IMG/VR virus record: IMGVR_UViG_3300017731_002846
Coordinates: 41,905-105,904 of that record
Length of the DNA: 64,000 nt
Direction: 5' to 3' (one strand)
From: a virus
Part shown: positions 1 to 64,000 of the stretch, piece by piece
Layout: the number at the start of each line of letters is the position of its first letter
Numbering within the stretch: the stretch's first letter is position 1
Made by a program: the position numbers and the translations under genes
Notes under the pieces: model-generated
Told to the model about the DNA's origin: nothing
The model's input: the letters and a program-made list of their open reading frames with translations, nothing else
The model's database searches: none

Positions 1-360
1 ATTCTCAATCATCATATATTTAGGCTTGAGGGACTCATAGATTTCCATAGCATAAACAATAAGTTTATTTCTGATGTCATCTGATGACCTCTGTGCATTT
101 GCTATGCTCATGCCTTGACAAGGGGGAGTGGCAATAATTAAATCTATTGGCCCGGCTTCTTCGCATGCTTGAATAATCGATGCCCTAGTCGATGCCTTGC
201 ATATATCCCCGCAAATAACATGAGAAGTATCAGGGTATAATTCTTTATAAAAATCAACACGATCTTGTAGTAGTTCATTCGCAACCACTACATTAAATCC
301 GTGCTCTTTTAAATAGAACTCACCGAAACCTACATTAGCAAATAAAGATAAAACTTTCAT
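1..360 (-). CDS. DNA (cytosine-5) methyltransferase, N-terminal part (runs off left edge)
   Basis: The first 120 residues of a C5 cytosine methyltransferase, which transfers a methyl group from SAM to cytosine in DNA. SAM-binding motif I (LSLFANVGFG) is at residues 4-13, ANEL follows at 27-30, the catalytic motif PPCQG with Cys81 is at 79-83, and the window ends just as motif VI (IEN) begins. The target-recognition domain is outside the window. It is the last gene of its strand here and starts directly behind a hairpin that also holds its own promoter. A phage copy would protect phage DNA from host restriction or mark host DNA; no cognate endonuclease is visible. Confidence 0.9.
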   Translation of the reverse strand, partial: MKVLSLFANVGFGEFYLKEHGFNVVVANELLQDRVDFYKELYPDTSHVICGDICKASTRASIIQACEEAGPIDLIIATPPCQGMSIANAQRSSDDIRNKLIVYAMEIYESLKPKYMMIEN

Positions 361-372
361 ATAAATAAAAAA

Positions 373-403
373 AAGAGGATCAGCCATTATAGCTGATCCT
401 CTT
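373..403 (-). terminator. Rho-independent terminator with a promoter inside it
   Basis: A perfect 12-bp inverted repeat (373-384 with 392-403) with a 7-base loop. Read on the minus strand it is followed by a run of eight T. It would end transcripts of the two upstream membrane-protein genes. The loop is the -10 box of the methyltransferase promoter. Confidence 0.85.
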
Positions 404-414
404 AGAGAAGTCAA
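386..414 (-). promoter_or_regulatory. Sigma70-type promoter of the methyltransferase gene
   Basis: TTGACT (409-414) and TATAAT (386-391) with a 17-bp spacer. The predicted start near 379 leaves about 19 nt of T-rich leader before the ATG at 360. The -10 box forms the terminator loop and the spacer forms one stem arm. Confidence 0.75.
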
Positions 415-427
415 GAGTAAATATTAT

Positions 428-688
428 TTATTTACTCTTTGAGCATTGCCCTTCGGTGCAGCTAAGTTTGCTAACCAAGGCAACTACAAGGATTAAGGTC
501 ACAAAAGAAGTGAACCCAGCTCCAGCTCCCACGAAACCGCCAAGCAAAGCTTCGAGATTACCGATAACATTAACAGGAGCAGCAGCTCCGAATACAGCTT
601 GAACTACAATCAAGAGCCCAAGAACACTAAGAAGTGTTGCGGCAATTCCTTTTACCGCACATGTGATATTACTTAATACGTCTTTCAT
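428..688 (-). CDS. Small membrane protein with two predicted TM helices
   Basis: An 86-residue protein of unknown function. Two hydrophobic stretches (about residues 11-36 and 46-70) flank a Gly/Ala-rich turn, and the short C-terminal tail is Lys-rich with two cysteines. This is the size and topology of many phage holins, but nothing more specific is visible and similar small proteins occur in marine phages without known role. It sits between an outer-membrane-barrel-like gene and a strong terminator. The A-rich leader carries the element AACCCTAAAA, shared with the next gene upstream, and no Shine-Dalgarno sequence. Confidence 0.7.
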   Translation of the reverse strand: MKDVLSNITCAVKGIAATLLSVLGLLIVVQAVFGAAAPVNVIGNLEALLGGFVGAGAGFTSFVTLILVVALVSKLSCTEGQCSKSK

Positions 689-714
689 ATTTTTATTTTT
701 ATTTTAGGGTTAAA

Positions 715-1362
715 TTAGAATTGAAATGTAAGTGCGCCAGCAAATACAAACTCACGATCAATGTCGTCGGAATCAACCAGGTCGACACCTAAAGATGCGA
801 CAGCAGAACCAATCGAGCGAGATAGTTCAGCTCCTACAGAATAGTAGTCACGAGAATTAGACTCTGTCACTTCGGTATTACCAATGCTTGCATCAAGGCC
901 TAGATCAGCAATCTTTAAATCAATGTCGTGAGAGACCGAACCTTCAAATGTATAAAGCTCGTCATCAATATTGCGGAAAACAGCCAAAGATGGATCGAGC
1001 AAAGAATCAACAGAGATCTTTACTGCCACTTCAGACAAGGCAGATCCTGGAACATCTTCAAAGTGATTGAATCCTACATAGGTAGATAGGAGTCCATCGA
1101 GAACACTTGTTCCAAGTCCGGCAGCTAATCCATAACTGTCGACACCAGAATCAACCGATTGGTTGGTGCATGCATGAATCGATGCATCTAGACCTGCGAC
1201 TTGTGCCCCGACATCAATCGATGATTGAAAGGACTCAAGGGCTTTTTGCTCTCCACGATAGAAGAAGTCAGAGGCATACCCAACCTTTGCAGAATTGCCA
1301 AGAACGGCGACGTTAGTAAGAAGCCCGAGGGCTGTGAACAATGATACGATTTTAATTTTCAT
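715..1362 (-). CDS. Secreted, outer-membrane beta-barrel-like protein
   Basis: A 215-residue protein with an N-terminal signal-like segment (about 1-22), then KVGYASDFFYRGEQ, resembling the start of the TIGR02001/Gcw_chp family of predicted outer-membrane proteins. The body is full of alternating hydrophobic-polar strands (for example VYVGFNHFEDVP-like and ASLGVDLVDS), and it ends in LTFQF with a terminal Phe, the classic barrel-assembly signal. The assignment rests on this pattern, not on catalytic residues. A phage-encoded outer-membrane protein could change host permeability or receptors. The leader shares AACCCTAAAA with the neighbouring small membrane-protein gene, so the pair is probably co-regulated. 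Confidence 0.75.
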   Translation of the reverse strand: MKIKIVSLFTALGLLTNVAVLGNSAKVGYASDFFYRGEQKALESFQSSIDVGAQVAGLDASIHACTNQSVDSGVDSYGLAAGLGTSVLDGLLSTYVGFNHFEDVPGSALSEVAVKISVDSLLDPSLAVFRNIDDELYTFEGSVSHDIDLKIADLGLDASIGNTEVTESNSRDYYSVGAELSRSIGSAVASLGVDLVDSDDIDREFVFAGALTFQF

Positions 1363-1379
1363 ATATTTTAGGGTTAAAT

Positions 1380-1970
1380 TTATTTTATTCTAACTTCTTT
1401 CCAAGCGATTAGTTTGCCTTTTACAAGATCCCTAATATGCCTTTGCTTTTTATTAAGCTGGCTATTACCACTTTTAATTTCGATGAATGTGATTTCATCA
1501 TCTCCGAATGATATATAATCAATCGGCTTGCCAAGGAATGTACAGTTTTCGGGGTCAAAATCAAATTGATCTAGGAATGGAGCCAGCGTTTCAGCTATGT
1601 GGCCTAATCGAACTTCACTGCTTTTCTTTTGAGAAGTAACTTTGCGGCGAGCCTCAGTTTCTTCTGACAGTTGTTTCTCTAGATCAGAAAATTCTTGTAA
1701 AAGTTTTTGTTCTTTTAATTGTATTTCAAGCTTGCGTTCTTTGATTGACTCCTGTTCTTTATCGAAACTAGATTGTAAATTTTGTATAGTTTGATTAAGT
1801 TGAGATTCGCGCTCTTGAAATTCAGAATGATTTTGGGTTAATTGATTCTTTAAAAATTCGTTTTCTCGATTTAAAGATTCAGCATTAAATTGTTTTTGTT
1901 TTAAATAATATATTTTATAACTTGTAAATATTATACAACCTACGAGGAAGATTTCTATAAAAAAATTCAA
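1380..1970 (-). CDS. Membrane-anchored coiled-coil endonuclease related to Holliday-junction resolvases
   Basis: A 196-residue protein with three parts: an N-terminal TM helix (about 5-22), a long Gln/Glu/Lys-rich coiled coil (25-115), and a C-terminal nuclease-like domain. The last domain matches the PF10107 pattern: LAPFLDQFDFDPENCTFLG, then PIDYISF, ITFIEIKSG and RHIRDLVKGKLIAWKEVRI. The IDY...EIK residues fit a PD-(D/E)XK active site. The start is a TTG four bases from the previous stop, chosen because it keeps the TM helix. Being tethered to membrane is odd for a DNA enzyme, though this family often has that architecture. Confidence 0.75.
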   Translation of the reverse strand: MNFFIEIFLVGCIIFTSYKIYYLKQKQFNAESLNRENEFLKNQLTQNHSEFQERESQLNQTIQNLQSSFDKEQESIKERKLEIQLKEQKLLQEFSDLEKQLSEETEARRKVTSQKKSSEVRLGHIAETLAPFLDQFDFDPENCTFLGKPIDYISFGDDEITFIEIKSGNSQLNKKQRHIRDLVKGKLIAWKEVRIK

Positions 1971-1973
1971 AAC

Positions 1974-2219
1974 TCACTTTTTAGCCAAAGAAATAATTCT
2001 GTCATGCCTAAATGATCTAACAGATTTTCTGGCAAAACAATAAGCCCTAAAGCCTGCATTGTCTCTTTGTTCTCCCTTATTACCGAAGGATTTGTATAAA
2101 TTAATATCACCTATTAAATAAGTTTTAATTTTATCATTATGGTTTCTGTATACTACATAGTATTTGTCACCAATAAGACTGCTTTTAATTTTTTTTAATT
2201 TATTAAGAAATGTTCTCAT
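1974..2219 (-). CDS. Small basic protein with a WYL-like C-terminus
   Basis: An 81-residue basic protein. The middle (YYVVYRNHNDKIKTYLI) and the end (GFRAYCFARKSVRSFRHDRI) resemble the last strands of WYL domains, where R-x-F-R-x-D-R-I is the hallmark. WYL domains sense nucleic acid or ligands in many regulators. Here only a minimal part is present, without a helix-turn-helix, so the role is unknown. Its ATG overlaps the upstream stop (TAATG), so it is translationally coupled. Confidence 0.6.
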   Translation of the reverse strand: MRTFLNKLKKIKSSLIGDKYYVVYRNHNDKIKTYLIGDINLYKSFGNKGEQRDNAGFRAYCFARKSVRSFRHDRIISLAKK

Positions 2220-2419
2220 TATTTTAATTTAATATTGTTGTTTTCACAAAAAGATACCGCATAACCAGTTTTAAAAGAGAACTTATCAATAAAAATACAA
2301 GCTCCAATGATTAACGTTGACCTGAGGATATCTAAATTAGACTCATAGAATAATAAAAAAAATATTATTATGTATGGGCAAAATTTATTTAAGGAGTAAT
2401 TCACTATTATATTATTCAT
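2219..2419 (-). CDS. Small membrane protein, unknown function
   Basis: 66 residues with one or two hydrophobic helices (about 14-27 and 33-46) and a polar, Asn/Lys-rich C-terminus. I do not recognise the family. It overlaps both neighbours by TAATG and sits directly after dUTPase, so it is part of the same polycistronic message from 3059 leftward. Confidence 0.55.
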   Translation of the reverse strand: MNNIIVNYSLNKFCPYIIIFFLLFYESNLDILRSTLIIGACIFIDKFSFKTGYAVSFCENNNIKLK

Positions 2420-2847
2420 TATCTTCCTGAACTACCAAAGCCACCTTGGCCACGAGTGCTAAAACTTAATACATCAGTTTCGATTAATTGAACCGCCGGC
2501 ATGCGGATGAAGACAATTTGACCAACCCTGTCCCCTATTTTATAACAAGTATTGCTCTCGTCTAAAGAAAAACGTAACTTAAGTTCTCCCCTATAACCGC
2601 AATCTATAACACCAACAGAGTTTCTTAAGAAGTGTTTTGTTCCACTAATACTAGAGCGTGGAAAAATAAATCCGGCATATCCTTTGGGTATTTCCAATGA
2701 AATACCTGTGCAGATTTCCACGAACACACCAGCAGACCCAGAAGGGTGAGTAACCGCAGTTGCATATAAGTCAAAGCCAGCGTCCTTAGGGTTGGCTTGA
2801 GTAGGAACCTTAGCCGCAGGGTTTAATCTTTGAAATTTTACTTTCAT
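2419..2847 (-). CDS. dut: dUTP diphosphatase (dUTPase)
   Basis: 142 residues, the normal length of a trimeric dUTPase, which hydrolyses dUTP to dUMP and pyrophosphate. All five family motifs are present: DAGFDLYA, PRSSIS, GVIDCGYRGEL, GDRVGQIVF and the P-loop-like tail RGQGGFGSSGR. It keeps uracil out of phage DNA and provides dUMP for thymidylate. It lies in a TAATG-coupled run of genes driven from the promoter at 3069-3097. Together with the RNR genes near 55-61 kb it forms the phage's deoxynucleotide supply. Confidence 0.97.
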   Translation of the reverse strand: MKVKFQRLNPAAKVPTQANPKDAGFDLYATAVTHPSGSAGVFVEICTGISLEIPKGYAGFIFPRSSISGTKHFLRNSVGVIDCGYRGELKLRFSLDESNTCYKIGDRVGQIVFIRMPAVQLIETDVLSFSTRGQGGFGSSGR

Positions 2848-3059
2848 TAATAAACTTTATGTGGGGAGTTGGTCTGGATTATTGCGACTTTATTAAGAGT
2901 GGTCTTGTCCCACCTCTTTAACATGTCGCAAAGCCTCAAAGCACGGCTTTCTGCCTCTGATTTAACACGATAATTAGTGTCTTCAATTCTGCGACCATCT
3001 CTGGTTACAACATAAAAGCTATCACTATCTTTTGATACATTTCTTCGGATTAATTTCAT
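2847..3059 (-). CDS. Small protein of unknown function, first gene of the dut operon
   Basis: 70 residues, basic, with a compact alternating pattern (FYVVTRDGRRI) and no TM segment. No family recognised. It is the first gene behind a strong promoter whose predicted start point is about 3 nt before its ATG, so its mRNA is nearly leaderless. The ATG has no Shine-Dalgarno sequence, and the stop overlaps the dut start. Confidence 0.6.
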   Translation of the reverse strand: MKLIRRNVSKDSDSFYVVTRDGRRIEDTNYRVKSEAESRALRLCDMLKRWDKTTLNKVAIIQTNSPHKVY

Positions 3060-3068
3060 ATGGAGAAC

Positions 3069-3097
3069 AGTTTACCAGAAAAACTAAGAACTGTCAA
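3069..3097 (-). promoter_or_regulatory. Sigma70-type extended -10 promoter for the dut operon
   Basis: TTGACA (3092-3097), 17-bp spacer, TAAACT (3069-3074) preceded by TGG. Predicted start is about 3062, with the ATG at 3059. The 90-bp divergent region to 3149 also holds the less clear promoter of the plus-strand operon. Confidence 0.8.
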
Positions 3098-3149
3098 GTT
3101 TTTAAAAAAAAAAATTCGATTTATAGGATAAATACTGTAATATAAAAAT

Positions 3150-3956
3150 ATGACAAAGAGAAAAATTCTTATTATGGGCTTACCAGGATCAGGCAAAACT
3201 ACTTTAGCTGAAATCTTAGTAAGAAAATTAAATGCCGCATGGTTTAATGCAGATGCAGTAAGACAAGAGATCCACAAGGACTTAGGTTTCACTGCAGAAG
3301 ACAGGCTCGAGCATTCAACTCGCATGGGCAAACTATGTGATTGGGCAAAACTCGGGGGGTCTTATGTAATCGCAGACTTTGTATGCCCAACTAAAGAAGC
3401 AAGGGAAGCTTTTAATCCTGACTTCGTCATCTGGGTAGATAGAATTCAAGAAGGTAGATATGCAGATACAAACAAAATGTTTGAAAAACCAGAAAATGCT
3501 GACGTTATATTAAAAGAAGGAACTCCTGACGAATGGGCAGAGCAAGCACTCGAAGGTTTATATAAAACAGAAGCATGGGACGATCAAGCCCCAACCGCAT
3601 TACTCATAGGCCGGTATCAACCTTTTCATATCGGACACAAAACATTAGTAGCAGAGTCTGTTAAAAGAACAGGTCAATGCTGTATAGCTCTAAGAAACGT
3701 GGCAGGTATAGATGAGAAAAATCCATACAATTTCGAGCAAGTTAAAAAAGAAATCGAAGCCGCTTGTGTTGAGTTTGGAGATAAAATAAAAATCGTTGAA
3801 CTGCCAAACATTACAGATATATTTTATGGACGCGGAGTTGGTTACAATATCGAGCAACTTGAATTAAGCAAAGAACTGCAAGCAGTTTCGGCAACTAAAA
3901 TCCGTGCAGGAGAAATCGGACAAGATGGTAAACCATTAGGCAAGAGGCCCGAATAA
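3150..3956 (+). CDS. APS-kinase-like / nucleotidyltransferase fusion protein
   Basis: 268 residues in two domains. Residues 5-135 look like adenylylsulfate kinase: Walker A GLPGSGKT at 10-17, then DAVRQEIHKDLGFTAEDR and a sulfonucleotide-kinase-like IADFVCPTKEAREAF. Residues 148-258 are a HIGH-superfamily nucleotidyltransferase: GRYQPFHIGH at 154-163 and SATKIR at 247-252, closest in pattern to archaeal-type NMN adenylyltransferase. APS kinase makes PAPS, the sulfate donor used by sulfotransferases such as those at 35-52 kb. The adenylyltransferase half could act on NMN or another phosphate ester. The substrate of neither half can be fixed from sequence. It is the first gene of the only plus-strand operon and overlaps the ferredoxin start. 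Confidence 0.85.
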   Translation: MTKRKILIMGLPGSGKTTLAEILVRKLNAAWFNADAVRQEIHKDLGFTAEDRLEHSTRMGKLCDWAKLGGSYVIADFVCPTKEAREAFNPDFVIWVDRIQEGRYADTNKMFEKPENADVILKEGTPDEWAEQALEGLYKTEAWDDQAPTALLIGRYQPFHIGHKTLVAESVKRTGQCCIALRNVAGIDEKNPYNFEQVKKEIEAACVEFGDKIKIVELPNITDIFYGRGVGYNIEQLELSKELQAVSATKIRAGEIGQDGKPLGKRPE

Positions 3957-4258
3957 TGGCATACGTAGTAACTGAAAAATGCGTGGACTGTAAGTTTACT
4001 AGCTGCGTTTCGGTATGCCCTGTAGATGCTTTTCACGAAACCCCAGATCGTTTATACATCAATCCAGAGTCCTGCATTGACTGCAATGCCTGTATGGATG
4101 AATGCCCTGTCGAAGCCATATACCCAGACATGGATGTGCCTGAGGAATTACAAGATTGGATCGAGCTAAACGAGCAAGCAGAGGAATACCCTCAATTGTT
4201 TGGGGAGAAAGAGCCTCTCAAGGGCCCTAAATGCGTTGACCCACAAGCGGACGAATAA
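3956..4258 (+). CDS. fdxA: 7Fe (3Fe-4S/4Fe-4S) ferredoxin, FdxA-like
   Basis: 100 residues that follow the Azotobacter ferredoxin I plan: MAYVVTEKCVDCKFTSC at the start, cysteines at 9, 12, 17 and 21, and a second set at 40, 43, 46 and 50 (CIDCNACMDECP). The acidic C-terminal helix contains VPEELQDWIELN, typical of the family. It is a small soluble electron carrier. Phage ferredoxins of the plant 2Fe-2S type are known in cyanophages; a bacterial 7Fe type is unusual. It is coupled (TAATG) to the kinase/adenylyltransferase gene and ends before a strong terminator. The redox partner is not identifiable here. Confidence 0.93.
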   Translation: MAYVVTEKCVDCKFTSCVSVCPVDAFHETPDRLYINPESCIDCNACMDECPVEAIYPDMDVPEELQDWIELNEQAEEYPQLFGEKEPLKGPKCVDPQADE

Positions 4259-4297
4259 ATTATTACCCGTTAGCAAAAGCTAACTCTTCAAGAGAAA

Positions 4298-4321
4298 AAG
4301 CCCCCTAGCAATAGGGGGCTT
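4298..4321. terminator. Bidirectional rho-independent terminator between convergent genes
   Basis: A 10-bp stem (4298-4307 with 4312-4321, core CCCCCT/AGGGGG) with a GCAA tetraloop. A-rich flank on the left gives a T-tract for minus-strand transcripts; on the right the plus strand has a looser T-rich tail. It separates the ferredoxin operon from the small gene downstream of tmRNA. A second small hairpin (GTTAGC-AAAA-GCTAAC) lies at 4269-4284. Confidence 0.85.
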
Positions 4322-4323
4322 TA

Positions 4324-4476
4324 TTATTTAGATTTTTTCTTAGTCTTTTTAGACTGCATACAGACAGCGATCCTCTGCTTTACATCAGGATACTCTTTTC
4401 GCATGACCTTGTCAGCAATACATCTTGACATAAATCCAGAATCTGTTTCTGTTTTTGTTTTCTTTGGGATAGGCAT
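4324..4476 (-). CDS. Small conserved phage protein (50 aa)
   Basis: Starts MPIPKKTKTETDSGFMSRCI, continues with KEYPDVKQRIAVCM and ends in a Lys-rich tail. This is the pattern of a widespread short phage protein family (MPxPK...FxxRC...KEYPDxxQRxAVC), also found joined to prohead proteases or tail proteins. Two cysteines are spaced as in the family. The function is unproven. It lies 13 bp downstream of the 3' end of tmRNA and ends at the bidirectional terminator, so it may be expressed by read-through from tmRNA. Confidence 0.8.
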   Translation of the reverse strand: MPIPKKTKTETDSGFMSRCIADKVMRKEYPDVKQRIAVCMQSKKTKKKSK

Positions 4477-4488
4477 AATAAATTAAAA

Positions 4489-4852
4489 TGGTGGACGTGG
4501 CGGTAGTCGAAACCGCGTCTTTAAATCTTCAAGAAATATACATCTACAAGTTTAGTTTATTTTTTTTATAGTTATGATATAAACATCTAACTACTCGTTT
4601 CAGTTATTTACAGTTTGTGGAACAAGTAAACTTTTTCTGTTTTGCAGATACATAACCCCGCAATCTCAATATCTGCGTCAAGAGTTACGAGGTAGCGGAT
4701 ACTAGGCCGCTAAAGCAAGCTCTTCGCTTTTAGGCGAGTAAGCTTTGATACGTGACTTATTGCCATGTAAACTTTTGTGCCTTTTTAAGGAGCCAGACAC
4801 ACTCCTACTTGCAGTATACCAATTCAATTTAAATCAAATCCAGTACACGCCC
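4489..4852 (-). ncRNA. ssrA: tmRNA (transfer-messenger RNA)
   Basis: A 364-nt one-piece tmRNA. The 3' end reads GCGGTTTCGACTACCGC (T-arm), then CACGTCC and ACCA; the 5' end GGGCGTG pairs with CACGTCC (one G-U) to close the acceptor stem, followed by GGATTTGA as in the usual 5' region. The tag reading frame is 4702-4764: a 20-residue peptide starting at about GGC and ending in EELALAA before TAG, the normal protease degron. tmRNA rescues stalled ribosomes and tags the stalled product. The encoded CCA is present. A GTGTA motif lies 33 bp upstream of the 5' end. Confidence 0.93.
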
Positions 4853-4874
4853 ATAAAATATTAAAGAACTAAAT

Positions 4875-4885
4875 AATAATTACAC
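4875..4885 (-). promoter_or_regulatory. GTGTA-type candidate promoter upstream of tmRNA
   Basis: GTGTAATTATT on the minus strand, 33 bp before the tmRNA 5' end. The spacing is longer than at protein genes, so a closer AT-rich box (TAATAT, about 5 bp from the 5' end) may serve instead. Confidence 0.4.
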
Positions 4886-4888
4886 TAG

Positions 4889-6013
4889 CTATTGCCCCTT
4901 AGTAATTTCTTGTTCGCCATCTTGGCTCACAATACTTGTTTGAGATCTAGCGGCTTCATATAATGCATTATAGTTTTTTGTAACCTTCTTGTATCTCCCG
5001 CGAGTGATTTCACGAAGAGATTCTTCAGTGATCCTACTAGGGCCTTCATCCTCAAACAACTTAAGTATTGCAAGATCTTTAAGAGTTACATCAACTTCCC
5101 ATTTAATTTGATACCCAAAATCAGGAATAGCCTGAGAGAGTTCGGGGGCAAATGCCCTTGGCTGATCTGCACTTTTAGACTCTGTCCAAGTAAATACAGG
5201 TACAACCCCATGCCAAGTTTCATGAAAAGCTCCAATATTAATTTTTTGCTCGACTATAGAGCCGTCAATCTTAGATGGATTGAGAGCATCAAATAAATTA
5301 TTATAAGCCAATGGAAAACCAAAGTCATGTTCTTCGTAACAATAAATATGCAAGTATTTAAACAAATTAAATGCTGACCAAGAACCATGATCTGCATTTT
5401 TTAATACAAGCCTCCTTTGAGCCGAAGGGTCAAGCTCTTTAAAGTTACCATAAAAACGATCAGTAAAATCGCAATAAGCATCGTGATCCTCTTTGCTAGG
5501 TTGGGAATTTAAATGCAAAGATATTGGCGCGGAAATATTTTCTTGAGCGCCTATTTCATCAAGGAACCAGGAATAAAAATTAATCTCTTTGATCGATTTT
5601 TCAACCACCGAGTCGTCGTCGTCAATTAATTTACAGAATTTATCAGGCTGAATAGACAAAGAAACCCCTTTGGTTACAGCCGTCCTGCCGATCTCTTTAA
5701 TTGCATTTAAAAGTTCACCATGTTCTGGCAAATCTGTGATAGATAAATCAGATGAAGGATCAGAAAGAATACCAAATACGGATGTATTTAATCGATAATG
5801 ATCGATTCCACTATCTCGGCAGAAATCAATAATCTTAACAGTAAGATTTAAATTACTTAAAATCTCGTCTTTTAATTTCTTGAGGGCAGCTTGATCACCC
5901 TGCTGCGAAGACAGCTCGGTGTAAGCTTTGCGGGTCATGCCCACAAAAGTGTTTGCCGGATCCTCTTGCTCGAGGATTTTTGAAGTGCAGACTAGTCCGT
6001 ATTTGGTATTCAT
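4889..6013 (-). CDS. uvsE: UV damage endonuclease (UvdE/UvsE family)
   Basis: 374 residues with the UVDE TIM-barrel layout: GLVCTSKILEQEDP at the start, HYRLNTSVFG, then VSLSIQPDKF, ISLHLNS, LVLKNADHGSW and the metal-site region GAFHETWHG near the end of the barrel. UVDE nicks DNA 5' to UV photoproducts and other lesions and starts nucleotide-excision-independent repair. A phage in sunlit water would profit from its own copy. AAGGA five bases before the ATG is one of the few clear ribosome sites here. The C-terminal 60 residues are polar and not part of the core. The family is clear; the exact metal ligands were not aligned one by one. Confidence 0.85.
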   Translation of the reverse strand: MNTKYGLVCTSKILEQEDPANTFVGMTRKAYTELSSQQGDQAALKKLKDEILSNLNLTVKIIDFCRDSGIDHYRLNTSVFGILSDPSSDLSITDLPEHGELLNAIKEIGRTAVTKGVSLSIQPDKFCKLIDDDDSVVEKSIKEINFYSWFLDEIGAQENISAPISLHLNSQPSKEDHDAYCDFTDRFYGNFKELDPSAQRRLVLKNADHGSWSAFNLFKYLHIYCYEEHDFGFPLAYNNLFDALNPSKIDGSIVEQKINIGAFHETWHGVVPVFTWTESKSADQPRAFAPELSQAIPDFGYQIKWEVDVTLKDLAILKLFEDEGPSRITEESLREITRGRYKKVTKNYNALYEAARSQTSIVSQDGEQEITKGQ

Positions 6014-6027
6014 TAAATCCTTATATA

Positions 6028-6297
6028 TTAGATAAGATCAACTTCTTCGACTTCTTCAACTTCTTCAGCAACCTTGCCAGAAGACTTAGATCCACCTTGA
6101 TCCTGATCTTTTTGCTTATAGATCCGAAAGTCAGGAGCCTTAGGATTATCATCCTTAAACTTATTCTTAAAAAGAATAACTTTCTCTCCATTAACTTGAC
6201 CGGTCAGGTACTTCTCATTGGAACCCTGCTTGACGTTTACCCAAAGTGCACCCATTTCTCGGTTGCTCCACTCTTTATTTTCAGTATTTTCACTCAT
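6028..6297 (-). CDS. DUF736-like / SSB-like small phage protein
   Basis: 89 residues. The N-terminal half (REMGALWVNVKQG, YLTGQVNGEKVILFKNKF, APDFRIYK) has the beta-strand pattern of DUF736-like proteins common in marine phages. A Lys/Gln/Ser linker is followed by an acidic tail (EEVEEVEEVDLI). An acidic tail ending in hydrophobic residues resembles the protein-docking tail of single-stranded-DNA-binding proteins. A DNA-binding role is inference. It lies just upstream of uvsE on the same strand. Confidence 0.6.
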   Translation of the reverse strand: MSENTENKEWSNREMGALWVNVKQGSNEKYLTGQVNGEKVILFKNKFKDDNPKAPDFRIYKQKDQDQGGSKSSGKVAEEVEEVEEVDLI

Positions 6298-6327
6298 AAT
6301 TTATTATATAGTATATTAATATTTAAT

Positions 6328-6408
6328 TTAAAATTTTCTAAGTTCACCAGTATTTTTACAAAGTATATATGCCGCAAATAGCATAATTATTATTTTGATT
6401 ATTATCAT
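6328..6408 (-). CDS. Possible 26-residue membrane peptide
   Basis: An ATG four bases after the stop of the upstream gene opens MIIIKIIIMLFAAYILCKN, a single hydrophobic helix with a short polar tail, closed by TAA. It fills most of the 115-bp gap. Size and composition fit a tiny phage membrane peptide, but an AT-rich gap can produce such a frame by chance. Confidence 0.3.
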   Translation of the reverse strand: MIIIKIIIMLFAAYILCKNTGELRKF

Positions 6409-6412
6409 GTCT

Positions 6413-6949
6413 TTATCTGTATTGTTTTCTTAGTAGTCGCCAGCGATCAGAATCTATAGGTTTGCTGCCATTATCTATAGCATACAACATATCTATGATT
6501 TCGTCAAGCGAATTATAAATATATTTATGTGGCATCATACCAAGCATCCATAGTGGGGTCTTTGCTTTGCCGCCTTCCATGCTAATAAAGATTGGCTTTT
6601 TCATGCGTACTGCCGTTACAATTTCTTCACCGCTACCCCAACTTGCAACCTCTGGAACAAGATGAGCAATAATAAAGTCACTGCGATCAACAAGGTTCAA
6701 ATCATATGAACGAACGGTCTTCATTTTCTCCGCAACACGATCATATTGCTTGGTCTTCATCCAAGTTTCCATCTCGATGCGAGAAGCTTCATCCTCTTCT
6801 ACATCCTTAATAAAAGGTTTTTCGTAGGGATTAAAGCAAGTAATATTAAGGTCCGAAAGTTTTTCGGTTACTTCTTGCCGCCAATCTCGGCCACTCAAAT
6901 ACTGCATGTGGCCAACTAAATATGTTTTTGTTTTATATAAGAGATTCAT
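6413..6949 (-). CDS. Nucleoside 2-deoxyribosyltransferase-like protein
   Basis: 178 residues with the order of PF05014/DUF4406-type proteins: an N-terminal strand YLVGHMQYL, FNPYEKP in the middle, NLVDRSDFIIAHL, then SWGSGEEIVTAVRMKKPIF, where the Glu of SGEE is the usual catalytic position. Such enzymes cleave N-glycosidic bonds of deoxynucleosides or related nucleotides. The substrate cannot be read from sequence; nucleotide salvage during phage DNA synthesis is the simplest guess, and an NAD-related role cannot be excluded. It is a single gene behind its own promoter, with a 4-nt predicted leader. Confidence 0.7.
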   Translation of the reverse strand: MNLLYKTKTYLVGHMQYLSGRDWRQEVTEKLSDLNITCFNPYEKPFIKDVEEDEASRIEMETWMKTKQYDRVAEKMKTVRSYDLNLVDRSDFIIAHLVPEVASWGSGEEIVTAVRMKKPIFISMEGGKAKTPLWMLGMMPHKYIYNSLDEIIDMLYAIDNGSKPIDSDRWRLLRKQYR

Positions 6950-6959
6950 CTTGCCATAT

Positions 6960-6988
6960 AATATAGCAAAAATGAATTAAGTTGTCAA
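6960..6988 (-). promoter_or_regulatory. Sigma70-type extended -10 promoter for the deoxyribosyltransferase-like gene
   Basis: TTGACA (6983-6988), 17-bp spacer, TGC then TATATT (6960-6965). Predicted start is about 6953, four bases before the ATG at 6949. Confidence 0.8.
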
Positions 6989-6991
6989 GTA

Positions 6992-7237
6992 TTAATTATT
7001 ATTTAAACTTTCTAATATAACTTTTAAATCATCTGCATCAGAGCAAGCATCAATGTCCTCTTGGATTTTATTATATTTAACACGAATTTCTGCACGAGAT
7101 TTTTCCGCTTCAGCCGCATCATTCCCGGGAATTTGCTTCATAATGATAGCATCATATGGTTCGAATTCTTTTTCCCTTTCCACACGTCGAGAAGAGTGAA
7201 CAATTTCTTTCGCTTTGTTTAAATTAATTTTTATCAT
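6992..7237 (-). CDS. Small tail/fibre-associated phage protein
   Basis: 81 residues from MIKINLNKAKEIVH, chosen because GAGGAGG lies just upstream, the best Shine-Dalgarno sequence in the window. The layout (basic start, EPYDAIIMKQIPGN, then a helical end with DADDLKVIL) matches short phage proteins that follow tail-fibre genes. These are thought to be fibre-assembly or accessory proteins, without proven function. The start overlaps the end of the coiled-coil gene upstream by 14 bases. Confidence 0.7.
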   Translation of the reverse strand: MIKINLNKAKEIVHSSRRVEREKEFEPYDAIIMKQIPGNDAAEAEKSRAEIRVKYNKIQEDIDACSDADDLKVILESLNNN

Positions 7238-8045
7238 CGGTAACCTCCTCAGTTTCTGCCACAACATGTCCCCTTCGGCTTTCTGGGGGTAATTTATTAA
7301 ATAATTGAAGTAATTTTTGCTGGTGTGTGCTGACCGCAGCCTGTGATTCAGCAACTAAAGAATTTGCATCAACAATAGAAAATTTAACTTGATTTATTTT
7401 ATTATTCTGATTGTTTAATTTTTCAACGAATTGATCGGATTCTAACCTGGCATTTGCTGCCTCTGTTTTATTATTAAATAATTTATCTTGGGCTTTGAAT
7501 GCATTTTTTGAGATCTTTCGAAGGTCAACGGCGGATTGTTTTTCCTCTTCGCTAGCTTCCTCTCCTTTATCTGCTACAATTTTCTCTGCATTTTCGGCGG
7601 CCAACTTTTTCTCTTTCCAATCAGACTTAGCAGCAAAAGCAGAATCCTTGGTGCCTGCCCATACTTTTTCTTTTTCGGTGGCTAAATTATTTAAGCTGGC
7701 ATGTTCAGCAGAAAGCTCTTCTAGTTCTGTCTCTAAGGCTTTTAAATTATTTTCAAAAGATTCTAATTGTTCTTGGCGGCTAGATAAAAGTTGTTTACTA
7801 TTAGATAGTAATTGTTTTGCGTTCGTTTCTCCACCGATGCCGTCATTTAAGTCGGATTCTTCAATGTCCCAAGCCGCACGGAATACACGATCCTGCGGAA
7901 GCTCCTCGGTTGTACCGACCCTGTATAGCACACCAAATGGCAACATTTTTTGAGCTTGTTCATGCACCCCTTCAACATCCAAAGAATCAACAAAATGAGT
8001 GATATGTAAATTGCCTTCTTGTTTATATATTAAAATGTTTTTCAT
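7224..8045 (-). CDS. Tail-fibre-associated coiled-coil protein
   Basis: 273 residues. The N-terminal 65 residues contain LPQDRVFRAAWDI, a motif typical of phage tail appendage and fibre-assembly proteins. From about residue 75 to 255 the protein is a long Glu/Lys/Ala/Gln-rich coiled coil. It lies between the largest tail-fibre gene and the small partner above. It could be a fibre chaperone or part of the fibre shaft. The exact role is inferred from position and the motif. Confidence 0.65.
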   Translation of the reverse strand: MKNILIYKQEGNLHITHFVDSLDVEGVHEQAQKMLPFGVLYRVGTTEELPQDRVFRAAWDIEESDLNDGIGGETNAKQLLSNSKQLLSSRQEQLESFENNLKALETELEELSAEHASLNNLATEKEKVWAGTKDSAFAAKSDWKEKKLAAENAEKIVADKGEEASEEEKQSAVDLRKISKNAFKAQDKLFNNKTEAANARLESDQFVEKLNNQNNKINQVKFSIVDANSLVAESQAAVSTHQQKLLQLFNKLPPESRRGHVVAETEEVTDDKN

Positions 8046-8057
8046 GACTCTTGAGCG

Positions 8058-11000
8058 TTAATGAATGACTACAGAAACTTTCTGATCAGCTGCTTGATTC
8101 GGGAACGTTCCGGCATCTCTACCCACTAGTATATCAACCTTTGTGGATGTGGCATTTCTATAACATGGATCGAACGGGGCAGTGGCCAATTCAATACCAA
8201 TAGTTACCACAGGGTTTGGGGTTGAGTTCGTATAGTTGACAGTATAATCGCCTGTGCCATTATCCGTTATACTTGCTACATTATAACTATTTGTTATGCT
8301 TGCAGTTAAATCTGCGCTGGCTCCATCAAATGCCACATAGGCACGTGGCCCGCCGCCAGTGCTATCGAAGTACCCATCTAGCCGGACCGCAGCCACGTTA
8401 TTAAAGCTCAAGTATATCCCTCTATCGCCAGCATTATTTGTAAATACCGGAGCAATTAATTGTTTAGAATTTGGATGACGAGGGCGGTTATATGTAGTTG
8501 AAGCTTGGTCCTCGACTAATTGAAGGGAGCCTAGATATGAACCGTCTAACTCTTGTTTTTGTGATGCATAAAGAGATGCAGTGGTCCAGGAATCGTTGGT
8601 TCTAGCCCAAAAGACCACCGACGATGCAGTGTCAGGTATACCCATGGCGGTCGTGGTGGTAAACCCGGAGCTAAGTGTTACCTGACTATCTAGGAAAATT
8701 GGCCCGCCGCCGGAACCTCCTCCGCCATTTGTTTGCACCCAACCAGTTCCATCTATATAAACATAAAGCTTGCCGACCGATTCATTGAACCACAAATCTC
8801 CATCTGATGGGTTAGTTGGAGCCACCGTACCTGTTGAGACATTTGTGCCGCCGCTACCGCCGCTGACAGCTTTCATATGACCGATAATTCTTAACCAATT
8901 TTTATTGAGTGTTGAAATAAATATACCTCTCGTTCCAGCGCCTGTTTCTTGCACCGGAACCAGATATTCTGAAGTCTCATATACATTGCCACCCCCGTCG
9001 CCAGCACCTCTTCCAGAATAATGAACCAATTGATCAGTCCAACCAGTTGCCGTATCTGAACCTGTATGTGTTTTGTGTGTTTTAAAATGTGCATATTCCT
9101 GCCAGCCCAAAGAAAGATGCTGAAAAGATATATGCAAATATTCAATGTCTGAATCCGTTACTTCGTAAAATCCATCTGCTAAATCTTCATGAGGCCAGAC
9201 TTGCGTTAATTCAGTGCCGCCGCCAGTGCCGCCGCCAGTGCCGCCGCCATTGGTTTGAACCCATCCAGTGCCACTTATATAAACATAGAGCTCACCTGTT
9301 GTTTCATTGAACCATAAATCGCCCTCCGATGCCCCAGTTGGAGCAGGCTCTGTTGAGACTATTACACTTGAGCCGCCACCTGGAACAGGCGCCCAGTTTC
9401 CGTCGGCACGTAAATATTCGCCGCCAGAAACTTCAAGAGCAGTTGGGCCAGGAACCAATCCTTTTGTGTCTTGAGAAAAAACCTCAGTCTTTACTTTAAT
9501 GGCCAGCTCATTAATTTTATTGCGAATATCCTCTAATGTGATTTCAAGACCCGGGCCTGGAATAGTACCAACTCCGCCAGGAGAAGCAGGAGAGCCATCA
9601 TCAACATCCTCGCCAAAAACAATTATAGAGCCAGTCATCGCATTTGGATGATTGTCGCATTGATATGTATAGTTGCCAGCACCAACACCAGCCAGTTTGA
9701 TGATATGCCGACCCTCTCCTCGTCCGTGGTTTAGGTAATGGTCTGCTCCCCATACACCTTTTGTGTCGGTTCCTCCGCCGCTAAGATAAGCTGCATAAGC
9801 AGCAGTTAAATCTGCATGATTATCGACATATGAATCATAATTATCCGAACGTAATACTGCAGTAAATAAATCGTTGTCATTATAAATATAAATCGGATGA
9901 TTAATGATCGAGTCCGTATGATTGATGTATTCTGCAGTGCCATCAACAAAATCAGCAACATCATTCATTGTAGGATATGTCCCTGGATCGTTTAAGAAAA
10001 AGTCTTCTTGGCCAGTAGTTGCGCCACGTAGAAGCAAAACTCCATAAAGTTCCTGAATTTTAGAAGCATCAGGAGTGGATGCTAAAAATGTACTAGTAAA
10101 AGCTGCCTTGCTTCGATAATCAGCTATATAAAAATCATCGCCTGTGCGAAGATAAAGAGTCGAGTCGCTTGCAGCTGAAGGGCTATCTACTTCAGTCAGC
10201 AACTTCGACCAATCGTTTGGATCAAGCGTCACATCTTTATACCATAAATAGGCACCAAAAGAAGGGTCGTTGGTAATCAAATAAGCACCTTCAGTATCAT
10301 GAGAAGAAATAGAAAGACCTTCATCCCTCCATGCAGGAGCCCCAGCACCATCAGTCTTCCATACCTTGTTAAGATTACCAGCACCAGCCGCTACCACCCC
10401 ATGTTTGTCGACTGAATTTGGAAAACTAGAGAGAGGGTAAAAATTGTTGTCGGCCGCTAACAGTTCAAGGTCGGTAATTTCTTGCGAATCAGGAGCACGA
10501 ACGAGGCCAGATACTCCTACTGAGAATAAATTAGCACCGCCGGGTAAAACTGCCCAGTTGCCGTCTGCAGCAAGATATCGATCATCCGCTGTGGTGGAGG
10601 CTGGTACAAGACCAGAAGCTGTAGTGCTAAATAGATCGTATGTCGCATTTTCATCATCTCTCCATGCAGGAGCCCCAGCACCATCAGTCTTCCATACCTT
10701 GTTAAGATTACCAGCACCAGCCGCTACCACCCCATGTTTATCGACTGAATTTGGAAAACTGGAGAGAGGGTAAAAATTGTTGTCGGCCGCTAACAGTTCA
10801 AGGCCGGTACTTTCTTGCGAATCAGGAGCACGAACGAGGCCAGATACTCCTACTGAGAATAAATTATTTACTGTATCTTCATCTTCTCTCCAGCCGGGTA
10901 CTCCAGCATTATCAGTCTTCCATACTTTATTAACTTGTCCAGCGCTAGAGGGTACAATGCCTGAGACAGTATCAGTGTTAACTGGCAATAAATCAAACAA

Positions 11001-11123
11001 ATTAGAAATACTAAACCTATATGTGTCCCCACCATCAAAATCGCAAACAGCTAACACATCGTTTGTTGTTATTGTGCTTATAGGATCTGGAAGATCTATC
11101 TCTCTAATTGTTTTAAATGACAT
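8058..11123 (-). CDS. Large repetitive tail-fibre / receptor-binding protein
   Basis: 1021 residues. The first 30 residues are a short phage-fibre head (LPDPISTITTNDVLAVCDFD). Residues about 45-290 hold repeated units around GLVPxx/GLVRAPDSQE, LAADNNFYPLSSFPN and KVWKTDGAGAPAWRD. A central part (about 390-510) contains HYLNHGRGEGR and then YTYQCDNHPNAMTGSIIV, which resembles a blue-copper-type C-x-x-H-x4-M loop. Two GDLWFNE...YVYIDGTGWVQTNGG units with Gly-rich linkers follow, then a beta-rich tip. This is the usual make-up of a host-recognition fibre. The start follows a GTGTA/TATAAATA element by about 20-35 bp. Confidence 0.88.
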   Translation of the reverse strand: MSFKTIREIDLPDPISTITTNDVLAVCDFDGGDTYRFSISNLFDLLPVNTDTVSGIVPSSAGQVNKVWKTDNAGVPGWREDEDTVNNLFSVGVSGLVRAPDSQESTGLELLAADNNFYPLSSFPNSVDKHGVVAAGAGNLNKVWKTDGAGAPAWRDDENATYDLFSTTASGLVPASTTADDRYLAADGNWAVLPGGANLFSVGVSGLVRAPDSQEITDLELLAADNNFYPLSSFPNSVDKHGVVAAGAGNLNKVWKTDGAGAPAWRDEGLSISSHDTEGAYLITNDPSFGAYLWYKDVTLDPNDWSKLLTEVDSPSAASDSTLYLRTGDDFYIADYRSKAAFTSTFLASTPDASKIQELYGVLLLRGATTGQEDFFLNDPGTYPTMNDVADFVDGTAEYINHTDSIINHPIYIYNDNDLFTAVLRSDNYDSYVDNHADLTAAYAAYLSGGGTDTKGVWGADHYLNHGRGEGRHIIKLAGVGAGNYTYQCDNHPNAMTGSIIVFGEDVDDGSPASPGGVGTIPGPGLEITLEDIRNKINELAIKVKTEVFSQDTKGLVPGPTALEVSGGEYLRADGNWAPVPGGGSSVIVSTEPAPTGASEGDLWFNETTGELYVYISGTGWVQTNGGGTGGGTGGGTELTQVWPHEDLADGFYEVTDSDIEYLHISFQHLSLGWQEYAHFKTHKTHTGSDTATGWTDQLVHYSGRGAGDGGGNVYETSEYLVPVQETGAGTRGIFISTLNKNWLRIIGHMKAVSGGSGGTNVSTGTVAPTNPSDGDLWFNESVGKLYVYIDGTGWVQTNGGGGSGGGPIFLDSQVTLSSGFTTTTAMGIPDTASSVVFWARTNDSWTTASLYASQKQELDGSYLGSLQLVEDQASTTYNRPRHPNSKQLIAPVFTNNAGDRGIYLSFNNVAAVRLDGYFDSTGGGPRAYVAFDGASADLTASITNSYNVASITDNGTGDYTVNYTNSTPNPVVTIGIELATAPFDPCYRNATSTKVDILVGRDAGTFPNQAADQKVSVVIH
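10321..10533 (-). repeat. 213-bp direct repeat, copy A, in tail-fibre gene
   Basis: Almost identical to 10654-10866 (about five mismatches by eye) and in the same reading frame. It codes for 71 residues including the NFYPLSSFPNSVDKHG unit. High identity means a recent duplication or ongoing gene conversion. Confidence 0.9.
10654..10866 (-). repeat. 213-bp direct repeat, copy B, in tail-fibre gene
   Basis: Partner of 10321-10533, separated from it by 120 bp. Recombination between copies would delete 333 bp in frame (111 codons), shortening the fibre. Confidence 0.9.
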
Positions 11124-11142
11124 TATGTTTATTGTTCTTCGG

Positions 11143-11157
11143 TATATTTATATACAC
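11143..11157 (-). promoter_or_regulatory. GTGTA/TATAAATA candidate late promoter for the large fibre gene
   Basis: Minus strand reads GTGTATATAAATATA, combining the GTGTA motif with a T4-late-like TATAAATA. The ATG is about 20 bp further on, leaving a short leader. Confidence 0.5.
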
Positions 11158-11165
11158 ATGAATAG

Positions 11166-11942
11166 TTACAGTTCATAGATTAAAATAGTTACTATACCTG
11201 TGTCGACATTGGTTCCATCTGTTAGTTTAATATTTAAGTCCAACTTATTGGCTGATTTTGTTATATGTAGATTTGCGAAATCACTAGTATTACAAATAGA
11301 TGCAATAACCTGATAGTCATTAATTGAAGCGAAAGCGCTGAAATTAAATCCTACTCTATAAAAACCGCTACTGATCTTATTTACAGCGAAACCCGAGCTA
11401 CCCCTTACAGTAGGTGATGCAGATAAGGTAAAATCTATTCCATACTTTGGGGATAAAGAATTACTAATTTGTCCATCTATATTTACATCTCCATGGATAT
11501 CGACCACTCCGTTATCCATCTCAACAAAAGTGTCGTTTTGCAGTTCACCAACAATCAGTTCATCTGTTAAGTGGCCAGATATTCCATCAATATCTTGATA
11601 GTATCCACTAACACCGCTAACCAGTTGTTGATTATAATCATAAATAAAATTTTCAGAACCAACAAGAGATGAACCGCTGACGAACTGAATATATTGATCC
11701 CCAACAAGATTAGATGCCGCCCCTCCACGAGGCTCACCAAGTTCAGCTATTTTAGACCAATCAGTGTTGTTATTCTCTCCGGTTTTTTCGTATAAAAAAT
11801 TAGTAGAAAGATCTAAAAACTTAGAACCCCGCATGCCGGCCGCTTTTAAACTCTTACCTTGACCAGTAGGCGGAGCAAAGTCAGAAATAAAAGGTTGACG
11901 TATACCTAAATTTGAGTTTACAAAATCTTCAAAAGCTCCCAT
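11166..11942 (-). CDS. Tail-fibre-like structural protein
   Basis: 258 residues, beta-rich, with no transmembrane segment. It includes SGVSGYYQDIDGISGHLTDEL, the same SG-Y-F/H...D-IDG unit repeated in the next fibre protein, followed by VDIHGDVNIDGQIS, a typical fibre beta-helix strand. The C-terminal domain (about 150-258) is a compact beta fold of unknown function that could be a tip. It has an AGAGGA-like Shine-Dalgarno sequence and lies within the fibre cluster, so a fibre or fibre-tip role is likely. Confidence 0.7.
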   Translation of the reverse strand: MGAFEDFVNSNLGIRQPFISDFAPPTGQGKSLKAAGMRGSKFLDLSTNFLYEKTGENNNTDWSKIAELGEPRGGAASNLVGDQYIQFVSGSSLVGSENFIYDYNQQLVSGVSGYYQDIDGISGHLTDELIVGELQNDTFVEMDNGVVDIHGDVNIDGQISNSLSPKYGIDFTLSASPTVRGSSGFAVNKISSGFYRVGFNFSAFASINDYQVIASICNTSDFANLHITKSANKLDLNIKLTDGTNVDTGIVTILIYEL

Positions 11943-11944
11943 AA

Positions 11945-14641
11945 TTAATCCTCTTTTATGATATATTTAGCTGGATTGTTTACATCAGCATTGGCTGCTC
12001 TAGATAATGCATCTAAATTAAATACATGGTCTCCATCATTGTCAACTACTCCACTACTGTTACAAATACAAAATTTATTGTCATGGTTGAATGAAAAATC
12101 TAATTGAACCCCTTCCGACAACTGCAAGAAACTGTATATAGTACCGCCATTAGGACCAGAGCCGCCTTCACTGACGTTCTCAAAGAAAACATTACTAGGG
12201 TTTGTAACTGTCGTGCCGATAGATGCTAATCCAGCGGCGAGACTATTAGGTGAGGCCAGGATTTCTCTTTGATTAAACCCAGATATTAAATAATTGGGAT
12301 TAGTGAAAACAGTATTTGTTTCAATATTCGCTAAATTAAATGCAGAAACTTCCCAAAGAAACTGTCCTTTTTGGTCAATATCTTTCACGGTAATTCTAAA
12401 AGAATTTGAGCTCAATCCAGTGCCGCTATTTGTTTGAACCAATTGAGAAGCTGGGTTTTGAGATGAGTCGGTAGACAGTAAAGGTAATGCATTATACGAT
12501 TGATCGCTCACTAAGTTGAACAAATCAGAAAGACCCGCACTTGAACTAGACAGGCTCGAGGCAAGGTTGGTTATCGACAATTTTAACGGCTCGTTCGCTA
12601 TTTTAATAACCGTCGATGTGCTAACTTTTAATCCATTACTATCTTTTATAGCAACTATTTTAAAATTATCACTATTAATATTGTAAGTGCCACTATTATA
12701 ATTGCATGTTTTAACTGCTTCAAATGTTGATGGGCTATTAATAGAAATTTCTTTTGTGCCTAATGTCGGGTCGATGTACGAAATGGAATCGTAATTGGAT
12801 GCGGTGTGATTAACTGTGGCAGATTCGTTAAGTTTAATAGCTTGCTGGCCGGACGGGTAAGACACTGAAGATATGTTAACTGACGGTCCGATGTTATTAT
12901 TTAAAACAGTGTTCGATAAAGCTTCGTTGCCATCAATAGAGTATTGATTTTGAGCCTGTAATTTTACAGAAAGATTACCGTTCCTTGAACTGGTGACAAC
13001 TACCGGTACAGTGTAGCTATAAATGTCCCCATTAACCAAAGTGGAGTTGTAGCTAGCAAAAGAGGTTTGGGAACCATCTGCGAGTCCCTCGTTAAAGACT
13101 TTGATTTTAATTGAATTGTTGGTTTCACCTTGGGTATCAATTAAAGCAGTAACATTAACGGTGTCACCTCCTTTTAATTCAGACAAACCAATGTTATGCC
13201 CGGAAGCAGAAGAAATAGCAGGAGTTGCGACAGACACACTATTAATAATAGGGGCGTTGGCCACTTTAATTGTCAAATCTTTTGAATCTGTAGCTCCATT
13301 TGCGCCACGAACTACTTTTATGTTTAAATTATCTTGATCCGCATGCACCCCATTGACATAAGAAACAGTTTTAGAGCTTTCGAAAACAGAAGGCAAGTTG
13401 ATAGATATAGTCGAATTATTAACTACAGAAGCGGTATAAGAAATAACGTCAATAGAGTCATCAAAATTAGATACAGTATTATTAAAATTGGTTGACTCCG
13501 TTTCCCTCAAGCCATCAGTCCTGCCATTATAGGAAGACGGAGAAGATGCAGAGATAATGGGGTAATCTTGATCTAGTAACCTAGAGTCATTGCTTCCTGC
13601 GAAATCTATATCAGATGTTTGATATATCCCAGTAGAACCCATATTGTTTGTAGCCCTTAATTTTATTCCTTGTTCGCCAACTCTATCAGAAACTGTAATT
13701 GGGATAGTTGCTCTTTTAATGGAGCCTCCTACATCAATAAAACTATAACTTGAAAAGGGTATAGCATTTGAAATCCCATAATCATCAACTGCGATTTGAC
13801 TAGGGCTAGTCAATTCAGTATCAAATAAACTAGAGTCATAATCAATAAAAATATTTATAGAATCCCCAGCTTTTAATGCTGAAGATCCTAATTCTTCACC
13901 GTTTTTTGGTGTTGCATTATTAATAGTATCTATAGATATATTAGAAGCTGATGGCCCTGAACCTATTGTGATTAAATCAACAAGCCCAGTAAAGCCATTA
14001 ACAACTCCAGTAAGTTGAGTTGAGTCCTGAGCATTAAAATTATCTATATAACCTTCGAACCTTCTTGTTCCGGGCCCTAATTCCTGTATATTTGATTTAG
14101 GTATTTCAATATTGTTAATATATCCAGTACCCATATAATCGTTATTCGGGCCATCCCAGCGAAGAGAAACCCTTAAATTGCTTGAAGATTCAACGAAAGA
14201 ACCAGAAAGATGAGTACTTGGGGTCGGGGTATCGTAATATGTGGATATTTCTGCCCCATTATTATTAATAATAGAATTAAAAAAAACAAAAGAGCTGTCC
14301 GTATTACCACCAATAATGTTGATATTATTTATACTTTGTTCGAAGTAACCGCTCACATCGTTTAATTGATCAGCGAGGTCTGCGCCATCAATGTCGTCGA
14401 TTTCTCCTTGAAGGTGACCGCTGATATCATTTAATTGATCAGCGAGGCCTGCGCCATCAATGCCGTCAATTTGATCCTGGAAATAACCGCTGAAGCCATC
14501 AAGGTTAAGGTCAGCCGTAATGGCATTTGATAAATCAGGAAAAGTTACTCTATAATTCTCGTCTAATGTGGCTACTAAAAAATTGTACCCTTCTTTAGGG
14601 GAAACCTTTTCCAAGTCAGTAATTTTCTTGCTCTGGGCCAT
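11945..14641 (-). CDS. Long tail-fibre / adhesin protein
   Basis: 898 residues. The head (KKITDLEKVSPKEGYNFLVATLDENY) resembles the particle-attachment end of several phage fibres, including the neighbour at 14651. Residues about 45-105 carry three copies of a DQLNDISGHLQGEIDDIDG-like unit. The body repeats PxINSVSVATP... and GLSELKGGDTVNV-type segments that look like Ig-like beta-sandwich domains, with a C-terminal beta domain. No catalytic residues are visible. It is very likely a multi-domain fibre or surface adhesin. Confidence 0.78.
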   Translation of the reverse strand: MAQSKKITDLEKVSPKEGYNFLVATLDENYRVTFPDLSNAITADLNLDGFSGYFQDQIDGIDGAGLADQLNDISGHLQGEIDDIDGADLADQLNDVSGYFEQSINNINIIGGNTDSSFVFFNSIINNNGAEISTYYDTPTPSTHLSGSFVESSSNLRVSLRWDGPNNDYMGTGYINNIEIPKSNIQELGPGTRRFEGYIDNFNAQDSTQLTGVVNGFTGLVDLITIGSGPSASNISIDTINNATPKNGEELGSSALKAGDSINIFIDYDSSLFDTELTSPSQIAVDDYGISNAIPFSSYSFIDVGGSIKRATIPITVSDRVGEQGIKLRATNNMGSTGIYQTSDIDFAGSNDSRLLDQDYPIISASSPSSYNGRTDGLRETESTNFNNTVSNFDDSIDVISYTASVVNNSTISINLPSVFESSKTVSYVNGVHADQDNLNIKVVRGANGATDSKDLTIKVANAPIINSVSVATPAISSASGHNIGLSELKGGDTVNVTALIDTQGETNNSIKIKVFNEGLADGSQTSFASYNSTLVNGDIYSYTVPVVVTSSRNGNLSVKLQAQNQYSIDGNEALSNTVLNNNIGPSVNISSVSYPSGQQAIKLNESATVNHTASNYDSISYIDPTLGTKEISINSPSTFEAVKTCNYNSGTYNINSDNFKIVAIKDSNGLKVSTSTVIKIANEPLKLSITNLASSLSSSSAGLSDLFNLVSDQSYNALPLLSTDSSQNPASQLVQTNSGTGLSSNSFRITVKDIDQKGQFLWEVSAFNLANIETNTVFTNPNYLISGFNQREILASPNSLAAGLASIGTTVTNPSNVFFENVSEGGSGPNGGTIYSFLQLSEGVQLDFSFNHDNKFCICNSSGVVDNDGDHVFNLDALSRAANADVNNPAKYIIKED

Positions 14642-14650
14642 AAGGCGAAA

Positions 14651-16135
14651 TTACTGTTCAGACTCTAATCGGTCCATGCGAGATTTTAGCGACTTGTTTT
14701 CTTGAGATAATTCTTTTATCGATTCAATCAATACGGGTATCATTTTATGGTAATAAACCGCAAGGTTTCCGGCCGCATTTTCTGCAACTATTTCAGGCAA
14801 GACAGCTTGAACTTCTTGGGCTATAACACCAACATCTTTTTTGCCAACAAGAGAAGCATGTGCGGACTTATTCCAGGTAAAATAAATACCATTAATTTGA
14901 TTTAATTTTTCAGTGGCAGAATCAATTTTTATTTTGTCATCTTTTAAATTAATATCAGAGACCCAGAGAGCCGCCTCCGTAGCGGAAGACCAATCTGCTA
15001 TTTTTAAATAGCCATTATCCATAATTAGGCCGCCATAGTTTGTCGTATCGATATCTAGAGCTATCTTAACTCCGCCAGATACAACGTCACTGGCAGCATT
15101 TATACCTTCAAGGAAAAAACCTTCACCGTAAACATGAAAATTTGTATTAATTGTCCATGCATCACAAGGTTTTAGCCATGAAATATTTTTGTTGAAACCA
15201 TCTTGGCCTTGGCCGTTTTCCAAAAACTTTCTGTAACAAGTATCAGCCAAGGGAGTATTGCGATCAGAGGCAACCGCGCTCACCAAGTGTCCGGCATGGC
15301 AATTCAATAAGTCTGCAAAATCCCCTTGAGTTTTTTCTGATATTTCAGAATCGACTCCAAACATAATTGATATGTCTGTACGCTCCCACTTAGAATCTCC
15401 ATGTAAATTATTGGGGTCGGTAAGTATTACACCGTCTTCCAGAGAAAGCCCTGGCAAGGTAAGCATTGTTATCGATATATTATTGCCAAATGTACCGGCA
15501 ACTTGAGAAGTGATAGTTACCCCCTCAATGACAACCGATGCAAAAGAATCATTATCATGAGTTTTTAAAGTAATACCGCCAAAGTTTGCTGTATCTTCTG
15601 TGGTTAATTCTTTATGGTCACCTATTTCAATATTGCTATCTTCAACAACCAGCCTCTCGGTGTCTACGGTTGTGGTATTGCCAAGAACAGTAAGGTCTCC
15701 GCTGATAGTCGTATCATGTTTAACAAAAGCATTTCCATGAACATAAAGATCAATGAAATCAGCATTTCCAGATGCACTAACGTCTCCAGTGATTGACACA
15801 TTTTGATCAAAAAAAGCATTACCGTTAACGTGCAAGTCGCTTTCAGTATATAAATCACCAAGAACATATACATCGTCTTGAAGCTCAACAGGTCGATCAT
15901 CTCCGGGCTCAATGGATCCGATTCTTATTTTTAACCCATTTGCATCTATAACACTAGCACCCCCTCCAAAATCCTTAAGAATATCAGAAGATAGACCTGT
16001 AAAAGGAACTCTATAATTTGCAGCGTCTCTTGTTTCTGATGCTAGGCCACTAGCTACAACATAATAAACATCTGAATTTTGAGAAACTTCATGGTGCGGA
16101 AAGATTGGGAGTTCCGATATTTTACGATCTGCCAT
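14651..16135 (-). CDS. Tail fibre with C-terminal S74 intramolecular chaperone
   Basis: 494 residues from MADRKISELP (an upstream in-frame GTG at 16150 is less likely because the GTGTA motif covers it). The N-terminal head resembles the other fibres. Residues 80-190 show a repeated beta-strand ladder (LHVNGNAFFDQNVSITGDV). The last 110 residues are a peptidase S74 / endosialidase-type chaperone: VSDINLKDDKIKI with the Ser-Lys pair, GIYFTWN, DVGVIAQEVQAVLPE, AVYYHKMIPVLIESI and a final coiled coil. This domain trimerises the fibre and then cuts itself off at the Ser. Confidence 0.92.
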   Translation of the reverse strand: MADRKISELPIFPHHEVSQNSDVYYVVASGLASETRDAANYRVPFTGLSSDILKDFGGGASVIDANGLKIRIGSIEPGDDRPVELQDDVYVLGDLYTESDLHVNGNAFFDQNVSITGDVSASGNADFIDLYVHGNAFVKHDTTISGDLTVLGNTTTVDTERLVVEDSNIEIGDHKELTTEDTANFGGITLKTHDNDSFASVVIEGVTITSQVAGTFGNNISITMLTLPGLSLEDGVILTDPNNLHGDSKWERTDISIMFGVDSEISEKTQGDFADLLNCHAGHLVSAVASDRNTPLADTCYRKFLENGQGQDGFNKNISWLKPCDAWTINTNFHVYGEGFFLEGINAASDVVSGGVKIALDIDTTNYGGLIMDNGYLKIADWSSATEAALWVSDINLKDDKIKIDSATEKLNQINGIYFTWNKSAHASLVGKKDVGVIAQEVQAVLPEIVAENAAGNLAVYYHKMIPVLIESIKELSQENKSLKSRMDRLESEQ

Positions 16136-16137
16136 AA

Positions 16138-16150
16138 TATGTTTATACAC
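16138..16150 (-). promoter_or_regulatory. GTGTA-type candidate promoter of the S74 fibre gene
   Basis: GTGTATAAACATA on the minus strand; the motif starts 15 bp before the ATG at 16135. No -35 box is visible. Confidence 0.6.
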
Positions 16151-16173
16151 ATATAACAGATGAAATAATTAAT

Positions 16174-18582
16174 TTATTCTAATAATTCGAACTCTATATC
16201 ACCTTTTAATACATAGAAATTAAAATTTAACCCTTTTTGAATCTCTGCATTAAAATAATGATCAACTATTACATCTTCAATATACTGCTTAATTAATCTT
16301 TTTAGGGGCCTCGCTCCCATTTTTTGCTCTGCAGCTAGACCACATACATGTTTAACTACATCTTGGGAGTAATTAATTTTAATCTTTTTCTTGCGGAGTT
16401 TCTTTTGCATGGATTGCAGCTCTTTTTTGAATATTTTATGAAGATCCTTATCTTTCAGGTGGCTAAAGACAACTATGTCGTCCAGCCTATTAATTAATTC
16501 AGGACTAAGAACTTTCTTGGCAGAAGATATAATCTTTGGGCCATTATCTACGGGCTCAGGAGAAAAACCAAGAGTACTTTTCGTGGTAAGGTCGGCTCCG
16601 ATATTGCTGGTCAAGATAATAATTGCGTCACTAAAATAAGACATTACCCCATTATTGTCCTTTAGCGACCCCTCATCCATTACTTGCAGTAATATTTGCT
16701 GAACAGATGGGTCAGCTTTTTCAATTTCATCAAAAAGCACAACAGAGTGAGGGTCTCGCTTTATCTTTTCGGTCAAAAGCCCTCCTTCTTCATAACCCAC
16801 ATACCCTGGAGATGAGCCAATTAATTTATTCGCAGAAATCTTATCAGAGTATTCAGACATGTCAAACCTGATAATCTTCTTTTCGGAACCAAAATAATGT
16901 TTGGCAAGCATTTTAGCCGTCCATGTCTTTCCGACGCCAGAAGCTCCCAGAAATAGAAATGAACCAATAGGCTTGTCAGCATCTTTAAGACCTATTTGCG
17001 ACCTTAATATTGATTTACTGATAGCAGATGTAGCATCCGTTTGATTAACGACGTCTCGAGTTAAAAGTTTTAAAAGGCGGGATGCCCTGTCGCTCTCTTC
17101 ATCAATTAAGTTATCAATAGGAATCTTAGATTTTCGAGAAATAATAGTCAATATATCATCTTTAGAAACATTCCTAATAGGAGCCTTTTTCCAATCATTA
17201 GATAATTTTTCGTAACGTTTTAAAAGCATTTCCTCTTCGTTGGCAGAGCAAGTATTTAAACTAAAACAATCATACAGCTTATTCTCCAGATCTTTTATCT
17301 CATCAGGAGCAGTAGAGTTTGCAATCTTAACCATCGCGCCGCATTCGTCAAGGACATCTATAGCTTTATCCGGAAACTTTTGAGCTGGCAAGTACAGGTC
17401 GCAAAGATTAACGATGTTTTTTAAGATTTTTTGATTGTATTTTGTTCCATGAAAATCCTCATAGTGACCTTTTATACCTTTCAGTATATCAAAACATTCC
17501 AATGGTGTCGGCTCGCTAACAGCTATAGACTCAAACCTACGAACCAAGGCCGAATCTTTTTCAAAATTTTTCTTATACTCAGAAAAGGTAGTGGCTGCGA
17601 TTAATTTAATTTTACCACGAGCCAATGCTGGCTTTAAGATGTTAGCAGCATCCATAGCTCCTTCAGCACTGCCAGCTCCAACCAAGGTGTGAGCTTCGTC
17701 TATAAATAAAATAACATTAGGCTTTTCTTTACACTCCTTTATTAAGGATTTAACTCTTTGCTCAAACTGACCACGGTATTTAGTTCCAGCTATCATTGAT
17801 GCTAAATCAATGGAATAAATTTCCTTATTAATTAAAAAATCAGGAACATCAGCTTTTGTTATTTTATAAGCAAGCCCTTCAACGATGGCAGTCTTACCAA
17901 CACCAGGATCTCCTAGTAATATAGGGTTGTTTTTATTTTTTCTGGCTAAAACCTCACAAATTCTTGAAATTTCAAAATGTTTACCAATGATCGGGTTGAT
18001 TTTTTTATCACGACATTCAGTATTTAAATTAGTAGCAAATGAATCCAGGATACTTTCAGTAGTTTTGGTGGACGCAGGGCCTTGGGATTTAGAACCAAAA
18101 GGAAAGTCTGGGGACTCATTTTTATCATAAAGGTCGCCAGACTTCATCCTAACCAAGTATTCTTCAGCAGCTTTACGGGCATCTACCCCTTCGGAAGTAA
18201 AGAAATGATATATAGGGCCATTTTTAGAATTTAGAAAACAAAAGAATATGTGATCGATACTAACATAATCGTTACCTATTTGGGATGCTAATTGATGCAC
18301 CGCAGCAAGGAACTGTACGAGATCATCAGAATAAGAGCAATCCTCAAACTCATCAGGGTCCTGTTTTTCGAGAGAGAAAAAAGAATTAATAAACAAAACT
18401 AACGAATCAAGATCGATACCTAAGTCGGCCAAGAAATTATCTATATTAAAATCATTAGACTTTAACAAAATAAGTAAAACATGGCAAGGCTCTACCTCCT
18501 GATAGTTTAGCGCTTTAGCTAAAGTTTTAGCCTGTCGGATTATTTTTTGAGCTTGAGGTGTGAAATTAGGAGAGATTTCCAT
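16174..18582 (-). CDS. Clp/Hsp100 AAA+ unfoldase (ClpC/ClpA-like)
   Basis: 802 residues with the full class-I Clp layout. The N domain (1-145) is followed by AAA1 with Walker A GDPGVGKT at 224-231 and Walker B ILFIDEAHTLVGAG, a short middle coiled coil of ClpC size, then AAA2 with GASGVGKT, VVLFDEIEKADPSVQ and TSNIGADL. Between TSNIG and SPELINRLD lies a STLGFSPE loop at the place where ClpA and ClpC carry the IGL/VGF loop that docks on ClpP; ClpB lacks it. So it probably feeds a ClpP protease (host-encoded, none here) and may redirect it. It lies between the fibre and replication genes. Confidence 0.92.
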   Translation of the reverse strand: MEISPNFTPQAQKIIRQAKTLAKALNYQEVEPCHVLLILLKSNDFNIDNFLADLGIDLDSLVLFINSFFSLEKQDPDEFEDCSYSDDLVQFLAAVHQLASQIGNDYVSIDHIFFCFLNSKNGPIYHFFTSEGVDARKAAEEYLVRMKSGDLYDKNESPDFPFGSKSQGPASTKTTESILDSFATNLNTECRDKKINPIIGKHFEISRICEVLARKNKNNPILLGDPGVGKTAIVEGLAYKITKADVPDFLINKEIYSIDLASMIAGTKYRGQFEQRVKSLIKECKEKPNVILFIDEAHTLVGAGSAEGAMDAANILKPALARGKIKLIAATTFSEYKKNFEKDSALVRRFESIAVSEPTPLECFDILKGIKGHYEDFHGTKYNQKILKNIVNLCDLYLPAQKFPDKAIDVLDECGAMVKIANSTAPDEIKDLENKLYDCFSLNTCSANEEEMLLKRYEKLSNDWKKAPIRNVSKDDILTIISRKSKIPIDNLIDEESDRASRLLKLLTRDVVNQTDATSAISKSILRSQIGLKDADKPIGSFLFLGASGVGKTWTAKMLAKHYFGSEKKIIRFDMSEYSDKISANKLIGSSPGYVGYEEGGLLTEKIKRDPHSVVLFDEIEKADPSVQQILLQVMDEGSLKDNNGVMSYFSDAIIILTSNIGADLTTKSTLGFSPEPVDNGPKIISSAKKVLSPELINRLDDIVVFSHLKDKDLHKIFKKELQSMQKKLRKKKIKINYSQDVVKHVCGLAAEQKMGARPLKRLIKQYIEDVIVDHYFNAEIQKGLNFNFYVLKGDIEFELLE

Positions 18583-18588
18583 ATGTAT

Positions 18589-18604
18589 ATTATATATATT
18601 ACAC
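18589..18604 (-). promoter_or_regulatory. GTGTA-type candidate promoter of the Clp gene
   Basis: GTGTAATATATATAAT on the minus strand, starting 22 bp before the ATG at 18582. A TATAAT lies inside it, but no -35 element is seen. Confidence 0.55.
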
Positions 18605-21184
18605 TTAAGATTTTATATCTTTTAACTTCATGTAAATCATTTCGTCAATTATTTTCATGTTATTAACAAATATTGCATCTCCATCTCTAGTTTTTTCTCC
18701 GTTTATAGTTATAATACTTCCCTCTTTGGGGACAGGGTTCTTTTTTAAAAAGTTTGTGCACTTTCTTTCTCTAGCGGTATCGCAAAGAATTGCATCTACC
18801 GTACCAAACTCATCTTCCAACTCTAGCTTGATGTAGGTGTTGCCATTCCGGGACTTATCTTTCTTTGAAAATGCGACGCTAAATATATATTTAGCAGTAG
18901 AGCGAGGTTCCAGTGAATTAAAGTATATAGAGTTTTGAGGCGGATGATCTACATTGTGGAAAACTTTACACAACTCAGATGAATAACTAAAGCCTAATAG
19001 CTGTTTTTCAAAATACCAATTAGCAAATTTTTGACTCTTACTATTTTTATAATATATCTTTTTATATGGATCGTATTTTTTCTTTAAAGTTTGGTAGCGA
19101 GATTCCTTTATCAAAGGCTTATTGTCATCCCCGACCGCTTTAAATTCAGAATCTGTTACATTTTTAAAAATAGTAAATAGGTCTTTACCTTCTTTTTCCG
19201 AGATAGATATGAAGTTTCTTTTTTCCCTATCAGTTAGGATATTAAATAATTGAGCCTCAAGTACAAGCTTGGATCGATCTTCGCTTGGATCGTCACTGAG
19301 AGCCCCCGCCTGAATCAAAGCACTTAAGACCCCGATGTTTAATCCAGCCTGCTTTGCAGCTAAAAACAATTCAAACTTTGTGCTACTCTGCTCGTCTCTG
19401 AATTTACGAAGAGAATCAAGAGATTTCTCACTGATACCTTTAATACTGCTAAGGCCATAACGAATATTGTTGCCCTCAATTGAAAAATTCATTTTGGATT
19501 TCAATAAGCTCGGAGGTAATAATTTAATACCAAAAAATGGCAGCTCTTGACTAATCCTTGCAACTTCTGCCTGAGGTGTTGGCTCGAACTGGGTCATCTT
19601 GAGTAGGGACAAAAAGAACTGCTTAGGGTGATTGAACTTTAGATATGTGGTCCATGCAGCCAAGGTGCTATAAGCGATAGAGTGAGATTTATTAAAAGAA
19701 TAGTTAGCACTATCCTCGGCGACACTCCAAAGTACATCAGCAGCTTCAATCGGGAGTTGGTTTTCTATGATTTGTTTCTCAATTTTAGCTTTCCATTTAG
19801 GCATTTGGTCTATCTTTTTCTTGCCAACAATTCTACGAAGTTGCTCGGCCTCATCCAGGGTGAACCCTACTTGAACCGCCATCTTCATAAGTTGCTCCTG
19901 ATACAGCGGAATCCCGCCAGTATAAGATAGTACTTCGTCGTACAATTCATGCTGACTTTGAAAATCACCAGTGCGGACATAGTCTGCATATTGATCGGTA
20001 AAATCAAGTGCCCCGGGCCTTGCAATAGCAACAACCGCGCTTAATTGTTCTAAGTTTTTGGGTTTAATCTTTTTGCAAACACTAAAATTAGTATGAGCCT
20101 CAATCTGAAACAATCCGTGGGCATGCTCAAGCTCCTGAAGGGGTAGGTATGTTTTCTCGTCATCTAAGGGTATGGACATCGGGTCAATCTTAATAGCTTG
20201 ACAGGCATCATGAATGACGCTTAGAGTCCTTAGACCTAAGATATCAAACTTAACCATGAGCTCAGCCACCCAGTTCATGTCGTATGCAGTTACTAATGCC
20301 CCTTCATTTGTAGCCTGCAGGGGACAGATACTAGATATCTCATGGTGAGAAATTGCAATCCCAGAAGGATGCACCCCGCTGTTTTTATTTAGGCCTTCTA
20401 TCTTTTGGGCAATACGAAAAACTTCTTGGTTTGTATCTACCCACTCTTTGAATTTTTCGCTATCATCTGCCGCATCACAAAGACCAACAACCTTCCCGAA
20501 GTTTTTCGGGATTAAAGCTGTCACCGCATTAATATCTGATTCATTATAACCCCCGACGATTTTACCGCACTCACGAATACAAAGCTTACTACTCAATGTA
20601 TTAAGGGTTAAGATCTTAGCGGTTCTTCCGGGGTACTTGTTCTCGATATACTCAATAACTTTATGGCGATGTTCGTAAGAAATATCGTTATCGACGTCTG
20701 CTAAAAGGCTCCCATCTAAATATGTAATACCATCTTTTTCGGTTTTCTTAGCCCTGCTCTTACTCACGAACCTTTCAAAGAACAAATCATACTTAATTGG
20801 GTCAATTTTTGTGACATCAATTAAATAAAGAACCAAAGACCCAGCGGCACTACCGCGCCCCGGACCCGTGGGTATATCGTTTTCGTGACAAAAATTTAGG
20901 ATATCCCAATTCAGCAATATATAATCAATGAACCCAAGCTCTTTTAATATAGTTAACTCTTCTTTTACTCTGTCGTAATATTCCTGCTTATTTTTTTGCT
21001 TATCAATTTTTTTATCCTTTACCCCACGAAGGCAAAGTTCACGCAGGAAATCATAGTTTGAAGTATCTGGAGATTTATTTAAGTCAGAATATTGTTCCGA
21101 GCTAATTTCAATCTCTGGAAGCTGCACCCCCGGGGGGACACAGTCTTCATAGGCAGTAAATTGTTCGATGAAACTTGTTGTCAT
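18605..21184 (-). CDS. dnaE: DNA polymerase III alpha, polymerase core (PHP domain missing)
   Basis: 859 residues of a C-family replicative polymerase. It begins where the DnaE palm starts. GPGRGSAAGS is at 108-116, the palm aspartates are D165 and D167 (LLADVDNDIS) and D314 (VKFDILGLRTL), and fingers motifs LYQEQLMKMA, LRRIVGKKK and NYSFNKSHSIAYS follow. An OB fold lies near the C-terminus (YIKLELEDEFGTVDAI). The PHP domain, normally the first 270 residues, is absent and is instead encoded by the gene at 22050-22832, with a DnaQ-like exonuclease between. No tau-binding tail is obvious. It is the phage replicase, part of an ATG-overlapping operon. Confidence 0.95.
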   Translation of the reverse strand: MTTSFIEQFTAYEDCVPPGVQLPEIEISSEQYSDLNKSPDTSNYDFLRELCLRGVKDKKIDKQKNKQEYYDRVKEELTILKELGFIDYILLNWDILNFCHENDIPTGPGRGSAAGSLVLYLIDVTKIDPIKYDLFFERFVSKSRAKKTEKDGITYLDGSLLADVDNDISYEHRHKVIEYIENKYPGRTAKILTLNTLSSKLCIRECGKIVGGYNESDINAVTALIPKNFGKVVGLCDAADDSEKFKEWVDTNQEVFRIAQKIEGLNKNSGVHPSGIAISHHEISSICPLQATNEGALVTAYDMNWVAELMVKFDILGLRTLSVIHDACQAIKIDPMSIPLDDEKTYLPLQELEHAHGLFQIEAHTNFSVCKKIKPKNLEQLSAVVAIARPGALDFTDQYADYVRTGDFQSQHELYDEVLSYTGGIPLYQEQLMKMAVQVGFTLDEAEQLRRIVGKKKIDQMPKWKAKIEKQIIENQLPIEAADVLWSVAEDSANYSFNKSHSIAYSTLAAWTTYLKFNHPKQFFLSLLKMTQFEPTPQAEVARISQELPFFGIKLLPPSLLKSKMNFSIEGNNIRYGLSSIKGISEKSLDSLRKFRDEQSSTKFELFLAAKQAGLNIGVLSALIQAGALSDDPSEDRSKLVLEAQLFNILTDREKRNFISISEKEGKDLFTIFKNVTDSEFKAVGDDNKPLIKESRYQTLKKKYDPYKKIYYKNSKSQKFANWYFEKQLLGFSYSSELCKVFHNVDHPPQNSIYFNSLEPRSTAKYIFSVAFSKKDKSRNGNTYIKLELEDEFGTVDAILCDTARERKCTNFLKKNPVPKEGSIITINGEKTRDGDAIFVNNMKIIDEMIYMKLKDIKS

Positions 21185-21408
21185 AAATTTTTAATGGAAT
21201 CATTTTTGCACTGTTCCAGTGCATTTTTGCTCGATTCAATTGAGTTAATTTGATCAACTATAGAATTAAACTCAGATCTATTCTTAAACCAATAATCATT
21301 AGGTTTGGATGTAATTGTATTATACAAGCAGTGAGCCTCATCTATCAGGATTGATAACTCATTAGTATATAAATCAAGGTGCATATTAATTTTATCTTTT
21401 AATTTCAT
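21181..21408 (-). CDS. Small helical protein inside the split polymerase operon
   Basis: 75 residues from MKLKDKINMHLDLY, chosen because this ATG overlaps the exonuclease stop (ATGA); an in-frame ATG 15 bases earlier is possible. Strongly helical, acidic and Ser/Asn-rich (LYTNELSILIDEAHCLYN), with no recognisable family. It is sandwiched between exonuclease and polymerase genes, so it could be a small replisome adaptor joining the two. That is inference from position only. Confidence 0.6.
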   Translation of the reverse strand: MKLKDKINMHLDLYTNELSILIDEAHCLYNTITSKPNDYWFKNRSEFNSIVDQINSIESSKNALEQCKNDSIKNL

Positions 21409-22046
21409 ATTTTTATTGTCCACATCATTTTTTTAAATACTTCATAGTTTTTTTGAATGTCATATAATGCATCATGCAGCTTTTCAGGGTCAAATTCAAC
21501 ATCATATGTTTTGCAGCATGCCCCCAAGTTTAATCTCATACCCCTTTCATATACCGAGTTCAACTTAAACTGCCAAGAAAGGAAATCAATTTCTTTGTCA
21601 TATTCTATATCTTTATGAATCGCTTTAGCTATAGAGAGTGTGTCGATAGATTGTTTTAAATAAGAATAGTCAGTAGGGCGACCTAAAAGTTTTCGGAATA
21701 TATTATGTATATAAATATCAAAACCAAGAATATTATGCCCTAAATTAATATAATCTTCATTATATAGGAATTTCTCAAAATGATCAAGAACTTTTTCCGC
21801 TGGTTGCGATAATTTTTTATACTTAGCATCATTGAACCCGGTAACCTTTCGAGCCCCGTCAGACATTCTAAGGTCATCCCAATGAATATGATAATCATTA
21901 GACTCCACCAACTTGTCACCATGGTAAATCAAAAATGCAAGCTGCCAGGGCTTGTTATGCTCTGAGACTAAATTCAAATTGCAAGTTTCAAAGTCAAAAA
22001 CAATATACTTTTGATTTTTTTTAAATCTTAATAAGTCTTCTATCAT
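21405..22046 (-). CDS. dnaQ: DnaQ-like 3'-5' proofreading exonuclease
   Basis: 213 residues with the DEDDh exonuclease motifs: ExoI VFDFETCNLN (D and E), ExoII NILGFDIYIHN (D) and ExoIII KLHDALYDIQKNYEVF (His and Asp). It removes mismatched 3' ends during synthesis. Lying between the PHP-domain gene and the polymerase gene, it very likely serves as the proofreading subunit of the split replicase. Gram-positive PolC carries a similar exonuclease inserted in its PHP domain, so the gene order copies that domain order. Confidence 0.9.
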   Translation of the reverse strand: MIEDLLRFKKNQKYIVFDFETCNLNLVSEHNKPWQLAFLIYHGDKLVESNDYHIHWDDLRMSDGARKVTGFNDAKYKKLSQPAEKVLDHFEKFLYNEDYINLGHNILGFDIYIHNIFRKLLGRPTDYSYLKQSIDTLSIAKAIHKDIEYDKEIDFLSWQFKLNSVYERGMRLNLGACCKTYDVEFDPEKLHDALYDIQKNYEVFKKMMWTIKI

Positions 22047-22049
22047 AAT

Positions 22050-22832
22050 TTATGAACTTTTATTTTTTTCCAAGTAACTTTCCCAACAAAATTGATCACT
22101 GCCTAGGTGGTCGAAGTTAGGCTTTTCAATCGAAAGATCTCTACCCGCAAAAGAATTCCTGCCACATATTAGTTTGTAAGTTAAGTAAGCGGAGAAGTCT
22201 TTTTTGTTCTTGTAAAATATTGACTGAGCCTCTTGCATTGCGAAGCCATTAGACTCACAATACTTTACCACTGCATCTTTAGTTATAAAGTCAAATGGGA
22301 GACCGTTGTCTTCTATAAAAAAAGTAGGCTTTGTGAAAGTAAAATGAGCAAAGCAAGACTGGAATGTTGTTAAGTTTTTAAATATAAACGAATCGTAAAA
22401 AGGAATAGCTAAGGATAGCTGATCTTCTTTCCAAAACTTCTTTAATAAATTAAAGTCTGCCCAACCAAAATACTTTGTTTTACACTCGGTGTAAATTTCG
22501 TTTAAGAGCTTGCAGCCGCCTGAGTTTTTTGGGAAAATAATAACCTTATGCTTGCATTTAATTAGTTTTGAATCTTCTGCATTAGCGATATCATCACAAA
22601 CGTCAAGCCTTAAACCAAAAATTAATTGCTTGCCAAGGTCATCGCAAACTTTGCGAGCCTGCAGGAAACCCATAAAACTGTCCTCTATAAGAATGACTTT
22701 ATCAAGACAACCTTCTTCTGCTATATCAAAAACAGAATCTGGACTGTTAGCGTTCTCGTCTATCTTAGGGGAATCTAACGTAAGTATAGATTTTCCTATG
22801 GAAAAATGGCTTTTAAATAATGGAAGCGTCAC
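22050..22832 (-). CDS. Stand-alone PHP domain of the split DNA polymerase III alpha
   Basis: 260 residues from a GTG at the predicted transcription start (a TTG at 22859 would overlap the promoter). PLFKSHFSIGKS aligns with the LRVHSDYS start of DnaE, KVILIEDSFMGFLQARK with its LALTDFTNLCG strand, and KQLIFGLRLDV with IKPIVGADFNV. FPKNSGGCKLLNEI matches the NNTGYQNL helix, and the end (FYKNKKDFSAYLTYKLI) is the usual PHP end. Several metal-binding His and Asp residues of active PHP domains are replaced, so catalysis is doubtful. Its likely role is structural, bound to the polymerase core. Confidence 0.78.
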   Translation of the reverse strand: MTLPLFKSHFSIGKSILTLDSPKIDENANSPDSVFDIAEEGCLDKVILIEDSFMGFLQARKVCDDLGKQLIFGLRLDVCDDIANAEDSKLIKCKHKVIIFPKNSGGCKLLNEIYTECKTKYFGWADFNLLKKFWKEDQLSLAIPFYDSFIFKNLTTFQSCFAHFTFTKPTFFIEDNGLPFDFITKDAVVKYCESNGFAMQEAQSIFYKNKKDFSAYLTYKLICGRNSFAGRDLSIEKPNFDHLGSDQFCWESYLEKNKSS

Positions 22833-22838
22833 ACATAC

Positions 22839-22867
22839 AAAGTAACGCAATCTTAACAAAAAGTCAA
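22839..22867 (-). promoter_or_regulatory. Sigma70-type promoter of the PHP/exonuclease/polymerase operon
   Basis: TTGACT (22862-22867), 17-bp spacer, TACTTT (22839-22844). The predicted start falls on the GTG start codon at 22832, so the mRNA would be leaderless. Confidence 0.65.
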
Positions 22868-22868
22868 G

Positions 22869-24032
22869 CTATTTCTTAACCCGTTCGATGAAGTGGTCAG
22901 CCAGGCCTCCTTCGTTCAAATACTCCTCAAGCTCAATTAATAATTTATTCCTAATTTCTTTGACATCAGGAGGCAGCTCTTCTTTTTTGCTCTGACTATA
23001 TGTCATCGTCGAGGCAATTAATAAAAGTATCGCTAGCGGATCAAATACAAAAATTAAGGTAATAATAACAATACGAATAGCTTGACTAGTCTCTATATCA
23101 GCCCCCGCCCACTCATTGAGTAAATTCGCTATATACAATATAGGGCCGACCTCAACCTCTAGAGCTCTAAGCTTGGATCCATATTGGAATTTCTCTGCCT
23201 CCAATTTAGAAATGCGGTCATATGCCTGCTCAACCTCTTTTTGCACTCCAGAATCGCTAGTAATACCACTAGGTTGACCTGCTCTGAGGCTAAGACTAGA
23301 GTCAATCTTGTCCCTAGATTCGGCTACCTTTTCATCAAAATAGCTGGAAATCTCTTGGATTTTATTTTCGGCGGCAGATTTATTATTATTAATTAATTCT
23401 CTTTCTTTCTCTTGAACTAATAACATCTTGTCGTATTTACTGCTTGAGCCAAGGAAGCCGCTGGATTTTGCTGAAGAAAGTTTTTTATCCAATTCAGATA
23501 ATCTATCGTTTAATTTATTAATTATAGATTCTTGTATTTGAATCGATTCAGTCTTCTCTACCTTTAAAGATTCCACCCTCTTTTGCAATGTCTGTACTAT
23601 ACTGTCAGAGTTATCTTTTTGGAAGTTTTGGTTAGTGTTTAATAAATTTAGCCGCTCTTTCTTTCGAGAGATAAGCTCTTGCTCTCGAGCAATCTTTTGG
23701 TCAATTTGAGATATGGTTGCCTGCTCCTTTTCCATGGAAGCATGATGCTCAACATGAGAGCGAGACAAAAACCCGAAGATACCCATGCTTGTAATTAAAC
23801 TAAGTACAACAACCGAGAATAAGAGGTACCTCTTTAAGAACTTGAATGAATCATTCCAGTTATGATGCAACCAGACTGAGGCAATTAACTTTCCAACCTC
23901 AAGTACCCCTCCCATTATAATAATAGCTTCTTTAGAGCCAGGGAACATAGTAGCTAGACCAATAACGCTAAAGTATGCTGCGGTTAATGAAATCGATACA
24001 GCCGATAAGAAAATGAGTGTTGCGAAAAACAT
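22869..24032 (-). CDS. Marine-phage membrane protein with coiled-coil interior
   Basis: 387 residues. Three N-terminal TM helices (about 1-100) include AAYFSVIGLATMF and GGVLEVGKLIASVWLHHNW; then comes a long coiled coil (100-290), and a C-terminal TM hairpin with VFDPLAILLLIAS. I recognise this as a conserved but uncharacterised phage membrane protein of marine T4-like and related phages. The shape would put a long helical rod between two membrane patches. It lies upstream of the polymerase operon; a membrane anchor for replication or DNA is one guess, not supported further. Confidence 0.75.
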   Translation of the reverse strand: MFFATLIFLSAVSISLTAAYFSVIGLATMFPGSKEAIIIMGGVLEVGKLIASVWLHHNWNDSFKFLKRYLLFSVVVLSLITSMGIFGFLSRSHVEHHASMEKEQATISQIDQKIAREQELISRKKERLNLLNTNQNFQKDNSDSIVQTLQKRVESLKVEKTESIQIQESIINKLNDRLSELDKKLSSAKSSGFLGSSSKYDKMLLVQEKERELINNNKSAAENKIQEISSYFDEKVAESRDKIDSSLSLRAGQPSGITSDSGVQKEVEQAYDRISKLEAEKFQYGSKLRALEVEVGPILYIANLLNEWAGADIETSQAIRIVIITLIFVFDPLAILLLIASTMTYSQSKKEELPPDVKEIRNKLLIELEEYLNEGGLADHFIERVKK

Positions 24033-24299
24033 TTAAATTTCCCCAAGCCTGTCTTGATTATTGCAGTCAATAATTTTTTTATTTAATAATTCAAAATGAA
24101 CTAAAGTAAAATATTTACCGCTTTTTTTGTTTGAAGAGTATTCATATCCATAATTAGACAAGAATCTACTAAGCTCTGCTATATATTCATATTTAATATG
24201 AACAATTATTTTAAATGGAGCCCCGCACTCTGAAACATCTTGAGAAAACAAGGAATCTTCAGCATATTCGTGGCAAATTGCCTCTATTGAATGTGTCAT
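24033..24299 (-). CDS. Small protein of unknown function
   Basis: 88 residues from the ATG at 24299 (an earlier frame start at 24326 is less likely because the GTGTA motif starts 15 bp upstream of this ATG). The middle (FKIIVHIKYEYIAELSRFLSNYGYEY) is a ferredoxin-like alpha-beta pattern with several Tyr and Phe. No family recognised. It stands just before the membrane-protein gene. Confidence 0.5.
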   Translation of the reverse strand: MTHSIEAICHEYAEDSLFSQDVSECGAPFKIIVHIKYEYIAELSRFLSNYGYEYSSNKKSGKYFTLVHFELLNKKIIDCNNQDRLGEI

Positions 24300-24303
24300 T
24301 AAA

Positions 24304-24314
24304 ATAATGTACAC
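24304..24314 (-). promoter_or_regulatory. GTGTA-type candidate promoter (gene at 24033-24299)
   Basis: GTGTACATTAT on the minus strand, starting 15 bp before the ATG at 24299. Confidence 0.55.
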
Positions 24315-24338
24315 GCACAATTGCAATAATATACAAGA

Positions 24339-25646
24339 TTAGAAGTCTAGCACATCAAGCAAGGGCTCTCCATCATGAGCTATCTTGAAAGGCCGACCAG
24401 AAGGAGAATATTGGATATCATTAAGAGGAAGACCCATTGCATAACCAATTGTAGCATTTAACCCAGCTGGATCCACAAACCTACCTTCGACTGGGTTCCT
24501 GCCTATTTTATCCATCTTACCATAAACAGTTCCGCCTTTTACTCCTCCACCAGCAAGGAAAGCTGAGAACCCGTAAGGCCAGTGGTCTCTGCCATTTCCA
24601 TTATTAATTCTTGGAGTACGACCAAATTCCGAAACAAGGACAACCATTGTGTCTTGTAATAACCCTCGAAGCTCTAGGTCAATAAGTAAGGCACTGAGGC
24701 CTTTGTCTAGGTCGGCACAGTTATTAGCAACCGACTCGAAGTTGTTTGAGTGAGTATCCCAACCGCCACGATTCACTTCAATATAGCGAACCTTGTTTTC
24801 AACCAAACGCCTTGCAAGCAAACAGCCCTGTCCGAATGCGGAACGCCCATAAAGGTCTTTCATCGCGTCGGGTTCAGAAGCCACATCAAATGCTTTTAAG
24901 TCTTCACTACGCATCAGTTTGATCGCATCATTGTAAAGGTCCGTATAAGCACGAACCTGTTTTTGATCATAGTTGTCTAAAAAGCTGGCATTCATCTTTT
25001 GTGCCATGGCTAGTCTGCCGTCGAACCTAGATTGGTCGAGGTAATCCGCAGCTTTACTGTTTGCTAATCCTGCCGCTGGGTTGCCAATGGGGAGAGGACC
25101 AAACTTAGATTCCAGAAATCCTGAACTACCTGAGCGTCCGTTAATAGCAATGTTCATCGGGATTGTCGAGTTAATCGGGCCAGACATTTTTGCGATCCAA
25201 CTACCAAAGGTAGGGTGAGTAATCGTTCCCCGCATTTGATAACTTGTGTGCATCAGGTAATTGCCCTGCATGTGCGCACCTTGACTCGTCATCATTGTAC
25301 GAATGATAGCTCCATTATGCATATGCTTAGCTGTCTCCGGCAAGTATTCAGACAAAAACACCCCGTCTACGCTAGTCGGAATGGGGTTAACAGGCCCTTG
25401 GTAGGTATCTTTATCTGCATCAGTGTTGGGGGCAAATGTATCCATGTGAGACATCCCTGCAGACATGTATAAATAGATCAGATGTCTCGCCTTGGCTGGA
25501 CGGGTGCCAGGTTGAAGAGCTTGGGCAGGGGTATGGACATAAGAACCAGCCATAGGCAGTAGCCCAACACCTAAACAAGCTTTGGCTGCACTAGCAACAA
25601 ATTCCCTACGACTTAATTCGCTTAAATTCTTTATATCAGATTTCAT
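24339..25646 (-). CDS. DUF1501 Tat-exported protein, alkaline-phosphatase-like fold
   Basis: 435 residues of the DUF1501 family (PF07394), almost confined to Planctomycetota, Verrucomicrobiota and related bacteria. It starts with a twin-arginine signal, LSRREFVASAAKACLGVG (Arg13-Arg14), so it would be exported folded. Family hallmarks are YLYMSAGMSHMDTFAP, GAIIRTMMTSQGAHMQGN, YIEVNRGGWDTHSNNF and LVSEFGRTPRINNGNGRDH, then GFSAFLAGGGVKGGTVYG near the end. The fold belongs to the sulfatase/alkaline-phosphatase superfamily, but its reaction is unknown; hosts carry it beside DUF1549/DUF1553 genes. In the middle of a phage replication operon it looks like a transferred cellular gene. It has an AAGGCG ribosome site. 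Confidence 0.93.
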   Translation of the reverse strand: MKSDIKNLSELSRREFVASAAKACLGVGLLPMAGSYVHTPAQALQPGTRPAKARHLIYLYMSAGMSHMDTFAPNTDADKDTYQGPVNPIPTSVDGVFLSEYLPETAKHMHNGAIIRTMMTSQGAHMQGNYLMHTSYQMRGTITHPTFGSWIAKMSGPINSTIPMNIAINGRSGSSGFLESKFGPLPIGNPAAGLANSKAADYLDQSRFDGRLAMAQKMNASFLDNYDQKQVRAYTDLYNDAIKLMRSEDLKAFDVASEPDAMKDLYGRSAFGQGCLLARRLVENKVRYIEVNRGGWDTHSNNFESVANNCADLDKGLSALLIDLELRGLLQDTMVVLVSEFGRTPRINNGNGRDHWPYGFSAFLAGGGVKGGTVYGKMDKIGRNPVEGRFVDPAGLNATIGYAMGLPLNDIQYSPSGRPFKIAHDGEPLLDVLDF

Positions 25647-25651
25647 TCGCC

Positions 25652-26716
25652 TTATAGTAAGTCATCTATATCTATTTTAGGCTTATTCCAATACGGACAA
25701 CCTTTGTATTCCATTAATTCTAATATTTCGCCTTCTTCTTTATTTAAGATGATAGTATCTTTATCTTCTTCAAAGTAAGATTTAATAATCTTGCCGTCAG
25801 AATTTTTAACAACATAGTAATTCATTGGCTTCCTGTAGGAGCAAATATAAGCAACAACTGGATTTCCTTCTTTGTCAAGCAATGGGCTGCCTTTAGATAT
25901 TTTATATCCATCTTTGCCGCACATAAGTGGACCACCAAATGTTCCATCAGAGGGATAACCTTGAGCCCCTGCAAAATTAGACACCGCATCGTCTTCATCA
26001 AAATTGTCAAGAAATGTCTGTATGCCCGTCAGGAAGAGCTCGACACCTTCCAACTCTTCTTCACTAATTTCCGACATTTTAACACAGCCTGATGCATGCA
26101 AATCAAATTTAAGAAATAAGAATTCAACTTGACGTTTTTTAAAGTGAGGAAAAAGTTTACGGACGGCTAGGGTATAAAGAAGATCTTGTAAATTATCTGT
26201 AACCTCTTTGCCTTTAAAGACAGACTTACTACTCTTGAAGTCTCTAATTACAGCTAAACTTGAGTCCTCATAAAGGAACAACTTATCAATAAACCCTCGC
26301 ATCCTATAAAGTTTTTTACCTTCATCTACAGTAATATTAAACTCCTGCTCAGATATAGCTTGATCTGGTTCGCCTCTTGCTCCACCAAAAAAATCAAAAT
26401 GAAGTCCGGCCAAAGTCATGTCATTAATCATCTCTAAGTTTTCCGGGTCATTAACTTTTAGCTTTTTAGCATGGTACAAGACCAATCTCTTTACTGGTTC
26501 ACATGCAAAAATAGAGTCTTTTAGTATGATTTCATCATAAATTTTCCGATGCTTGTCGGCCCCGAGCAATTCAAAGATTAAGTGACAAATCCACCCCCTG
26601 CTTGCTCCATCATTACTACGATCAGGGACTTTTAAGATATATGTGGCCCAGTAGCTCCAAGAGCAACTTTGGGCCTTCTTTATACGACTTGCGGAAAGGG
26701 GTGTTAGATTACTCAT
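25652..26716 (-). CDS. PD-(D/E)XK exonuclease, Cas4/RecB-like
   Basis: 354 residues. LSASRIKKAQSCSWSYWATY is the usual Cas4/AddB-type start, RGWICHLIFELL carries the motif-I His, RMRGFIDKLFLY the first Asp, and VIRDFKSSK the D-x-K of the PD-(D/E)XK site. Cysteines at about 17 and in the C-terminal GCPYW region might hold an iron-sulfur cluster, but a full Cas4 set is not clear. In phages such nucleases process ends for replication or recombination. It overlaps the primase gene, between DUF1501 and primase. Confidence 0.8.
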   Translation of the reverse strand: MSNLTPLSASRIKKAQSCSWSYWATYILKVPDRSNDGASRGWICHLIFELLGADKHRKIYDEIILKDSIFACEPVKRLVLYHAKKLKVNDPENLEMINDMTLAGLHFDFFGGARGEPDQAISEQEFNITVDEGKKLYRMRGFIDKLFLYEDSSLAVIRDFKSSKSVFKGKEVTDNLQDLLYTLAVRKLFPHFKKRQVEFLFLKFDLHASGCVKMSEISEEELEGVELFLTGIQTFLDNFDEDDAVSNFAGAQGYPSDGTFGGPLMCGKDGYKISKGSPLLDKEGNPVVAYICSYRKPMNYYVVKNSDGKIIKSYFEEDKDTIILNKEEGEILELMEYKGCPYWNKPKIDIDDLL

Positions 26717-27758
26717 TGAAGAATTTATTTTTGTAAGAACTAGATGCTATCTCTTTCTGTTCGATTAATTCCAAAATTTCTTTTTGGTAAGAAGGTTGAT
26801 CAAAGATGTAATCTTCTTCATCCAAATAAGACTTCCATTCAGGAAACTGATTACTAGACATATCCCCAAAATCATTTTCGAGAGGCGAATGTATTATTAT
26901 ATTATCCTTATTGAAGTAATTCAAAAGTTTCAAGTAACACTTATATGCTCCAATCTTACCTCGGTTTTGATCTTTATCTTTGTCGTTGTTAAGCGATAGT
27001 ATAACTTTAGAGCAACCAGAACTAACCAAGAAGCATGTCATAGCAGAAGATATTGATGTACCAAATAAAACAAGAACGTTTTTTATACCATTTTGATTAA
27101 GGTTCAATAAGTCACCTATGCTTTCGACTAAAATCACAGAGCCTGATTCGGAGATTGCTGATTGCACAGATTCTCCGCTGGGGTTTGGAGCATAAAAAGG
27201 ATAAATCCATGATGATTTCTTCCCGACATGTTTCCATTTAGGGCGATTGTTTGGGCTGGGGGACATGTCGCGACCACTAAAACCGCAGATTGATCCCTCG
27301 GCATTATAAATAGGGAAGACAAATCTTTGATACATTGCTCCTTCTGTTGCTAAGCCTGAACTTAGAGCTTTCAATACAGATGAGTCAATTCCCCTGTCAT
27401 TATAAAACTTATAGTGAGGGAGTAGCCGATCAAGCATTGAAGGTGGGTATGTTTTTTCCATAACTAATTTTGGTTTTTCAATAGTTTCAGTAGGGGTATT
27501 GGCGAAGTCATATCCTCCTAGGATTTTTTTAAGCTCACCTTTGTCATTCGTCTGTAGGGTAGCAGAAACCAGTGACTCGAGAGGTAAGTAAGAAGAATTT
27601 TTAACAAAATCCACCCAAACACCCGAGTCTTTATAAACTTGAAGCGCGGTTGGGTTTTTACCTCCTCTGTATAAAGCACTTGTTCTCCAGTGATTACCAA
27701 AATCAGAAAGCTTATAACCTAGATTCGTTAGAATATCTTTAATTTTATCAGCCGTCAT
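26709..27758 (-). CDS. dnaG: DnaG-type DNA primase
   Basis: 349 residues. The N-terminal part (HWRTSALYRGGKNPTALQVY, GVWVDFV) keeps the fold of the primase zinc domain but lacks its cysteines, as in several phage primases. The core has RFVFPIYNAEGSICGFSGRD and the Toprim signature: ILVESIGDLLNL with the key Glu, VLFGTSISSA, and a shortened LSLNNDKDKD metal loop. It makes RNA primers for lagging-strand synthesis with the DnaB gene next to it. The start overlaps the helicase stop. Confidence 0.88.
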   Translation of the reverse strand: MTADKIKDILTNLGYKLSDFGNHWRTSALYRGGKNPTALQVYKDSGVWVDFVKNSSYLPLESLVSATLQTNDKGELKKILGGYDFANTPTETIEKPKLVMEKTYPPSMLDRLLPHYKFYNDRGIDSSVLKALSSGLATEGAMYQRFVFPIYNAEGSICGFSGRDMSPSPNNRPKWKHVGKKSSWIYPFYAPNPSGESVQSAISESGSVILVESIGDLLNLNQNGIKNVLVLFGTSISSAMTCFLVSSGCSKVILSLNNDKDKDQNRGKIGAYKCYLKLLNYFNKDNIIIHSPLENDFGDMSSNQFPEWKSYLDEEDYIFDQPSYQKEILELIEQKEIASSSYKNKFFNE

Positions 27759-29257
27759 AATTCAATAGATAAGTCTCTGTTGTTGTTGTCAGTTAAAGAA
27801 ACATCTACTTGAGCATCAACCATGTCTTGCAAGTCTCCAACTTCAGTGATATCAAAATTTTCAAAATTCAAGTTAATGAAATTTCTTCTTAAGTCAGTTC
27901 CGTTTGGCATTCTGACCGGCTGAATTGCTCGATGGATGTTTTCCCCTAAGTGCCTATACTTGAAGCAAGTAAGCCTATGGGTTCCGTATTGATTGTCTTC
28001 TTCGGCCAGCTCATCCATTGTCTTTTGACGTAATGAAAATAAATGAGAACTAAACTGAGTAATGCGATCAGAAAGAGAAACAATGCTTTCATCCTCAACG
28101 ATATTATCAGACGTACGATTATTGGTTATTCCAGAACGATTACTTTGGACACTTGTCATCATGGAAATTACAGGCTCGCCATCAAAAACGATATCTCTCT
28201 GAATCAACTTCTTGAATTTATCAACCATCTCTCCAACTATTTGCCACTCAGATTTATTGCCAGCTTTTTCAGCGGTTGTTTTAATGTAATCAAAACTTAG
28301 AATCATTTTATTACCCCTTTTAATATTTCCATAGTAAAAATGCTTTACCACTTGAATCATTGAGTCAATAGGCATCCCTCCTACGTTTTGATAGTAAAAC
28401 TTAAACCTCTTGATGATAGGCCAAACACTTCTGACCTTATTGACAATCTCCTCTCCGGCATGTCTCCATTGACCTGTCTCTAGTAAATGCATAGGCACTT
28501 TAGATAAGGCCGCACACTGACGCATCATTAACTCTTCTTTACTCATTTCGCCGTTATCAAGGTGAAGCACGGGTATATCTTCTTCCTTGGAAACTTTTAG
28601 ACAGAAGTCCATAACAAACTGTGTTTTACCCACACCGGTCCTAGCTACAAGTGTAGTGATATTTCCGGGACGCAATAAAGAACCATAAAGATTGTGCAGT
28701 CTTGAATGCGGGCCCTTGGGTCCAAATTCAGTTCGTGGGTTGTTTCCTCGAAATTCGATAACCTCTTCCATCTCAGAAAATATATTTTTAGGAGAGTTTT
28801 CTCCATTCTCATAAAGATTTATATTCTCAGCATAAATTGAATCAGCTTTATTGATGATATCCGTCAAGTTTTTTGACGAATCTATACTTTTCATTTCTTT
28901 AATTATGCCTTGTGCACTTTCTGAAATCTCCCGACGAACAGAAAACTTTTTAAGCTCTTTTGCAGACTCAATGACAGAAGACTGTGATGAACGCTTTAAC
29001 TTTAAAGCCTTAATATAGTCCGAGACATTAATATTGTCTTCGAAGGTTATTCCGGAGAGCCTAATTCTTTCAGATAATATAACTTCGTCAACAAAATTAC
29101 CAGACTCATAGTCTGATTTGAGGAAACTATAGATTATTTGATTTGGCTCAAAGAAAAAATCGTTAGAGGATACAAATGCAGCAATTTCAACATACTTGTC
29201 GGGATAATTTAAGAGCCCAGCAAGCAATTGCTTTTCAACTTCAGCGGAGAATACCAT
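27755..29257 (-). CDS. dnaB: Replicative DNA helicase DnaB
   Basis: 500 residues with the DnaB plan. The N-terminal helical collar (VEKQLLAGLLNYPDKYVEI) is followed by a linker and a RecA-like motor with Walker A ARTGVGKTQF, PVLHLDNGEMSKEEL, Walker B MILSFDYIKTT and a late SDRITQFSSHLFSLR segment. It unwinds the fork 5'-3' and recruits primase. No helicase loader is visible nearby. Its ATG is at the predicted transcription start of the promoter at 29265-29293, so the message is probably leaderless. Confidence 0.95.
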   Translation of the reverse strand: MVFSAEVEKQLLAGLLNYPDKYVEIAAFVSSNDFFFEPNQIIYSFLKSDYESGNFVDEVILSERIRLSGITFEDNINVSDYIKALKLKRSSQSSVIESAKELKKFSVRREISESAQGIIKEMKSIDSSKNLTDIINKADSIYAENINLYENGENSPKNIFSEMEEVIEFRGNNPRTEFGPKGPHSRLHNLYGSLLRPGNITTLVARTGVGKTQFVMDFCLKVSKEEDIPVLHLDNGEMSKEELMMRQCAALSKVPMHLLETGQWRHAGEEIVNKVRSVWPIIKRFKFYYQNVGGMPIDSMIQVVKHFYYGNIKRGNKMILSFDYIKTTAEKAGNKSEWQIVGEMVDKFKKLIQRDIVFDGEPVISMMTSVQSNRSGITNNRTSDNIVEDESIVSLSDRITQFSSHLFSLRQKTMDELAEEDNQYGTHRLTCFKYRHLGENIHRAIQPVRMPNGTDLRRNFINLNFENFDITEVGDLQDMVDAQVDVSLTDNNNRDLSIEL

Positions 29258-29264
29258 GACGGTT

Positions 29265-29293
29265 ATATTAGCAGAAAAAAATTAATTAGTCAA
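29265..29293 (-). promoter_or_regulatory. Sigma70-type extended -10 promoter of dnaB
   Basis: TTGACT (29288-29293), 17-bp spacer, TGC then TAATAT (29265-29270). The predicted start near 29258 leaves at most one base before the ATG at 29257. Confidence 0.8.
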
Positions 29294-29564
29294 GACCATT
29301 TTCTGGGTCATCATTCTCTGCGCCATACATATGATCAGCTTCTTCTAAGCTAATCAAGTATTTTTCGAGAGATTTTCTTAATCCCATTTCAATGATTTGA
29401 CTTTGACACCGAGTATAAACCATAGGATTTCCCTGTTGGTCTACATATGCTAGAACGAAACCTTTATTATGGTCTGCATCACCAGTCAGCTCGAAAAGTT
29501 TCTCTAGGATACTTTCCGGAAGCTGAAAGGAGTTAAAACTATCTGGGTTTATTTCTTCGCTCAC
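29286..29564 (-). CDS. Small acidic protein of unknown function
   Basis: 92 residues, acidic, read from a GTG supported by a GTGTA motif 15 bp upstream. The central part (NKGFVLAYVDQQGNPMVYTRCQSQIIEMGLRKSLEKY) looks like a small alpha-beta fold, and the end is acidic. I do not recognise it. It lies between dnaB and the VSR-like nuclease, and the dnaB promoter overlaps its last bases. Confidence 0.55.
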   Translation of the reverse strand: MSEEINPDSFNSFQLPESILEKLFELTGDADHNKGFVLAYVDQQGNPMVYTRCQSQIIEMGLRKSLEKYLISLEEADHMYGAENDDPENGLD

Positions 29565-29568
29565 TATA

Positions 29569-29579
29569 TTTAGTTACAC
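29569..29579 (-). promoter_or_regulatory. GTGTA-type candidate promoter (gene at 29286-29564)
   Basis: GTGTAACTAAA on the minus strand, starting 15 bp before the GTG start at 29564. Confidence 0.55.
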
Positions 29580-29584
29580 ATGTG

Positions 29585-29995
29585 TTACAGGACAATACCA
29601 AAAGATTTAAACAAATCTTCTGACAAAACATCCTTGGGGTAAATTTCAACAAGCTTTATATTATTCAATTCGCAAAATTTTTGTTTGTCATTGTCCCTTC
29701 TTATTTGACTAAGGAAGGTAGACTTTGATTTTCCATGAAAAAATGGAGTATACTTTAAGTGCTGGCCTCCTTGGACTTCTATAGCTATGTTTTTATTAGA
29801 GTTATAGAAATCAAAACTCATTTTAGTGCCAGCTATAGGGAACTCTTCAAATACGATATCCATATCCCAATAAGGCTGAATAAACTCTTTAACAGAGTAC
29901 TGTAGCTTGCTTCGACTGGAAGCAGTCCATTTGATTAAGTATTTTTTAGGCTTCTTTACTCGTTTAGTTGAACCAACTAATGTTTTAAATATCAT
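29585..29995 (-). CDS. VSR-like / PD-(D/E)XK endonuclease
   Basis: 136 residues. A basic N-terminus leads into FEEFPIAGTKMSFDFYNSNK, IAIEVQGGQHLKYTPFFHG and SQIRRDNDKQKFCELNNIKLVEI. This order (D in SFDFY, E-x-Q in EVQGG, then a helical R-x-x-D-x-x-K) is that of small phage VSR/Holliday-type nucleases. It probably cuts branched or mismatched DNA during recombination. It stands directly downstream of recA, in the same operon. Confidence 0.75.
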   Translation of the reverse strand: MIFKTLVGSTKRVKKPKKYLIKWTASSRSKLQYSVKEFIQPYWDMDIVFEEFPIAGTKMSFDFYNSNKNIAIEVQGGQHLKYTPFFHGKSKSTFLSQIRRDNDKQKFCELNNIKLVEIYPKDVLSEDLFKSFGIVL

Positions 29996-31120
29996 TTAAT
30001 TATTTTCTTGGTAAATAAGTTCTTTAAAATGTTTTATTAAGAATGATGTTAAGTCAGGTGAGTCTTCAAGTAAAGAATTTAATTTAGGCTCACCTTGAAT
30101 CTTCTCTGGAAACTCCAACTTCTCCTTGGCAAGTAAATCTATAAAGTCTTGCTCAACAGAAATCCATGCACCTTTTTTATTTATATAACCCCAAAGATAT
30201 AGCATATCAATAACTTCTCTTTCAATCCATATAGATGTCCCATTTATTCTTCCATACTTGATTGGGTATTCCAAAGTATAATTGGTCTTTTCGTTTGGAG
30301 ATTTTTTAACTGTAATTTTAGCTATATGACCTATGATTTTATTTTTCTGTTGATCGATAGGCTGAGTTTGGTTTTCAAGTATTAGATCCTTCTTAAACCT
30401 GGGCTCGAACTCAAGAATGTAGTTGGCGAAGTGAAGTAAAGCATTACCCCCTGTAGCAGTAGTCTGCCTGACTGGAGCCTTACTATAAGGGTCGAGTTTG
30501 ATGTCGGCACGAACTTGAGATATAAATATAGCCATATGACCCCTCTTGGCTAAAGCGATACTCATCTTTTGCATAAATTTAGCACCAAGAAGTGCTCCGC
30601 CTGCAACCTTATGAGAATCTTCAAAGCCCTTTTTTAGGTCATCTTTCATGATCAAGCCGTCAAGAGAGTCTAGGATAAAGCAATACTTTGTGCCCTCGGG
30701 ATTTTTAGCCACCAAGATCCTCATTAAGTCAAGTACTGTCTCGTAAATATTACAGTCAAAAACAAAGCATTTGCCGGCATCCCAGCCATCTTCTTTATCT
30801 ACAAAGTCAATACCGCACCGTTTTCGCATCTCTTTTGAAAGCCTTCCTTCGGCCTTAATGTAGATGCCTTTAGAGTTAGGCATTTGTAGGAAATTTTTCA
30901 TAACCTCGAGAGCTTCAGAGCTTTTACCACCCTCATTCATACCAGTGAACCTATGTAGGCCGGGGCCTAAACCGCCATTAAGCTCAAAGTCAACCTTTAA
31001 GCTTCCACAAGATACTTTGTAATCAATTTCATCTTCGAAATTATAATGATGCTCTTCGTTTTGCTTTAAGAACGATGTTAATGCCTGCTTAGTCTCTGCA
31101 ACTTCTTTTGTTTTACTCAT
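29996..31120 (-). CDS. recA: RecA/UvsX-like recombinase
   Basis: 374 residues with RecA core motifs: Walker A GMNEGGKSS at about 60-68 (altered from GPESSGKT), Walker B CFILDSLDGL, the helix GAKFMQKMSIALAKRGHMAIFISQVR, and TATGGNALLHFANYILEFE at the DNA-binding side. It pairs homologous strands for repair and recombination-dependent replication. The N- and C-terminal ends differ from bacterial RecA, as in phage versions. It lies in an operon with the small gene upstream and the nuclease downstream. Confidence 0.93.
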   Translation of the reverse strand: MSKTKEVAETKQALTSFLKQNEEHHYNFEDEIDYKVSCGSLKVDFELNGGLGPGLHRFTGMNEGGKSSEALEVMKNFLQMPNSKGIYIKAEGRLSKEMRKRCGIDFVDKEDGWDAGKCFVFDCNIYETVLDLMRILVAKNPEGTKYCFILDSLDGLIMKDDLKKGFEDSHKVAGGALLGAKFMQKMSIALAKRGHMAIFISQVRADIKLDPYSKAPVRQTTATGGNALLHFANYILEFEPRFKKDLILENQTQPIDQQKNKIIGHIAKITVKKSPNEKTNYTLEYPIKYGRINGTSIWIEREVIDMLYLWGYINKKGAWISVEQDFIDLLAKEKLEFPEKIQGEPKLNSLLEDSPDLTSFLIKHFKELIYQENN

Positions 31121-31449
31121 GATAAAAAATCTCTCAATGTCTTCGGTTTTTTGTCTATATTAAAATCTTCTCCGTATTTTTCTCCCAATTTAATTTCTTT
31201 TTTAGTAGGGATATTATACTTAAATAGATTGTATCTTCTTTTTAATTCGTTTTGGTAAAAACCAGAACGGAATAGAATCATACTATCAAGTTTCTGAGGA
31301 AAAGTCAAGCCTTTCCAGAATTTAGATTCAGGATAAAGCTCTAATAAAATATTAAGAGTCTTAATTTCTCTGCCCCAAAATAAACGTTTTTGCTTGTCTG
31401 GAACATTAAGTAATTTCTCGATAACTTTTTTCTTTTCAGTATGAGTCAC
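31117..31449 (-). CDS. Basic protein of unknown function upstream of recA
   Basis: 110 residues, very basic and helical (KKKVIEKLLNVPDKQKRLFWGREIKTLNILLELYP). It starts at a GTG that coincides with the predicted transcription start of a strong promoter, so it is read from a leaderless message. Its stop overlaps the recA ATG. Basic composition and place suggest a DNA-linked accessory role in recombination. No family recognised. Confidence 0.6.
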   Translation of the reverse strand: MTHTEKKKVIEKLLNVPDKQKRLFWGREIKTLNILLELYPESKFWKGLTFPQKLDSMILFRSGFYQNELKRRYNLFKYNIPTKKEIKLGEKYGEDFNIDKKPKTLRDFLS

Positions 31450-31455
31450 TTAACC

Positions 31456-31484
31456 ATAATAGCATTCAGTGACAAATTAGTCAA
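31456..31484 (-). promoter_or_regulatory. Sigma70-type extended -10 promoter of the recA operon
   Basis: TTGACT (31479-31484), 17-bp spacer, TGC then TATTAT (31456-31461). The predicted start is 31449, the G of the GTG start codon itself. Confidence 0.82.
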
Positions 31485-31491
31485 GGTAAAA

Positions 31492-31737
31492 TTAAAAATC
31501 TTCCTCAGGGAACCAAGAAGGAGAAGACTCCTCGACTGTATAAATAGAGTCACCTAATACATCAAGATAAGGAACAATATATTTCCCGTCAGTGATTCGA
31601 GCTTGCTCGAGGGCCCAGGATGTAGTTGTTAAGGTATATTCTTCGGGGGCATCGTTTAAACTTGATATATATGCATTATGGCATGCATCTAGGCAAGCAG
31701 ATGAGTCTTCTTCAGAGTCTAGAATGTAATATTTCAT
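31492..31737 (-). CDS. Small protein downstream of the adhesin-like fibre
   Basis: 81 residues from MKYYILDSEEDSSACLDAC, where the ATG overlaps the upstream stop (ATGA). Residues 30-70 read SWALEQARITDGKYIVPYLD. Proteins of this type are found after fibre genes in phages, with a short Y-x-I-x-P-Y-L-D core, but the function is unknown. It is acidic and probably a small fibre-associated protein. Confidence 0.55.
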   Translation of the reverse strand: MKYYILDSEEDSSACLDACHNAYISSLNDAPEEYTLTTTSWALEQARITDGKYIVPYLDVLGDSIYTVEESSPSWFPEEDF

Positions 31738-33269
31738 ACGGCGAGAGGCTGATCTGTTTGATATACATGCCCGACTGGAAGTGTTTGACCCCATTTATAT
31801 GCCAAGTAGCCTTCTGTTTTTTTACGTAAAGAATCGCTGACAACAATATTATAATTAATAAATTCCCCTAATTGGAAATTAGTCCTGTTGCCCAATCTAA
31901 AGGATGCTGTGGCTGACGGCTCTATCGTTTTGTTGGTACCGGTTCCTTGTGTAACATCGACCCCGTTTTTATAGTGTTTCCTTAGTGTTCTTGATGCACT
32001 ATTTTGGAAATTAATAATATATTCATCGTTTGCAGAGACTGAGGGACCAAACGAACGGCCCGTTGCATCGTTTTCATTAATATCAATATAGAAAACTCCA
32101 TTTTCCCAAGGGGTATGTGCATTAAAATAAGATGTACTGCCCTTTATGGAATCGGTTAAAGAGAAACCATTACTTCTTGTCAAGGTTAATGTTTTTACTA
32201 CACAAAAAATAGACATTTCATTTATTGAAGATGTGTTGCCAAAAATGTTGAAGCCTGATGATGTCCCTAAGAAAGAATTGTTTGTGCTGGCAGCCTGATT
32301 CCATGTAAATTCAACTGTATCAAGCCCGTTAATAGCAGAAGAAGCCACGGTTGGTTGCAGTGAAGCTGTTGATTGAGTGAAATTAGAGTTTGAGCCTAGT
32401 GTGCCTAAATTTTTCCAAGTAGAAACAAGAGACGAACTCTGTATGATCTTGGATGTATCAGAGCTGTCAGATGCATCAAACCATGAAGCCGTAGAAACCT
32501 CACTTGGTGTCCATGCCTTGGTTGTAATAGACTCGGCATTTGACCAATCAGTAACTGTTGCGCCAGCTTCTGCTCTGGCACGATAGTAATATGTGGTAAT
32601 TGAATCCGGGGCATGCTCAAAGACTATGTCATTGGTAGCATTAGGAAGTTCTGTGAGAGTATTGATTATATTTGCAAAATCAGAAGATTTTGAAACTTGC
32701 AATCGATACAAGCTGGCAGACTCCGTGTAAGGAACGCTAATTAAGATCTTAAGCTTATCATCTTGGTTGTCTTGGGCTGATATAATAGGCGCGGCGACTA
32801 TGCTGTAATTCGCAGTGATGGTAACATTACCCGCGCCAACAGTAAAAGTTGTGTTGGCTGAAGTGGTACTGCCAATTTCGCCAGGGCCGACAACAGCCCA
32901 GGAATCAAATTGATAAAGATCATTTGGGTTTGCAGTAATATTAATAGTTGTGCCGATCTCTATATCTCCGCCTCCCGTTTCAGCTCCATTATTACCGTTA
33001 ACCGTAACAGTAAATGTCTGAATTCCAGATTCAAGAATCGGACGAAACCCAGAATCATAAGGGTCTGTAATTAAATACTCAAGCCCATAATTATATAACT
33101 TGCGGAAAAGTTCTCTACCCGTATGATTAATGTAATAGCTCTCCTCGGAGGGTTGCTCGAATAATACTGTAGCGATTCGAGACTGAAACTCAGGAAAGCG
33201 AGAGTTCAACTCACTGGGAGTTTCAACGGAATGAATTTCTTGCAATAATTTTGGTAATGTGTCGGACAT
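31734..33269 (-). CDS. Adhesin-like tail protein with LamG-like C-terminal domain
   Basis: 511 residues from MSDTLPKLL, where a GTGTA motif starts 17 bp upstream. An N-terminal helical region (1-95) is followed by an InlB/List-Bact-type repeat (about 97-165: FTVTVNGNNGAETGGGD, ITANPNDLYQFDSW), a fibronectin-III-like domain (170-265), then a LamG/concanavalin-like domain from WTPSEVSTASWFDASDSSD to the end, closing with EGYLAYKWGQTLPVGH. Such proteins bind carbohydrate or protein on the host surface. It is one of several fibre-like proteins and may be the second receptor-binding module. Confidence 0.75.
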   Translation of the reverse strand: MSDTLPKLLQEIHSVETPSELNSRFPEFQSRIATVLFEQPSEESYYINHTGRELFRKLYNYGLEYLITDPYDSGFRPILESGIQTFTVTVNGNNGAETGGGDIEIGTTINITANPNDLYQFDSWAVVGPGEIGSTTSANTTFTVGAGNVTITANYSIVAAPIISAQDNQDDKLKILISVPYTESASLYRLQVSKSSDFANIINTLTELPNATNDIVFEHAPDSITTYYYRARAEAGATVTDWSNAESITTKAWTPSEVSTASWFDASDSSDTSKIIQSSSLVSTWKNLGTLGSNSNFTQSTASLQPTVASSAINGLDTVEFTWNQAASTNNSFLGTSSGFNIFGNTSSINEMSIFCVVKTLTLTRSNGFSLTDSIKGSTSYFNAHTPWENGVFYIDINENDATGRSFGPSVSANDEYIINFQNSASRTLRKHYKNGVDVTQGTGTNKTIEPSATASFRLGNRTNFQLGEFINYNIVVSDSLRKKTEGYLAYKWGQTLPVGHVYQTDQPLAV

Positions 33270-33273
33270 GCAT

Positions 33274-33286
33274 ATATAATATACAC
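33274..33286 (-). promoter_or_regulatory. GTGTA-type candidate promoter of the adhesin-like gene
   Basis: GTGTATATTATAT on the minus strand, starting 17 bp before the ATG at 33269. Confidence 0.6.
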
Positions 33287-33720
33287 TATCTTCTCTTACT
33301 TGGGATGGCATAAAACCCTACAACCATAAAACATAAATCAATAAACGAAGAAAGCATGAGCCCGCCCGTTAACTTAACCACCTCCCAGTCTTTACCCCCG
33401 AAAATCCAACTAAAAAACCCCCACTTTGAGCTATCTCCCCTTGGTACGATAATTTCATAAGAAATATCAGGGTTGTGGGCATAATAAATCATGAGGTAAC
33501 ACATAGTAAAAGTAATAGACATGAATAGCATGCGGCGAGTAATCTTAACAAATGGATCACTGGCCTGCCGAGATTGATTATCTAGAATCGCCTTCATCAT
33601 TTCAGTATCTCTAGCGGCCAGCATCATTTGATCTTGCCTTTTTTGCTCCAGCCAGGAATTAATTAAATTGCAGGCCAGCTTAATACCAGCCCCTAAGATT
33701 GTGTTGAAGATTGGACCCAT
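33286..33720 (-). CDS. Holin-like membrane protein
   Basis: 144 residues. The N-terminal half is polar and helical with a possible amphipathic segment (GAGIKLACNLINSWLEQKRQ); two clear TM helices follow (about 74-94 MLFMSITFTMCYLMIYYAH, and 117-138 GGLMLSSFIDLCFMVVGFY). A short positively charged tail (PSKRR) closes it. The layout matches the 3TM holin-like family frequent in marine phages, where it forms the membrane lesion that starts lysis. No endolysin gene lies beside it in this window, so the role is inferred from shape and family pattern. Confidence 0.65.
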   Translation of the reverse strand: MGPIFNTILGAGIKLACNLINSWLEQKRQDQMMLAARDTEMMKAILDNQSRQASDPFVKITRRMLFMSITFTMCYLMIYYAHNPDISYEIIVPRGDSSKWGFFSWIFGGKDWEVVKLTGGLMLSSFIDLCFMVVGFYAIPSKRR

Positions 33721-33911
33721 TAATCAGGTAAGTTATCGTAGTCAGCCTTACTACAAAACCTGGTCAACTTGGTTCCTTCATCAACAGCCTTAAGGCAGTA
33801 CCTGATAGAAAGCTTACCTGTTTTGGTAGTTTTTTCGATAGTATGCTTGGTTACGTCTGACTCAGAGATTTGAACCTTTTCTTTTTTCTTTACATTATAA
33901 AACTCAATCAT
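33720..33911 (-). CDS. Small phage protein of unknown function
   Basis: 63 residues from MIEFYNVKKKEKV. This start is supported by a GTGTA motif 14 bp upstream; a longer reading frame would run into the epimerase gene. The sequence (SIRYCLKAVDEGTKLTRFCSKADYDNLP) fits a short phage family that has no known function. The stop overlaps the ATG of the holin-like gene. Confidence 0.6.
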   Translation of the reverse strand: MIEFYNVKKKEKVQISESDVTKHTIEKTTKTGKLSIRYCLKAVDEGTKLTRFCSKADYDNLPD

Positions 33912-33914
33912 AGT

Positions 33915-33925
33915 GATATGTACAC
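33915..33925 (-). promoter_or_regulatory. GTGTA-type candidate promoter (holin-like operon)
   Basis: GTGTACATATC on the minus strand, starting 14 bp before the ATG at 33911, at the end of the epimerase gene. Confidence 0.55.
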
Positions 33926-34918
33926 TTAATAGCCTTCGGACTCGCCACAATTTTGCATTTGATCATAAATCCAAGAGTAAGTTTTCTCGAGGCCATCTTC
34001 AAGTGTGATGGATGGCGCCCACCCAAGAACTTCTTTAATCATGTTGTTGTCACTATTGCGACCACGAACCCCTTGGGGGGCATCTAAATTATAATTTCTT
34101 TTTAACTTAATCCCTCCAATTCCTTCAACAATATCAACAAGCTGATTAATTGATACCATGCGATCACTACCAAGGTTTAATGGGCGAGTGTCGCCTTTCG
34201 CCCACATTAACTCCATACCAGTAATGCAATCATCGATGAACATAAAAGAGCGGGTTTGTTCGCCGTCGCCCCAGATCTCGATTTCATGTTTGCCGCTCAT
34301 TTTAGCCTCAATAACCTTGCGGCATATTGCAGCAGGCGCTTTTTCACGACCACCACGCCATGTTCCGAACGGCCCGTAAACATTATGATAACGGCAGGTA
34401 CGAGAGTCGATACCAAAATCTTTTCCGTAATAATGAGTAATAAGCTCGCTGAATAATTTTTCCCAACCATACCCATCATCTGGATTTGCTGGAAACACAT
34501 CAGACTCTTTGAGAGCTTGAGAAGATTGATCTTTAATCTCAGACTGAATAGAAGCTGGATAAACACAAGCTGTAGAACTATAAAGAACTTCCTTTACACC
34601 ATTGTCTCGTGCGGCCATCATCATGTGAGTTTGAATCAAAACATTCTCCATGCAAAGAGCTTGATTGTTTTCAACAAAACCCATGCCGCCCATATTACAG
34701 GCAAGATTGTAGATTCGATCAACCCCTTTACTTAATTTGTAACAGTGACCCTTCTCCTGCAGATTGCAATCAGCATGATTTTCGGCGGCATTAAATGTCT
34801 GATACCACATGTTGGCCGGCTTGATATCTGCCGCAACAACTTCATGGCCTTGAGCTAATAAATCTTTAACTAAATAACCGGCAATAAAACCGCCTGCTCC
34901 TCCAACTAGTATTTTCAT
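33926..34918 (-). CDS. GDP-mannose 3,5-epimerase
   Basis: 330 residues of the short-chain dehydrogenase/epimerase family. NAD-binding GGAGGFIAGY is near the start. The central YSSTACVYPAS and DGYGWEKLFSEL (Tyr-x3-Lys catalytic pair) and the C-terminal part (RYHNVYGPFGTWRGGREKA, GDGEQTRSFMFIDDC, GVRGRNSDNNMIKEVLGW) match plant GDP-mannose 3,5-epimerase closely. It turns GDP-D-mannose into GDP-L-galactose. It is the last gene of the glycan island on this strand. With gmd and fcl at 62.9-64 kb the phage would make two rare L-sugars from one precursor. Confidence 0.93.
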   Translation of the reverse strand: MKILVGGAGGFIAGYLVKDLLAQGHEVVAADIKPANMWYQTFNAAENHADCNLQEKGHCYKLSKGVDRIYNLACNMGGMGFVENNQALCMENVLIQTHMMMAARDNGVKEVLYSSTACVYPASIQSEIKDQSSQALKESDVFPANPDDGYGWEKLFSELITHYYGKDFGIDSRTCRYHNVYGPFGTWRGGREKAPAAICRKVIEAKMSGKHEIEIWGDGEQTRSFMFIDDCITGMELMWAKGDTRPLNLGSDRMVSINQLVDIVEGIGGIKLKRNYNLDAPQGVRGRNSDNNMIKEVLGWAPSITLEDGLEKTYSWIYDQMQNCGESEGY

Positions 34919-35493
34919 TTTTTTTCTAAGATGTATTGATATTTAAGAGTTTGAAAGTTTGATATTTCATCAAAATGATGTTCAAGAAAAGCATCGATAG
35001 CTGGAATAATTCCAAAATCTAATAACCTAATCTGAGCATCATTATCTTGATATGCATTCCCGCATAAATATCCTCCAGGTTTTAATTTATGCCACCAGGT
35101 TTCCAGATCTTGTTGTATGAAAGAAAAAGAGTGATTCGCATCTAGGTATATCCAGTCTAGCGAATTGTCGTCAAAATTATCAAGGGCATCGATGGAGTGT
35201 TTCTGAATAACATCAACCCTAGAGTCAGTAGAAAATCTGTCAATAACACTTCGCTTGATTTCATCCATATCAGACTGAGGGATGGCATGCCATCTTGCAG
35301 GTATATCGATAATGCTAACCCATGGATCTATTAAATGAAGTTCAGACGGCTCCATTTTTAATATAAATTCAGAAAAATCGCCTTTAAAAACACCAATTTC
35401 AGCACACCTGTATCCAGGTTTTATCTTCTCTAACAAAAAGAGTCTCGAATCATCTAATTCGAATTCATAAGGCAGTGGTAATTGCTTATCCAT
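34915..35493 (-). CDS. SAM-dependent methyltransferase (Methyltransf_24-like)
   Basis: 192 residues with a class I SAM fold: CAEIGVFKGDFSEF is motif I, LHLIDPWVSI the acidic second strand, DWIYLDANHSFSFIQQDL the fourth, and LKPGGYLCGNAY the fifth. The pattern is that of small methyltransferases in glycan gene clusters (Methyltransf_24). It probably O-methylates a sugar of the island's glycan. A close paralogue is at 36083-36625, with a sulfotransferase between. Confidence 0.88.
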   Translation of the reverse strand: MDKQLPLPYEFELDDSRLFLLEKIKPGYRCAEIGVFKGDFSEFILKMEPSELHLIDPWVSIIDIPARWHAIPQSDMDEIKRSVIDRFSTDSRVDVIQKHSIDALDNFDDNSLDWIYLDANHSFSFIQQDLETWWHKLKPGGYLCGNAYQDNDAQIRLLDFGIIPAIDAFLEHHFDEISNFQTLKYQYILEKK

Positions 35494-35498
35494 GATAT

Positions 35499-36086
35499 TT
35501 AAAATTTATAATTATATTTTTTAATGTCTTCTTGATATATATTATACACAACCCTCTTGCTATCTTCTATATATAATTGTCTATAATTTAAATTATTTGT
35601 TGAGTTGACTTTACGAAGATTAGCGTTGGGCAATTTAAGCTTTGCCAAGATGAATGCATAATCTTGTTGAATGTTTTCAAATTTACCAAGAAAGTCAATG
35701 CTTGAGTCGAGGAAATAATTATAGGGTTTGAAGTGAATGCCAGACTCAAAAGAACCTTCTTCTCTTTTCATCAACTTCATAAAATCAGGTATATGATTCA
35801 CAAATTCATTAAAATCCATTTCATTAGCGGCATCCGATATTATACTGTTTCTTTTGTACCAACGATGGCCTTGTTTTAATTTCTGGAAATATTTATATGC
35901 AGAAGCTACTCTATCGTATGGGTTTCTTACAAAAGTAAAAGAAAAATAATCTTTATGTTCAGAATGATGGGATGCTGGCGCATGTCCAGAGAAACCTAAT
36001 GATTCCAGTTTTAATTGCTGGTTTATTGAGCTGCCAGCACATTTTGGGATGTGCACAAAAATGCACTTCAAAGAATGAGAAATCAC
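35499..36086 (-). CDS. PAPS-dependent sulfotransferase (Sulfotransfer_2-like)
   Basis: 195 residues. The PAPS 5'-phosphosulfate loop is FVHIPKCAGSSINQQL near residue 10 and the 3'-phosphate site is FTFVRNPYDRVASAY around residue 52. It transfers sulfate from PAPS to a sugar hydroxyl. It starts at a GTG overlapping the methyltransferase stop and lies between two methyltransferases, consistent with decorating the same glycan. Confidence 0.9.
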   Translation of the reverse strand: MISHSLKCIFVHIPKCAGSSINQQLKLESLGFSGHAPASHHSEHKDYFSFTFVRNPYDRVASAYKYFQKLKQGHRWYKRNSIISDAANEMDFNEFVNHIPDFMKLMKREEGSFESGIHFKPYNYFLDSSIDFLGKFENIQQDYAFILAKLKLPNANLRKVNSTNNLNYRQLYIEDSKRVVYNIYQEDIKKYNYKF

Positions 36087-36625
36087 TTTTTTTGAAAAAC
36101 GAATTGGTCCTTAATTAATTCCGAATGAGAAATCTCGGATTCTTTTTCCTCCCTAAACTCATCAACCGCCTGAACCACTCCAAATTTTAATTGCTCTACT
36201 TGATATTTGCCATCAATGTAATCATCTCCGCATAAGTATCCGCCACTTTTTAGTTTGGGCCACCATCCATTTAAGTCTTCTTTTACAAATTCGTAGCTAT
36301 GGTTGCCGTCAATGTATATCCAGTCTGCAGAACCATCTTTAATATCTGACATGGCATCGGCAGAAAATTTACGGATCAATTGGACTTTATTATTAAAAAA
36401 GAAACGACGACGAACCTTATTATGGATATCGTCAAGTATTTTTTGGTCAGTGTTATGAAGCCTGCCTTCTACATCATTAATTGACTTCCAGGGGTCAATA
36501 AGATAAAGCCTCGATATTGGTAGTTGAGTTATCTGGCGAGAGAGATCCCCCTGCCAAACTCCAACTTCTATGCAGACAGCATCGTGCTTTATAAACTCTA
36601 AAGTAGCATTGTTACCTAAACTCAT
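36083..36625 (-). CDS. SAM-dependent methyltransferase (Methyltransf_24-like), paralogue
   Basis: 180 residues, clearly related to the protein at 34915: CIEVGVWQGDLSRQI, LYLIDPWKSI, DWIYIDGNHSYEFVKEDL and LKSGGYLCGDDYIDG in the same order, ending KDQFVFQKK as the paralogue ends KYQYILEKK. Probably a sugar O-methyltransferase with a different acceptor position. The pair looks like a tandem duplication split by the sulfotransferase gene. Confidence 0.88.
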   Translation of the reverse strand: MSLGNNATLEFIKHDAVCIEVGVWQGDLSRQITQLPISRLYLIDPWKSINDVEGRLHNTDQKILDDIHNKVRRRFFFNNKVQLIRKFSADAMSDIKDGSADWIYIDGNHSYEFVKEDLNGWWPKLKSGGYLCGDDYIDGKYQVEQLKFGVVQAVDEFREEKESEISHSELIKDQFVFQKK

Positions 36626-36627
36626 AA

Positions 36628-37332
36628 TTAATCCTTATATATCATTGTTTTATTGCAGCGAGAAATGTTTGGTATTTTAAATTTATCCTCATTCATATGG
36701 TACACTAAATTAGATGTTAATTTACCCTGATCAAGAGACTCGGCGATATTAATATAGTTTTCTTGAAATGAATACAAATCTTTAATTGGCTTAAAACCCA
36801 TAATCGGATATAACTCTGATAAGGGATAATGCTCTGAAAGTCTATTATTTAAATATAAAAATTCTATAATTTCTTTTTTTATTAGCTGTGGTTGAAATAT
36901 CTGATGGTGGTTTCTTTTTTTAACTAGTTTATATGGGCCAAAGTCATGTTTTGTTTTAAGAAAACTTTTGTGAGCATCCGCATTTTTTGTAAACATAAAC
37001 CCGCCGATATCATTAGAATTAAATTCGTATAAATCTGTGATCATCTGCTTATTCTTGAAATCCAGAATGTATTTGTCATCTTGAGCCCACCATATAAATT
37101 CATTTTCATTAACAACTGAAAGAAGTGTTCTGATAGTCGGTTTAATAGCGCTGTCTGTTTGCAGTAACTTAATTTTATCTGAACCGTATTGGCCGATTAA
37201 GTGTTGAGGTTTAGTCTTGTTCCAGGGAACATAAAATACAAAAGGATTATCTGGCCAACACTTAAAATATGTATGCAGAACATACTCCATAATCGGTATA
37301 TTACGATCAAATGTAAAACAAAGAGCTTTCAT
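36628..37332 (-). CDS. Glycosyltransferase-like protein (GT-A-like)
   Basis: 234 residues. The start (MKALCFTFDRNIPIMEYVLHTYFKCWPDNPFVFYVPW) and the middle EFIWWAQDDKYIL give the strand order and a D-D motif of a GT-A fold. The C-terminal part has no recognisable signature. Neighbours on both sides are glycan enzymes and genes overlap or abut, so a transferase role is likely but the donor is unknown. Confidence 0.6.
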   Translation of the reverse strand: MKALCFTFDRNIPIMEYVLHTYFKCWPDNPFVFYVPWNKTKPQHLIGQYGSDKIKLLQTDSAIKPTIRTLLSVVNENEFIWWAQDDKYILDFKNKQMITDLYEFNSNDIGGFMFTKNADAHKSFLKTKHDFGPYKLVKKRNHHQIFQPQLIKKEIIEFLYLNNRLSEHYPLSELYPIMGFKPIKDLYSFQENYINIAESLDQGKLTSNLVYHMNEDKFKIPNISRCNKTMIYKD

Positions 37333-38099
37333 TAGAACTCAGGCAAGTAATAATCAGGAAACCAATTATTTTTACACTCATTAACTCGATACATTTCTAG
37401 GTCAGGATTAATTATCTTTGCCCAGCTGGAAAAGGCAGAGTGAGATTTTATAACACACCCACACTTTGATAGAAGTAGCATTTCTATAATAGAATTTTTG
37501 GTAATAGTGAGTTTATCGGGATTGGAGGATAATGTCTTGTGGAAATGTGGAGATGAATCGGTTGATAAAACTGCAAGACCTAAATTTTTAAGAAGTCTTA
37601 TAATGGTTTGCTTACTATCTTCATCATCTGATATAACAAATACTGAATCGAAACAACGGCCTTTTAAAAAAGAATTTAATTTTAATAAAAAATTATCCAA
37701 ATCAATGACTTTGCAATCTTTATTGTTGGTTAATTTATCTGTACCTCGAAAGTGAATGCCAAGGCATTTTTGTGGTATAAAATCAATATCAAGTTGATCT
37801 GTGATGCTTGAGCAAAACCGAAAGTACTCATTAAAGTAAAAGTTAGCTTCCTTGAAATCGGTATATTTGTGTCTTTCTATATCTAATAGCTCTATTGTTT
37901 CCGTTGAGCTTTTCGATTGCTTTTTTGGCTTAATAATGTGGGGGATAATTCTATCTTGATCTAACGGGTTTCCGTGGTTTATATTTCTAATATCCCATTC
38001 AGGGTATATTTTATTTTTATGTAAATAAGGTAGTCTTGCATTGATCCAGTTTAAAGACGAACCAAATAAACCTTCCTTGCTCTCATTGAAAATTTTCAT
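37332..38099 (-). CDS. Fucosyltransferase-like glycosyltransferase
   Basis: 255 residues with the GT-B half-site CLGIHFRGTDKL, which resembles the GDP-fucose-binding HxRxxD of alpha-1,6- and O-fucosyltransferases, then FDSVFVISDDEDSKQTI and a late SHSAFSSWAKI region. It probably transfers fucose or a related 6-deoxy sugar from the GDP donor that fcl supplies. It lies in the core of the island with one-base overlaps. Confidence 0.75.
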   Translation of the reverse strand: MKIFNESKEGLFGSSLNWINARLPYLHKNKIYPEWDIRNINHGNPLDQDRIIPHIIKPKKQSKSSTETIELLDIERHKYTDFKEANFYFNEYFRFCSSITDQLDIDFIPQKCLGIHFRGTDKLTNNKDCKVIDLDNFLLKLNSFLKGRCFDSVFVISDDEDSKQTIIRLLKNLGLAVLSTDSSPHFHKTLSSNPDKLTITKNSIIEMLLLSKCGCVIKSHSAFSSWAKIINPDLEMYRVNECKNNWFPDYYLPEF

Positions 38100-38746
38100 T
38101 TGTTGATGTTAAACTTCAATACAGGCTTATCTTTCCATGGATTGATTTGCATTGGTAGTATGCCTGATTTTTCTAAATGCTTGGCTACAGCAAGATCTTC
38201 ATAAATATCGCGATATCTAACTTCTGAAAGATTGTTAAGATTTTTGAATTTATTTAAAGACCGAGAACTAAGCAAATAAGTTGTACCTCCGTCAATCCAG
38301 TCTACATACTCGCCGTTGTATCTTTTGTTATACCAAGGAGAATCTTCTGCAACTCTTCCTATGTGCCAGCCCCGCTTGCCTTCCTTTTGCATTAGTTTGA
38401 AACCTGCATAATCAAGGCCCCCTAGTGAATCTATCAGCCCCTGCTCACGTCCTTCATTCCAGCGCATAAAATCAACATCATCATCTATCTTCCAAAAATA
38501 GTCATACTGATCTGTATAATTATTGGCGGCCAAATATTTATATATGGCGAACATTTTTTCTGGCAGATCTTCGTACAAATCGCGGCATTTTAATTGAATT
38601 ACATTTTCTTCTAATTGTTTTTCTTCTTCGCCACCGACAAAAATTAAGTAATCACCAAGCTTCCATTTGTTGACGCGAGCTTTTATATCTTCAACTCTGT
38701 GGATATACTTATGGCAACACACAAAAACTTTAAATACTTTTTTCAT
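38096..38746 (-). CDS. GT31-like glycosyltransferase
   Basis: 216 residues. YDYFWKIDDDVDFMRW carries the DDD donor-metal motif of beta-1,3-galactosyltransferase-type (GT31-like) enzymes, and RYRDIYEDLAVAKHLEK fits their late EDV acidic motif. The N-terminal strand is VFVCCHKYIHR. Probably a galactosyl- or GlcNAc-type transferase; donor not provable. Confidence 0.72.
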   Translation of the reverse strand: MKKVFKVFVCCHKYIHRVEDIKARVNKWKLGDYLIFVGGEEEKQLEENVIQLKCRDLYEDLPEKMFAIYKYLAANNYTDQYDYFWKIDDDVDFMRWNEGREQGLIDSLGGLDYAGFKLMQKEGKRGWHIGRVAEDSPWYNKRYNGEYVDWIDGGTTYLLSSRSLNKFKNLNNLSEVRYRDIYEDLAVAKHLEKSGILPMQINPWKDKPVLKFNINK

Positions 38747-39372
38747 ACTAGCCAGTGATTAAATTGTTTCATTTTATCCATCTTTCCTTCTATAGAGTCT
38801 ATACTATTATAATGAATAATAGATGGATTCAATTTTTTATGCCATTTATACCATCGATAGCCATTAGGGAAATTATCTCGATTAAGCTTGTGAACCTTTA
38901 AATCAGAATATTTATCTAGTTGTAATTTAGTGTGAATATAATTTTGATCGCCTTGCTCGCCGTCCAGGATAAGTTGCTCGCTCGTGTCAAAAAGATCTAT
39001 CGTTAAATCAGAAGGCTTAGCCATATAAAAGCCCGTACAAAGTCTATCGAAATCATTTTGCCCAACGATATCAAAATTATTAAGCAACTCATACATGTAT
39101 TCTATCGGGTCTTTTAGGTAGAAAATATCCAAATCAGTGCAAAAAACAGTATAACCTTGTTTTAATAATTGATGGGTATATTCTAATTTTTTATATACAG
39201 TATCGAGAAAACCCTGGCTTTGCCAGTCTCCTGATTTGGTATCGACAGTTATTACCTTAACACCAGAAATGATTGAGTTAAAGGAGGATATGTTAGCTAA
39301 AAAATTATCATGAATAGGTTTGTATTCATTATCTCCAGAGCTAATTACAGAAATTAACTTTAAATTAGTCAT
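38743..39372 (-). CDS. GT77-like nucleotide-sugar transferase
   Basis: 209 residues. YTVFCTDLDIFYLKDPIEY has the D-x-D and following DP of the PF03407-type transferases; DFDRLCTGFYMAKPSD and GDQNYIHTKL are the usual later elements. Small soluble GT-A enzyme without a TM helix. It overlaps the genes on both sides. Confidence 0.75.
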   Translation of the reverse strand: MTNLKLISVISSGDNEYKPIHDNFLANISSFNSIISGVKVITVDTKSGDWQSQGFLDTVYKKLEYTHQLLKQGYTVFCTDLDIFYLKDPIEYMYELLNNFDIVGQNDFDRLCTGFYMAKPSDLTIDLFDTSEQLILDGEQGDQNYIHTKLQLDKYSDLKVHKLNRDNFPNGYRWYKWHKKLNPSIIHYNSIDSIEGKMDKMKQFNHWLV

Positions 39373-40162
39373 AGGTTATATGATCTTTGTAAGCCGGATA
39401 ATCTTTATTAAAATTTTTTGATTTCTTTTTACCTTGAATGTCAAGGCCTGATTCAAGCCTGTCTTTAACAAGATCAATATTTTGCAGCAATTCATCAACC
39501 CATTCTTCTCCGTTATGAGCAAAGCTTTGTAGTTTAATAATTAAATCTTCAGGTTTCATGAACCAAGATGCATGCCACCCAGATAATTCTTCTCTTTTAA
39601 TTGGTTGAGGAAATTTAGGGTGATCCCAGCGCCAGCCGCATTGCATGCCTTTCCATCGAGCCATCCTTTTTTTAAGCTCACCCCAATAGGAAAATATAAT
39701 ACTATAATGATCCCATGCGCCAAGATAGCAATCCCATGATACATTAAACCAGTGAGGGCAAACTAAAAGTGGAGCATCTTGAGGCAACTCTTCTTTGTAA
39801 TTTAAGATTAATCTAGGATCAATAATTTCGTCTAAATCACAAAATGAAACAATGTCTTTATCATTCAAGTTAAGAGAGGCCACACCTTTAGATAAGACCT
39901 CATATCTTTGGGCATACTCTCTCTTCCAGTTATCTTTCCCTCGAGTGTTGCTTTTTATATGAACTATCTTGTCGGAAAATTGAGAAAACCTTTTTTTGTT
40001 TTCTTCGAAGTGCAATGGTTTTTTGTTGCCGCTAAAAGTCCATGAGTTTTCATAGACAACAAACTTATCTACATAATCGTTTAATTCATGTAGCCTGAAA
40101 TTAAGTATATCAAGCTCATTATTAAACATAAAGGCATCTATTATCTTAGGCTTCATGACCAT
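39365..40162 (-). CDS. GT17-family glycosyltransferase
   Basis: 265 residues matching the GT17 pattern well: PKIIDAFMFNNELDILNFRL, DKFVVYENSWTFSGNKKPL, DNWKREYAQRYEVL, SFCDLDEIIDP and a late GWHASWFMKPE. GT17 enzymes include the bisecting beta-1,4-GlcNAc transferase of animals, and many bacterial and viral members with unknown acceptors. The ATG at 40162 and the one at 40156 are both possible starts. Confidence 0.85.
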   Translation of the reverse strand: MVMKPKIIDAFMFNNELDILNFRLHELNDYVDKFVVYENSWTFSGNKKPLHFEENKKRFSQFSDKIVHIKSNTRGKDNWKREYAQRYEVLSKGVASLNLNDKDIVSFCDLDEIIDPRLILNYKEELPQDAPLLVCPHWFNVSWDCYLGAWDHYSIIFSYWGELKKRMARWKGMQCGWRWDHPKFPQPIKREELSGWHASWFMKPEDLIIKLQSFAHNGEEWVDELLQNIDLVKDRLESGLDIQGKKKSKNFNKDYPAYKDHITYD

Positions 40163-40767
40163 TTTTTATAATTAAGAAATTTTAAGTCATTCAAATAAAC
40201 ACTCTCTAAGATATCGAGAGATTCTTTGTTTAAAATTTGATTTTTATCCTTATTGACACCTTGATTTTTATGAGGTATAGCAATATTAAACTCAAGTGTA
40301 GACAAAATTTTAGGTAGTTCGTAGCTAATGTTTTCTAGCCTAATTAAATGATCAACAAGAAGGTTGTTTTTAAAGTAAAAAGCATTCCATTGGAGCTGAA
40401 AATGTAAATCTATTTTGTTTGGGTTAGATTTTTTTGTTAAATTTTTAGCAACGAAATCATTTATGTCAGAACATGGGTCTATTCGATTTTTTTTAGCAAG
40501 ATAAAAATAAGCTGAGATGAATTTATCTAAGGGGTGCCTGCATATGGCAAAAGTATTTAATCTCTGCCATTCTTTCTCGTTTAAATATTTTTCAGAATAA
40601 GAAAGCCATAAATCTTTATCATCTTTCTTTACAATAGCTCTATCTCTTAGTATGTTTCTTGTTATGCTAGTTTGAGCTGCTTTATTTATAGGTATATAAG
40701 CAAATGCACCAAGCTTGTCAAAGATAATGGGATTTGGTAATTTAGATAAATATTGAAATTTATCCAT
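40153..40767 (-). CDS. PAPS-dependent sulfotransferase (Sulfotransfer_2-like)
   Basis: 204 residues. AYIPINKAAQTSITRNIL is the PAPS phosphosulfate loop (altered from HIPK-AGT) and FAICRHPLDKFISAYFYL the 3'-phosphate site. The rest is helical, as expected. It is one of at least five sulfotransferases in the island, diverged from the one at 35499, so a different acceptor is likely. Confidence 0.85.
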   Translation of the reverse strand: MDKFQYLSKLPNPIIFDKLGAFAYIPINKAAQTSITRNILRDRAIVKKDDKDLWLSYSEKYLNEKEWQRLNTFAICRHPLDKFISAYFYLAKKNRIDPCSDINDFVAKNLTKKSNPNKIDLHFQLQWNAFYFKNNLLVDHLIRLENISYELPKILSTLEFNIAIPHKNQGVNKDKNQILNKESLDILESVYLNDLKFLNYKKWS

Positions 40768-41560
40768 TTGGAAAAACCTCCGAATAGGCTTTTAATTTTG
40801 CAGAATCTTCAGAAAAGCCTTTTGATATTAGGTCCCATTTTTTATTAAAATATGATTTCCCTAAATGACTTGTAAATTGTTTAGGATTTTTATCGTGATC
40901 TAAATGAAAGCCAATTGTTTGAAGACAAAATTTAATCGACTTACCTAACCTTGATAATCTTCTAGCAATGTCAAAATCTTCTCCGCCCCAACCTTTAAAA
41001 TTTTCATCTAAACCCCCAACTTCATCGAAGTCTTTTCTGGAACAAGACCAATTTCCTCCGTGCATCCTTCTTGCAACGGTATCTTTACCGTCAAAAATGT
41101 AGGGTTTTTCTGTTTTTTCGATAAACCGAGACCTCCTGTCTTTATTTGATAAAGACCTGATAAATGAAAAATTATTCTTGATTAAATCTTTAGTCACAAG
41201 AGGGACTTTATTAATTGGTATTGAAGGGTAAGATCCTGCTACTACATCACCCGCGAATTGTAAATGAGAATAGATGTGATCTGGAGACCATATAATATCT
41301 GAATTACCAAAAATTAATCTATCTCCAGTTGCTAGTTCGGCGCCTCGATTCCAAATATATGCAAGCCTGTAACCCTCATTTGGGCGGTTAAAATATTTTA
41401 TCCCCTCTTTTTTTAAATATTCTACGGTTCCATCTGTTGATCCATCATCAGCTATAATAATCTCAAAATCTTTTTCTGTTTGATACTTCAAGCTTTCAAT
41501 ACTTAACTCAAGTGCGGATAGGTTATTGTAAGACGATAATATGATAGAAACTTTAGGCAT
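40760..41560 (-). CDS. GT2-family glycosyltransferase
   Basis: 266 residues from MPKVSIILSSYNNLSALELS (an in-frame GTG nine bases earlier is less likely). GT2 features: IIIADDGSTDGTVEYL, ATGDRLIFGNSDIIW as the D-x-D region, and GGLDENFKGWGGEDFDIARRL, the acceptor-side GWGGED motif shared with galactosyltransferase-type domains. It is the best-defined GT2 of the island. Confidence 0.92.
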   Translation of the reverse strand: MPKVSIILSSYNNLSALELSIESLKYQTEKDFEIIIADDGSTDGTVEYLKKEGIKYFNRPNEGYRLAYIWNRGAELATGDRLIFGNSDIIWSPDHIYSHLQFAGDVVAGSYPSIPINKVPLVTKDLIKNNFSFIRSLSNKDRRSRFIEKTEKPYIFDGKDTVARRMHGGNWSCSRKDFDEVGGLDENFKGWGGEDFDIARRLSRLGKSIKFCLQTIGFHLDHDKNPKQFTSHLGKSYFNKKWDLISKGFSEDSAKLKAYSEVFPNG

Positions 41561-42215
41561 AACTGACACTTTCTCCTATTTTGTTTTTATTCCATTTTTT
41601 TAAATTATATTGCTCGCCCCATTTTCTGCCAGCATCTTCAAATACACCGTTAAAGCTAATCCGATTTACATTTTTTAAGTGATTAGGATCTTTAGATTTC
41701 GTTTGTTTGTGGTGATTAATAAGTAGCTGTTCTGGATCAATAGACTCTTCTGAAGCTGCAAAGGGTTTGTATACATTTTTCACAAAGAAATCTTTGCTCC
41801 ACATAGTTGGGTTGAACGAAAACTCAAAAAAATGATGAAAATGAAAGCCAATATATTCGTAGTCGCTATCAACTAATTCACCCATATTAAAGGGAATGAG
41901 TAAATCCCAGTCATCTTCAAGCCACATAACATAGCCGTCTAAGTTTTGAAGCTCGTTGTATGCCGAAGTGATTACATGCTTTGCCGCCGAATAAAAGCAA
42001 GCCTTGTCTGATATATGTAAATCTTGAGTGCCTCCGGTAAAGTGTTTAAAATTATCTATAGCTTCTTGTGTTTTTTTAAATGGAGAATCTAAATTAATAA
42101 ACCATTTATAATTAATATCTTGATCTTCAAGTATATCGAAGAATGGTGGCAAGGTCTGATTGTGTAAATCAGGCCTATCAATTGCTGTAGTTAATATGTA
42201 AAGATCGTAATGCAT
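41553..42215 (-). CDS. Glycosyltransferase-like protein (GT-A-like)
   Basis: 220 residues. DLYILTTAIDRPDLHNQTLPP and YKWFINLDSPFKKTQEAI form a GT-A-like first half, then YVMWLEDDWDLLIPF carries an acidic metal motif. The remainder is aromatic-rich. The fold assignment is from motif order only; the donor and acceptor are unknown. It overlaps the GT2 gene start. Confidence 0.65.
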   Translation of the reverse strand: MHYDLYILTTAIDRPDLHNQTLPPFFDILEDQDINYKWFINLDSPFKKTQEAIDNFKHFTGGTQDLHISDKACFYSAAKHVITSAYNELQNLDGYVMWLEDDWDLLIPFNMGELVDSDYEYIGFHFHHFFEFSFNPTMWSKDFFVKNVYKPFAASEESIDPEQLLINHHKQTKSKDPNHLKNVNRISFNGVFEDAGRKWGEQYNLKKWNKNKIGESVSYA

Positions 42216-42217
42216 TG

Positions 42218-42739
42218 TTAAGATTTTCTGTGAGAGCCATGTAGCCCGTATATTGGATCAACATAAGACCTGGGTAGTGTGGAGATTTCAGCATATCTCT
42301 TGTTCATTTTATCAATTCTTGTAAGCATTTGTTGCTTAATGGATTCAGTGCTTTGATTAGGTAATAAGCTTGTAGGAAAAAAATTCAAAAAAGAGTCGAA
42401 GATATAATCCGTATCACGTAATTTATTAAACTCTATAATAAGAATATTGTCTCTCGATAAATATTTACTATCTAAATTTCTGAAAACTCTTTTTGGTCTA
42501 AGTGGATCGTTTTCACGATAAGAGCTTACAAAAAATAATTCATACCTAGGGCCAAATCTTCTTTCAAAATCATCCAGTTTTAGGTAGTGAGTTTTGGTAA
42601 CAAGATTATCTTCAATGTTAGAGTCTACGCCAAAGACGGCGGGAGAATCGGGGCAAAAAAAACCAACCAGATAATTGATTAGTAAAGTGCTTCCAGTAAA
42701 CTCTCCAGAAGCCTGTATGATTCTGGCATTTGATTTCAT
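42218..42739 (-). CDS. Possible sulfotransferase-like protein
   Basis: 173 residues. ASGEFTGSTLLINYLVG could be a P-loop/PAPS loop, and NLVTKTHYLKLD resembles the KTH step of type-1 sulfotransferases, followed by YELFFVSSYRENDPLRP in place of the usual R-N-P site. The match is partial, so this may be a divergent sulfotransferase or another P-loop-like protein. It lies among island genes with 1-3-bp spacing. Confidence 0.5.
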   Translation of the reverse strand: MKSNARIIQASGEFTGSTLLINYLVGFFCPDSPAVFGVDSNIEDNLVTKTHYLKLDDFERRFGPRYELFFVSSYRENDPLRPKRVFRNLDSKYLSRDNILIIEFNKLRDTDYIFDSFLNFFPTSLLPNQSTESIKQQMLTRIDKMNKRYAEISTLPRSYVDPIYGLHGSHRKS

Positions 42740-42740
42740 A

Positions 42741-43604
42741 TTAAAAGAGAATTGTTTGATTGAATTTAGGCATAAAGAGTCTGGGCCAATAATTAAAGTT
42801 AGATTGATTGCAGATTAAAAAATCAGAATGATTCTTCATCAAAAACATACATGTTGCTGCTTCATTTATTTTCTTTAAGGAGTCATTTTCTTTTGTCAAG
42901 TGTAAGGCTTGGTTGTTATCGGGATAAGAATTTAAAGTATCAATGCACTCGTATTCTTCTGATAATAATTTTGCAAAATATTGACAATCAGTAAATATCA
43001 TAACCAGTAAATCACTATTAAATGATAATAATTCATCTATTTTTTTCTTGTATAATTTAAAGCAGTTGATTATGTTGTTTTGTTTTGTATCCCCTTCAGA
43101 AAAACCTAATAATCTGAATTGCTTGCGATTGCCTCTAAATAAGAATTGATCGTGATCGCCATAGCGAAAATGAACAGATAATATTTCGCGCCCTTTTAGT
43201 TTTTTTTTATAAAAATTTTTAATGGTGTTTCTAATTGATGTATTTAAGTTAAGTTTTTTAAGAAAATTATATGCAATGAAGTCCTGCTCTAATTCATCGA
43301 ATTTATAATCTTTTAGCATCATTTTTGAGTATTGATTTGAAAATTTATTTTTAATTTGAATATCATAATCATTATTAAAATCACAAGGTTCAAAAATCTG
43401 AACCCCATCAATGCTTTCATTATTAAATATGGTGCTAAATAAATTAACTGGAGTTTTATAATTATTGTAAACGGTTTTTTGCCAATCGACTATTAAATCA
43501 GAATTAGATTTTTTTGCAAGATACCAGCATAATGCCGCATTACCCAAGATATCCCCGAGGCCGCAATTTCTGTTAGCTATAAGAAAGGGTTTACTCATGC
43601 CCAT
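42741..43604 (-). CDS. Fucosyltransferase-like (NodZ/GT23-type) protein
   Basis: 287 residues. The start ANRNCGLGDILGNAALCWYL and the later EILSVHFRYGDHDQFLF give the GDP-fucose-site pattern H-x-R-x-G-D, and LLVMIFTDCQYFAKLLSEEY the usual T-D...F strand. It resembles bacterial NodZ-type fucosyltransferases. Together with the genes at 37332 and 48580 it suggests several fucose-transfer steps. Confidence 0.72.
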   Translation of the reverse strand: MGMSKPFLIANRNCGLGDILGNAALCWYLAKKSNSDLIVDWQKTVYNNYKTPVNLFSTIFNNESIDGVQIFEPCDFNNDYDIQIKNKFSNQYSKMMLKDYKFDELEQDFIAYNFLKKLNLNTSIRNTIKNFYKKKLKGREILSVHFRYGDHDQFLFRGNRKQFRLLGFSEGDTKQNNIINCFKLYKKKIDELLSFNSDLLVMIFTDCQYFAKLLSEEYECIDTLNSYPDNNQALHLTKENDSLKKINEAATCMFLMKNHSDFLICNQSNFNYWPRLFMPKFNQTILF

Positions 43605-44340
43605 TGAAACCTCTCATATGGAAAATTTTAGTTTGATTAAAGTCCCAGTCGCTTTCTAGCAAGTGTTTGTATTGAGCATTTCTGCAATTCCAAATTTTGT
43701 TGTCTAATATATTCCAGTGTAGCGACCTGGCAATGTTAATCATATTCTTGATAGAATAAGGTTTGCCATCTGGGTTTTTATGCTGCATCCTTAATATGCC
43801 ATTGAAGCACCCCTGGTCATCGGGAGTTTTGTTTGAAAACTTTTTTTGCTCAGAGATAACCTTCGCTTTTGTTGATAGCATTTGATCTAGCCATAATTCA
43901 AGAAAATTCACAAGAATATCGTTATTTTTGTTAAAAGCTAAAACTCCGGTATTTAAAATTTCTTTATCCAAGAATTCCGTACCGACACAAAAATCAAAAC
44001 TTTCAAGCTGATCAAAAAGGTCAGAAATATTTTGTGCAATATAAGTATCGCAATCTAAAAAGACAGTTTTTTCATATGGACTATTTTTGATACCAAAAAC
44101 CTTTGGGATAAAACCAAAGTCATTTTTTATTGGGATTATTTTATCAGCTGAAGATTCGCAAAACAACTCCTTATTAAAATCAGAAAACACAGTTATATTT
44201 AAATCTGGATTAGATTTTTTAAGGGAATTTATTGAGTTTAAAACATCTCTTAGTATAGATTTTTTACCACTGTTGAATTTAAAAGGAGATGGTGAGGTTT
44301 CCGGATCAACCGCTACATAAATAACTCCGCAATTATTCAC
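43591..44340 (-). CDS. GT8-like glycosyltransferase
   Basis: 249 residues from a GTG. VIYVAVDPETSPSPFKFNSG opens a GT8-like fold; YEKTVFLDCDTYIAQNISDLF is the D-x-D strand, EILNTGVLAFNKN and PDDQGCFNGIL follow in family order, and IFHMRGFNGHE ends with the His used for metal binding. It starts inside the end of the acidic gene next to it. Confidence 0.8.
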   Translation of the reverse strand: MNNCGVIYVAVDPETSPSPFKFNSGKKSILRDVLNSINSLKKSNPDLNITVFSDFNKELFCESSADKIIPIKNDFGFIPKVFGIKNSPYEKTVFLDCDTYIAQNISDLFDQLESFDFCVGTEFLDKEILNTGVLAFNKNNDILVNFLELWLDQMLSTKAKVISEQKKFSNKTPDDQGCFNGILRMQHKNPDGKPYSIKNMINIARSLHWNILDNKIWNCRNAQYKHLLESDWDFNQTKIFHMRGFNGHE

Positions 44341-45088
44341 TTTTTTGTTTTACTTGAGAATACTTATTTTCATAGAAATCACTAATGCTTTCATCTATAT
44401 CTGAGGGTCTAGCTAGTGGGTTTCTATACATAGAAATTTCTCTAATCAACATTTCAGATATATGTAATGATAAAAGAAAAGGCGAGTTTTCTTTGTAAAG
44501 TCTTTGAAATTTTGGATTCCCGTTATTAATTAATATTGTAAAGTCAGATATATCATCAACTTTAGACATTAATTTTTTTTGATCTTCTCCAAAGTCAATA
44601 ATTTTATACCTTAATCTTTTGGATTGTTTGGGTTTTTGGTTTTTGAATTTATCCCAAAGAGGCGGGATATTGTTTTCAGGCTCAGGCTCTTGTTCTTCCT
44701 CCTCTTCTTCTGGTTCAAGCTCTTCGGGTTCTGGCTCAAAAACCCATTCTTTGTCGATAGTAAATTCAGCAAATTTTTCCAATTCTTGACGCTCTTCCTC
44801 TTCTTGGATTTCTTCTTCGCTTAAGTCTTCATCATCTTCTTCTTCCTCTTCGTCATCCCAGAGGTCGGAGAAGTCTTCATCTTCAAAGTATTCCGCCAAC
44901 ATACTTGAGACTTCATTAGCCAAAGCATCAAGGATGTTCATTTTCTCTTCTTGATTTAATTTAATATATTCAACAATCCATTCGATTATAACTTTATAAA
45001 CTCGAGTATAGAAAGGTATCGTTACTGGATGATCGTTACGTAGACCGTGATGCGATAAATCTTTGGCGGGCATTCCGGTGTTATCCAT
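44333..45088 (-). CDS. Acidic protein; likely C-terminal part of the interrupted GHKL ATPase gene
   Basis: 251 residues from MDNTGMPAKDLSHHG. About residues 66-145 are a very acidic low-complexity stretch (EEEEEDDEDLSEEE and EPEPEELEPEEEEE). The C-terminal 100 residues are globular. The same frame continues upstream without a stop from 45226 to the TAA at 45227-45229, which ends the ATPase gene, so the two reading frames are one gene cut by one in-frame stop. Whether this part is translated on its own, by stop readthrough or not at all cannot be told. Confidence 0.6.
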   Translation of the reverse strand: MDNTGMPAKDLSHHGLRNDHPVTIPFYTRVYKVIIEWIVEYIKLNQEEKMNILDALANEVSSMLAEYFEDEDFSDLWDDEEEEEDDEDLSEEEIQEEEERQELEKFAEFTIDKEWVFEPEPEELEPEEEEEEQEPEPENNIPPLWDKFKNQKPKQSKRLRYKIIDFGEDQKKLMSKVDDISDFTILINNGNPKFQRLYKENSPFLLSLHISEMLIREISMYRNPLARPSDIDESISDFYENKYSQVKQKSE

Positions 45089-45226
45089 TACTTCAGATAA
45101 TTCATTGCACGAAATAAAACCAATTAATTGATTAAATACATTATGAATCTTATCTTTGTTTTCAATTGCCTCTCCATTTTTATCTTCTAACCAATTAAGG
45201 GTTGATTCAATCCTATCTTGATCTGA

Positions 45227-46057
45227 TTAATGCAAAGGGCAAATTTTAACTTTAGAAATAATGTCAATATTTTTAAGGGGGTGGTTTTTAATCAAAGATC
45301 GATTATAAATCAATGAAAGCCTAAACTCAATGTTTCCTGTTTTCGTTTCACCATAATACTCATAATCAAAAGAACGACGAATAATAGGGATGTTTGAGCC
45401 AGGAAGTTTGTATGAAAAATCTAAGCTTTTACCATTAAGATAAATATTGAAACTCTTTCCTTCTTTCTCTAATTGGGGAAGCAAGAAGCCAAAGAATGTG
45501 CAAAGCTCGTTACTGATTGCCCCAGATGGCCATCCATTTTTTTGAATGTCCTCTTTTAAGGTAACTATTGTAATTTTAGTGCCAGACTCCGTCTCGATAG
45601 AACAATCGTCTGCGGCAATTTCTTTTAAAGAAGGAGAATATTCATTTAAAAACTCAGTTCCAGAGGGTTTATATTCAACCAAGAAACACTTGCCGTGCCT
45701 GTTTTTTGTTTCAATAGTCCAATGTATATCTGTTTCATGCGAAAGTTTGTCGTTGGCTAATTTACCACCGATCCCCATTTGGCCAAGCTTAACCCCTTTT
45801 CCACCAGTTAAGTCATAAGAGTTTCCAAAAACAAAATATTTTTCGAACCCACTCATGCCGTTTTCGTCTTCAAGATGATCAAAACCTTGACCGTCATCAA
45901 CCATAGTAGCGCTTGATTGATCAAAGTCAATTTTGCAGAAAGTTGAAAAATTTTGGATTGAGTTCTTAACTAACTCTGTGAATGCTTGAGGTATATTTAC
46001 TGTAGATTGAAGCAGCCTGCTTAAGTTGGCTCCTGTTTTAATTTGTATATTATTCAT
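45227..46057 (-). CDS. GHKL-family ATPase (HSP90/MORC-like), ended by an in-frame TAA
   Basis: 276 residues. The Bergerat ATP-binding fold is clear: the N-box FTELVKNSIQNF, the G1 box VDDGQGFDHL, the G2-like GQMGIGGKLANDKLSH, and a second domain with SGTKITIVTLKED. It resembles HSP90/MORC-type ATPases found in phages and in anti-phage systems, rather than a histidine kinase (no H box). It ends at a TAA after IDIISKVKICPLH; downstream sequence stays open in the same frame to 44333. It lies in the glycan island but has no obvious glycan role. Confidence 0.8.
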   Translation of the reverse strand: MNNIQIKTGANLSRLLQSTVNIPQAFTELVKNSIQNFSTFCKIDFDQSSATMVDDGQGFDHLEDENGMSGFEKYFVFGNSYDLTGGKGVKLGQMGIGGKLANDKLSHETDIHWTIETKNRHGKCFLVEYKPSGTEFLNEYSPSLKEIAADDCSIETESGTKITIVTLKEDIQKNGWPSGAISNELCTFFGFLLPQLEKEGKSFNIYLNGKSLDFSYKLPGSNIPIIRRSFDYEYYGETKTGNIEFRLSLIYNRSLIKNHPLKNIDIISKVKICPLH

Positions 46058-46058
46058 A

Positions 46059-46073
46059 GTATTTATATTACAC
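46059..46073 (-). promoter_or_regulatory. GTGTA-type candidate promoter of the GHKL ATPase gene
   Basis: GTGTAATATAAATAC on the minus strand, starting 16 bp before the ATG at 46057. It also contains a T4-late-like TATAAATA. Confidence 0.6.
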
Positions 46074-46536
46074 TATATAGAAGTTCAGTTCTGTTTTGTT
46101 TTACAAATTTAGCTTTATTTTGCATAAACGACTCTATGTTTTTTTTGTTTTGTTTAAAGTCTTTTGTTTTTACTGGGTTAATAGCAATGCAGAAATATTT
46201 AATTGTATACTTGGAGAAATCGATAGACTCTAAAACTTCAAGTGCAATATCGGGGTCAAGTATAGATAGGAAATCAATAGATGTTGGAGAGTCGGACAAA
46301 GATTTGTAAACTTTATACCCTAAGTATTTCTCGCCTACAGATGTATTTGAGTCTTTGTTATTTTTAAACGGGCTAATTTCAACACATGTTAAATCTTTCG
46401 CAAAGCCTGTTTCGCGTAAGAACCAGCGGTCACTCAACCATTTACTTGTCGAGTTAACAACTTCGCCGCTATCAAGTTTTATTAAATTAATAACATGCTT
46501 ATTTGGGCCTTCAAGATGTGATGTTAAATTTTCCAT
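46063..46536 (-). CDS. FkbM-methyltransferase-like protein, probably degenerate
   Basis: 157 residues. TSIDFLSILDPDIALEVLESIDFSKYTIKYFCI matches in order the FkbM motif around IDFLSLDVEG-ELEVL, but the acidic pair is altered and the N-terminal SAM loop (G-x-G) is missing. It is short for the family (usually over 200 residues). It may be a divergent methyltransferase or a reduced remnant. It overlaps the GT gene upstream and its C-terminal coding end overlaps the GTGTA element at 46059-46073. Confidence 0.5.
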   Translation of the reverse strand: MENLTSHLEGPNKHVINLIKLDSGEVVNSTSKWLSDRWFLRETGFAKDLTCVEISPFKNNKDSNTSVGEKYLGYKVYKSLSDSPTSIDFLSILDPDIALEVLESIDFSKYTIKYFCIAINPVKTKDFKQNKKNIESFMQNKAKFVKQNRTELLYSVI

Positions 46537-47216
46537 TCTCTGCTATGCCTGCCTTTCCAGTTAGTTCCCGTGGCACCCAAGTGAACACAGTATTTTCCTT
46601 CTTTTAAATTGATACATTCGCCGCCTTTTCTTTTAAAATTTTCGGAAACAAAAAGATGATCTGATTTGCCAGCATGACCAAAATCTTCAGACATTCGAAT
46701 ATTTTTTCGGAACTTAAAAAGCTGCATATACCCGATGCCAGCAAGATCCGGCCCAGCCCTTCTGTCGACTCCTGTATCATGAGACTTGCCCGACTTAATG
46801 TGCTCTAAATATCTATTGAATTGATTTTCGTTTTGACAGAAAGCTCGAGATAATGAATATAGGTTTTTATCTTGTAAGTTAGATATTAAAGATTTTAATT
46901 CAGGGGGAAAAATAATATCAGAGTCAGTTAAGCAAATTAAATCATTAAAATTTTGATCATTTAAAAAATCAAAAAATTTATTATAAATTGCTCCCTTGTT
47001 GAAGTTGCCATGTTTTTTAACAATGTTATTGTCAACTATAAAGCATTCCACATTATCGTATTGTGAGCATATATCTATGCATTTTTTCTCTTCTCTGGTA
47101 GTGATGACATAAATAGTGTCAAATATTTTAGTATTAAATGGCAAAACTAATCCTAGGAAATCAGAATAGTTTACAGAAATTAATGCTGCAATTAGTTTTT
47201 TATTCAAAGTAGCCAT
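46524..47216 (-). CDS. GT2-like glycosyltransferase
   Basis: 230 residues. FDTIYVITTREEKKCIDICSQY, then GAIYNKFFDFLNDQ and LICLTDSDIIFPPEL form the GT-A fold with its D-x-D; a C-terminal GATGTNWKGRHSREW region is conserved-looking. The donor is unknown. It starts inside the end of the gene at 47204. Confidence 0.75.
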   Translation of the reverse strand: MATLNKKLIAALISVNYSDFLGLVLPFNTKIFDTIYVITTREEKKCIDICSQYDNVECFIVDNNIVKKHGNFNKGAIYNKFFDFLNDQNFNDLICLTDSDIIFPPELKSLISNLQDKNLYSLSRAFCQNENQFNRYLEHIKSGKSHDTGVDRRAGPDLAGIGYMQLFKFRKNIRMSEDFGHAGKSDHLFVSENFKRKGGECINLKEGKYCVHLGATGTNWKGRHSREWKI

Positions 47217-47950
47217 TTCTTTCTGTCTACAAATGATTGCTTTTTGTGCTCAGCCTCTTTTTTTGTGTTTGGGTGCCAAACATATGTTTCTTCCTCTATT
47301 GGTCCCCGCTTTACTAGGGGTTTACTTAATGCTAGTAAAGAGAGTCCTTGATAATTGTAATCTTGATCTGCGATATTATCAATAATTAACTCGTCGCCAA
47401 GTTTATGGGCTTGAGAAGATGGGTGGTTGCTTAATAAAAATTGATTAAAATTTTTCTGGTCAGACCCTTTAATTTCTCTGGTGTTAAGGAATCTATCTAA
47501 ATAGTTTATCGTTCTGTGATTACTGCGAAAGAAAATCCAGCCCATACAGCATGTAAACCCAAAGGCTTCGCGGACTTCTGGTGGAAATGCTTCTCCGTGA
47601 CGAACTGTAGAAACAATAATGTCTTGATTGTTTGACTCTATTAGTTCGGATATTGGATTTTTTAACCAAAGAGCATCAGTATCGGAGTGGATTATATCAA
47701 AACCTTCTTCTAGGTATTTTTTAAATATAAATGTCCTGCGCATTGTATGTTTGCACCCAGAAATCCAGTCGTCATTAAATTCATTAAGGACTCTTGAGTG
47801 ACATCCGTAAGATTTTAAATATTCATCAGACTCAGGGTCTAGGCATAAAACTTCATAATTATCTATAGATAATTTATTAAGATGTTTAACCCAGTTAAGT
47901 GCTATTTCTCTATAAGGGTAATTGCAGAATGATATAATTTTAAGCTTCAT
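47204..47950 (-). CDS. GT77-like nucleotide-sugar transferase
   Basis: 248 residues from MKLKIISFCNYPYREIALNW; a longer frame to 48052 would run over the sulfotransferase gene. FDIIHSDTDALWLKNPISEL is the D-x-D/NP strand of PF03407-type transferases, and CCMGWIFFRSNHRTINYL and GSDQKNFNQFL are the later family elements. The start overlaps the sulfotransferase stop by 11 bases. Confidence 0.75.
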   Translation of the reverse strand: MKLKIISFCNYPYREIALNWVKHLNKLSIDNYEVLCLDPESDEYLKSYGCHSRVLNEFNDDWISGCKHTMRRTFIFKKYLEEGFDIIHSDTDALWLKNPISELIESNNQDIIVSTVRHGEAFPPEVREAFGFTCCMGWIFFRSNHRTINYLDRFLNTREIKGSDQKNFNQFLLSNHPSSQAHKLGDELIIDNIADQDYNYQGLSLLALSKPLVKRGPIEEETYVWHPNTKKEAEHKKQSFVDRKKWLL

Positions 47951-48578
47951 AATCAAATAACTCGAAGTCTTTTTTGTAGTAGTTATATATTTTGCCTCTT
48001 GATGAATCACTCCATTGAAATTCTTCTTTGAAGTTTTTTGAATTGTATGCATGTGGAAGCTTTAATTCCTTTATGCCTATGTTGGTGCAGACTTTATTGA
48101 AATCTTCGTGCAAGTTTTCGAATCTACCAATAAAATCACAAGTGAAGTCAGGGTTGATTTTATCTGTAAAATAGTGGCCGCCATTTAAATGAGGAAAAAA
48201 CTCAAACTGAGGTAGAGTGTGATAAATATCATACTCACTCCAAAGATCTTTGTTAAACATTCTGTACTCATCATCTACCGTTAACTGGACATACTCTTCA
48301 AAAGATACAGACCTCTTTTTTTGATAAAATTCTATATCTGGATGCACTCGATACTGTAACTCGCCCCATTTCCATGCAGAGACAAAACGATCATATGGGT
48401 TGCGAACAAAAGAGAAAACATAATAATCTAAATGATCGTTGAAGAATTTACTAAAACCCCTCTTTCTTAAAACCTTAGATGGTATTTCTGGATCAACTTG
48501 CCCTAAGAATTTCTCGACAGAAGTTCCGGCAGCCTTAGGGATATGTATAAATATGCATTTATGTTTGTGACTAATCAT
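47940..48578 (-). CDS. PAPS-dependent sulfotransferase (Sulfotransfer_2-like)
   Basis: 212 residues from MISHKHKCIFIHIPKAAGTS; a longer frame to 48644 would overlap the fucosyltransferase-like gene. IFIHIPKAAGTSVEKFL is the PAPS loop and FSFVRNPYDRFVSAWKW the 3'-phosphate site, a textbook match. It is close in form to the enzymes at 35499 and 51314. Confidence 0.92.
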   Translation of the reverse strand: MISHKHKCIFIHIPKAAGTSVEKFLGQVDPEIPSKVLRKRGFSKFFNDHLDYYVFSFVRNPYDRFVSAWKWGELQYRVHPDIEFYQKKRSVSFEEYVQLTVDDEYRMFNKDLWSEYDIYHTLPQFEFFPHLNGGHYFTDKINPDFTCDFIGRFENLHEDFNKVCTNIGIKELKLPHAYNSKNFKEEFQWSDSSRGKIYNYYKKDFELFDYEA

Positions 48579-48579
48579 T

Positions 48580-49467
48580 TTAATAACATTTCTCTTGGAA
48601 GTTAATGTGAAAATTTGGTATACCTTTATATAAGCAAAACTCATTAAACCTGCTAAAGTTTTTAAATAGGAAGTTTGTATGCTGTAATAAGTAGAAGTCC
48701 ACTAATGCTTCTTTAGCTATCTTTGTTCTGCCGTATGCTTCTTCCATCTTTAATTCTATGTCTGTAGATTTTTCGCCTTTTTCGTGTCCAGTGCCACAAC
48801 CTGGGGGAGCAAAATACCTCTCTGTTATGATAGTGTTTCCATATTCTTTTTCAAATAAATTAGCAAATTGTCTTGAGTCAGTTGCGAGAAAAAACTTATA
48901 GTTATTGCAAGCCTTTAAGAATGCCCTAGGAGAGCCAAATAGAATATGATCCATCTTCTCTTTAAATATATTAAAGATAGTTTCTATTGCGTTTCTTTCT
49001 CCCTGAAAGCGATTTGAGTTTCCGGTTTTTGGCGGCAAAGCCTCCCCGTTAGATGTTCTGGCATGAACTCCAACTACATAATTTCCAGTAAAGTATTTCT
49101 CGCAAACTTCATTAATTTCGGCGGCAATAGCTCCATGCACATTAATCCGATTAAATGTGTCATAAAATTTCTTCGACTCCTCTTTTGATTTGAGTGGATT
49201 TTTAATAACTAGCCTTGAATCTGAATGAGGTTCTGCTTCTTTTCGGTATTGATCTATACATTCTTTATTTAAAATAACTTCGATATCTGTATCTATGCTT
49301 TGAAAATATTCCCCAAATAAATTCTGATCGCCTTTGCTAGCCCAGTGCCCACGCATGTCAATAAGTATATCTTTTTTATTCTGCTCGCAATACATTAATG
49401 CATTAGTAAGATGCCACAAGGTATCACCCCAACCAGTATCACGAGAAAAATAGTAATAGTTATTCAT
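48580..49467 (-). CDS. NodZ-like fucosyltransferase
   Basis: 295 residues. YFSRDTGWGDTLWHLTNALMY opens the fold, VVGVHARTSNGEALPP is the GDP-fucose-type H-x-R site, and FFLATDSRQFANLFEKEYG is the late TDS strand characteristic of NodZ-like proteins. It probably transfers L-fucose. Its stop is followed at once by the sulfotransferase start. Confidence 0.78.
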   Translation of the reverse strand: MNNYYYFSRDTGWGDTLWHLTNALMYCEQNKKDILIDMRGHWASKGDQNLFGEYFQSIDTDIEVILNKECIDQYRKEAEPHSDSRLVIKNPLKSKEESKKFYDTFNRINVHGAIAAEINEVCEKYFTGNYVVGVHARTSNGEALPPKTGNSNRFQGERNAIETIFNIFKEKMDHILFGSPRAFLKACNNYKFFLATDSRQFANLFEKEYGNTIITERYFAPPGCGTGHEKGEKSTDIELKMEEAYGRTKIAKEALVDFYLLQHTNFLFKNFSRFNEFCLYKGIPNFHINFQEKCY

Positions 49468-49485
49468 AGATCGAAGGAAGCGTGA

Positions 49486-49656
49486 TCATATTTTAATATC
49501 AATATCTCTTAACCTTTCGTCATCCCAAAGAATAAATTCCCAATCTGGATTGTAAGCCTTCCAGGTTTTTTGCCATTTCAATTCTTGATCAGACAGTGGT
49601 TTGTTGCCTAGATGAATTTGATGAATAACTTTTGGTATTTTAATGTTGTATTTCAT
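49486..49656 (-). pseudogene. Remnant of a GT32 (OCH1-like) glycosyltransferase
   Basis: 56 residues. IPKVIHQIHLGNKPLSDQEL, KTWKAYNPDWEFILWDDE is the N-terminal signature of GT32 enzymes, but the reading frame stops after WDDERLRDIDIKI, before the D-x-D sugar motif that full-length proteins (over 200 residues) carry. It overlaps the GT92-like gene upstream. Likely a truncated leftover of gene turnover in the island. Confidence 0.7.
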
Positions 49657-50527
49657 TCCATTTGAACGAATCTAACCCTAATATATCTTGTTCTGAGTCG
49701 ATAAAGCTTTCTTCTATTTGCGGCTTTTCTATAAAGTTATAATCTTTTAAATAGTGAGCCTTTTCGGTCATTGATTTGTCTTCTGTATATTCCATTTTTT
49801 GTTTGCCGTGATGCTCTATTGAAATTTTTGCATTTTCGTTGACTTTATAATGATAAAAACAAAGATCTTCTTGCTCTATATTTACACTAGTTTTGTTTTT
49901 ACTAGGAGGAAAGTGGGGGGAGTTCTTGTATCTTAGATTAATCTTTTCGGGATTAAATATATATTTAGGTCCAACCCTTGAGAATTTATCCAAGCACTTT
50001 GTCTTTTGTGTTACTAGGCCGCCAACATCGATAAATGCAGATTCAAAGAATTTGCAACCTAATAATAAAATATCTTGTTTATTTTGAGAGGTAAAGCTTT
50101 TTATATTATTGTATTTGTCACTATAATAAAATTCATCACAATCTATAGTTGATACTCTGTCGTGTTTTTTAGCATAATTTTTATAGAAGTGATTAAAAGC
50201 CGTGGCTTGTTCGTAAGCATTGATTTGATGATGCTCTAAATAATTGCCTGTTTTATCCTTGGGTAGCCATTTGATAAAAGTGCAGTAATCGTTGTACCTT
50301 TCCCTGATTTTATCATAGTACTGATATATGACTTGATGAGGAATGTCACCAACTAAAGGTATATCAATTTTCCTTTTAGTATCTGTCTGCAGACAAGGTA
50401 TTCCGGGGTGAGAACTTTCGTAAAAGTAAAAATGATCGACCCCAAAATCAATATGATACTTTAACCATTCTTCAAAGTGAAAAAGATTAGGGCCAAAGAA
50501 TAAATGTGTAAATAAAGCATAATTCAC
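49640..50527 (-). CDS. GT92-like glycosyltransferase
   Basis: 295 residues from a GTG. FHFEEWLKYHIDFGVDHFYFY is the family start (E-W-x-x-Y-H...G-V-x-H-F-x-x-Y), YQYYDKIRERYNDYC and NHFYKNYAKKHDRVSTIDCDEFYY carry the D-x-D, and SPHFPPSKNK lies before the end. GT92 enzymes often transfer galactose in eukaryotes. The stop overlaps the GT32 remnant. Confidence 0.82.
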   Translation of the reverse strand: MNYALFTHLFFGPNLFHFEEWLKYHIDFGVDHFYFYESSHPGIPCLQTDTKRKIDIPLVGDIPHQVIYQYYDKIRERYNDYCTFIKWLPKDKTGNYLEHHQINAYEQATAFNHFYKNYAKKHDRVSTIDCDEFYYSDKYNNIKSFTSQNKQDILLLGCKFFESAFIDVGGLVTQKTKCLDKFSRVGPKYIFNPEKINLRYKNSPHFPPSKNKTSVNIEQEDLCFYHYKVNENAKISIEHHGKQKMEYTEDKSMTEKAHYLKDYNFIEKPQIEESFIDSEQDILGLDSFKWNEIQH

Positions 50528-51324
50528 AGCACAATTTTTTCTTCTCCATACTTATCGAACATTTCTTGATAGTTTCGTATTTTATCGTATGCTTTTTTGC
50601 CAAATACTCTTCTGTCTGTTCCTAGGAAATTTTCGACATTGTTATAATCTACTTCTATGTCAAGGTAATTAATTAATTCATTAAATTTTACTAGCCTTTC
50701 ATCGTAAGTTTCTAAGCCGTAAAGATCTTCGTATTTAGATATATATGAGTTAGGAGGTAACAATGAATGGTAGTGAGGTATATATTTTTTATACCAAGCG
50801 GTACGACGCTTGATGGGGGGCTCTTCAAGCTCTTGGTAGTCAAACGAGTCGACTTTCGACTTGTGCTCTTTTTCTTCACCCAACTGCCAAACTTGAACTT
50901 GATTTGCAAGCTGCCAGGAAATAGCGGGATAAAAAGCACTTTCTCTATATTGAAAAATAATTTTAATACCGTGAGCGACGCAATATTCTAAGAAGTGTTC
51001 ATTGCCTGGCTCAGACACAGTGCACCATACGTGCTTGACCCCGTCAAATTCTTCAAACAGGGAGTCGAGGAAAGGCCAGAGTAAATCACGGTCTTCAGAA
51101 ATATTATTGAATTTATTAAAATAAGGAATGTTTTTAGAGTCTGCTAAATTATTGGGGTCCATGTTATGGCTCTCTATTATATTGGCATACCTTGAATTGT
51201 GCTCAAGGTCTCCTGTTAAGCAAGAAAGAGGCTCGTGAACAATTCTGTCGTTCTTGTTAAGGGCGGAAATTAAGCTAGTTGTACCAGCCCTTTCTTGCCC
51301 GAATATAATAAATTTAGAATCCAT
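50524..51324 (-). CDS. Sulfotransferase-like protein
   Basis: 266 residues. FIIFGQERAGTTSLISALN is a PAPS-loop pattern (R-x-G-T-T-x-L), and KIIFQYRESAFYPAISW a plausible 3'-phosphate R-x-S site. The C-terminal half is helical with SYISKYEDLYG, typical of sulfotransferase kinase-like domains. It is larger than the Sulfotransfer_2 members and closer to the Sulfotransfer_1/3 form. Confidence 0.75.
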   Translation of the reverse strand: MDSKFIIFGQERAGTTSLISALNKNDRIVHEPLSCLTGDLEHNSRYANIIESHNMDPNNLADSKNIPYFNKFNNISEDRDLLWPFLDSLFEEFDGVKHVWCTVSEPGNEHFLEYCVAHGIKIIFQYRESAFYPAISWQLANQVQVWQLGEEKEHKSKVDSFDYQELEEPPIKRRTAWYKKYIPHYHSLLPPNSYISKYEDLYGLETYDERLVKFNELINYLDIEVDYNNVENFLGTDRRVFGKKAYDKIRNYQEMFDKYGEEKIVL

Positions 51325-52000
51325 AATTAAAATAATTTAAATCTTCTACGAAATGACTAGATACTATATCTCTAGTATCTGCTGTATAGTAGTCTTTGTA
51401 GCTTTTTTTCTTCTTGTATTGACTACTGCTGTTTTGCCGCCAATCATTAAATCCAGTATCTTTCGGAAAGCCAAAATGCTTTGACAAGTCTTGCAGGCAA
51501 GTTTTCATGTCTTCAATCTTGTAAAATTGATCCAGGCTAATGGTTTGACCAATCTTAATCCGGTCGACGTAAGGATCGTAATAACCTGCATGAAATTTTT
51601 TGATATTACCTTGGTTATAAGCATAATCTATAAACCCCTCAAAGTCATCTCTGATATAATAATCATGAAACTTTTGAACATAAGGCATCATTGGGGAGTC
51701 AATGTTGTTTTCGACAAAATAATCAAATTTCCAACCGCCTAAATATGTATACATTGATACGACTCGGTCAAATGGATTCCTTACTATAGTAAACTTAAAG
51801 TAATCTTTATATTCTGGTACATCTTTTACTATGCCAGAAAGAGCCCTTTCGCAAGTTGTCCTGTATTTGTTATCATAGTCTTGCTGGTTTTGATTACTTT
51901 CGTATCCAGGCTCTATATTAGATAATAGGTAATGTTTAATAAAGGTTCCCGCAGACTTGGGGATATGTACATAAATGAATTTGTGTTCGTGACTATACAT
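51314..52000 (-). CDS. PAPS-dependent sulfotransferase (Sulfotransfer_2-like)
   Basis: 228 residues. FIYVHIPKSAGTFIKHYLL is the PAPS loop near residue 10 and FTIVRNPFDRVVSMYTYL the 3'-phosphate site near residue 70. It is clearly homologous to the enzymes at 35499 and 47940. It overlaps the genes on both sides. Confidence 0.92.
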   Translation of the reverse strand: MYSHEHKFIYVHIPKSAGTFIKHYLLSNIEPGYESNQNQQDYDNKYRTTCERALSGIVKDVPEYKDYFKFTIVRNPFDRVVSMYTYLGGWKFDYFVENNIDSPMMPYVQKFHDYYIRDDFEGFIDYAYNQGNIKKFHAGYYDPYVDRIKIGQTISLDQFYKIEDMKTCLQDLSKHFGFPKDTGFNDWRQNSSSQYKKKKSYKDYYTADTRDIVSSHFVEDLNYFNYGF

Positions 52001-52844
52001 CGATCTTATCCATCACTTCTGGGTTATCTAAATTGTCGAGTAAAAATTGCTTTCCGTCCTCACCACAAAGGTGACAAAGGTAGAATTTTTTATTGGCATC
52101 TCCTTTTTGAAAACAAGCCTGGTAGTTAGCATTCCATTCCCACTGAAGTGGCTTATGGTAATCTGTAACATCGGTTTTAGCATAAGCATAACCATACATA
52201 TCTTGATCTATAAAGTCTTTGGGCTCGCCGAAAACTTGAAGGACTGGATTATCTATTAAGTTATGATCCTTTAGGAATTGAACTATGTTATATTGGTCAG
52301 GTAAGACTGATACCATTTTTTCTACTATTCTTCTACTCATAATATAGCAGCCAAGATTAAGATTATATTTTGGGATTTTACGGTTTGTTTTTTCATTTAA
52401 CCAATAAACATCTTCATCTTTAGGTATCACTTTAAGGTAATCTTTCATGAAGGTTTCATTTTTAGCCACAACAGCTTCATTGAATCCGTATTGCATCATG
52501 AAATCATCATCTTTGTGAAATTCAAAAATATCAACAGCGTCCTTACTAACAACCATATCTAGATCAAGCAGCGCGAATTTATCATAATCCGTCTTCATGA
52601 ACTCATGAAGAAAAAGAATCTTAACAAAAGTGCTTTTTTGGTAATGAGTGAAATCATATTGATGTATCTCTTGGTACCCAGGAAAATCATTCATGGAAAT
52701 GATTTTTAAATCACATCCGATTTTCTCGGCATACTTTTCAAGCGAACCCAAACAATGGGGAACCCAAGCTACATCTTTATACCCAGGATTAGCAAAATCA
52801 GTATCCTTGGGTAGGTCGTTAATCACATATATTACATTACTCAT
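51993..52844 (-). CDS. GT-A glycosyltransferase
   Basis: 283 residues. YDKFALLDLDMVVSKDAVDIF is a D-x-D strand, YNLNLGCYIMSRRIVEKM the usual later strand, and FIDQDMYGYAYAK an acidic segment as in GT8/GT2-like enzymes. A late HLCGEDGKQFL stretch has His and Cys. Donor unknown. Confidence 0.75.
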   Translation of the reverse strand: MSNVIYVINDLPKDTDFANPGYKDVAWVPHCLGSLEKYAEKIGCDLKIISMNDFPGYQEIHQYDFTHYQKSTFVKILFLHEFMKTDYDKFALLDLDMVVSKDAVDIFEFHKDDDFMMQYGFNEAVVAKNETFMKDYLKVIPKDEDVYWLNEKTNRKIPKYNLNLGCYIMSRRIVEKMVSVLPDQYNIVQFLKDHNLIDNPVLQVFGEPKDFIDQDMYGYAYAKTDVTDYHKPLQWEWNANYQACFQKGDANKKFYLCHLCGEDGKQFLLDNLDNPEVMDKIDV

Positions 52845-53770
52845 AATTTTGTTACCTCCAAATCTTCGTCTAGTAAACCCCAGTTGTCGGGGTTAGGGTT
52901 ATCTATTATCTTATTTCTTATATCAAGAGAGTTTACTTTTCTTTCTCCTTGATGTTGGGCATGTGGCTGTGTTGAGTCATTAGATGCACCTTCATTTCTT
53001 TCATGATATTGGTGGTAAAAGTCTCCATCGACAGCTAAACATAAGTTATATATATCTTCGTGCTGGGCGATTCGATTTAAAAATTCAGTATCCATGCTAT
53101 TCATGTAAACAAGATCTTCGTTGAAACCCTTATGCTCTAAGTAGCAATCTCTGTCCACCATCATAACCCCAACAGCCCCGCCGTAAAAAGGAAAAATTTC
53201 TTCATTAGGCATTAAGCGGCTATAGTGATTGTGCTCGTGGCAAATGTCTACTTTTTGAGACAACTCTTGGTCGTATATGAAATCCCTAAATACAGAATGA
53301 TGGGATTGCTCTTCATTAAGATTCCTGCGACTAGAGAAAGCCGCACGAGGCCAAGGCCAGCCATAATCTTTCACTTCATATTCATGATAGAACCAATCCA
53401 TAAATCTCTGGCCAACTAGTGTATCTTGATCGATACGAGCAAAATGCTTGCCCTCTTGATGCCGGAAGCCAACATTCATTGCATGAACTTCTGAAAACGG
53501 AGAGTCTCCTTGGTGCTTGTCTGCAATATCAGGCGGAACCGTAACTATTTTAAGTAAGCCCTGTGTCTCTGGAGCAAAGCGAGAAGATAGGGATTCTTTA
53601 AGCGAGCCACTTCTGGAGCACCAGTCAACAAGAATCACTTCAGATTCATCGACCACATTGTTTTTGCGAATTATTTCACAAGTATGGTTGACGGTATTAA
53701 GACAACGACCAACGGAATCTCCATTGTAATTATCGTTGCGAGAAACTAAGATATAAGATATTCTTTTCAT
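52841..53770 (-). CDS. GT2-like glycosyltransferase
   Basis: 309 residues. RISYILVSRNDNYNGDSVGR opens a GT-A fold, VILVDWCSRSG is the second strand, and KHFARIDQDTLVGQRFMDWF holds the D-x-D; FPFYGGAVGVMMVDRDCYLEHKGFNEDLVYM follows as in galactosyl-type GT2 enzymes. It is the first gene of the glycan island in transcription order here and overlaps the gene before it by a few bases. Confidence 0.82.
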   Translation of the reverse strand: MKRISYILVSRNDNYNGDSVGRCLNTVNHTCEIIRKNNVVDESEVILVDWCSRSGSLKESLSSRFAPETQGLLKIVTVPPDIADKHQGDSPFSEVHAMNVGFRHQEGKHFARIDQDTLVGQRFMDWFYHEYEVKDYGWPWPRAAFSSRRNLNEEQSHHSVFRDFIYDQELSQKVDICHEHNHYSRLMPNEEIFPFYGGAVGVMMVDRDCYLEHKGFNEDLVYMNSMDTEFLNRIAQHEDIYNLCLAVDGDFYHQYHERNEGASNDSTQPHAQHQGERKVNSLDIRNKIIDNPNPDNWGLLDEDLEVTKL

Positions 53771-54408
53771 CCTTGAGGAACTAATCGTTTACAATTAAAA
53801 GAAAACACTCTCTTGGAATTAGGGACTGTAACCTGTATACCACCTATAGATTTAAGCATATCAGAGTAAGATGATCCAGGCGTAGATATATGCTTCTCGA
53901 GATGTTTGAGGCAGTGAAAGTTAATACTAGACCTGTACTCCTTTTCAATATTTAAGTCATAAGTATTTGGTACAATATAAAATATTTTATTCATCCAATT
54001 AAATACATCATTTAATTCTAACATTATATCATGAGAATCAGTTACCACAAAAAAGTTAGACTTGCGAGAGTTGATCTGCACTTTATTCATCTGAGCAATA
54101 TAAACATTAAGGTTTTGAACTTTTTCTGATTCAAGTATTACACCCCATGTTTTGTCGGTAATTCGTTTATTTATCCTAATGATTTCTTCAATAGCTGGCT
54201 CTGGCATAGAACTTAAACTATGAATTTCGTCTGAGAATGCATATTCTTTATATTCCATTTTTAATTTTGTTATTTTTTGCTGATCCGTGTAGTATTTTAA
54301 TGATTGTTCGTACAAAAGTTCGCGGTCTAAGAAGTTTATTATTTCTTGACTCTTATCCTGGTACACATCAGAAATAGATTTGATGGATTTTTTAATAAAA
54401 CAAATCAT
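53767..54408 (-). CDS. Protein of unknown function upstream of the glycan island
   Basis: 213 residues from MICFIKKSIKSIS, where the ATG overlaps the preceding stop (ATGA). It is mostly helical with a central FFVVTDSHDIMLELNDVFN and FYIVPNTYDLN, which could be a strand-helix pattern of a sugar-binding fold, but there is no clear signature. Because it leads directly into the glycosyltransferase run, a glycan-related role is possible and unproven. Confidence 0.5.
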   Translation of the reverse strand: MICFIKKSIKSISDVYQDKSQEIINFLDRELLYEQSLKYYTDQQKITKLKMEYKEYAFSDEIHSLSSMPEPAIEEIIRINKRITDKTWGVILESEKVQNLNVYIAQMNKVQINSRKSNFFVVTDSHDIMLELNDVFNWMNKIFYIVPNTYDLNIEKEYRSSINFHCLKHLEKHISTPGSSYSDMLKSIGGIQVTVPNSKRVFSFNCKRLVPQG

Positions 54409-54572
54409 ATTAAGTTGGTGGAGGTGGTGGGGGCAGCTTGACAACTAACCTTGATAACTTCCTCATCAAGAGGGTAGCTGTCTTTTTTATAATTAGCTTT
54501 GCCATTTATTTCCTTATACCTTGAATGAATTTTAACCATGATAGTATCTTTTTTTTCCGTTAAAAAACCCAT
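54405..54572 (-). CDS. Small protein of unknown function
   Basis: 55 residues from MGFLTEKKDTIMVKIHSRYK, Lys-rich, with no TM helix. It is coupled to the next gene by an ATGA overlap. An upstream start in the same frame at 54593 would add seven hydrophobic residues. No family recognised. Confidence 0.45.
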   Translation of the reverse strand: MGFLTEKKDTIMVKIHSRYKEINGKANYKKDSYPLDEEVIKVSCQAAPTTSTNLI

Positions 54573-54618
54573 AATTTTTAGAAATAAACACAAGAAATAA
54601 AAGAATACAGTCCATAAA

Positions 54619-55158
54619 TTATGTATTACACTTGTTAGTTACGAATTCAGTGATTATATCAACCCTTTTATTTTCATCAGAATAGAACCAAACCCATGGG
54701 TAGCTATTCATTATTTTTTCAATTTTTAGTTTGGTTTTCTTAATACTATTTTCAATGACTTTTATATCAGAATAAGATATGTCATTCATGTCGATCTTTA
54801 AGTCTTTAGCGATGGATATAATCTTATTAATATCTTGATCTTTTTTAGCAGTAGTGACGTCCCGGTATTGATCGATTGATGATTCTATGTCGTCAACTTT
54901 ATCAGGATGAGTTTTTACCGCTATCTTCCTGAAAATAGATTTTATACCATCGGTAATAACATCCTCATCCTTTGTGGGTTCATCATTAAGGTCCTCTAGA
55001 GGGTTTTGCCTTGAGGAATTAGAGCAAAAAGAACATACGGCCTCACAAAATAATGGAGTTGCTTGGTTAAATATAGATTCAACGTCACTAAGTTCATCCT
55101 GAACTTCGGAGGACTGAGCTTTTAATTTATGTATTAATTTCTTTTTATAATAATCCAA
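54619..55158 (-). CDS. J-domain-like protein
   Basis: 179 residues from a TTG. IKSIFRKIAVKTHPDKVDD contains the HPD motif and preceding basic helix of DnaJ J-domains, but the helix before it is short. J-domains stimulate DnaK-type Hsp70. Cysteines C38, C42 and C45 in LFCEAVCSFCSN could bind metal. The C-terminal half is a charged helical region with no signature. Similar J-domain proteins occur in T4-like marine phages; the partner and role are unknown. Confidence 0.7.
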   Translation of the reverse strand: MDYYKKKLIHKLKAQSSEVQDELSDVESIFNQATPLFCEAVCSFCSNSSRQNPLEDLNDEPTKDEDVITDGIKSIFRKIAVKTHPDKVDDIESSIDQYRDVTTAKKDQDINKIISIAKDLKIDMNDISYSDIKVIENSIKKTKLKIEKIMNSYPWVWFYSDENKRVDIITEFVTNKCNT

Positions 55159-55195
55159 AGTAAATTATTATAAAAAAAGCAAGGTAAAATTTAAC

Positions 55196-56209
55196 CTAAA
55201 AGTCGTCTTCCAGCGAACCGCTTTGCTGGTACTCCCTGACCCTTCTTTCGAAGAAGTTACCCATAGCCTGCACATCGACAACCTCACCAAGCCAAGGAAA
55301 TGGGTTTTTATCGCTAGGGAAACGGTAATCAAGACCAATAGCCTCAAGCCTTCGGTTCCCTATGTAGTGCATATAATCTACAAACATCTCAGCGTTTAAA
55401 CCAAGTATACCGGTAGGTAGAACATCATTAGCATATTCTATTTCAAGTTCTACGGCTTTTTTAATATGAGAAACAAACTCGTCTTGAATCTCTTTAGTCC
55501 AAATATCTGGGTTTTGTTCAATTAAGGTATTGATTAAATACGTACCAAATGCAATATGAGAGCTTTCATCTCGTAATGTATATTTAATTTGATCAGAAAT
55601 GCCTTGTAGTTTGTTTTGTCTGCCAAGAGCCAATAGCATCGCAAAGCCACTAAAGAAAAATGTACCTTCGCAAACAATCCAGTAGGTTAAAAAGTTACGA
55701 AGAATTTGTTGCTTACCTTCTTTTGAAGTAGAGTCAAAATCTTGACGACTAATATCATCAGTAATACTCATTAAAAAGTCATCCTTTGCCTTAATGCTAG
55801 GGATGTTTTCATAAGCCGCAAAAACCTCTTCGATCTCAAGATCCAAACTATCGCATATATATACTACCGTAAGATTGTGAAGACTTTCTTCAAAAGCTTG
55901 ACGCAAAATATACTGACGACACTCAGCATCCGTAATAAATCGGAAAGCAGAAAGGAGCAGGTTATTACCAACCAAAGACTCACTTCCAGCAAAGAATCCC
56001 AAACATCGTTTGACGAGGAGTTTTTCATCTTCTGTGATTTCATTATTCTTCCATTGTTTGATGTCGTTTTGCATTGAAATTTCTGTTGGCATCCAGTTAT
56101 TAGCACAACTCTTAAGAAATAGATCCCATGCATATTTATGTTTATGAGGTAAAATTCGATTGACGCCAGCAATATTATTAGTAAGAAGTTCTCCAGTTTT
56201 TGTATCCAT
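55196..56209 (-). CDS. nrdB: Ribonucleotide reductase beta subunit (class Ic-like)
   Basis: 337 residues. Metal ligands are E77 (FFAGSESLVGN), E108 and H111 (EESLHNLT), then the CEGTFFFSGF and RDESSHIAFG Glu/His set. The residue at the tyrosyl-radical position (E108-x-x-H111-x3) is V115, not Tyr, and the first ligand is Glu rather than Asp. This is the pattern of Chlamydia-type class Ic subunits, which use a metal oxidant instead of a tyrosyl radical. The tail SLEDDF is the usual alpha-docking end. With nrdA it makes dNTPs for phage replication. Confidence 0.95.
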   Translation of the reverse strand: MDTKTGELLTNNIAGVNRILPHKHKYAWDLFLKSCANNWMPTEISMQNDIKQWKNNEITEDEKLLVKRCLGFFAGSESLVGNNLLLSAFRFITDAECRQYILRQAFEESLHNLTVVYICDSLDLEIEEVFAAYENIPSIKAKDDFLMSITDDISRQDFDSTSKEGKQQILRNFLTYWIVCEGTFFFSGFAMLLALGRQNKLQGISDQIKYTLRDESSHIAFGTYLINTLIEQNPDIWTKEIQDEFVSHIKKAVELEIEYANDVLPTGILGLNAEMFVDYMHYIGNRRLEAIGLDYRFPSDKNPFPWLGEVVDVQAMGNFFERRVREYQQSGSLEDDF

Positions 56210-56247
56210 ATAAGTATATAACGATTGATCTATATTAAAAGATCTTA

Positions 56248-56276
56248 ATTATATGTCACTTTTTAAATAAAGTCAA
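56248..56276 (-). promoter_or_regulatory. Sigma70-type promoter of nrdB
   Basis: TTGACT (56271-56276), 17-bp spacer, TATAAT (56248-56253). The predicted start near 56241 leaves a leader of about 32 nt, longer than at the other promoters of this class; it carries an AAGATCTT palindrome. Confidence 0.78.
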
Positions 56277-56537
56277 GATTTTTTTATAAAGCCACTTACA
56301 GGCAAAAGTAAATAAAGGAAAAAAAGAAATAATAAAAACGACACTACATATTAAAATAAAAATAAATAACGGCTCACTGTAGTCAATGTTAGGATTACCG
56401 GCTATAGTTTTTTGGGTAAAACTTCCCTGTGGGGGTGAGTTGAAGTTATCATTAGTAATAGGTGTAGGTTTTGATGGAAGCCTCCTAAAGCAACCAGAGC
56501 AAAGTATAAAACTAATATATAGTAAGTATTTAATCAT
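56256..56537 (-). CDS. Small lipoprotein-like protein with C-terminal TM helix (possible u-spanin)
   Basis: 93 residues. The N-terminus LLYISFILCSGCFRRLP looks like a lipoprotein signal with Cys16 as the lipid site (an imperfect lipobox). A polar middle follows, then one strong TM helix (about 57-82) and a basic end. A lipid anchor in the outer membrane and a TM helix in the inner membrane is the layout of unimolecular spanins, which fuse the two membranes at lysis. The assignment is from topology only. Its last bases overlap the nrdB promoter. Confidence 0.5.
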   Translation of the reverse strand: MIKYLLYISFILCSGCFRRLPSKPTPITNDNFNSPPQGSFTQKTIAGNPNIDYSEPLFIFILICSVVFIISFFPLFTFACKWLYKKILTLFKK

Positions 56538-56847
56538 TTTTTCTGTATTTATTTATTACACTTAATATATTATTCAGGTTAAATGAATCTATTTTCTTTA
56601 CTCTTATATCTCCATCTTTTGGATGCATTAATATACCCGGCTCAACCTCATGATATAATATTAAATATGTTATGTAATCATGGGCACCGTGAGATTTTAG
56701 CCAGTTCCAGTATATGGACCTAGTGCCTTTAGGGCAAGATAGTAATATATCATCAAAGCAATATATTTTACCAAATAGTGTTATATCTCTAAAGCAAGAA
56801 ACCTCACTAGGAGGCTCAGATAAACTACAGTCTATTATTAGGTTCAC
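56530..56847 (-). CDS. Protein of unknown function
   Basis: 105 residues from a GTG (GTG-AAC-CTA), supported by the GTGTA motif starting 15 bp upstream. A compact alpha-beta pattern with LIIDCSLSEPPSEVSCF, ILLSCPKGTRSIYWNWLK and a late IRVKKIDSFNLNNIL. No family recognised. The stop overlaps the ATG of the lipoprotein-like gene. Confidence 0.5.
   Translation of the reverse strand: MNLIIDCSLSEPPSEVSCFRDITLFGKIYCFDDILLSCPKGTRSIYWNWLKSHGAHDYITYLILYHEVEPGILMHPKDGDIRVKKIDSFNLNNILSVINKYRKND
56547..56561 (-). promoter_or_regulatory. GTGTA-type candidate promoter of the u-spanin-like gene
   Basis: GTGTAATAAATAAAT on the minus strand, starting 24 bp before the ATG at 56537. The spacing is larger than for most of these sites. 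Confidence 0.45.
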
Positions 56848-56851
56848 TAAG

Positions 56852-56862
56852 AAACATTACAC
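56852..56862 (-). promoter_or_regulatory. GTGTA-type candidate promoter (gene at 56530-56847)
   Basis: GTGTAATGTTT on the minus strand, starting 15 bp before the GTG at 56847. Confidence 0.55.
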
Positions 56863-56870
56863 CAACTTAC

Positions 56871-57284
56871 TCAGCGCACGTGATTCTTAATTAAATTCAT
56901 TAGTTTTAGATCTATCTTATCTGTAAAGATATCTAGCGAGTCAATATCAAACCATCCAGATTCTGTATGTTCAAAATTTAGTTTAGGTATGACAAGTTCT
57001 TCAACTTTATAGTAATATACATGAAATAAAGATTTTTTTTGGGGTATTGATTTTAAAAAATGCAAATCCTCAATAGGGGAAACTATTCCACTTTCTTCAA
57101 ATAATTCTCTTACCGCACAAGTCTTGTGATCTTCATTTGGGTCTAAGGCCCCTGCGAAAATAGACCAATACCCGCCAAAAGAAACTTTTTCCCCGAAGTG
57201 GGTCTCTATTCTTTTAGATAATAAAATAGATCTACCATGCAAAACCGCAACACCGGCATAATCACATACATTACTGCTGCTCAC
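56871..57284 (-). CDS. Nudix hydrolase
   Basis: 137 residues. The Nudix box is complete at residues 45-67: G-x5-E-x7-R-E-L-x-E-E-x-G-I ([17 protein letters not shown], then FEESGI). The N-terminal beta sheet has [17 protein letters not shown]. Nudix enzymes hydrolyse nucleoside diphosphates linked to another group, such as oxidised dNTPs, NDP-sugars or NAD-type molecules. The sugar-nucleotide surroundings are suggestive but do not fix the substrate. The start overlaps the protease stop. Confidence 0.88.
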
Positions 57285-58584
57285 TTTTTGTTTTAGACTC
57301 TAATTCAAACTTCATATCCCAATCAACCTCACCGTTTTCATTTAACCATTCGGGGCTATCTCCTTCTTCTTCTTCGGAAAAATAAACAAAGAAACCTAAG
57401 ACACATATGATAACAAAAGCTATTGAGCAAAAAATCCATGCTAAATTTTTAAGAAAGAAATCTTTTATTACAGGCCTAGGTTTAGGTGTGGGTTCAGGGT
57501 CGGGAGTAGGCTTGGGAGTCGGCTGGGGCGTAGGTGTGGGCTTAGGTTTGGGATCGGGCTTAGGTTTGGGATCGGGCTTAGGTTTGGGATCGGGCTTAGG
57601 TTTGGGATCGGGCTTAGGTTCGGGATCGGGCTTAGGTTTGGGATCGGGCTTAGGTGTGGGTTTAGGTTTGGGCTCGGGTTTTTTAGGATCAGGGGTGCCA
57701 GTAATCATGCCGTCCGCATCAACTATTCCATAACCAAAAGACCAGTCCTTGCCTTCGGGTCCCGCGTCGTCGGCATGAGTTTTTAATAAATCCCTGATTT
57801 CAGATACGGTATAACTCTTACCTTCTGATTTTAACTTTGACATTAACAAGGCAACGACTCCGGCTACAAACGGACAAGCCATGGATGTCCCGCTTAATTT
57901 AGAATAAGATTGATTAGTATATGTACTTAGTATATTAACTCCTGGCGCAGCTATTTCGACTTGATGGCCCCTTGAGGAGAAGTATGCTATTTTTTTACTT
58001 TTACTAAAAGCCCCAACAGCTATACACTCCTGAAATGCAGCCGGGTAATTAACGCCAGCTATCCCAGAATTACCAGCGGCACATATAACTGCTATATTGG
58101 CATCGTAGGCTCTTTTTACAGCTAAAGATATAGATTCTTTTGGGCTTGAAGAACCTAAAGACATACTAATGATATCAACTTTTGAGTCAATACAATAGTT
58201 AATTGCGGATGCTACGGAGCTTGAACTGCCTGAGCCGGAGTTACTTAACCCTTTGACGCAAAGACACTTAGAGTCTGGAGCAACCCCAACCATTCCTTCG
58301 GAATTATTTTTAGCTGAAATGATTCCAACACAATGTGTTTGGTGCCCATGCTTATCTTCGATTGTTTCTCCATCTATGAAGCTTTTACCCTCAATAGCAT
58401 TATCTCCAATATCTTTATGGTTTGGCATTCCGGTATCTATAACACCTATGGTGATACCTTTTCCAGTTGTAGTCTCCCATATTTTAGGAATATTTAATTG
58501 ACTTAAGCCCCAGTCCGTTGTTTGAGAAAAAGTAGATAATACCTTTTCTACCTTGATGGGCGGGAGTTTGAATTCATCACTCAT
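57271..58584 (-). CDS. Membrane-anchored subtilisin-like serine protease with proline-rich stalk
   Basis: 437 residues. The S8 catalytic triad is D50 (GVIDTG), H81 ([10 protein letters not shown]) and S234 (SGTSMACP), with oxyanion N172 (AAGNSG). There is no signal peptide and no obvious propeptide. After the protease (about 1-290) comes a 70-residue Pro/Lys/Asp/Glu repeat ([11 protein letters not shown]-type), then one TM helix at about 378-400 and an acidic tail. So a C-terminal membrane anchor carries the enzyme on a stiff stalk. Which side of the membrane the enzyme faces is unclear without a signal. It might process virion or host envelope proteins. It lies just downstream of nrdA. Confidence 0.9.
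57480..57680 (-). repeat. Tandem 18-bp repeats coding for the proline-rich stalk
   Basis: A series of copies of a unit like GGTTTGGGATCGGGCTTA (plus strand), with variants TCGGGA, TGTGGG and TCGGGT. Each gives about six residues of PKPDPK-type. Slippage in such a region easily changes stalk length between relatives. Confidence 0.9.
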
Positions 58585-58602
58585 ATATTATATAATAATA
58601 AT

Positions 58603-61059
58603 TTATTGGCAACTTTCACATGTTCCGCCATTTTGCATAGCCTCTAAACTGCAGGCAGATGGATCATTTTCTTTTGAACCTTCATTGTTGTCACTAGATG
58701 TTGACTTCTCGATTTTACTTGCAGCCCTGTTTCTTAAATAATATGTAGTTTTTAAACCAGATTCCCAGCACGACATATATATGTCGTTTAAATACTTTAA
58801 AGATGTAGATTTATTATACAAGTTAAAGCTAACTGCTTGATCTATCCATTTTTGACGAACCGCATTAACCTCGATAAGCTTAAACATATCACGGTCAAAT
58901 GCCGTTTTGTACTTATTTATAATTTCTTCTGGTATAGAGCCATTTAAAAGGGAAAGATCCCCGTCTGAGTCTTTAACTATAGAGGCCATCTCGGCGCTCC
59001 ATAAACCTGCGGACTTCATATCATCAACAAAGTGAGGATTTGTAATATAAAAGTTGCCGCTTTTATTTTCGTAAACAAAAAGAACAGAGAAGTTCGGTTC
59101 GATGCTTTGCTCAACACCATTAATATATCCAATAGTAGCTGTAGGGGCGATAGCCATAACATTACTATTACGCATTCCGTGTTTAGCAATATGAGACCTT
59201 AGGGATTTCCAGTCATTTTTAAAACTTTCTCCCCTACCTAAGAATGGGCTCTTTTTATACTCAGATAAAACACTGTAAGAGTCAATTGGCAAAATGTTTT
59301 GACTCCATAAAGAGCCTTCATATGTCTTGTACCTACCTTTTTCTTTTGCAAGTTTACTACTGGCTGAAATCGCATGATAGGAATAAAACTCAAATAAATC
59401 ATCATTTAATTTTATAGCTTCGTCGCTATCAATGTTAATGTTCATCTTATGGCATATGTCGTGCAAGGCCATCATACCTAGACCAATTGGTCGGTTCCTT
59501 AAGTTAGAATTACTAGCTTCTTCTGTTGGGTAAAAATTAATATCTATAACGTTGTCCAGCATCCTTACCGCAGTATTGATTGTGGATTGAAGTTTGTCAT
59601 AATCTATAGTGTTGTTTTCTTTTAGGTGGTTTAATAAATTAATAGAACCCAAATTACAAACAGCAGTTTCTCCAGTTTTAGTTTTCTTGCCTGAAGAATA
59701 TTCGGAGGCTTTTGTGTGCAATGTGATTTCAGTACAAAGGTTACTGCTATGAACCACCCCTTCATGTTGATTTGTGTATCGAATATTACAGGGGTCTTTA
59801 AATGTACACCATGGGTGAGATGTCTCAAATAATACCTTGAGCATTTTTTTCCATAATTCTTTAGCTGGAATTATTCTATAATTTTTAATTAATCCTTTTT
59901 CCGCTTGGTCGCAAAGTTCGTTGTATCGATTGTCGAATTCTTGCCCGAAAAGATCATGAAGAGTTGTGCCATCTTCGAGCGCTGTATCTTTAGGGTCAAA
60001 GTAATACCATGCATCTTCATTTTGAACTCTACGCATAAATTCATCAGGAATCCAGGATGCAGTATTCATATCGTGACAACGCAACCTGTCATCCCCTGTG
60101 TTTCTACGGAGATTAAGGAAATCCTCAAAGTCCAAGTGCCAGGGTTCAAGGTATGCGCAGCCTGCACCTGGACGCTTACCTCCTTGATTTACAGCCACAA
60201 GTAAATCGTTATAAATCTTTAACCAAGGAACAATTCCACTAGAAATACCATTAGTTCCCTCAATATGAGAACCTGTAGAGCGAAAAGGGGTAACATCAAG
60301 GCCAAGACCACCAGCGTACTTTGATTTACGAGCCTCCTGCCAAGCTCCGTCAAAAATTCCGTCAATACTATCATCGAAAGTATTAAGATAGCAGGAGCTA
60401 AGCTGAGAGTGAGTAGTTCCACTATTGAATAAAGTTGGTGTGGAGGATGTATAAAGAAGTTGACTTAATAAGTCGTAAAACTCGATAGCTTTAGCGTTCT
60501 TATCTGTTTCGTTGATAGCAAGACCCATAGAAACCCGCATCCAAAAAGACTGAGGTGTCTCCATGATTTTATTATCCTGCCTGATAAAGTAGCGGTCATA
60601 GAGTATTTGTACACCAAGATATTTTAAATTTTTATCCCTTCTAATCTTTAATGATTCTGATAGTTGAGATAAGTCGAATTCTAGCAACCTTTTATCTAGC
60701 CTGTTTTCTTTTACTAATTTTTTAGTATTTTGTATAAAGCTTTTACGGTATTGCAATTTAAATGTATCTGAGTCCACCCCCTCTTTGAAGACCTCTTTGT
60801 ATAGGCAGTTTAATAGTAGACCAGCAGCAGCGTAAGAGTAGTTTGGCTCTTTTTCTATTTTTTCTCTTGCCGAAAAGACCAAAGCTTGATCTATTTCTTT
60901 TGATGTTATCTTGTCAAATAACTGCAATTGAGCATCTAAAACTATCTCACTAGGGGAAACATCCTCTATACCTTCGCATGCTCTTTGCGCACTCGCATTT
61001 ATTTTATCTACTATAAAGTCTTCTAACCTTCCGTTTCTTTTTTTTATTTTTATATCCAT
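58603..61059 (-). CDS. nrdA: Ribonucleotide reductase alpha subunit (class I)
   Basis: 818 residues. An N-terminal ATP-cone (KIKKRNGRLEDFIVDKINASAQRACEG) is followed by the catalytic barrel: SSCYLNT with the first redox Cys, SSNLCTEITLHT with the thiyl Cys and Glu, and AVCNLGSINL with the second redox Cys. IAPTATIGYINGVEQSIEPNF is the late signature, and the C-terminal CESCQ carries the shuttle pair. It reduces ribonucleotides with nrdB at 55-56 kb; three to four unrelated genes separate the two. A GTGTA motif starts 17 bp before the ATG. Confidence 0.96.
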   Translation of the reverse strand: MDIKIKKRNGRLEDFIVDKINASAQRACEGIEDVSPSEIVLDAQLQLFDKITSKEIDQALVFSAREKIEKEPNYSYAAAGLLLNCLYKEVFKEGVDSDTFKLQYRKSFIQNTKKLVKENRLDKRLLEFDLSQLSESLKIRRDKNLKYLGVQILYDRYFIRQDNKIMETPQSFWMRVSMGLAINETDKNAKAIEFYDLLSQLLYTSSTPTLFNSGTTHSQLSSCYLNTFDDSIDGIFDGAWQEARKSKYAGGLGLDVTPFRSTGSHIEGTNGISSGIVPWLKIYNDLLVAVNQGGKRPGAGCAYLEPWHLDFEDFLNLRRNTGDDRLRCHDMNTASWIPDEFMRRVQNEDAWYYFDPKDTALEDGTTLHDLFGQEFDNRYNELCDQAEKGLIKNYRIIPAKELWKKMLKVLFETSHPWCTFKDPCNIRYTNQHEGVVHSSNLCTEITLHTKASEYSSGKKTKTGETAVCNLGSINLLNHLKENNTIDYDKLQSTINTAVRMLDNVIDINFYPTEEASNSNLRNRPIGLGMMALHDICHKMNINIDSDEAIKLNDDLFEFYSYHAISASSKLAKEKGRYKTYEGSLWSQNILPIDSYSVLSEYKKSPFLGRGESFKNDWKSLRSHIAKHGMRNSNVMAIAPTATIGYINGVEQSIEPNFSVLFVYENKSGNFYITNPHFVDDMKSAGLWSAEMASIVKDSDGDLSLLNGSIPEEIINKYKTAFDRDMFKLIEVNAVRQKWIDQAVSFNLYNKSTSLKYLNDIYMSCWESGLKTTYYLRNRAASKIEKSTSSDNNEGSKENDPSACSLEAMQNGGTCESCQ

Positions 61060-61183
61060 GAGGTAGTTGTTTACACAATTGTAATTGTATATAATGAAAT
61101 ATCAACAATATTGATATTGTAAAAGCATTTTACAATAAAATACCGCGTATGGCAAGCAAAAAACTTGCTAAGTTATTAACAAT
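61060..61183 (-). other. Intergenic region with two hairpins upstream of nrdA
   Basis: 124 bp. Two AT-rich inverted repeats: 61098-61105 with 61111-61118 (8-bp arms, loop CAATA), and 61116-61124 with 61128-61136 (9-bp arms, loop GCA). They share a few bases, so they could be alternative structures or operator sites. No T-run follows, so termination is doubtful. No gene is seen in this stretch. Confidence 0.5.
61066..61076 (-). promoter_or_regulatory. GTGTA-type candidate promoter of nrdA
   Basis: GTGTAAACAAC on the minus strand, starting 17 bp before the ATG at 61059. The two hairpins of 61098-61136 lie just upstream. Confidence 0.5.
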
Positions 61184-62014
61184 TTACTCTTTAACGGCAG
61201 ATTCGGACCTAGACCAGTCTAGATCGCTCCTGACATTAAGGTTAATATCCCATGCGGATTTTAAAAGCTTGGGGTCTAAACCATTTTTTTCAAATGTTTT
61301 AATTAATGCGTTAAGATCTTTAGGGAAGCATGTCCCTCCGAATCCTTTATCTCCATCATGGCCAGGAACTTGAAAATGAGATTGCCCTATTCTTTTATCG
61401 CTCATAACTCCATTAATTATCGAGTGCCAGTCTAGCCCGAGTTTATCAATCAAAATGTGAATTTCGTTAAAGAAACTAACTTTTGTAGCAAAAAAGCAAT
61501 TAGCTATATACTTTACAGACTCAGATTCGTCACTTTTCATTAGAACTGTCTGAATATTAGGAAAAGCTTTATTGAATAATTGAATAACTTTATTGCCAAC
61601 ACTCTTCTTTTTTGTATAACCAACAATATGTCGATCCGCATTTAAGAAGTCTTCTTTAGCAAATTTAGCGGTTAGGAATTCAGGGGAATGAACTATATTT
61701 AAGCTGGGATGCTTTGATTGAAGAGATTTAGTAGTCCCAATTGGCACTGTTGATTTAATAATAAAGATAGCTTTCGAGCCAATGGACTCAATCTCCTCAA
61801 AGCATGATTCGATAATAGATAGATTACAGTCAGCGCCCATTGCATCTCTCATGGGAGTTGGAACACTAATGAAAATAAAATCCTGAAGCAATGTTTCCTC
61901 TAATGTGTTTTGGGATATGTTTGGGTTTTTATCAAAAACCTTTACATTATAAGTATTGAATCCATTAGCTATAGCCGAGCCAACGAAGCCATTGCCAATA
62001 ACCCCTATTTTCAT
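61184..62014 (-). CDS. UDP-sugar 6-dehydrogenase-like protein, short form
   Basis: 276 residues from MKIGVIGNGFVGSAIANGF. A Rossmann NAD site (GVIGNGFVGSA) and the middle domain of UDP-glucose/UDP-ManNAc dehydrogenases are present, with FISVPTPM, IKSTVPIGTTKSL, SPEFLTAKFAKED and the catalytic Cys in GFGGTCFPKDLNAL. The usual C-terminal UDP-binding domain (about 100-150 residues) is missing, yet the end is cleanly followed by nrdA's upstream region. It may be a shortened active form or use a different sugar nucleotide. ATG and upstream TAA overlap (TAATG). Confidence 0.85.
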   Translation of the reverse strand: MKIGVIGNGFVGSAIANGFNTYNVKVFDKNPNISQNTLEETLLQDFIFISVPTPMRDAMGADCNLSIIESCFEEIESIGSKAIFIIKSTVPIGTTKSLQSKHPSLNIVHSPEFLTAKFAKEDFLNADRHIVGYTKKKSVGNKVIQLFNKAFPNIQTVLMKSDESESVKYIANCFFATKVSFFNEIHILIDKLGLDWHSIINGVMSDKRIGQSHFQVPGHDGDKGFGGTCFPKDLNALIKTFEKNGLDPKLLKSAWDINLNVRSDLDWSRSESAVKE

Positions 62015-62922
62015 TATGGCCTGTTTTCTTCTATCCAATCTTCAAATTTTTGAATGGGGTTCCATTTAAGCATATTTTTAGCCTTATTGTTATCAGCCAA
62101 TGTCTCACGAGATTCTCCAGGCCTGGAATCGATATGAACATGATCTCCATCAACAAGTTTAACAATATCAAGAACTGAATGATTTGTGCCAGTACCGAGA
62201 TTAAACATTTCCCCGATAATTTCTTTGTTTTCTGATTCTCCAGCTAGGTACATAGCTTGGGCAATATCTTTAACATAAGTATAGTCTCTTGTTTGTAGAC
62301 CATCTCCTACCACCGTCATTGGTTTTCCAGCCTCCTTCTGCCTGAAGAATAACCCAACAACCGGAGCATAGTCTCCGGCTAAAGGTTGGCGTTCGCCGTA
62401 AACATTAAAGAAGCGAAATAAAACTGTTTCAACTCCAAAAAGTTTTGTATACATCTTGCACAATTCTTCGCAGTTAGCTTTACTAACCGAATAAGGATTT
62501 AAGCAATCATTGGGCATATCTTCTTTTAATGGAATAGGGTTTACTAAGCCATAACACGAAGAAGTGCCAGCAAACATAACCCTCTTGCATTTGTTTAGTC
62601 TAGCTGCCTGTAACACATTTACGGTTCCAAGGGAGTTATTTTTAACGGCATCAGATGGATCTTGTACACAAATTTGAATACGAGACCTTGCGGCTAAATG
62701 AAATACTAAATCCACACCTTTAAACAAGGGTTCTAATTTTTCAAAATCACAAATATCAACTTTATGATTTTCTGTATCATCTCTCCAGTTGAATTGGGTA
62801 TTTGCGGTAGAGGATTCATCATCAACAACTACGACATCATGACCAGCATTAATTAATATTTCAACAAGGTGGCTACCAATAAAACCAGCCCCTCCAGTAA
62901 CTAAACATTTCTTCTTAGACAT
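62014..62922 (-). CDS. galE: UDP-glucose 4-epimerase-like NAD-dependent sugar epimerase
   Basis: 302 residues. NAD-binding GGAGFIGSHLVEIL is at residues 10-23; VVDDESS, then FHLAARSRI and AGTSSCYG follow. PYSVSKANCEELCK gives the Tyr-x3-Lys pair, and FFNVYGERQ and GDGLQTRDYTYVKDIA are the later signatures. It belongs to the extended SDR epimerases, either 4-epimerase or a related UDP-sugar epimerase/decarboxylase. It shares the operon with the dehydrogenase and GDP-fucose genes. Confidence 0.82.
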   Translation of the reverse strand: MSKKKCLVTGGAGFIGSHLVEILINAGHDVVVVDDESSTANTQFNWRDDTENHKVDICDFEKLEPLFKGVDLVFHLAARSRIQICVQDPSDAVKNNSLGTVNVLQAARLNKCKRVMFAGTSSCYGLVNPIPLKEDMPNDCLNPYSVSKANCEELCKMYTKLFGVETVLFRFFNVYGERQPLAGDYAPVVGLFFRQKEAGKPMTVVGDGLQTRDYTYVKDIAQAMYLAGESENKEIIGEMFNLGTGTNHSVLDIVKLVDGDHVHIDSRPGESRETLADNNKAKNMLKWNPIQKFEDWIEENRP

Positions 62923-62926
62923 AAGT

Positions 62927-62937
62927 AATTATTACAC
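62927..62937 (-). promoter_or_regulatory. GTGTA-type candidate promoter of the sugar epimerase gene
   Basis: GTGTAATAATT on the minus strand, starting 15 bp before the ATG at 62922, inside the last codons of the fucose-synthase gene. Confidence 0.55.
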
Positions 62938-63876
62938 GTTATTTTGATACCATTTATAAGTTTTTTTAAGACCTTCTTTTAGTGTATGTTTTTGTGAGTA
63001 CCCTAGGTTTTTGATTCTTGAGTTATCCATCTTTTTCCTGAATGTACCGTCAGGTTTGGATGGGTCAAATGTCACCTCACCTTCGTACCCTATGATTTGC
63101 TTGATATTCTCAAGTAGGTCCCTGATGGACACCTCGTCTTCAGATCCACAGTTTAAGTGAGATATACCGGAAGAATATATGGATTTAGCACTAATACTCT
63201 CTAAGCAAAAAACAATTGCATCAGCCAAATCATCAACATATAAAAATTCTCTTAAAGGATTACCACTACCCCAAACTTCAACAGAATTAGAATTAGATAG
63301 TTTCGCTGCATTTACTTTATTAATAAAAGCAGGCAAGACATGCGATGTTTGGAGGTCGAAATTATCTCCAGGGCCATATAGGTTGCAAGGCATTAATGAA
63401 TAAAAGTTAGATCCGTATTGTTGGTAAAAAGCTTCACACATTTTAAGAGCCGCTATCTTTGCGATTGCATATGGCTCGTTAGTATTCTCTAGGACACCGG
63501 TAAGCAGGTACTCTTCCTTGATTGGTATATCTGCGTCTTTTGGATATATACAAGAAGACCCTAAATTAATTAGTTTTTGAACACCACTAGAATGGCTCGC
63601 CTTTATAATGTTAGAAGATATTTGTATGTTGTCATATATAAAATCAGCCCTATATGTGTTATTAGCTAAAATACCGCCAACCTTTGCTGCGCACAAAATA
63701 ACATAATCAAATCTTTCCTGGGAAAATAGACTATCAACACTTTCTTGATTTGATAAATCTACCTGGTTTCTTGTTTTGGTGACAATATTATCGTAACCAG
63801 AAGATTGTAGTTTATTTACAACCGAGGATCCGACCATACCTCGATGACCAGCAACGAAGATCTTTGAGCTTTTCAC
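62932..63876 (-). CDS. fcl: GDP-L-fucose synthase
   Basis: 314 residues from a GTG overlapping the gmd stop. KIFVAGHRGMVGSSVV binds NADP; YVILCAAKVGGILANNTYRADFI, then LGSSCIYPKDADIPIKEEYLL, EPYAIAKIAALKMCEAF with the Tyr-x3-Lys pair, and MPCNLYGPGDNFDLQTSHVLPA are all standard for this enzyme. It makes GDP-L-fucose from the 4-keto-6-deoxy sugar produced by gmd. It supplies the fucosyltransferase-like proteins of the island. Confidence 0.96.
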   Translation of the reverse strand: MKSSKIFVAGHRGMVGSSVVNKLQSSGYDNIVTKTRNQVDLSNQESVDSLFSQERFDYVILCAAKVGGILANNTYRADFIYDNIQISSNIIKASHSSGVQKLINLGSSCIYPKDADIPIKEEYLLTGVLENTNEPYAIAKIAALKMCEAFYQQYGSNFYSLMPCNLYGPGDNFDLQTSHVLPAFINKVNAAKLSNSNSVEVWGSGNPLREFLYVDDLADAIVFCLESISAKSIYSSGISHLNCGSEDEVSIRDLLENIKQIIGYEGEVTFDPSKPDGTFRKKMDNSRIKNLGYSQKHTLKEGLKKTYKWYQNNV

Positions 63877-64000
63877 TGAGATAAAATAGCGTAATCGTTT
63901 TCGTACATTTTTTTAACAAGACCATAAAAATCAGTCTTACGTGACCAGCCGATTTCTTTTTCAGCCAAACTGCAATCTCCGCAAAGCTCATGAACTTCAG
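63873..64000 (-). CDS. gmd: GDP-mannose 4,6-dehydratase, C-terminal end (runs off right edge)
   Basis: The last 41 residues, EVHELCGDCSLAEKEIGW followed by RKTDFYGLVKKMYENDYAIL, match the end of GDP-mannose 4,6-dehydratase (usually L-x-G-D-x-x-K-A-x-x-x-L-G-W). The stop TGA overlaps the fcl GTG. It catalyses the first step from GDP-D-mannose to GDP-L-fucose. Most of the gene lies outside the window. Confidence 0.85.
   Translation of the reverse strand, partial: EVHELCGDCSLAEKEIGWSRKTDFYGLVKKMYENDYAILSQ

What the first reader, a model, noticed from the sequence alone, without database searches (positions are those of the whole stretch)
33926..53770. A 20-kb phage island that could build a sulfated, methylated, fucose-containing glycan
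In sequence: about fifteen glycosyltransferase-like genes of many families (GT2, GT8, GT17, GT31-, GT77-, GT92-like, three fucosyltransferase-like), five clear and one possible PAPS sulfotransferase, three methyltransferase-like genes and GDP-mannose 3,5-epimerase, all one strand and mostly overlapping. gmd, fcl, an epimerase and a UDP-sugar dehydrogenase follow at 61-64 kb, and an APS-kinase-like protein at 3.1 kb could feed PAPS. Known: phages often carry a few glycosyltransferases; many sulfotransferases plus L-sugar synthesis in one phage is unusual. Inference: the product decorates virion or host surface, and might imitate a sulfated fucan such as marine verrucomicrobia degrade.
Basis: partly seen in the sequence, partly recalled or inferred. 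Interest (0 to 1): 0.88.

Follow-up and report, generated by a model that had tools for sequence, protein, structure and literature searches.

The report
Phage gene islands building sulfated glycans
An uncultured tailed phage carries two clusters of sugar-joining, sulfate-adding and methyl-adding enzyme genes, with helper genes for fucose and L-galactose donors and for recycling the spent sulfate carrier, so it can probably build its own sulfated sugar coat, most likely on the virus particle, in a version that differs from strain to strain.

Summary
The island is real and encodes functional proteins. The window lies in a 106-kb fragment of a myovirus from an uncultured lineage. In 33926-54444, Pfam supports 8 glycosyltransferases (3 more weakly, 4 by motif only), 4 PAPS sulfotransferases (a fifth by motif only), 2 methyltransferases and a true GDP-mannose 3,5-epimerase.

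The "APS kinase" is an APS-kinase-like/NMNAT-like fusion that relatives without sulfotransferases also carry.

Additions, outside the window: a second cluster (record 27001-37522) with seven more sulfotransferases, beside a pyrophosphatase and CysQ, which clears the sulfotransferase by-product PAP.

Fourteen core genes are colinear in four related phages and under purifying selection; the genes between them turn over even between strains 98.4% identical nearby. No flippase, polymerase, integrase or base hydroxymethylase was found.

Best reading: a sulfated, methylated glycan with L-fucose and L-galactose or L-gulose, built in the cytosol and attached to virion proteins, as chloroviruses do. 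Glycan building is well supported; the virion as acceptor is inferred. Smaller one-sulfotransferase versions exist in cyanophage ACG-2014f.

The parts
33926..34918 (-). GDP-mannose 3,5-epimerase (GDP-L-galactose / GDP-L-gulose supply); one conserved end of the island
   Evidence: E=5e-96 to solved GME 8sg0 and 5e-95 to 2c59, with Cys, Tyr-x3-Lys and REKAPAA-Lys conserved; 87-93% identical in three relatives
34915..35493 (-). sugar O-methyltransferase-like (Methyltransf_24)
   Evidence: E=1.4e-14; island core gene
35499..36086 (-). PAPS sulfotransferase (Sulfotransfer_2)
   Evidence: E=2.4e-14; PAPS-binding K, R, S invariant; island core gene
36083..36625 (-). methyltransferase (Methyltransf_24)
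   Evidence: E=8e-18
36628..37332 (-). putative glycosyltransferase, motif only
   Evidence: no family match
37332..38099 (-). fucosyltransferase-like (GT11-like), weak
   Evidence: Pfam E=0.035; PHROG glycosyltransferase E=8e-4
38096..38746 (-). GT31-like glycosyltransferase
   Evidence: Galactosyl_T at its cut-off of 23 bits; island core gene
38743..39372 (-). Nucleotid_trans (GT77-like) glycosyltransferase
   Evidence: E=2e-19; variable gene
39365..40162 (-). GT17 glycosyltransferase
   Evidence: E=1.7e-27; variable gene
40153..40767 (-). PAPS sulfotransferase, borderline
   Evidence: 22.1 bits against cut-off 22; 78% in G034
40760..41569 (-). GT2/GT7C-like glycosyltransferase
   Evidence: E=6.5e-24; island core gene
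41553..42215 (-). conserved core protein, putative GT-A by motif
   Evidence: no family match; 48-89% in relatives
42218..42739 (-). unknown; sulfotransferase reading not supported
42741..43604 (-). NodZ-family fucosyltransferase
   Evidence: E=2.5e-12
43591..44340 (-). glycosyltransferase, weak
   Evidence: Nucleotid_trans E=0.007
44333..46057 (-). GHKL-type ATPase gene split by one in-frame TAA at 45227-45229; 581-583 aa and unsplit in relatives
   Evidence: HATPase_c_3 E=7e-6
46063..46536 (-). conserved core protein, function unknown
   Evidence: 64-88% in relatives; no convincing family match
46524..47216 (-). GT2-like, weak
   Evidence: E=4.5e-4, below cut-off
47204..48052 (-). Nucleotid_trans (GT77-like) glycosyltransferase, island core
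   Evidence: E=1.1e-15; 83-89% in relatives
47940..48644 (-). PAPS sulfotransferase
   Evidence: E=1.5e-18; translation
48580..49467 (-). NodZ-family fucosyltransferase, island core
   Evidence: E=3.6e-15; 80-88% in relatives, omega 0.046
49640..50527 (-). GT92 glycosyltransferase; replaced by a GT14-family gene in near-identical strain L139
   Evidence: 25.7 bits against cut-off 23
50524..51324 (-). sulfotransferase-like by motif, unproven; island core
   Evidence: GQERAGTTS loop invariant in 17 homologues; AlphaFold model pLDDT 70, fold search inconclusive
51314..52000 (-). PAPS sulfotransferase, island core
   Evidence: E=3.7e-16; PHROG galactose-3-O-sulfotransferase E=5e-13
51993..52844 (-). 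conserved core protein, GT-A-like DLD motif
   Evidence: 85-95% in relatives, omega 0.020; no family match
52841..53770 (-). conserved core protein, GT-A-like DQD motif; marker of the island
   Evidence: 80-100% identical in 16 IMG/VR contigs; omega 0.030; no family match
53767..54444 (-). conserved protein at the upstream end of the island, unknown fold
   Evidence: 68-86% in relatives; model not confident
61184..62038 (-). short UDP-sugar 6-dehydrogenase
   Evidence: E=6.7e-30 to UDP-glucose 6-dehydrogenase 7kws, GGTCFPKD motif kept, C-terminal domain missing
62014..62922 (-). NAD-dependent sugar epimerase or decarboxylase, not gmd
62932..63876 (-). GDP-L-fucose synthase (fcl)
   Evidence: NF047922 E=4e-132
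63891..64000 (-). 3' end of gmd, cut by the end of the contig
   Evidence: gmd model residues 304-339; full-length matches in G034, G001, G003, G046, G048
3150..3956 (+). APS-kinase-like domain fused to an NMNAT-like domain; a PAPS role is possible only
   Evidence: APS_kinase E=1.9e-13

Best explanation
The phage encodes its own cytosolic glycan-building system. Host GDP-mannose is turned into GDP-L-fucose (gmd, fcl) and GDP-L-galactose or GDP-L-gulose (GME); UDP-sugars may pass through the short dehydrogenase and the second epimerase. Soluble glycosyltransferases assemble an oligosaccharide; methyltransferases and sulfotransferases decorate it; phage CysQ hydrolyses the inhibitory by-product PAP and the phage pyrophosphatase removes pyrophosphate. 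A conserved gene set makes a common core, and exchangeable genes between the core genes give each strain its own decorations. The most likely acceptor is a virion protein, glycosylated in the cytoplasm before lysis, as in chloroviruses. Shown here: gene content, conservation, purifying selection, cassette exchange, absence of an export apparatus in the sequence held. Inferred: the sugars made, their order, PAPS turnover, and the virion as acceptor.
For: Family matches. PAPS-binding residues invariant in ten aligned sulfotransferases. Eleven Sulfotransfer_2 matches in the record, seven of them in a second cluster at record 27001-37522 next to a pyrophosphatase and near CysQ. Sulfotransferases in 26 of 49 lineage records and in all 12 further island contigs. 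CysQ in 8 records, each with at least two sulfotransferases (Fisher p=0.005 over all 49, not significant in the 18 records of 100 kb or more; sulfotransferase counts higher with CysQ in those 18, p=0.003). Sulfotransferase genes lie within 6 kb of CysQ in L178, L180, L181 and L184. Fourteen core genes colinear in four phages, omega 0.02-0.10 where estimable. Strain L139, 98.4% identical over 13 kb, has a GT14 gene in place of GT92 and adds GT90 and UDP-galactopyranose mutase genes. No protein with more than 4 membrane-like segments in seven phage records, against 6-9 in E. coli Wzy/Wzx controls; no membrane anchor on the firmly assigned glycosyltransferases. No integrase and no thymidylate-synthase-type enzyme in 12 records. 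Chlorovirus precedent: soluble viral glycosyltransferases, viral GMD and GMER, conserved core plus virus-specific decoration, made in the cytoplasm (PMC5408694).
Against: No acceptor protein, glycan or virion has been seen. Host flippases could export the product. Several records with sulfotransferases show no CysQ (for example G003, G009, G012, G024, G039 and 12 further fragments), although fragments may simply miss it. Five conserved core proteins have no identified fold. No phage ATP sulfurylase was found, so APS must come from the host. The record is incomplete and the capsid gene was not identified.
Confidence: 0.55

Rival explanations
1. The product changes the host surface during infection, for example masking receptors against superinfection or remodelling lipopolysaccharide or capsule, using host export machinery.
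For: Cyanophages carry smaller cassettes with nucleotide-sugar and methyltransferase genes; the exchange of genes between strains resembles O-antigen loci.
Against: No flippase- or polymerase-like membrane protein in seven records and no integrase, so no sign of lysogenic conversion.
Confidence: 0.25
2. The enzymes glycosylate phage DNA bases as a shield against restriction.
For: Phage glycosyltransferases are known to hypermodify DNA (Pyle 2024, cited in PMC12619734).
Against: No thymidylate-synthase-type hydroxymethylase in 12 lineage records; eleven sulfotransferases and so many diverse transferases exceed what any base modification known to me needs.
Confidence: 0.04
3. The sulfotransferases act on host small molecules or act separately, and the islands are gene collections without one product.
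For: A single phage sulfotransferase occurs outside a glycan cluster (Stenotrophomonas phage DLP6); many genes are strain-specific.
Against: Conserved gene order, purifying selection and co-location with glycosyltransferases and deoxysugar genes in many contigs.
Confidence: 0.12

Closest known systems
Cyanophage glycan cassettes (Synechococcus phages ACG-2014f, S-SSM7; Prochlorococcus phage P-TIM68)
   Same: ACG-2014f has a run of nucleotide-sugar epimerase, glycosyltransferase and methyltransferase genes and one sulfotransferase beside a glycosyltransferase, followed by a tail-fibre gene. S-SSM7 and P-TIM68 encode GME-like epimerases at 41-43% identity.
   Different: About 10 kb with one sulfotransferase in ACG-2014f, and none found in S-SSM7 and P-TIM68 (whose built-in controls were also empty); here two islands, eleven sulfotransferases, CysQ and a different phage lineage.
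Chlorovirus (PBCV-1) cytoplasmic capsid glycosylation
   Same: Soluble virus-encoded glycosyltransferases, virus-encoded GMD and GMER, conserved core with virus-specific decorations (PMC5408694).
   Different: Eukaryotic alga host; the passages of the review read here mention no sulfation; acceptor proven there, not here.
Moumouvirus australiensis glycosylation cluster
   Same: Bifunctional sulfurylase/APS kinase and a sulfotransferase within a sugar-gene cluster, suggested sulfated sugar (PMC10117803).
   Different: One sulfotransferase; giant virus of amoebae.
Mycobacteriophage virion glycosylation
   Same: Glycans on phage capsid and tail-tube proteins (Freeman 2023, as cited in PMC12619734).
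   Different: From general knowledge, few glycosyltransferases and no sulfation; that paper was not readable here.

Membership tests
Virus-encoded cytosolic virion glycosylation (chlorovirus type) | Several soluble viral glycosyltransferases without signal peptide or membrane anchor | tested here: met
   only 46524, a weak GT2 match, has one membrane-like stretch
Virus-encoded cytosolic virion glycosylation (chlorovirus type) | Viral GDP-L-fucose pathway | tested here: met
   fcl complete; gmd cut by the contig end here but full-length in relatives
Virus-encoded cytosolic virion glycosylation (chlorovirus type) | Conserved core genes with strain-variable decorations | tested here: met
Virus-encoded cytosolic virion glycosylation (chlorovirus type) | Glycan on a virion protein | not testable with these tools
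   needs mass spectrometry of virions
Wzx/Wzy-type surface polysaccharide locus | Flippase and polymerase membrane proteins | tested here: not met
   at most 4 membrane-like segments in any protein of seven records; E. coli controls 6-9
Lysogenic (serotype) conversion | Temperate phage with integrase | tested here: not met
   no PF00589 match in 12 records, controls positive
Phage DNA base hypermodification | Hydroxymethylating thymidylate-synthase homologue | tested here: not met
   no PF00303 match in 12 records, controls positive
Sulfotransfer_2 (PF03567) | Score over cut-off and PAPS-binding residues | tested here: met
   40153 only marginally; 50524 and 42218 are not members by this test
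GDP-mannose 3,5-epimerase | Strong match to solved GME and catalytic Cys, Tyr, Lys residues | tested here: met
CysQ (TIGR01331) | Score at the curated cut-off of 228.8 bits | tested here: inconclusive
   228.3 bits here, over the cut-off in four of the eight records with a match; best PDB match is a CysQ at 1e-58
APS kinase (TIGR00455) | Score over the curated cut-off | tested here: not met
   46.6 against 138.7 bits; P-loop and the DxxR / KDLGFxxEDR segment kept, later region not matched

The most novel reading that the evidence does not exclude
A phage lineage that autonomously builds a densely sulfated, strain-specific glycan coat on its virion, with its own recycling of the sulfate-carrier by-product: a phage counterpart of a sulfated surface polysaccharide, exchanged like a serotype locus.
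Probability: 0.4. Interest if true: 0.86.

Novelty: new variant of a known kind. Interest (0 to 1): 0.7.

Why it matters
[quoted passage not shown] Here they are numerous, embedded in conserved glycan islands and in places linked to CysQ, which gives them a specific testable role. A sulfated virion coat would bear on how aquatic phages adsorb, avoid decay or resemble host and algal polysaccharides, and would extend autonomous virion glycosylation from giant algal viruses to tailed phages on a comparable scale. The islands are also a source of small soluble versions of enzyme families best known as eukaryotic membrane proteins.

Tried and rejected
APS-kinase-like protein as a firm PAPS source: not kept, since it occurs without sulfotransferases and in unrelated siphophages; its one close link is a two-gene minus-strand pair with CysQ in G020. 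ATP sulfurylase: none in 14 records. Host from the nearest bacterial homologues (SAR86, 55-58%): not convincing; the two SAR86 genomes tested had no Sulfotransfer_2 match, and the 74% match in a Halobacteriovorax MAG lies on a contig with phage-like genes. Structure prediction for 53767 failed (pLDDT 44); for 50524 it was moderate and its fold search inconclusive. Profile-profile comparisons of unannotated core proteins with annotated ones found nothing, with too few sequences. PDB profile searches for 53767, 52841 and 50524 found nothing useful. CysQ association in large records alone is not significant by presence/absence. In one search the sulfotransferase count for this record was entered as 13; the right figure, 11, was used.
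Full report
What the window is. It is positions 41905-105904 of a 105,904-base IMG/VR virus record. Tail sheath, DnaE-like polymerase, DnaB, primase and UvsX and both ribonucleotide reductase subunits mark a contractile-tailed phage. Its polymerase is at best about 33% identical to that of any phage in the 50,697-record collection but 56-89% identical in 55 IMG/VR loci, whose contigs reach 205 kb, so this record is probably about half a genome.

The island. GME is strong: E=5e-96 to a solved GME with the catalytic Cys, Tyr and Lys conserved. The sulfotransferases keep the PAPS-binding Lys, Arg and Ser.

Outside the window. Record 27001-37522 (L002:8002-18523) holds a second minus-strand cluster: seven Sulfotransfer_2 genes, GT10 fucosyltransferase-like, GT7C-like and Fringe-like transferases and others. 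On one side lie an inorganic pyrophosphatase and a nucleotidyltransferase; on the other, after a 986-aa protein, CysQ. The record holds eleven Sulfotransfer_2 matches in all. CysQ removes PAP, the by-product of every PAPS sulfotransferase reaction (established biochemistry). In the lineage, CysQ was found in 8 of 49 records, all with at least two sulfotransferases; sulfotransferase genes lie within 6 kb of CysQ in L178, L180, L181 and L184, so the CysQ-pyrophosphatase stretch behaves as an insertion site for sulfotransferase cassettes. The association is significant over all records (p=0.005) and by counts in large ones (p=0.003), but not by presence/absence in large ones; the records are related and incomplete, so these are guides only. 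Twelve further island contigs all have sulfotransferases but none shows CysQ.

Conserved core, variable decorations. Across the four phages G000, G034, G001 and G046 the island spans 20-31 kb with 27-39 genes; fourteen genes are shared by all four in the same order and 31 gene groups occur in only one. Core genes show omega 0.02-0.10 between G000 and G034 where dS can be estimated. Most genes of cluster B have lower synonymous divergence (dS about 0.3-1.1) than the polymerase and UvsX genes, where dS is saturated, which suggests recent exchange. Contig L139 is 98.4% identical to the window over 13 kb and then departs inside the island: GT92 is replaced by a GT14-family gene, and GT90 and UDP-galactopyranose mutase genes are added. 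Variable genes tested in L139 and G034 were again mostly glycosyltransferases (GT11, GT14, GT32-like, GT61, GT90, Caps_synth; GT25 weakly).

Where the glycan goes. No protein in seven phage records has more than four membrane-like segments by a hydropathy test that finds 6-9 in E. coli Wzy and Wzx, and the firmly assigned transferases lack membrane anchors. There is no integrase and no thymidylate-synthase-type enzyme. A glycan made by soluble enzymes without an exporter should end on something in the cytoplasm; virion proteins are the natural acceptor, as shown for chloroviruses (PMC5408694). Host export cannot be excluded.

The APS-kinase-like gene. Its first half resembles APS kinase (E=1.9e-13) and its second an NMN adenylyltransferase. 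It occurs in a 205-kb relative without sulfotransferase matches (G032), in isolated siphophages where it lies across two annotated genes, and as two separate genes in SAR86. It may supply PAPS, but this is not established; in G020 it forms a pair with CysQ.

What is known. Cyanophage ACG-2014f carries a glycan cassette with one sulfotransferase, OM43-type phage genomes carry sulfotransferases of stated unclear function, and moumouvirus has one in a sugar cluster. The kind, a virus-encoded glycan factory, is known; the scale of sulfation, the CysQ link, the paired islands and the strain-level exchange make this a new variant.

Confidence. That the islands build a sulfated glycan: about 0.85. 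That it is attached to the virion: about 0.55. Exact sugars, host and purpose: open.

Noticed in passing
window 4489-4852 (-): Phage-encoded tmRNA (RF00023, 114.9 bits), missed by ARAGORN in the window; also present in the relatives G032, G034, G001, G046, G020 and G009, in several of them close to the APS-kinase-like gene.
   Followed up: partly
L002:8002-18523 and L002:3767-4549 (record 27001-37522 and 22766-23548): Second sulfotransferase and glycosyltransferase cluster and CysQ outside the window; used in the argument.
   Followed up: yes
window 44333-46057 (-): GHKL ATPase gene inside the island interrupted by one in-frame TAA; near-identical strain L139 has an open frame there, so strain-specific or a sequencing error. 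Its role inside a glycan island is unexplained.
   Followed up: partly
window 3956-4258 (+): Ferredoxin-like protein with Cys motifs directly behind the APS-kinase-like gene, not found in the six relatives compared.
   Followed up: no
L002:4920-7880 (-): 986-aa repeat protein beside the second cluster, omega 0.27 between G000 and G034; candidate surface or adhesion protein.
   Followed up: no
window 8058-11123 (-): Fast-evolving 1021-aa protein next to tail genes, 32% in G034 where the polymerase is 89%; candidate receptor-binding protein.
   Followed up: no
L139:15854-16849: UDP-galactopyranose mutase inserted in the island of a near-identical strain, so some strains may add galactofuranose.
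   Followed up: partly
window 4889-6013 (-) and L001:13022-14041 (-): A UvdE-type UV endonuclease and a paralogue of it elsewhere in the record.
   Followed up: no
L001:14617-14973 (-): Small cupin matching the mannose-6-phosphate isomerase end of GMP_PMI (E=1.8e-32); it could feed GDP-mannose supply.
   Followed up: no
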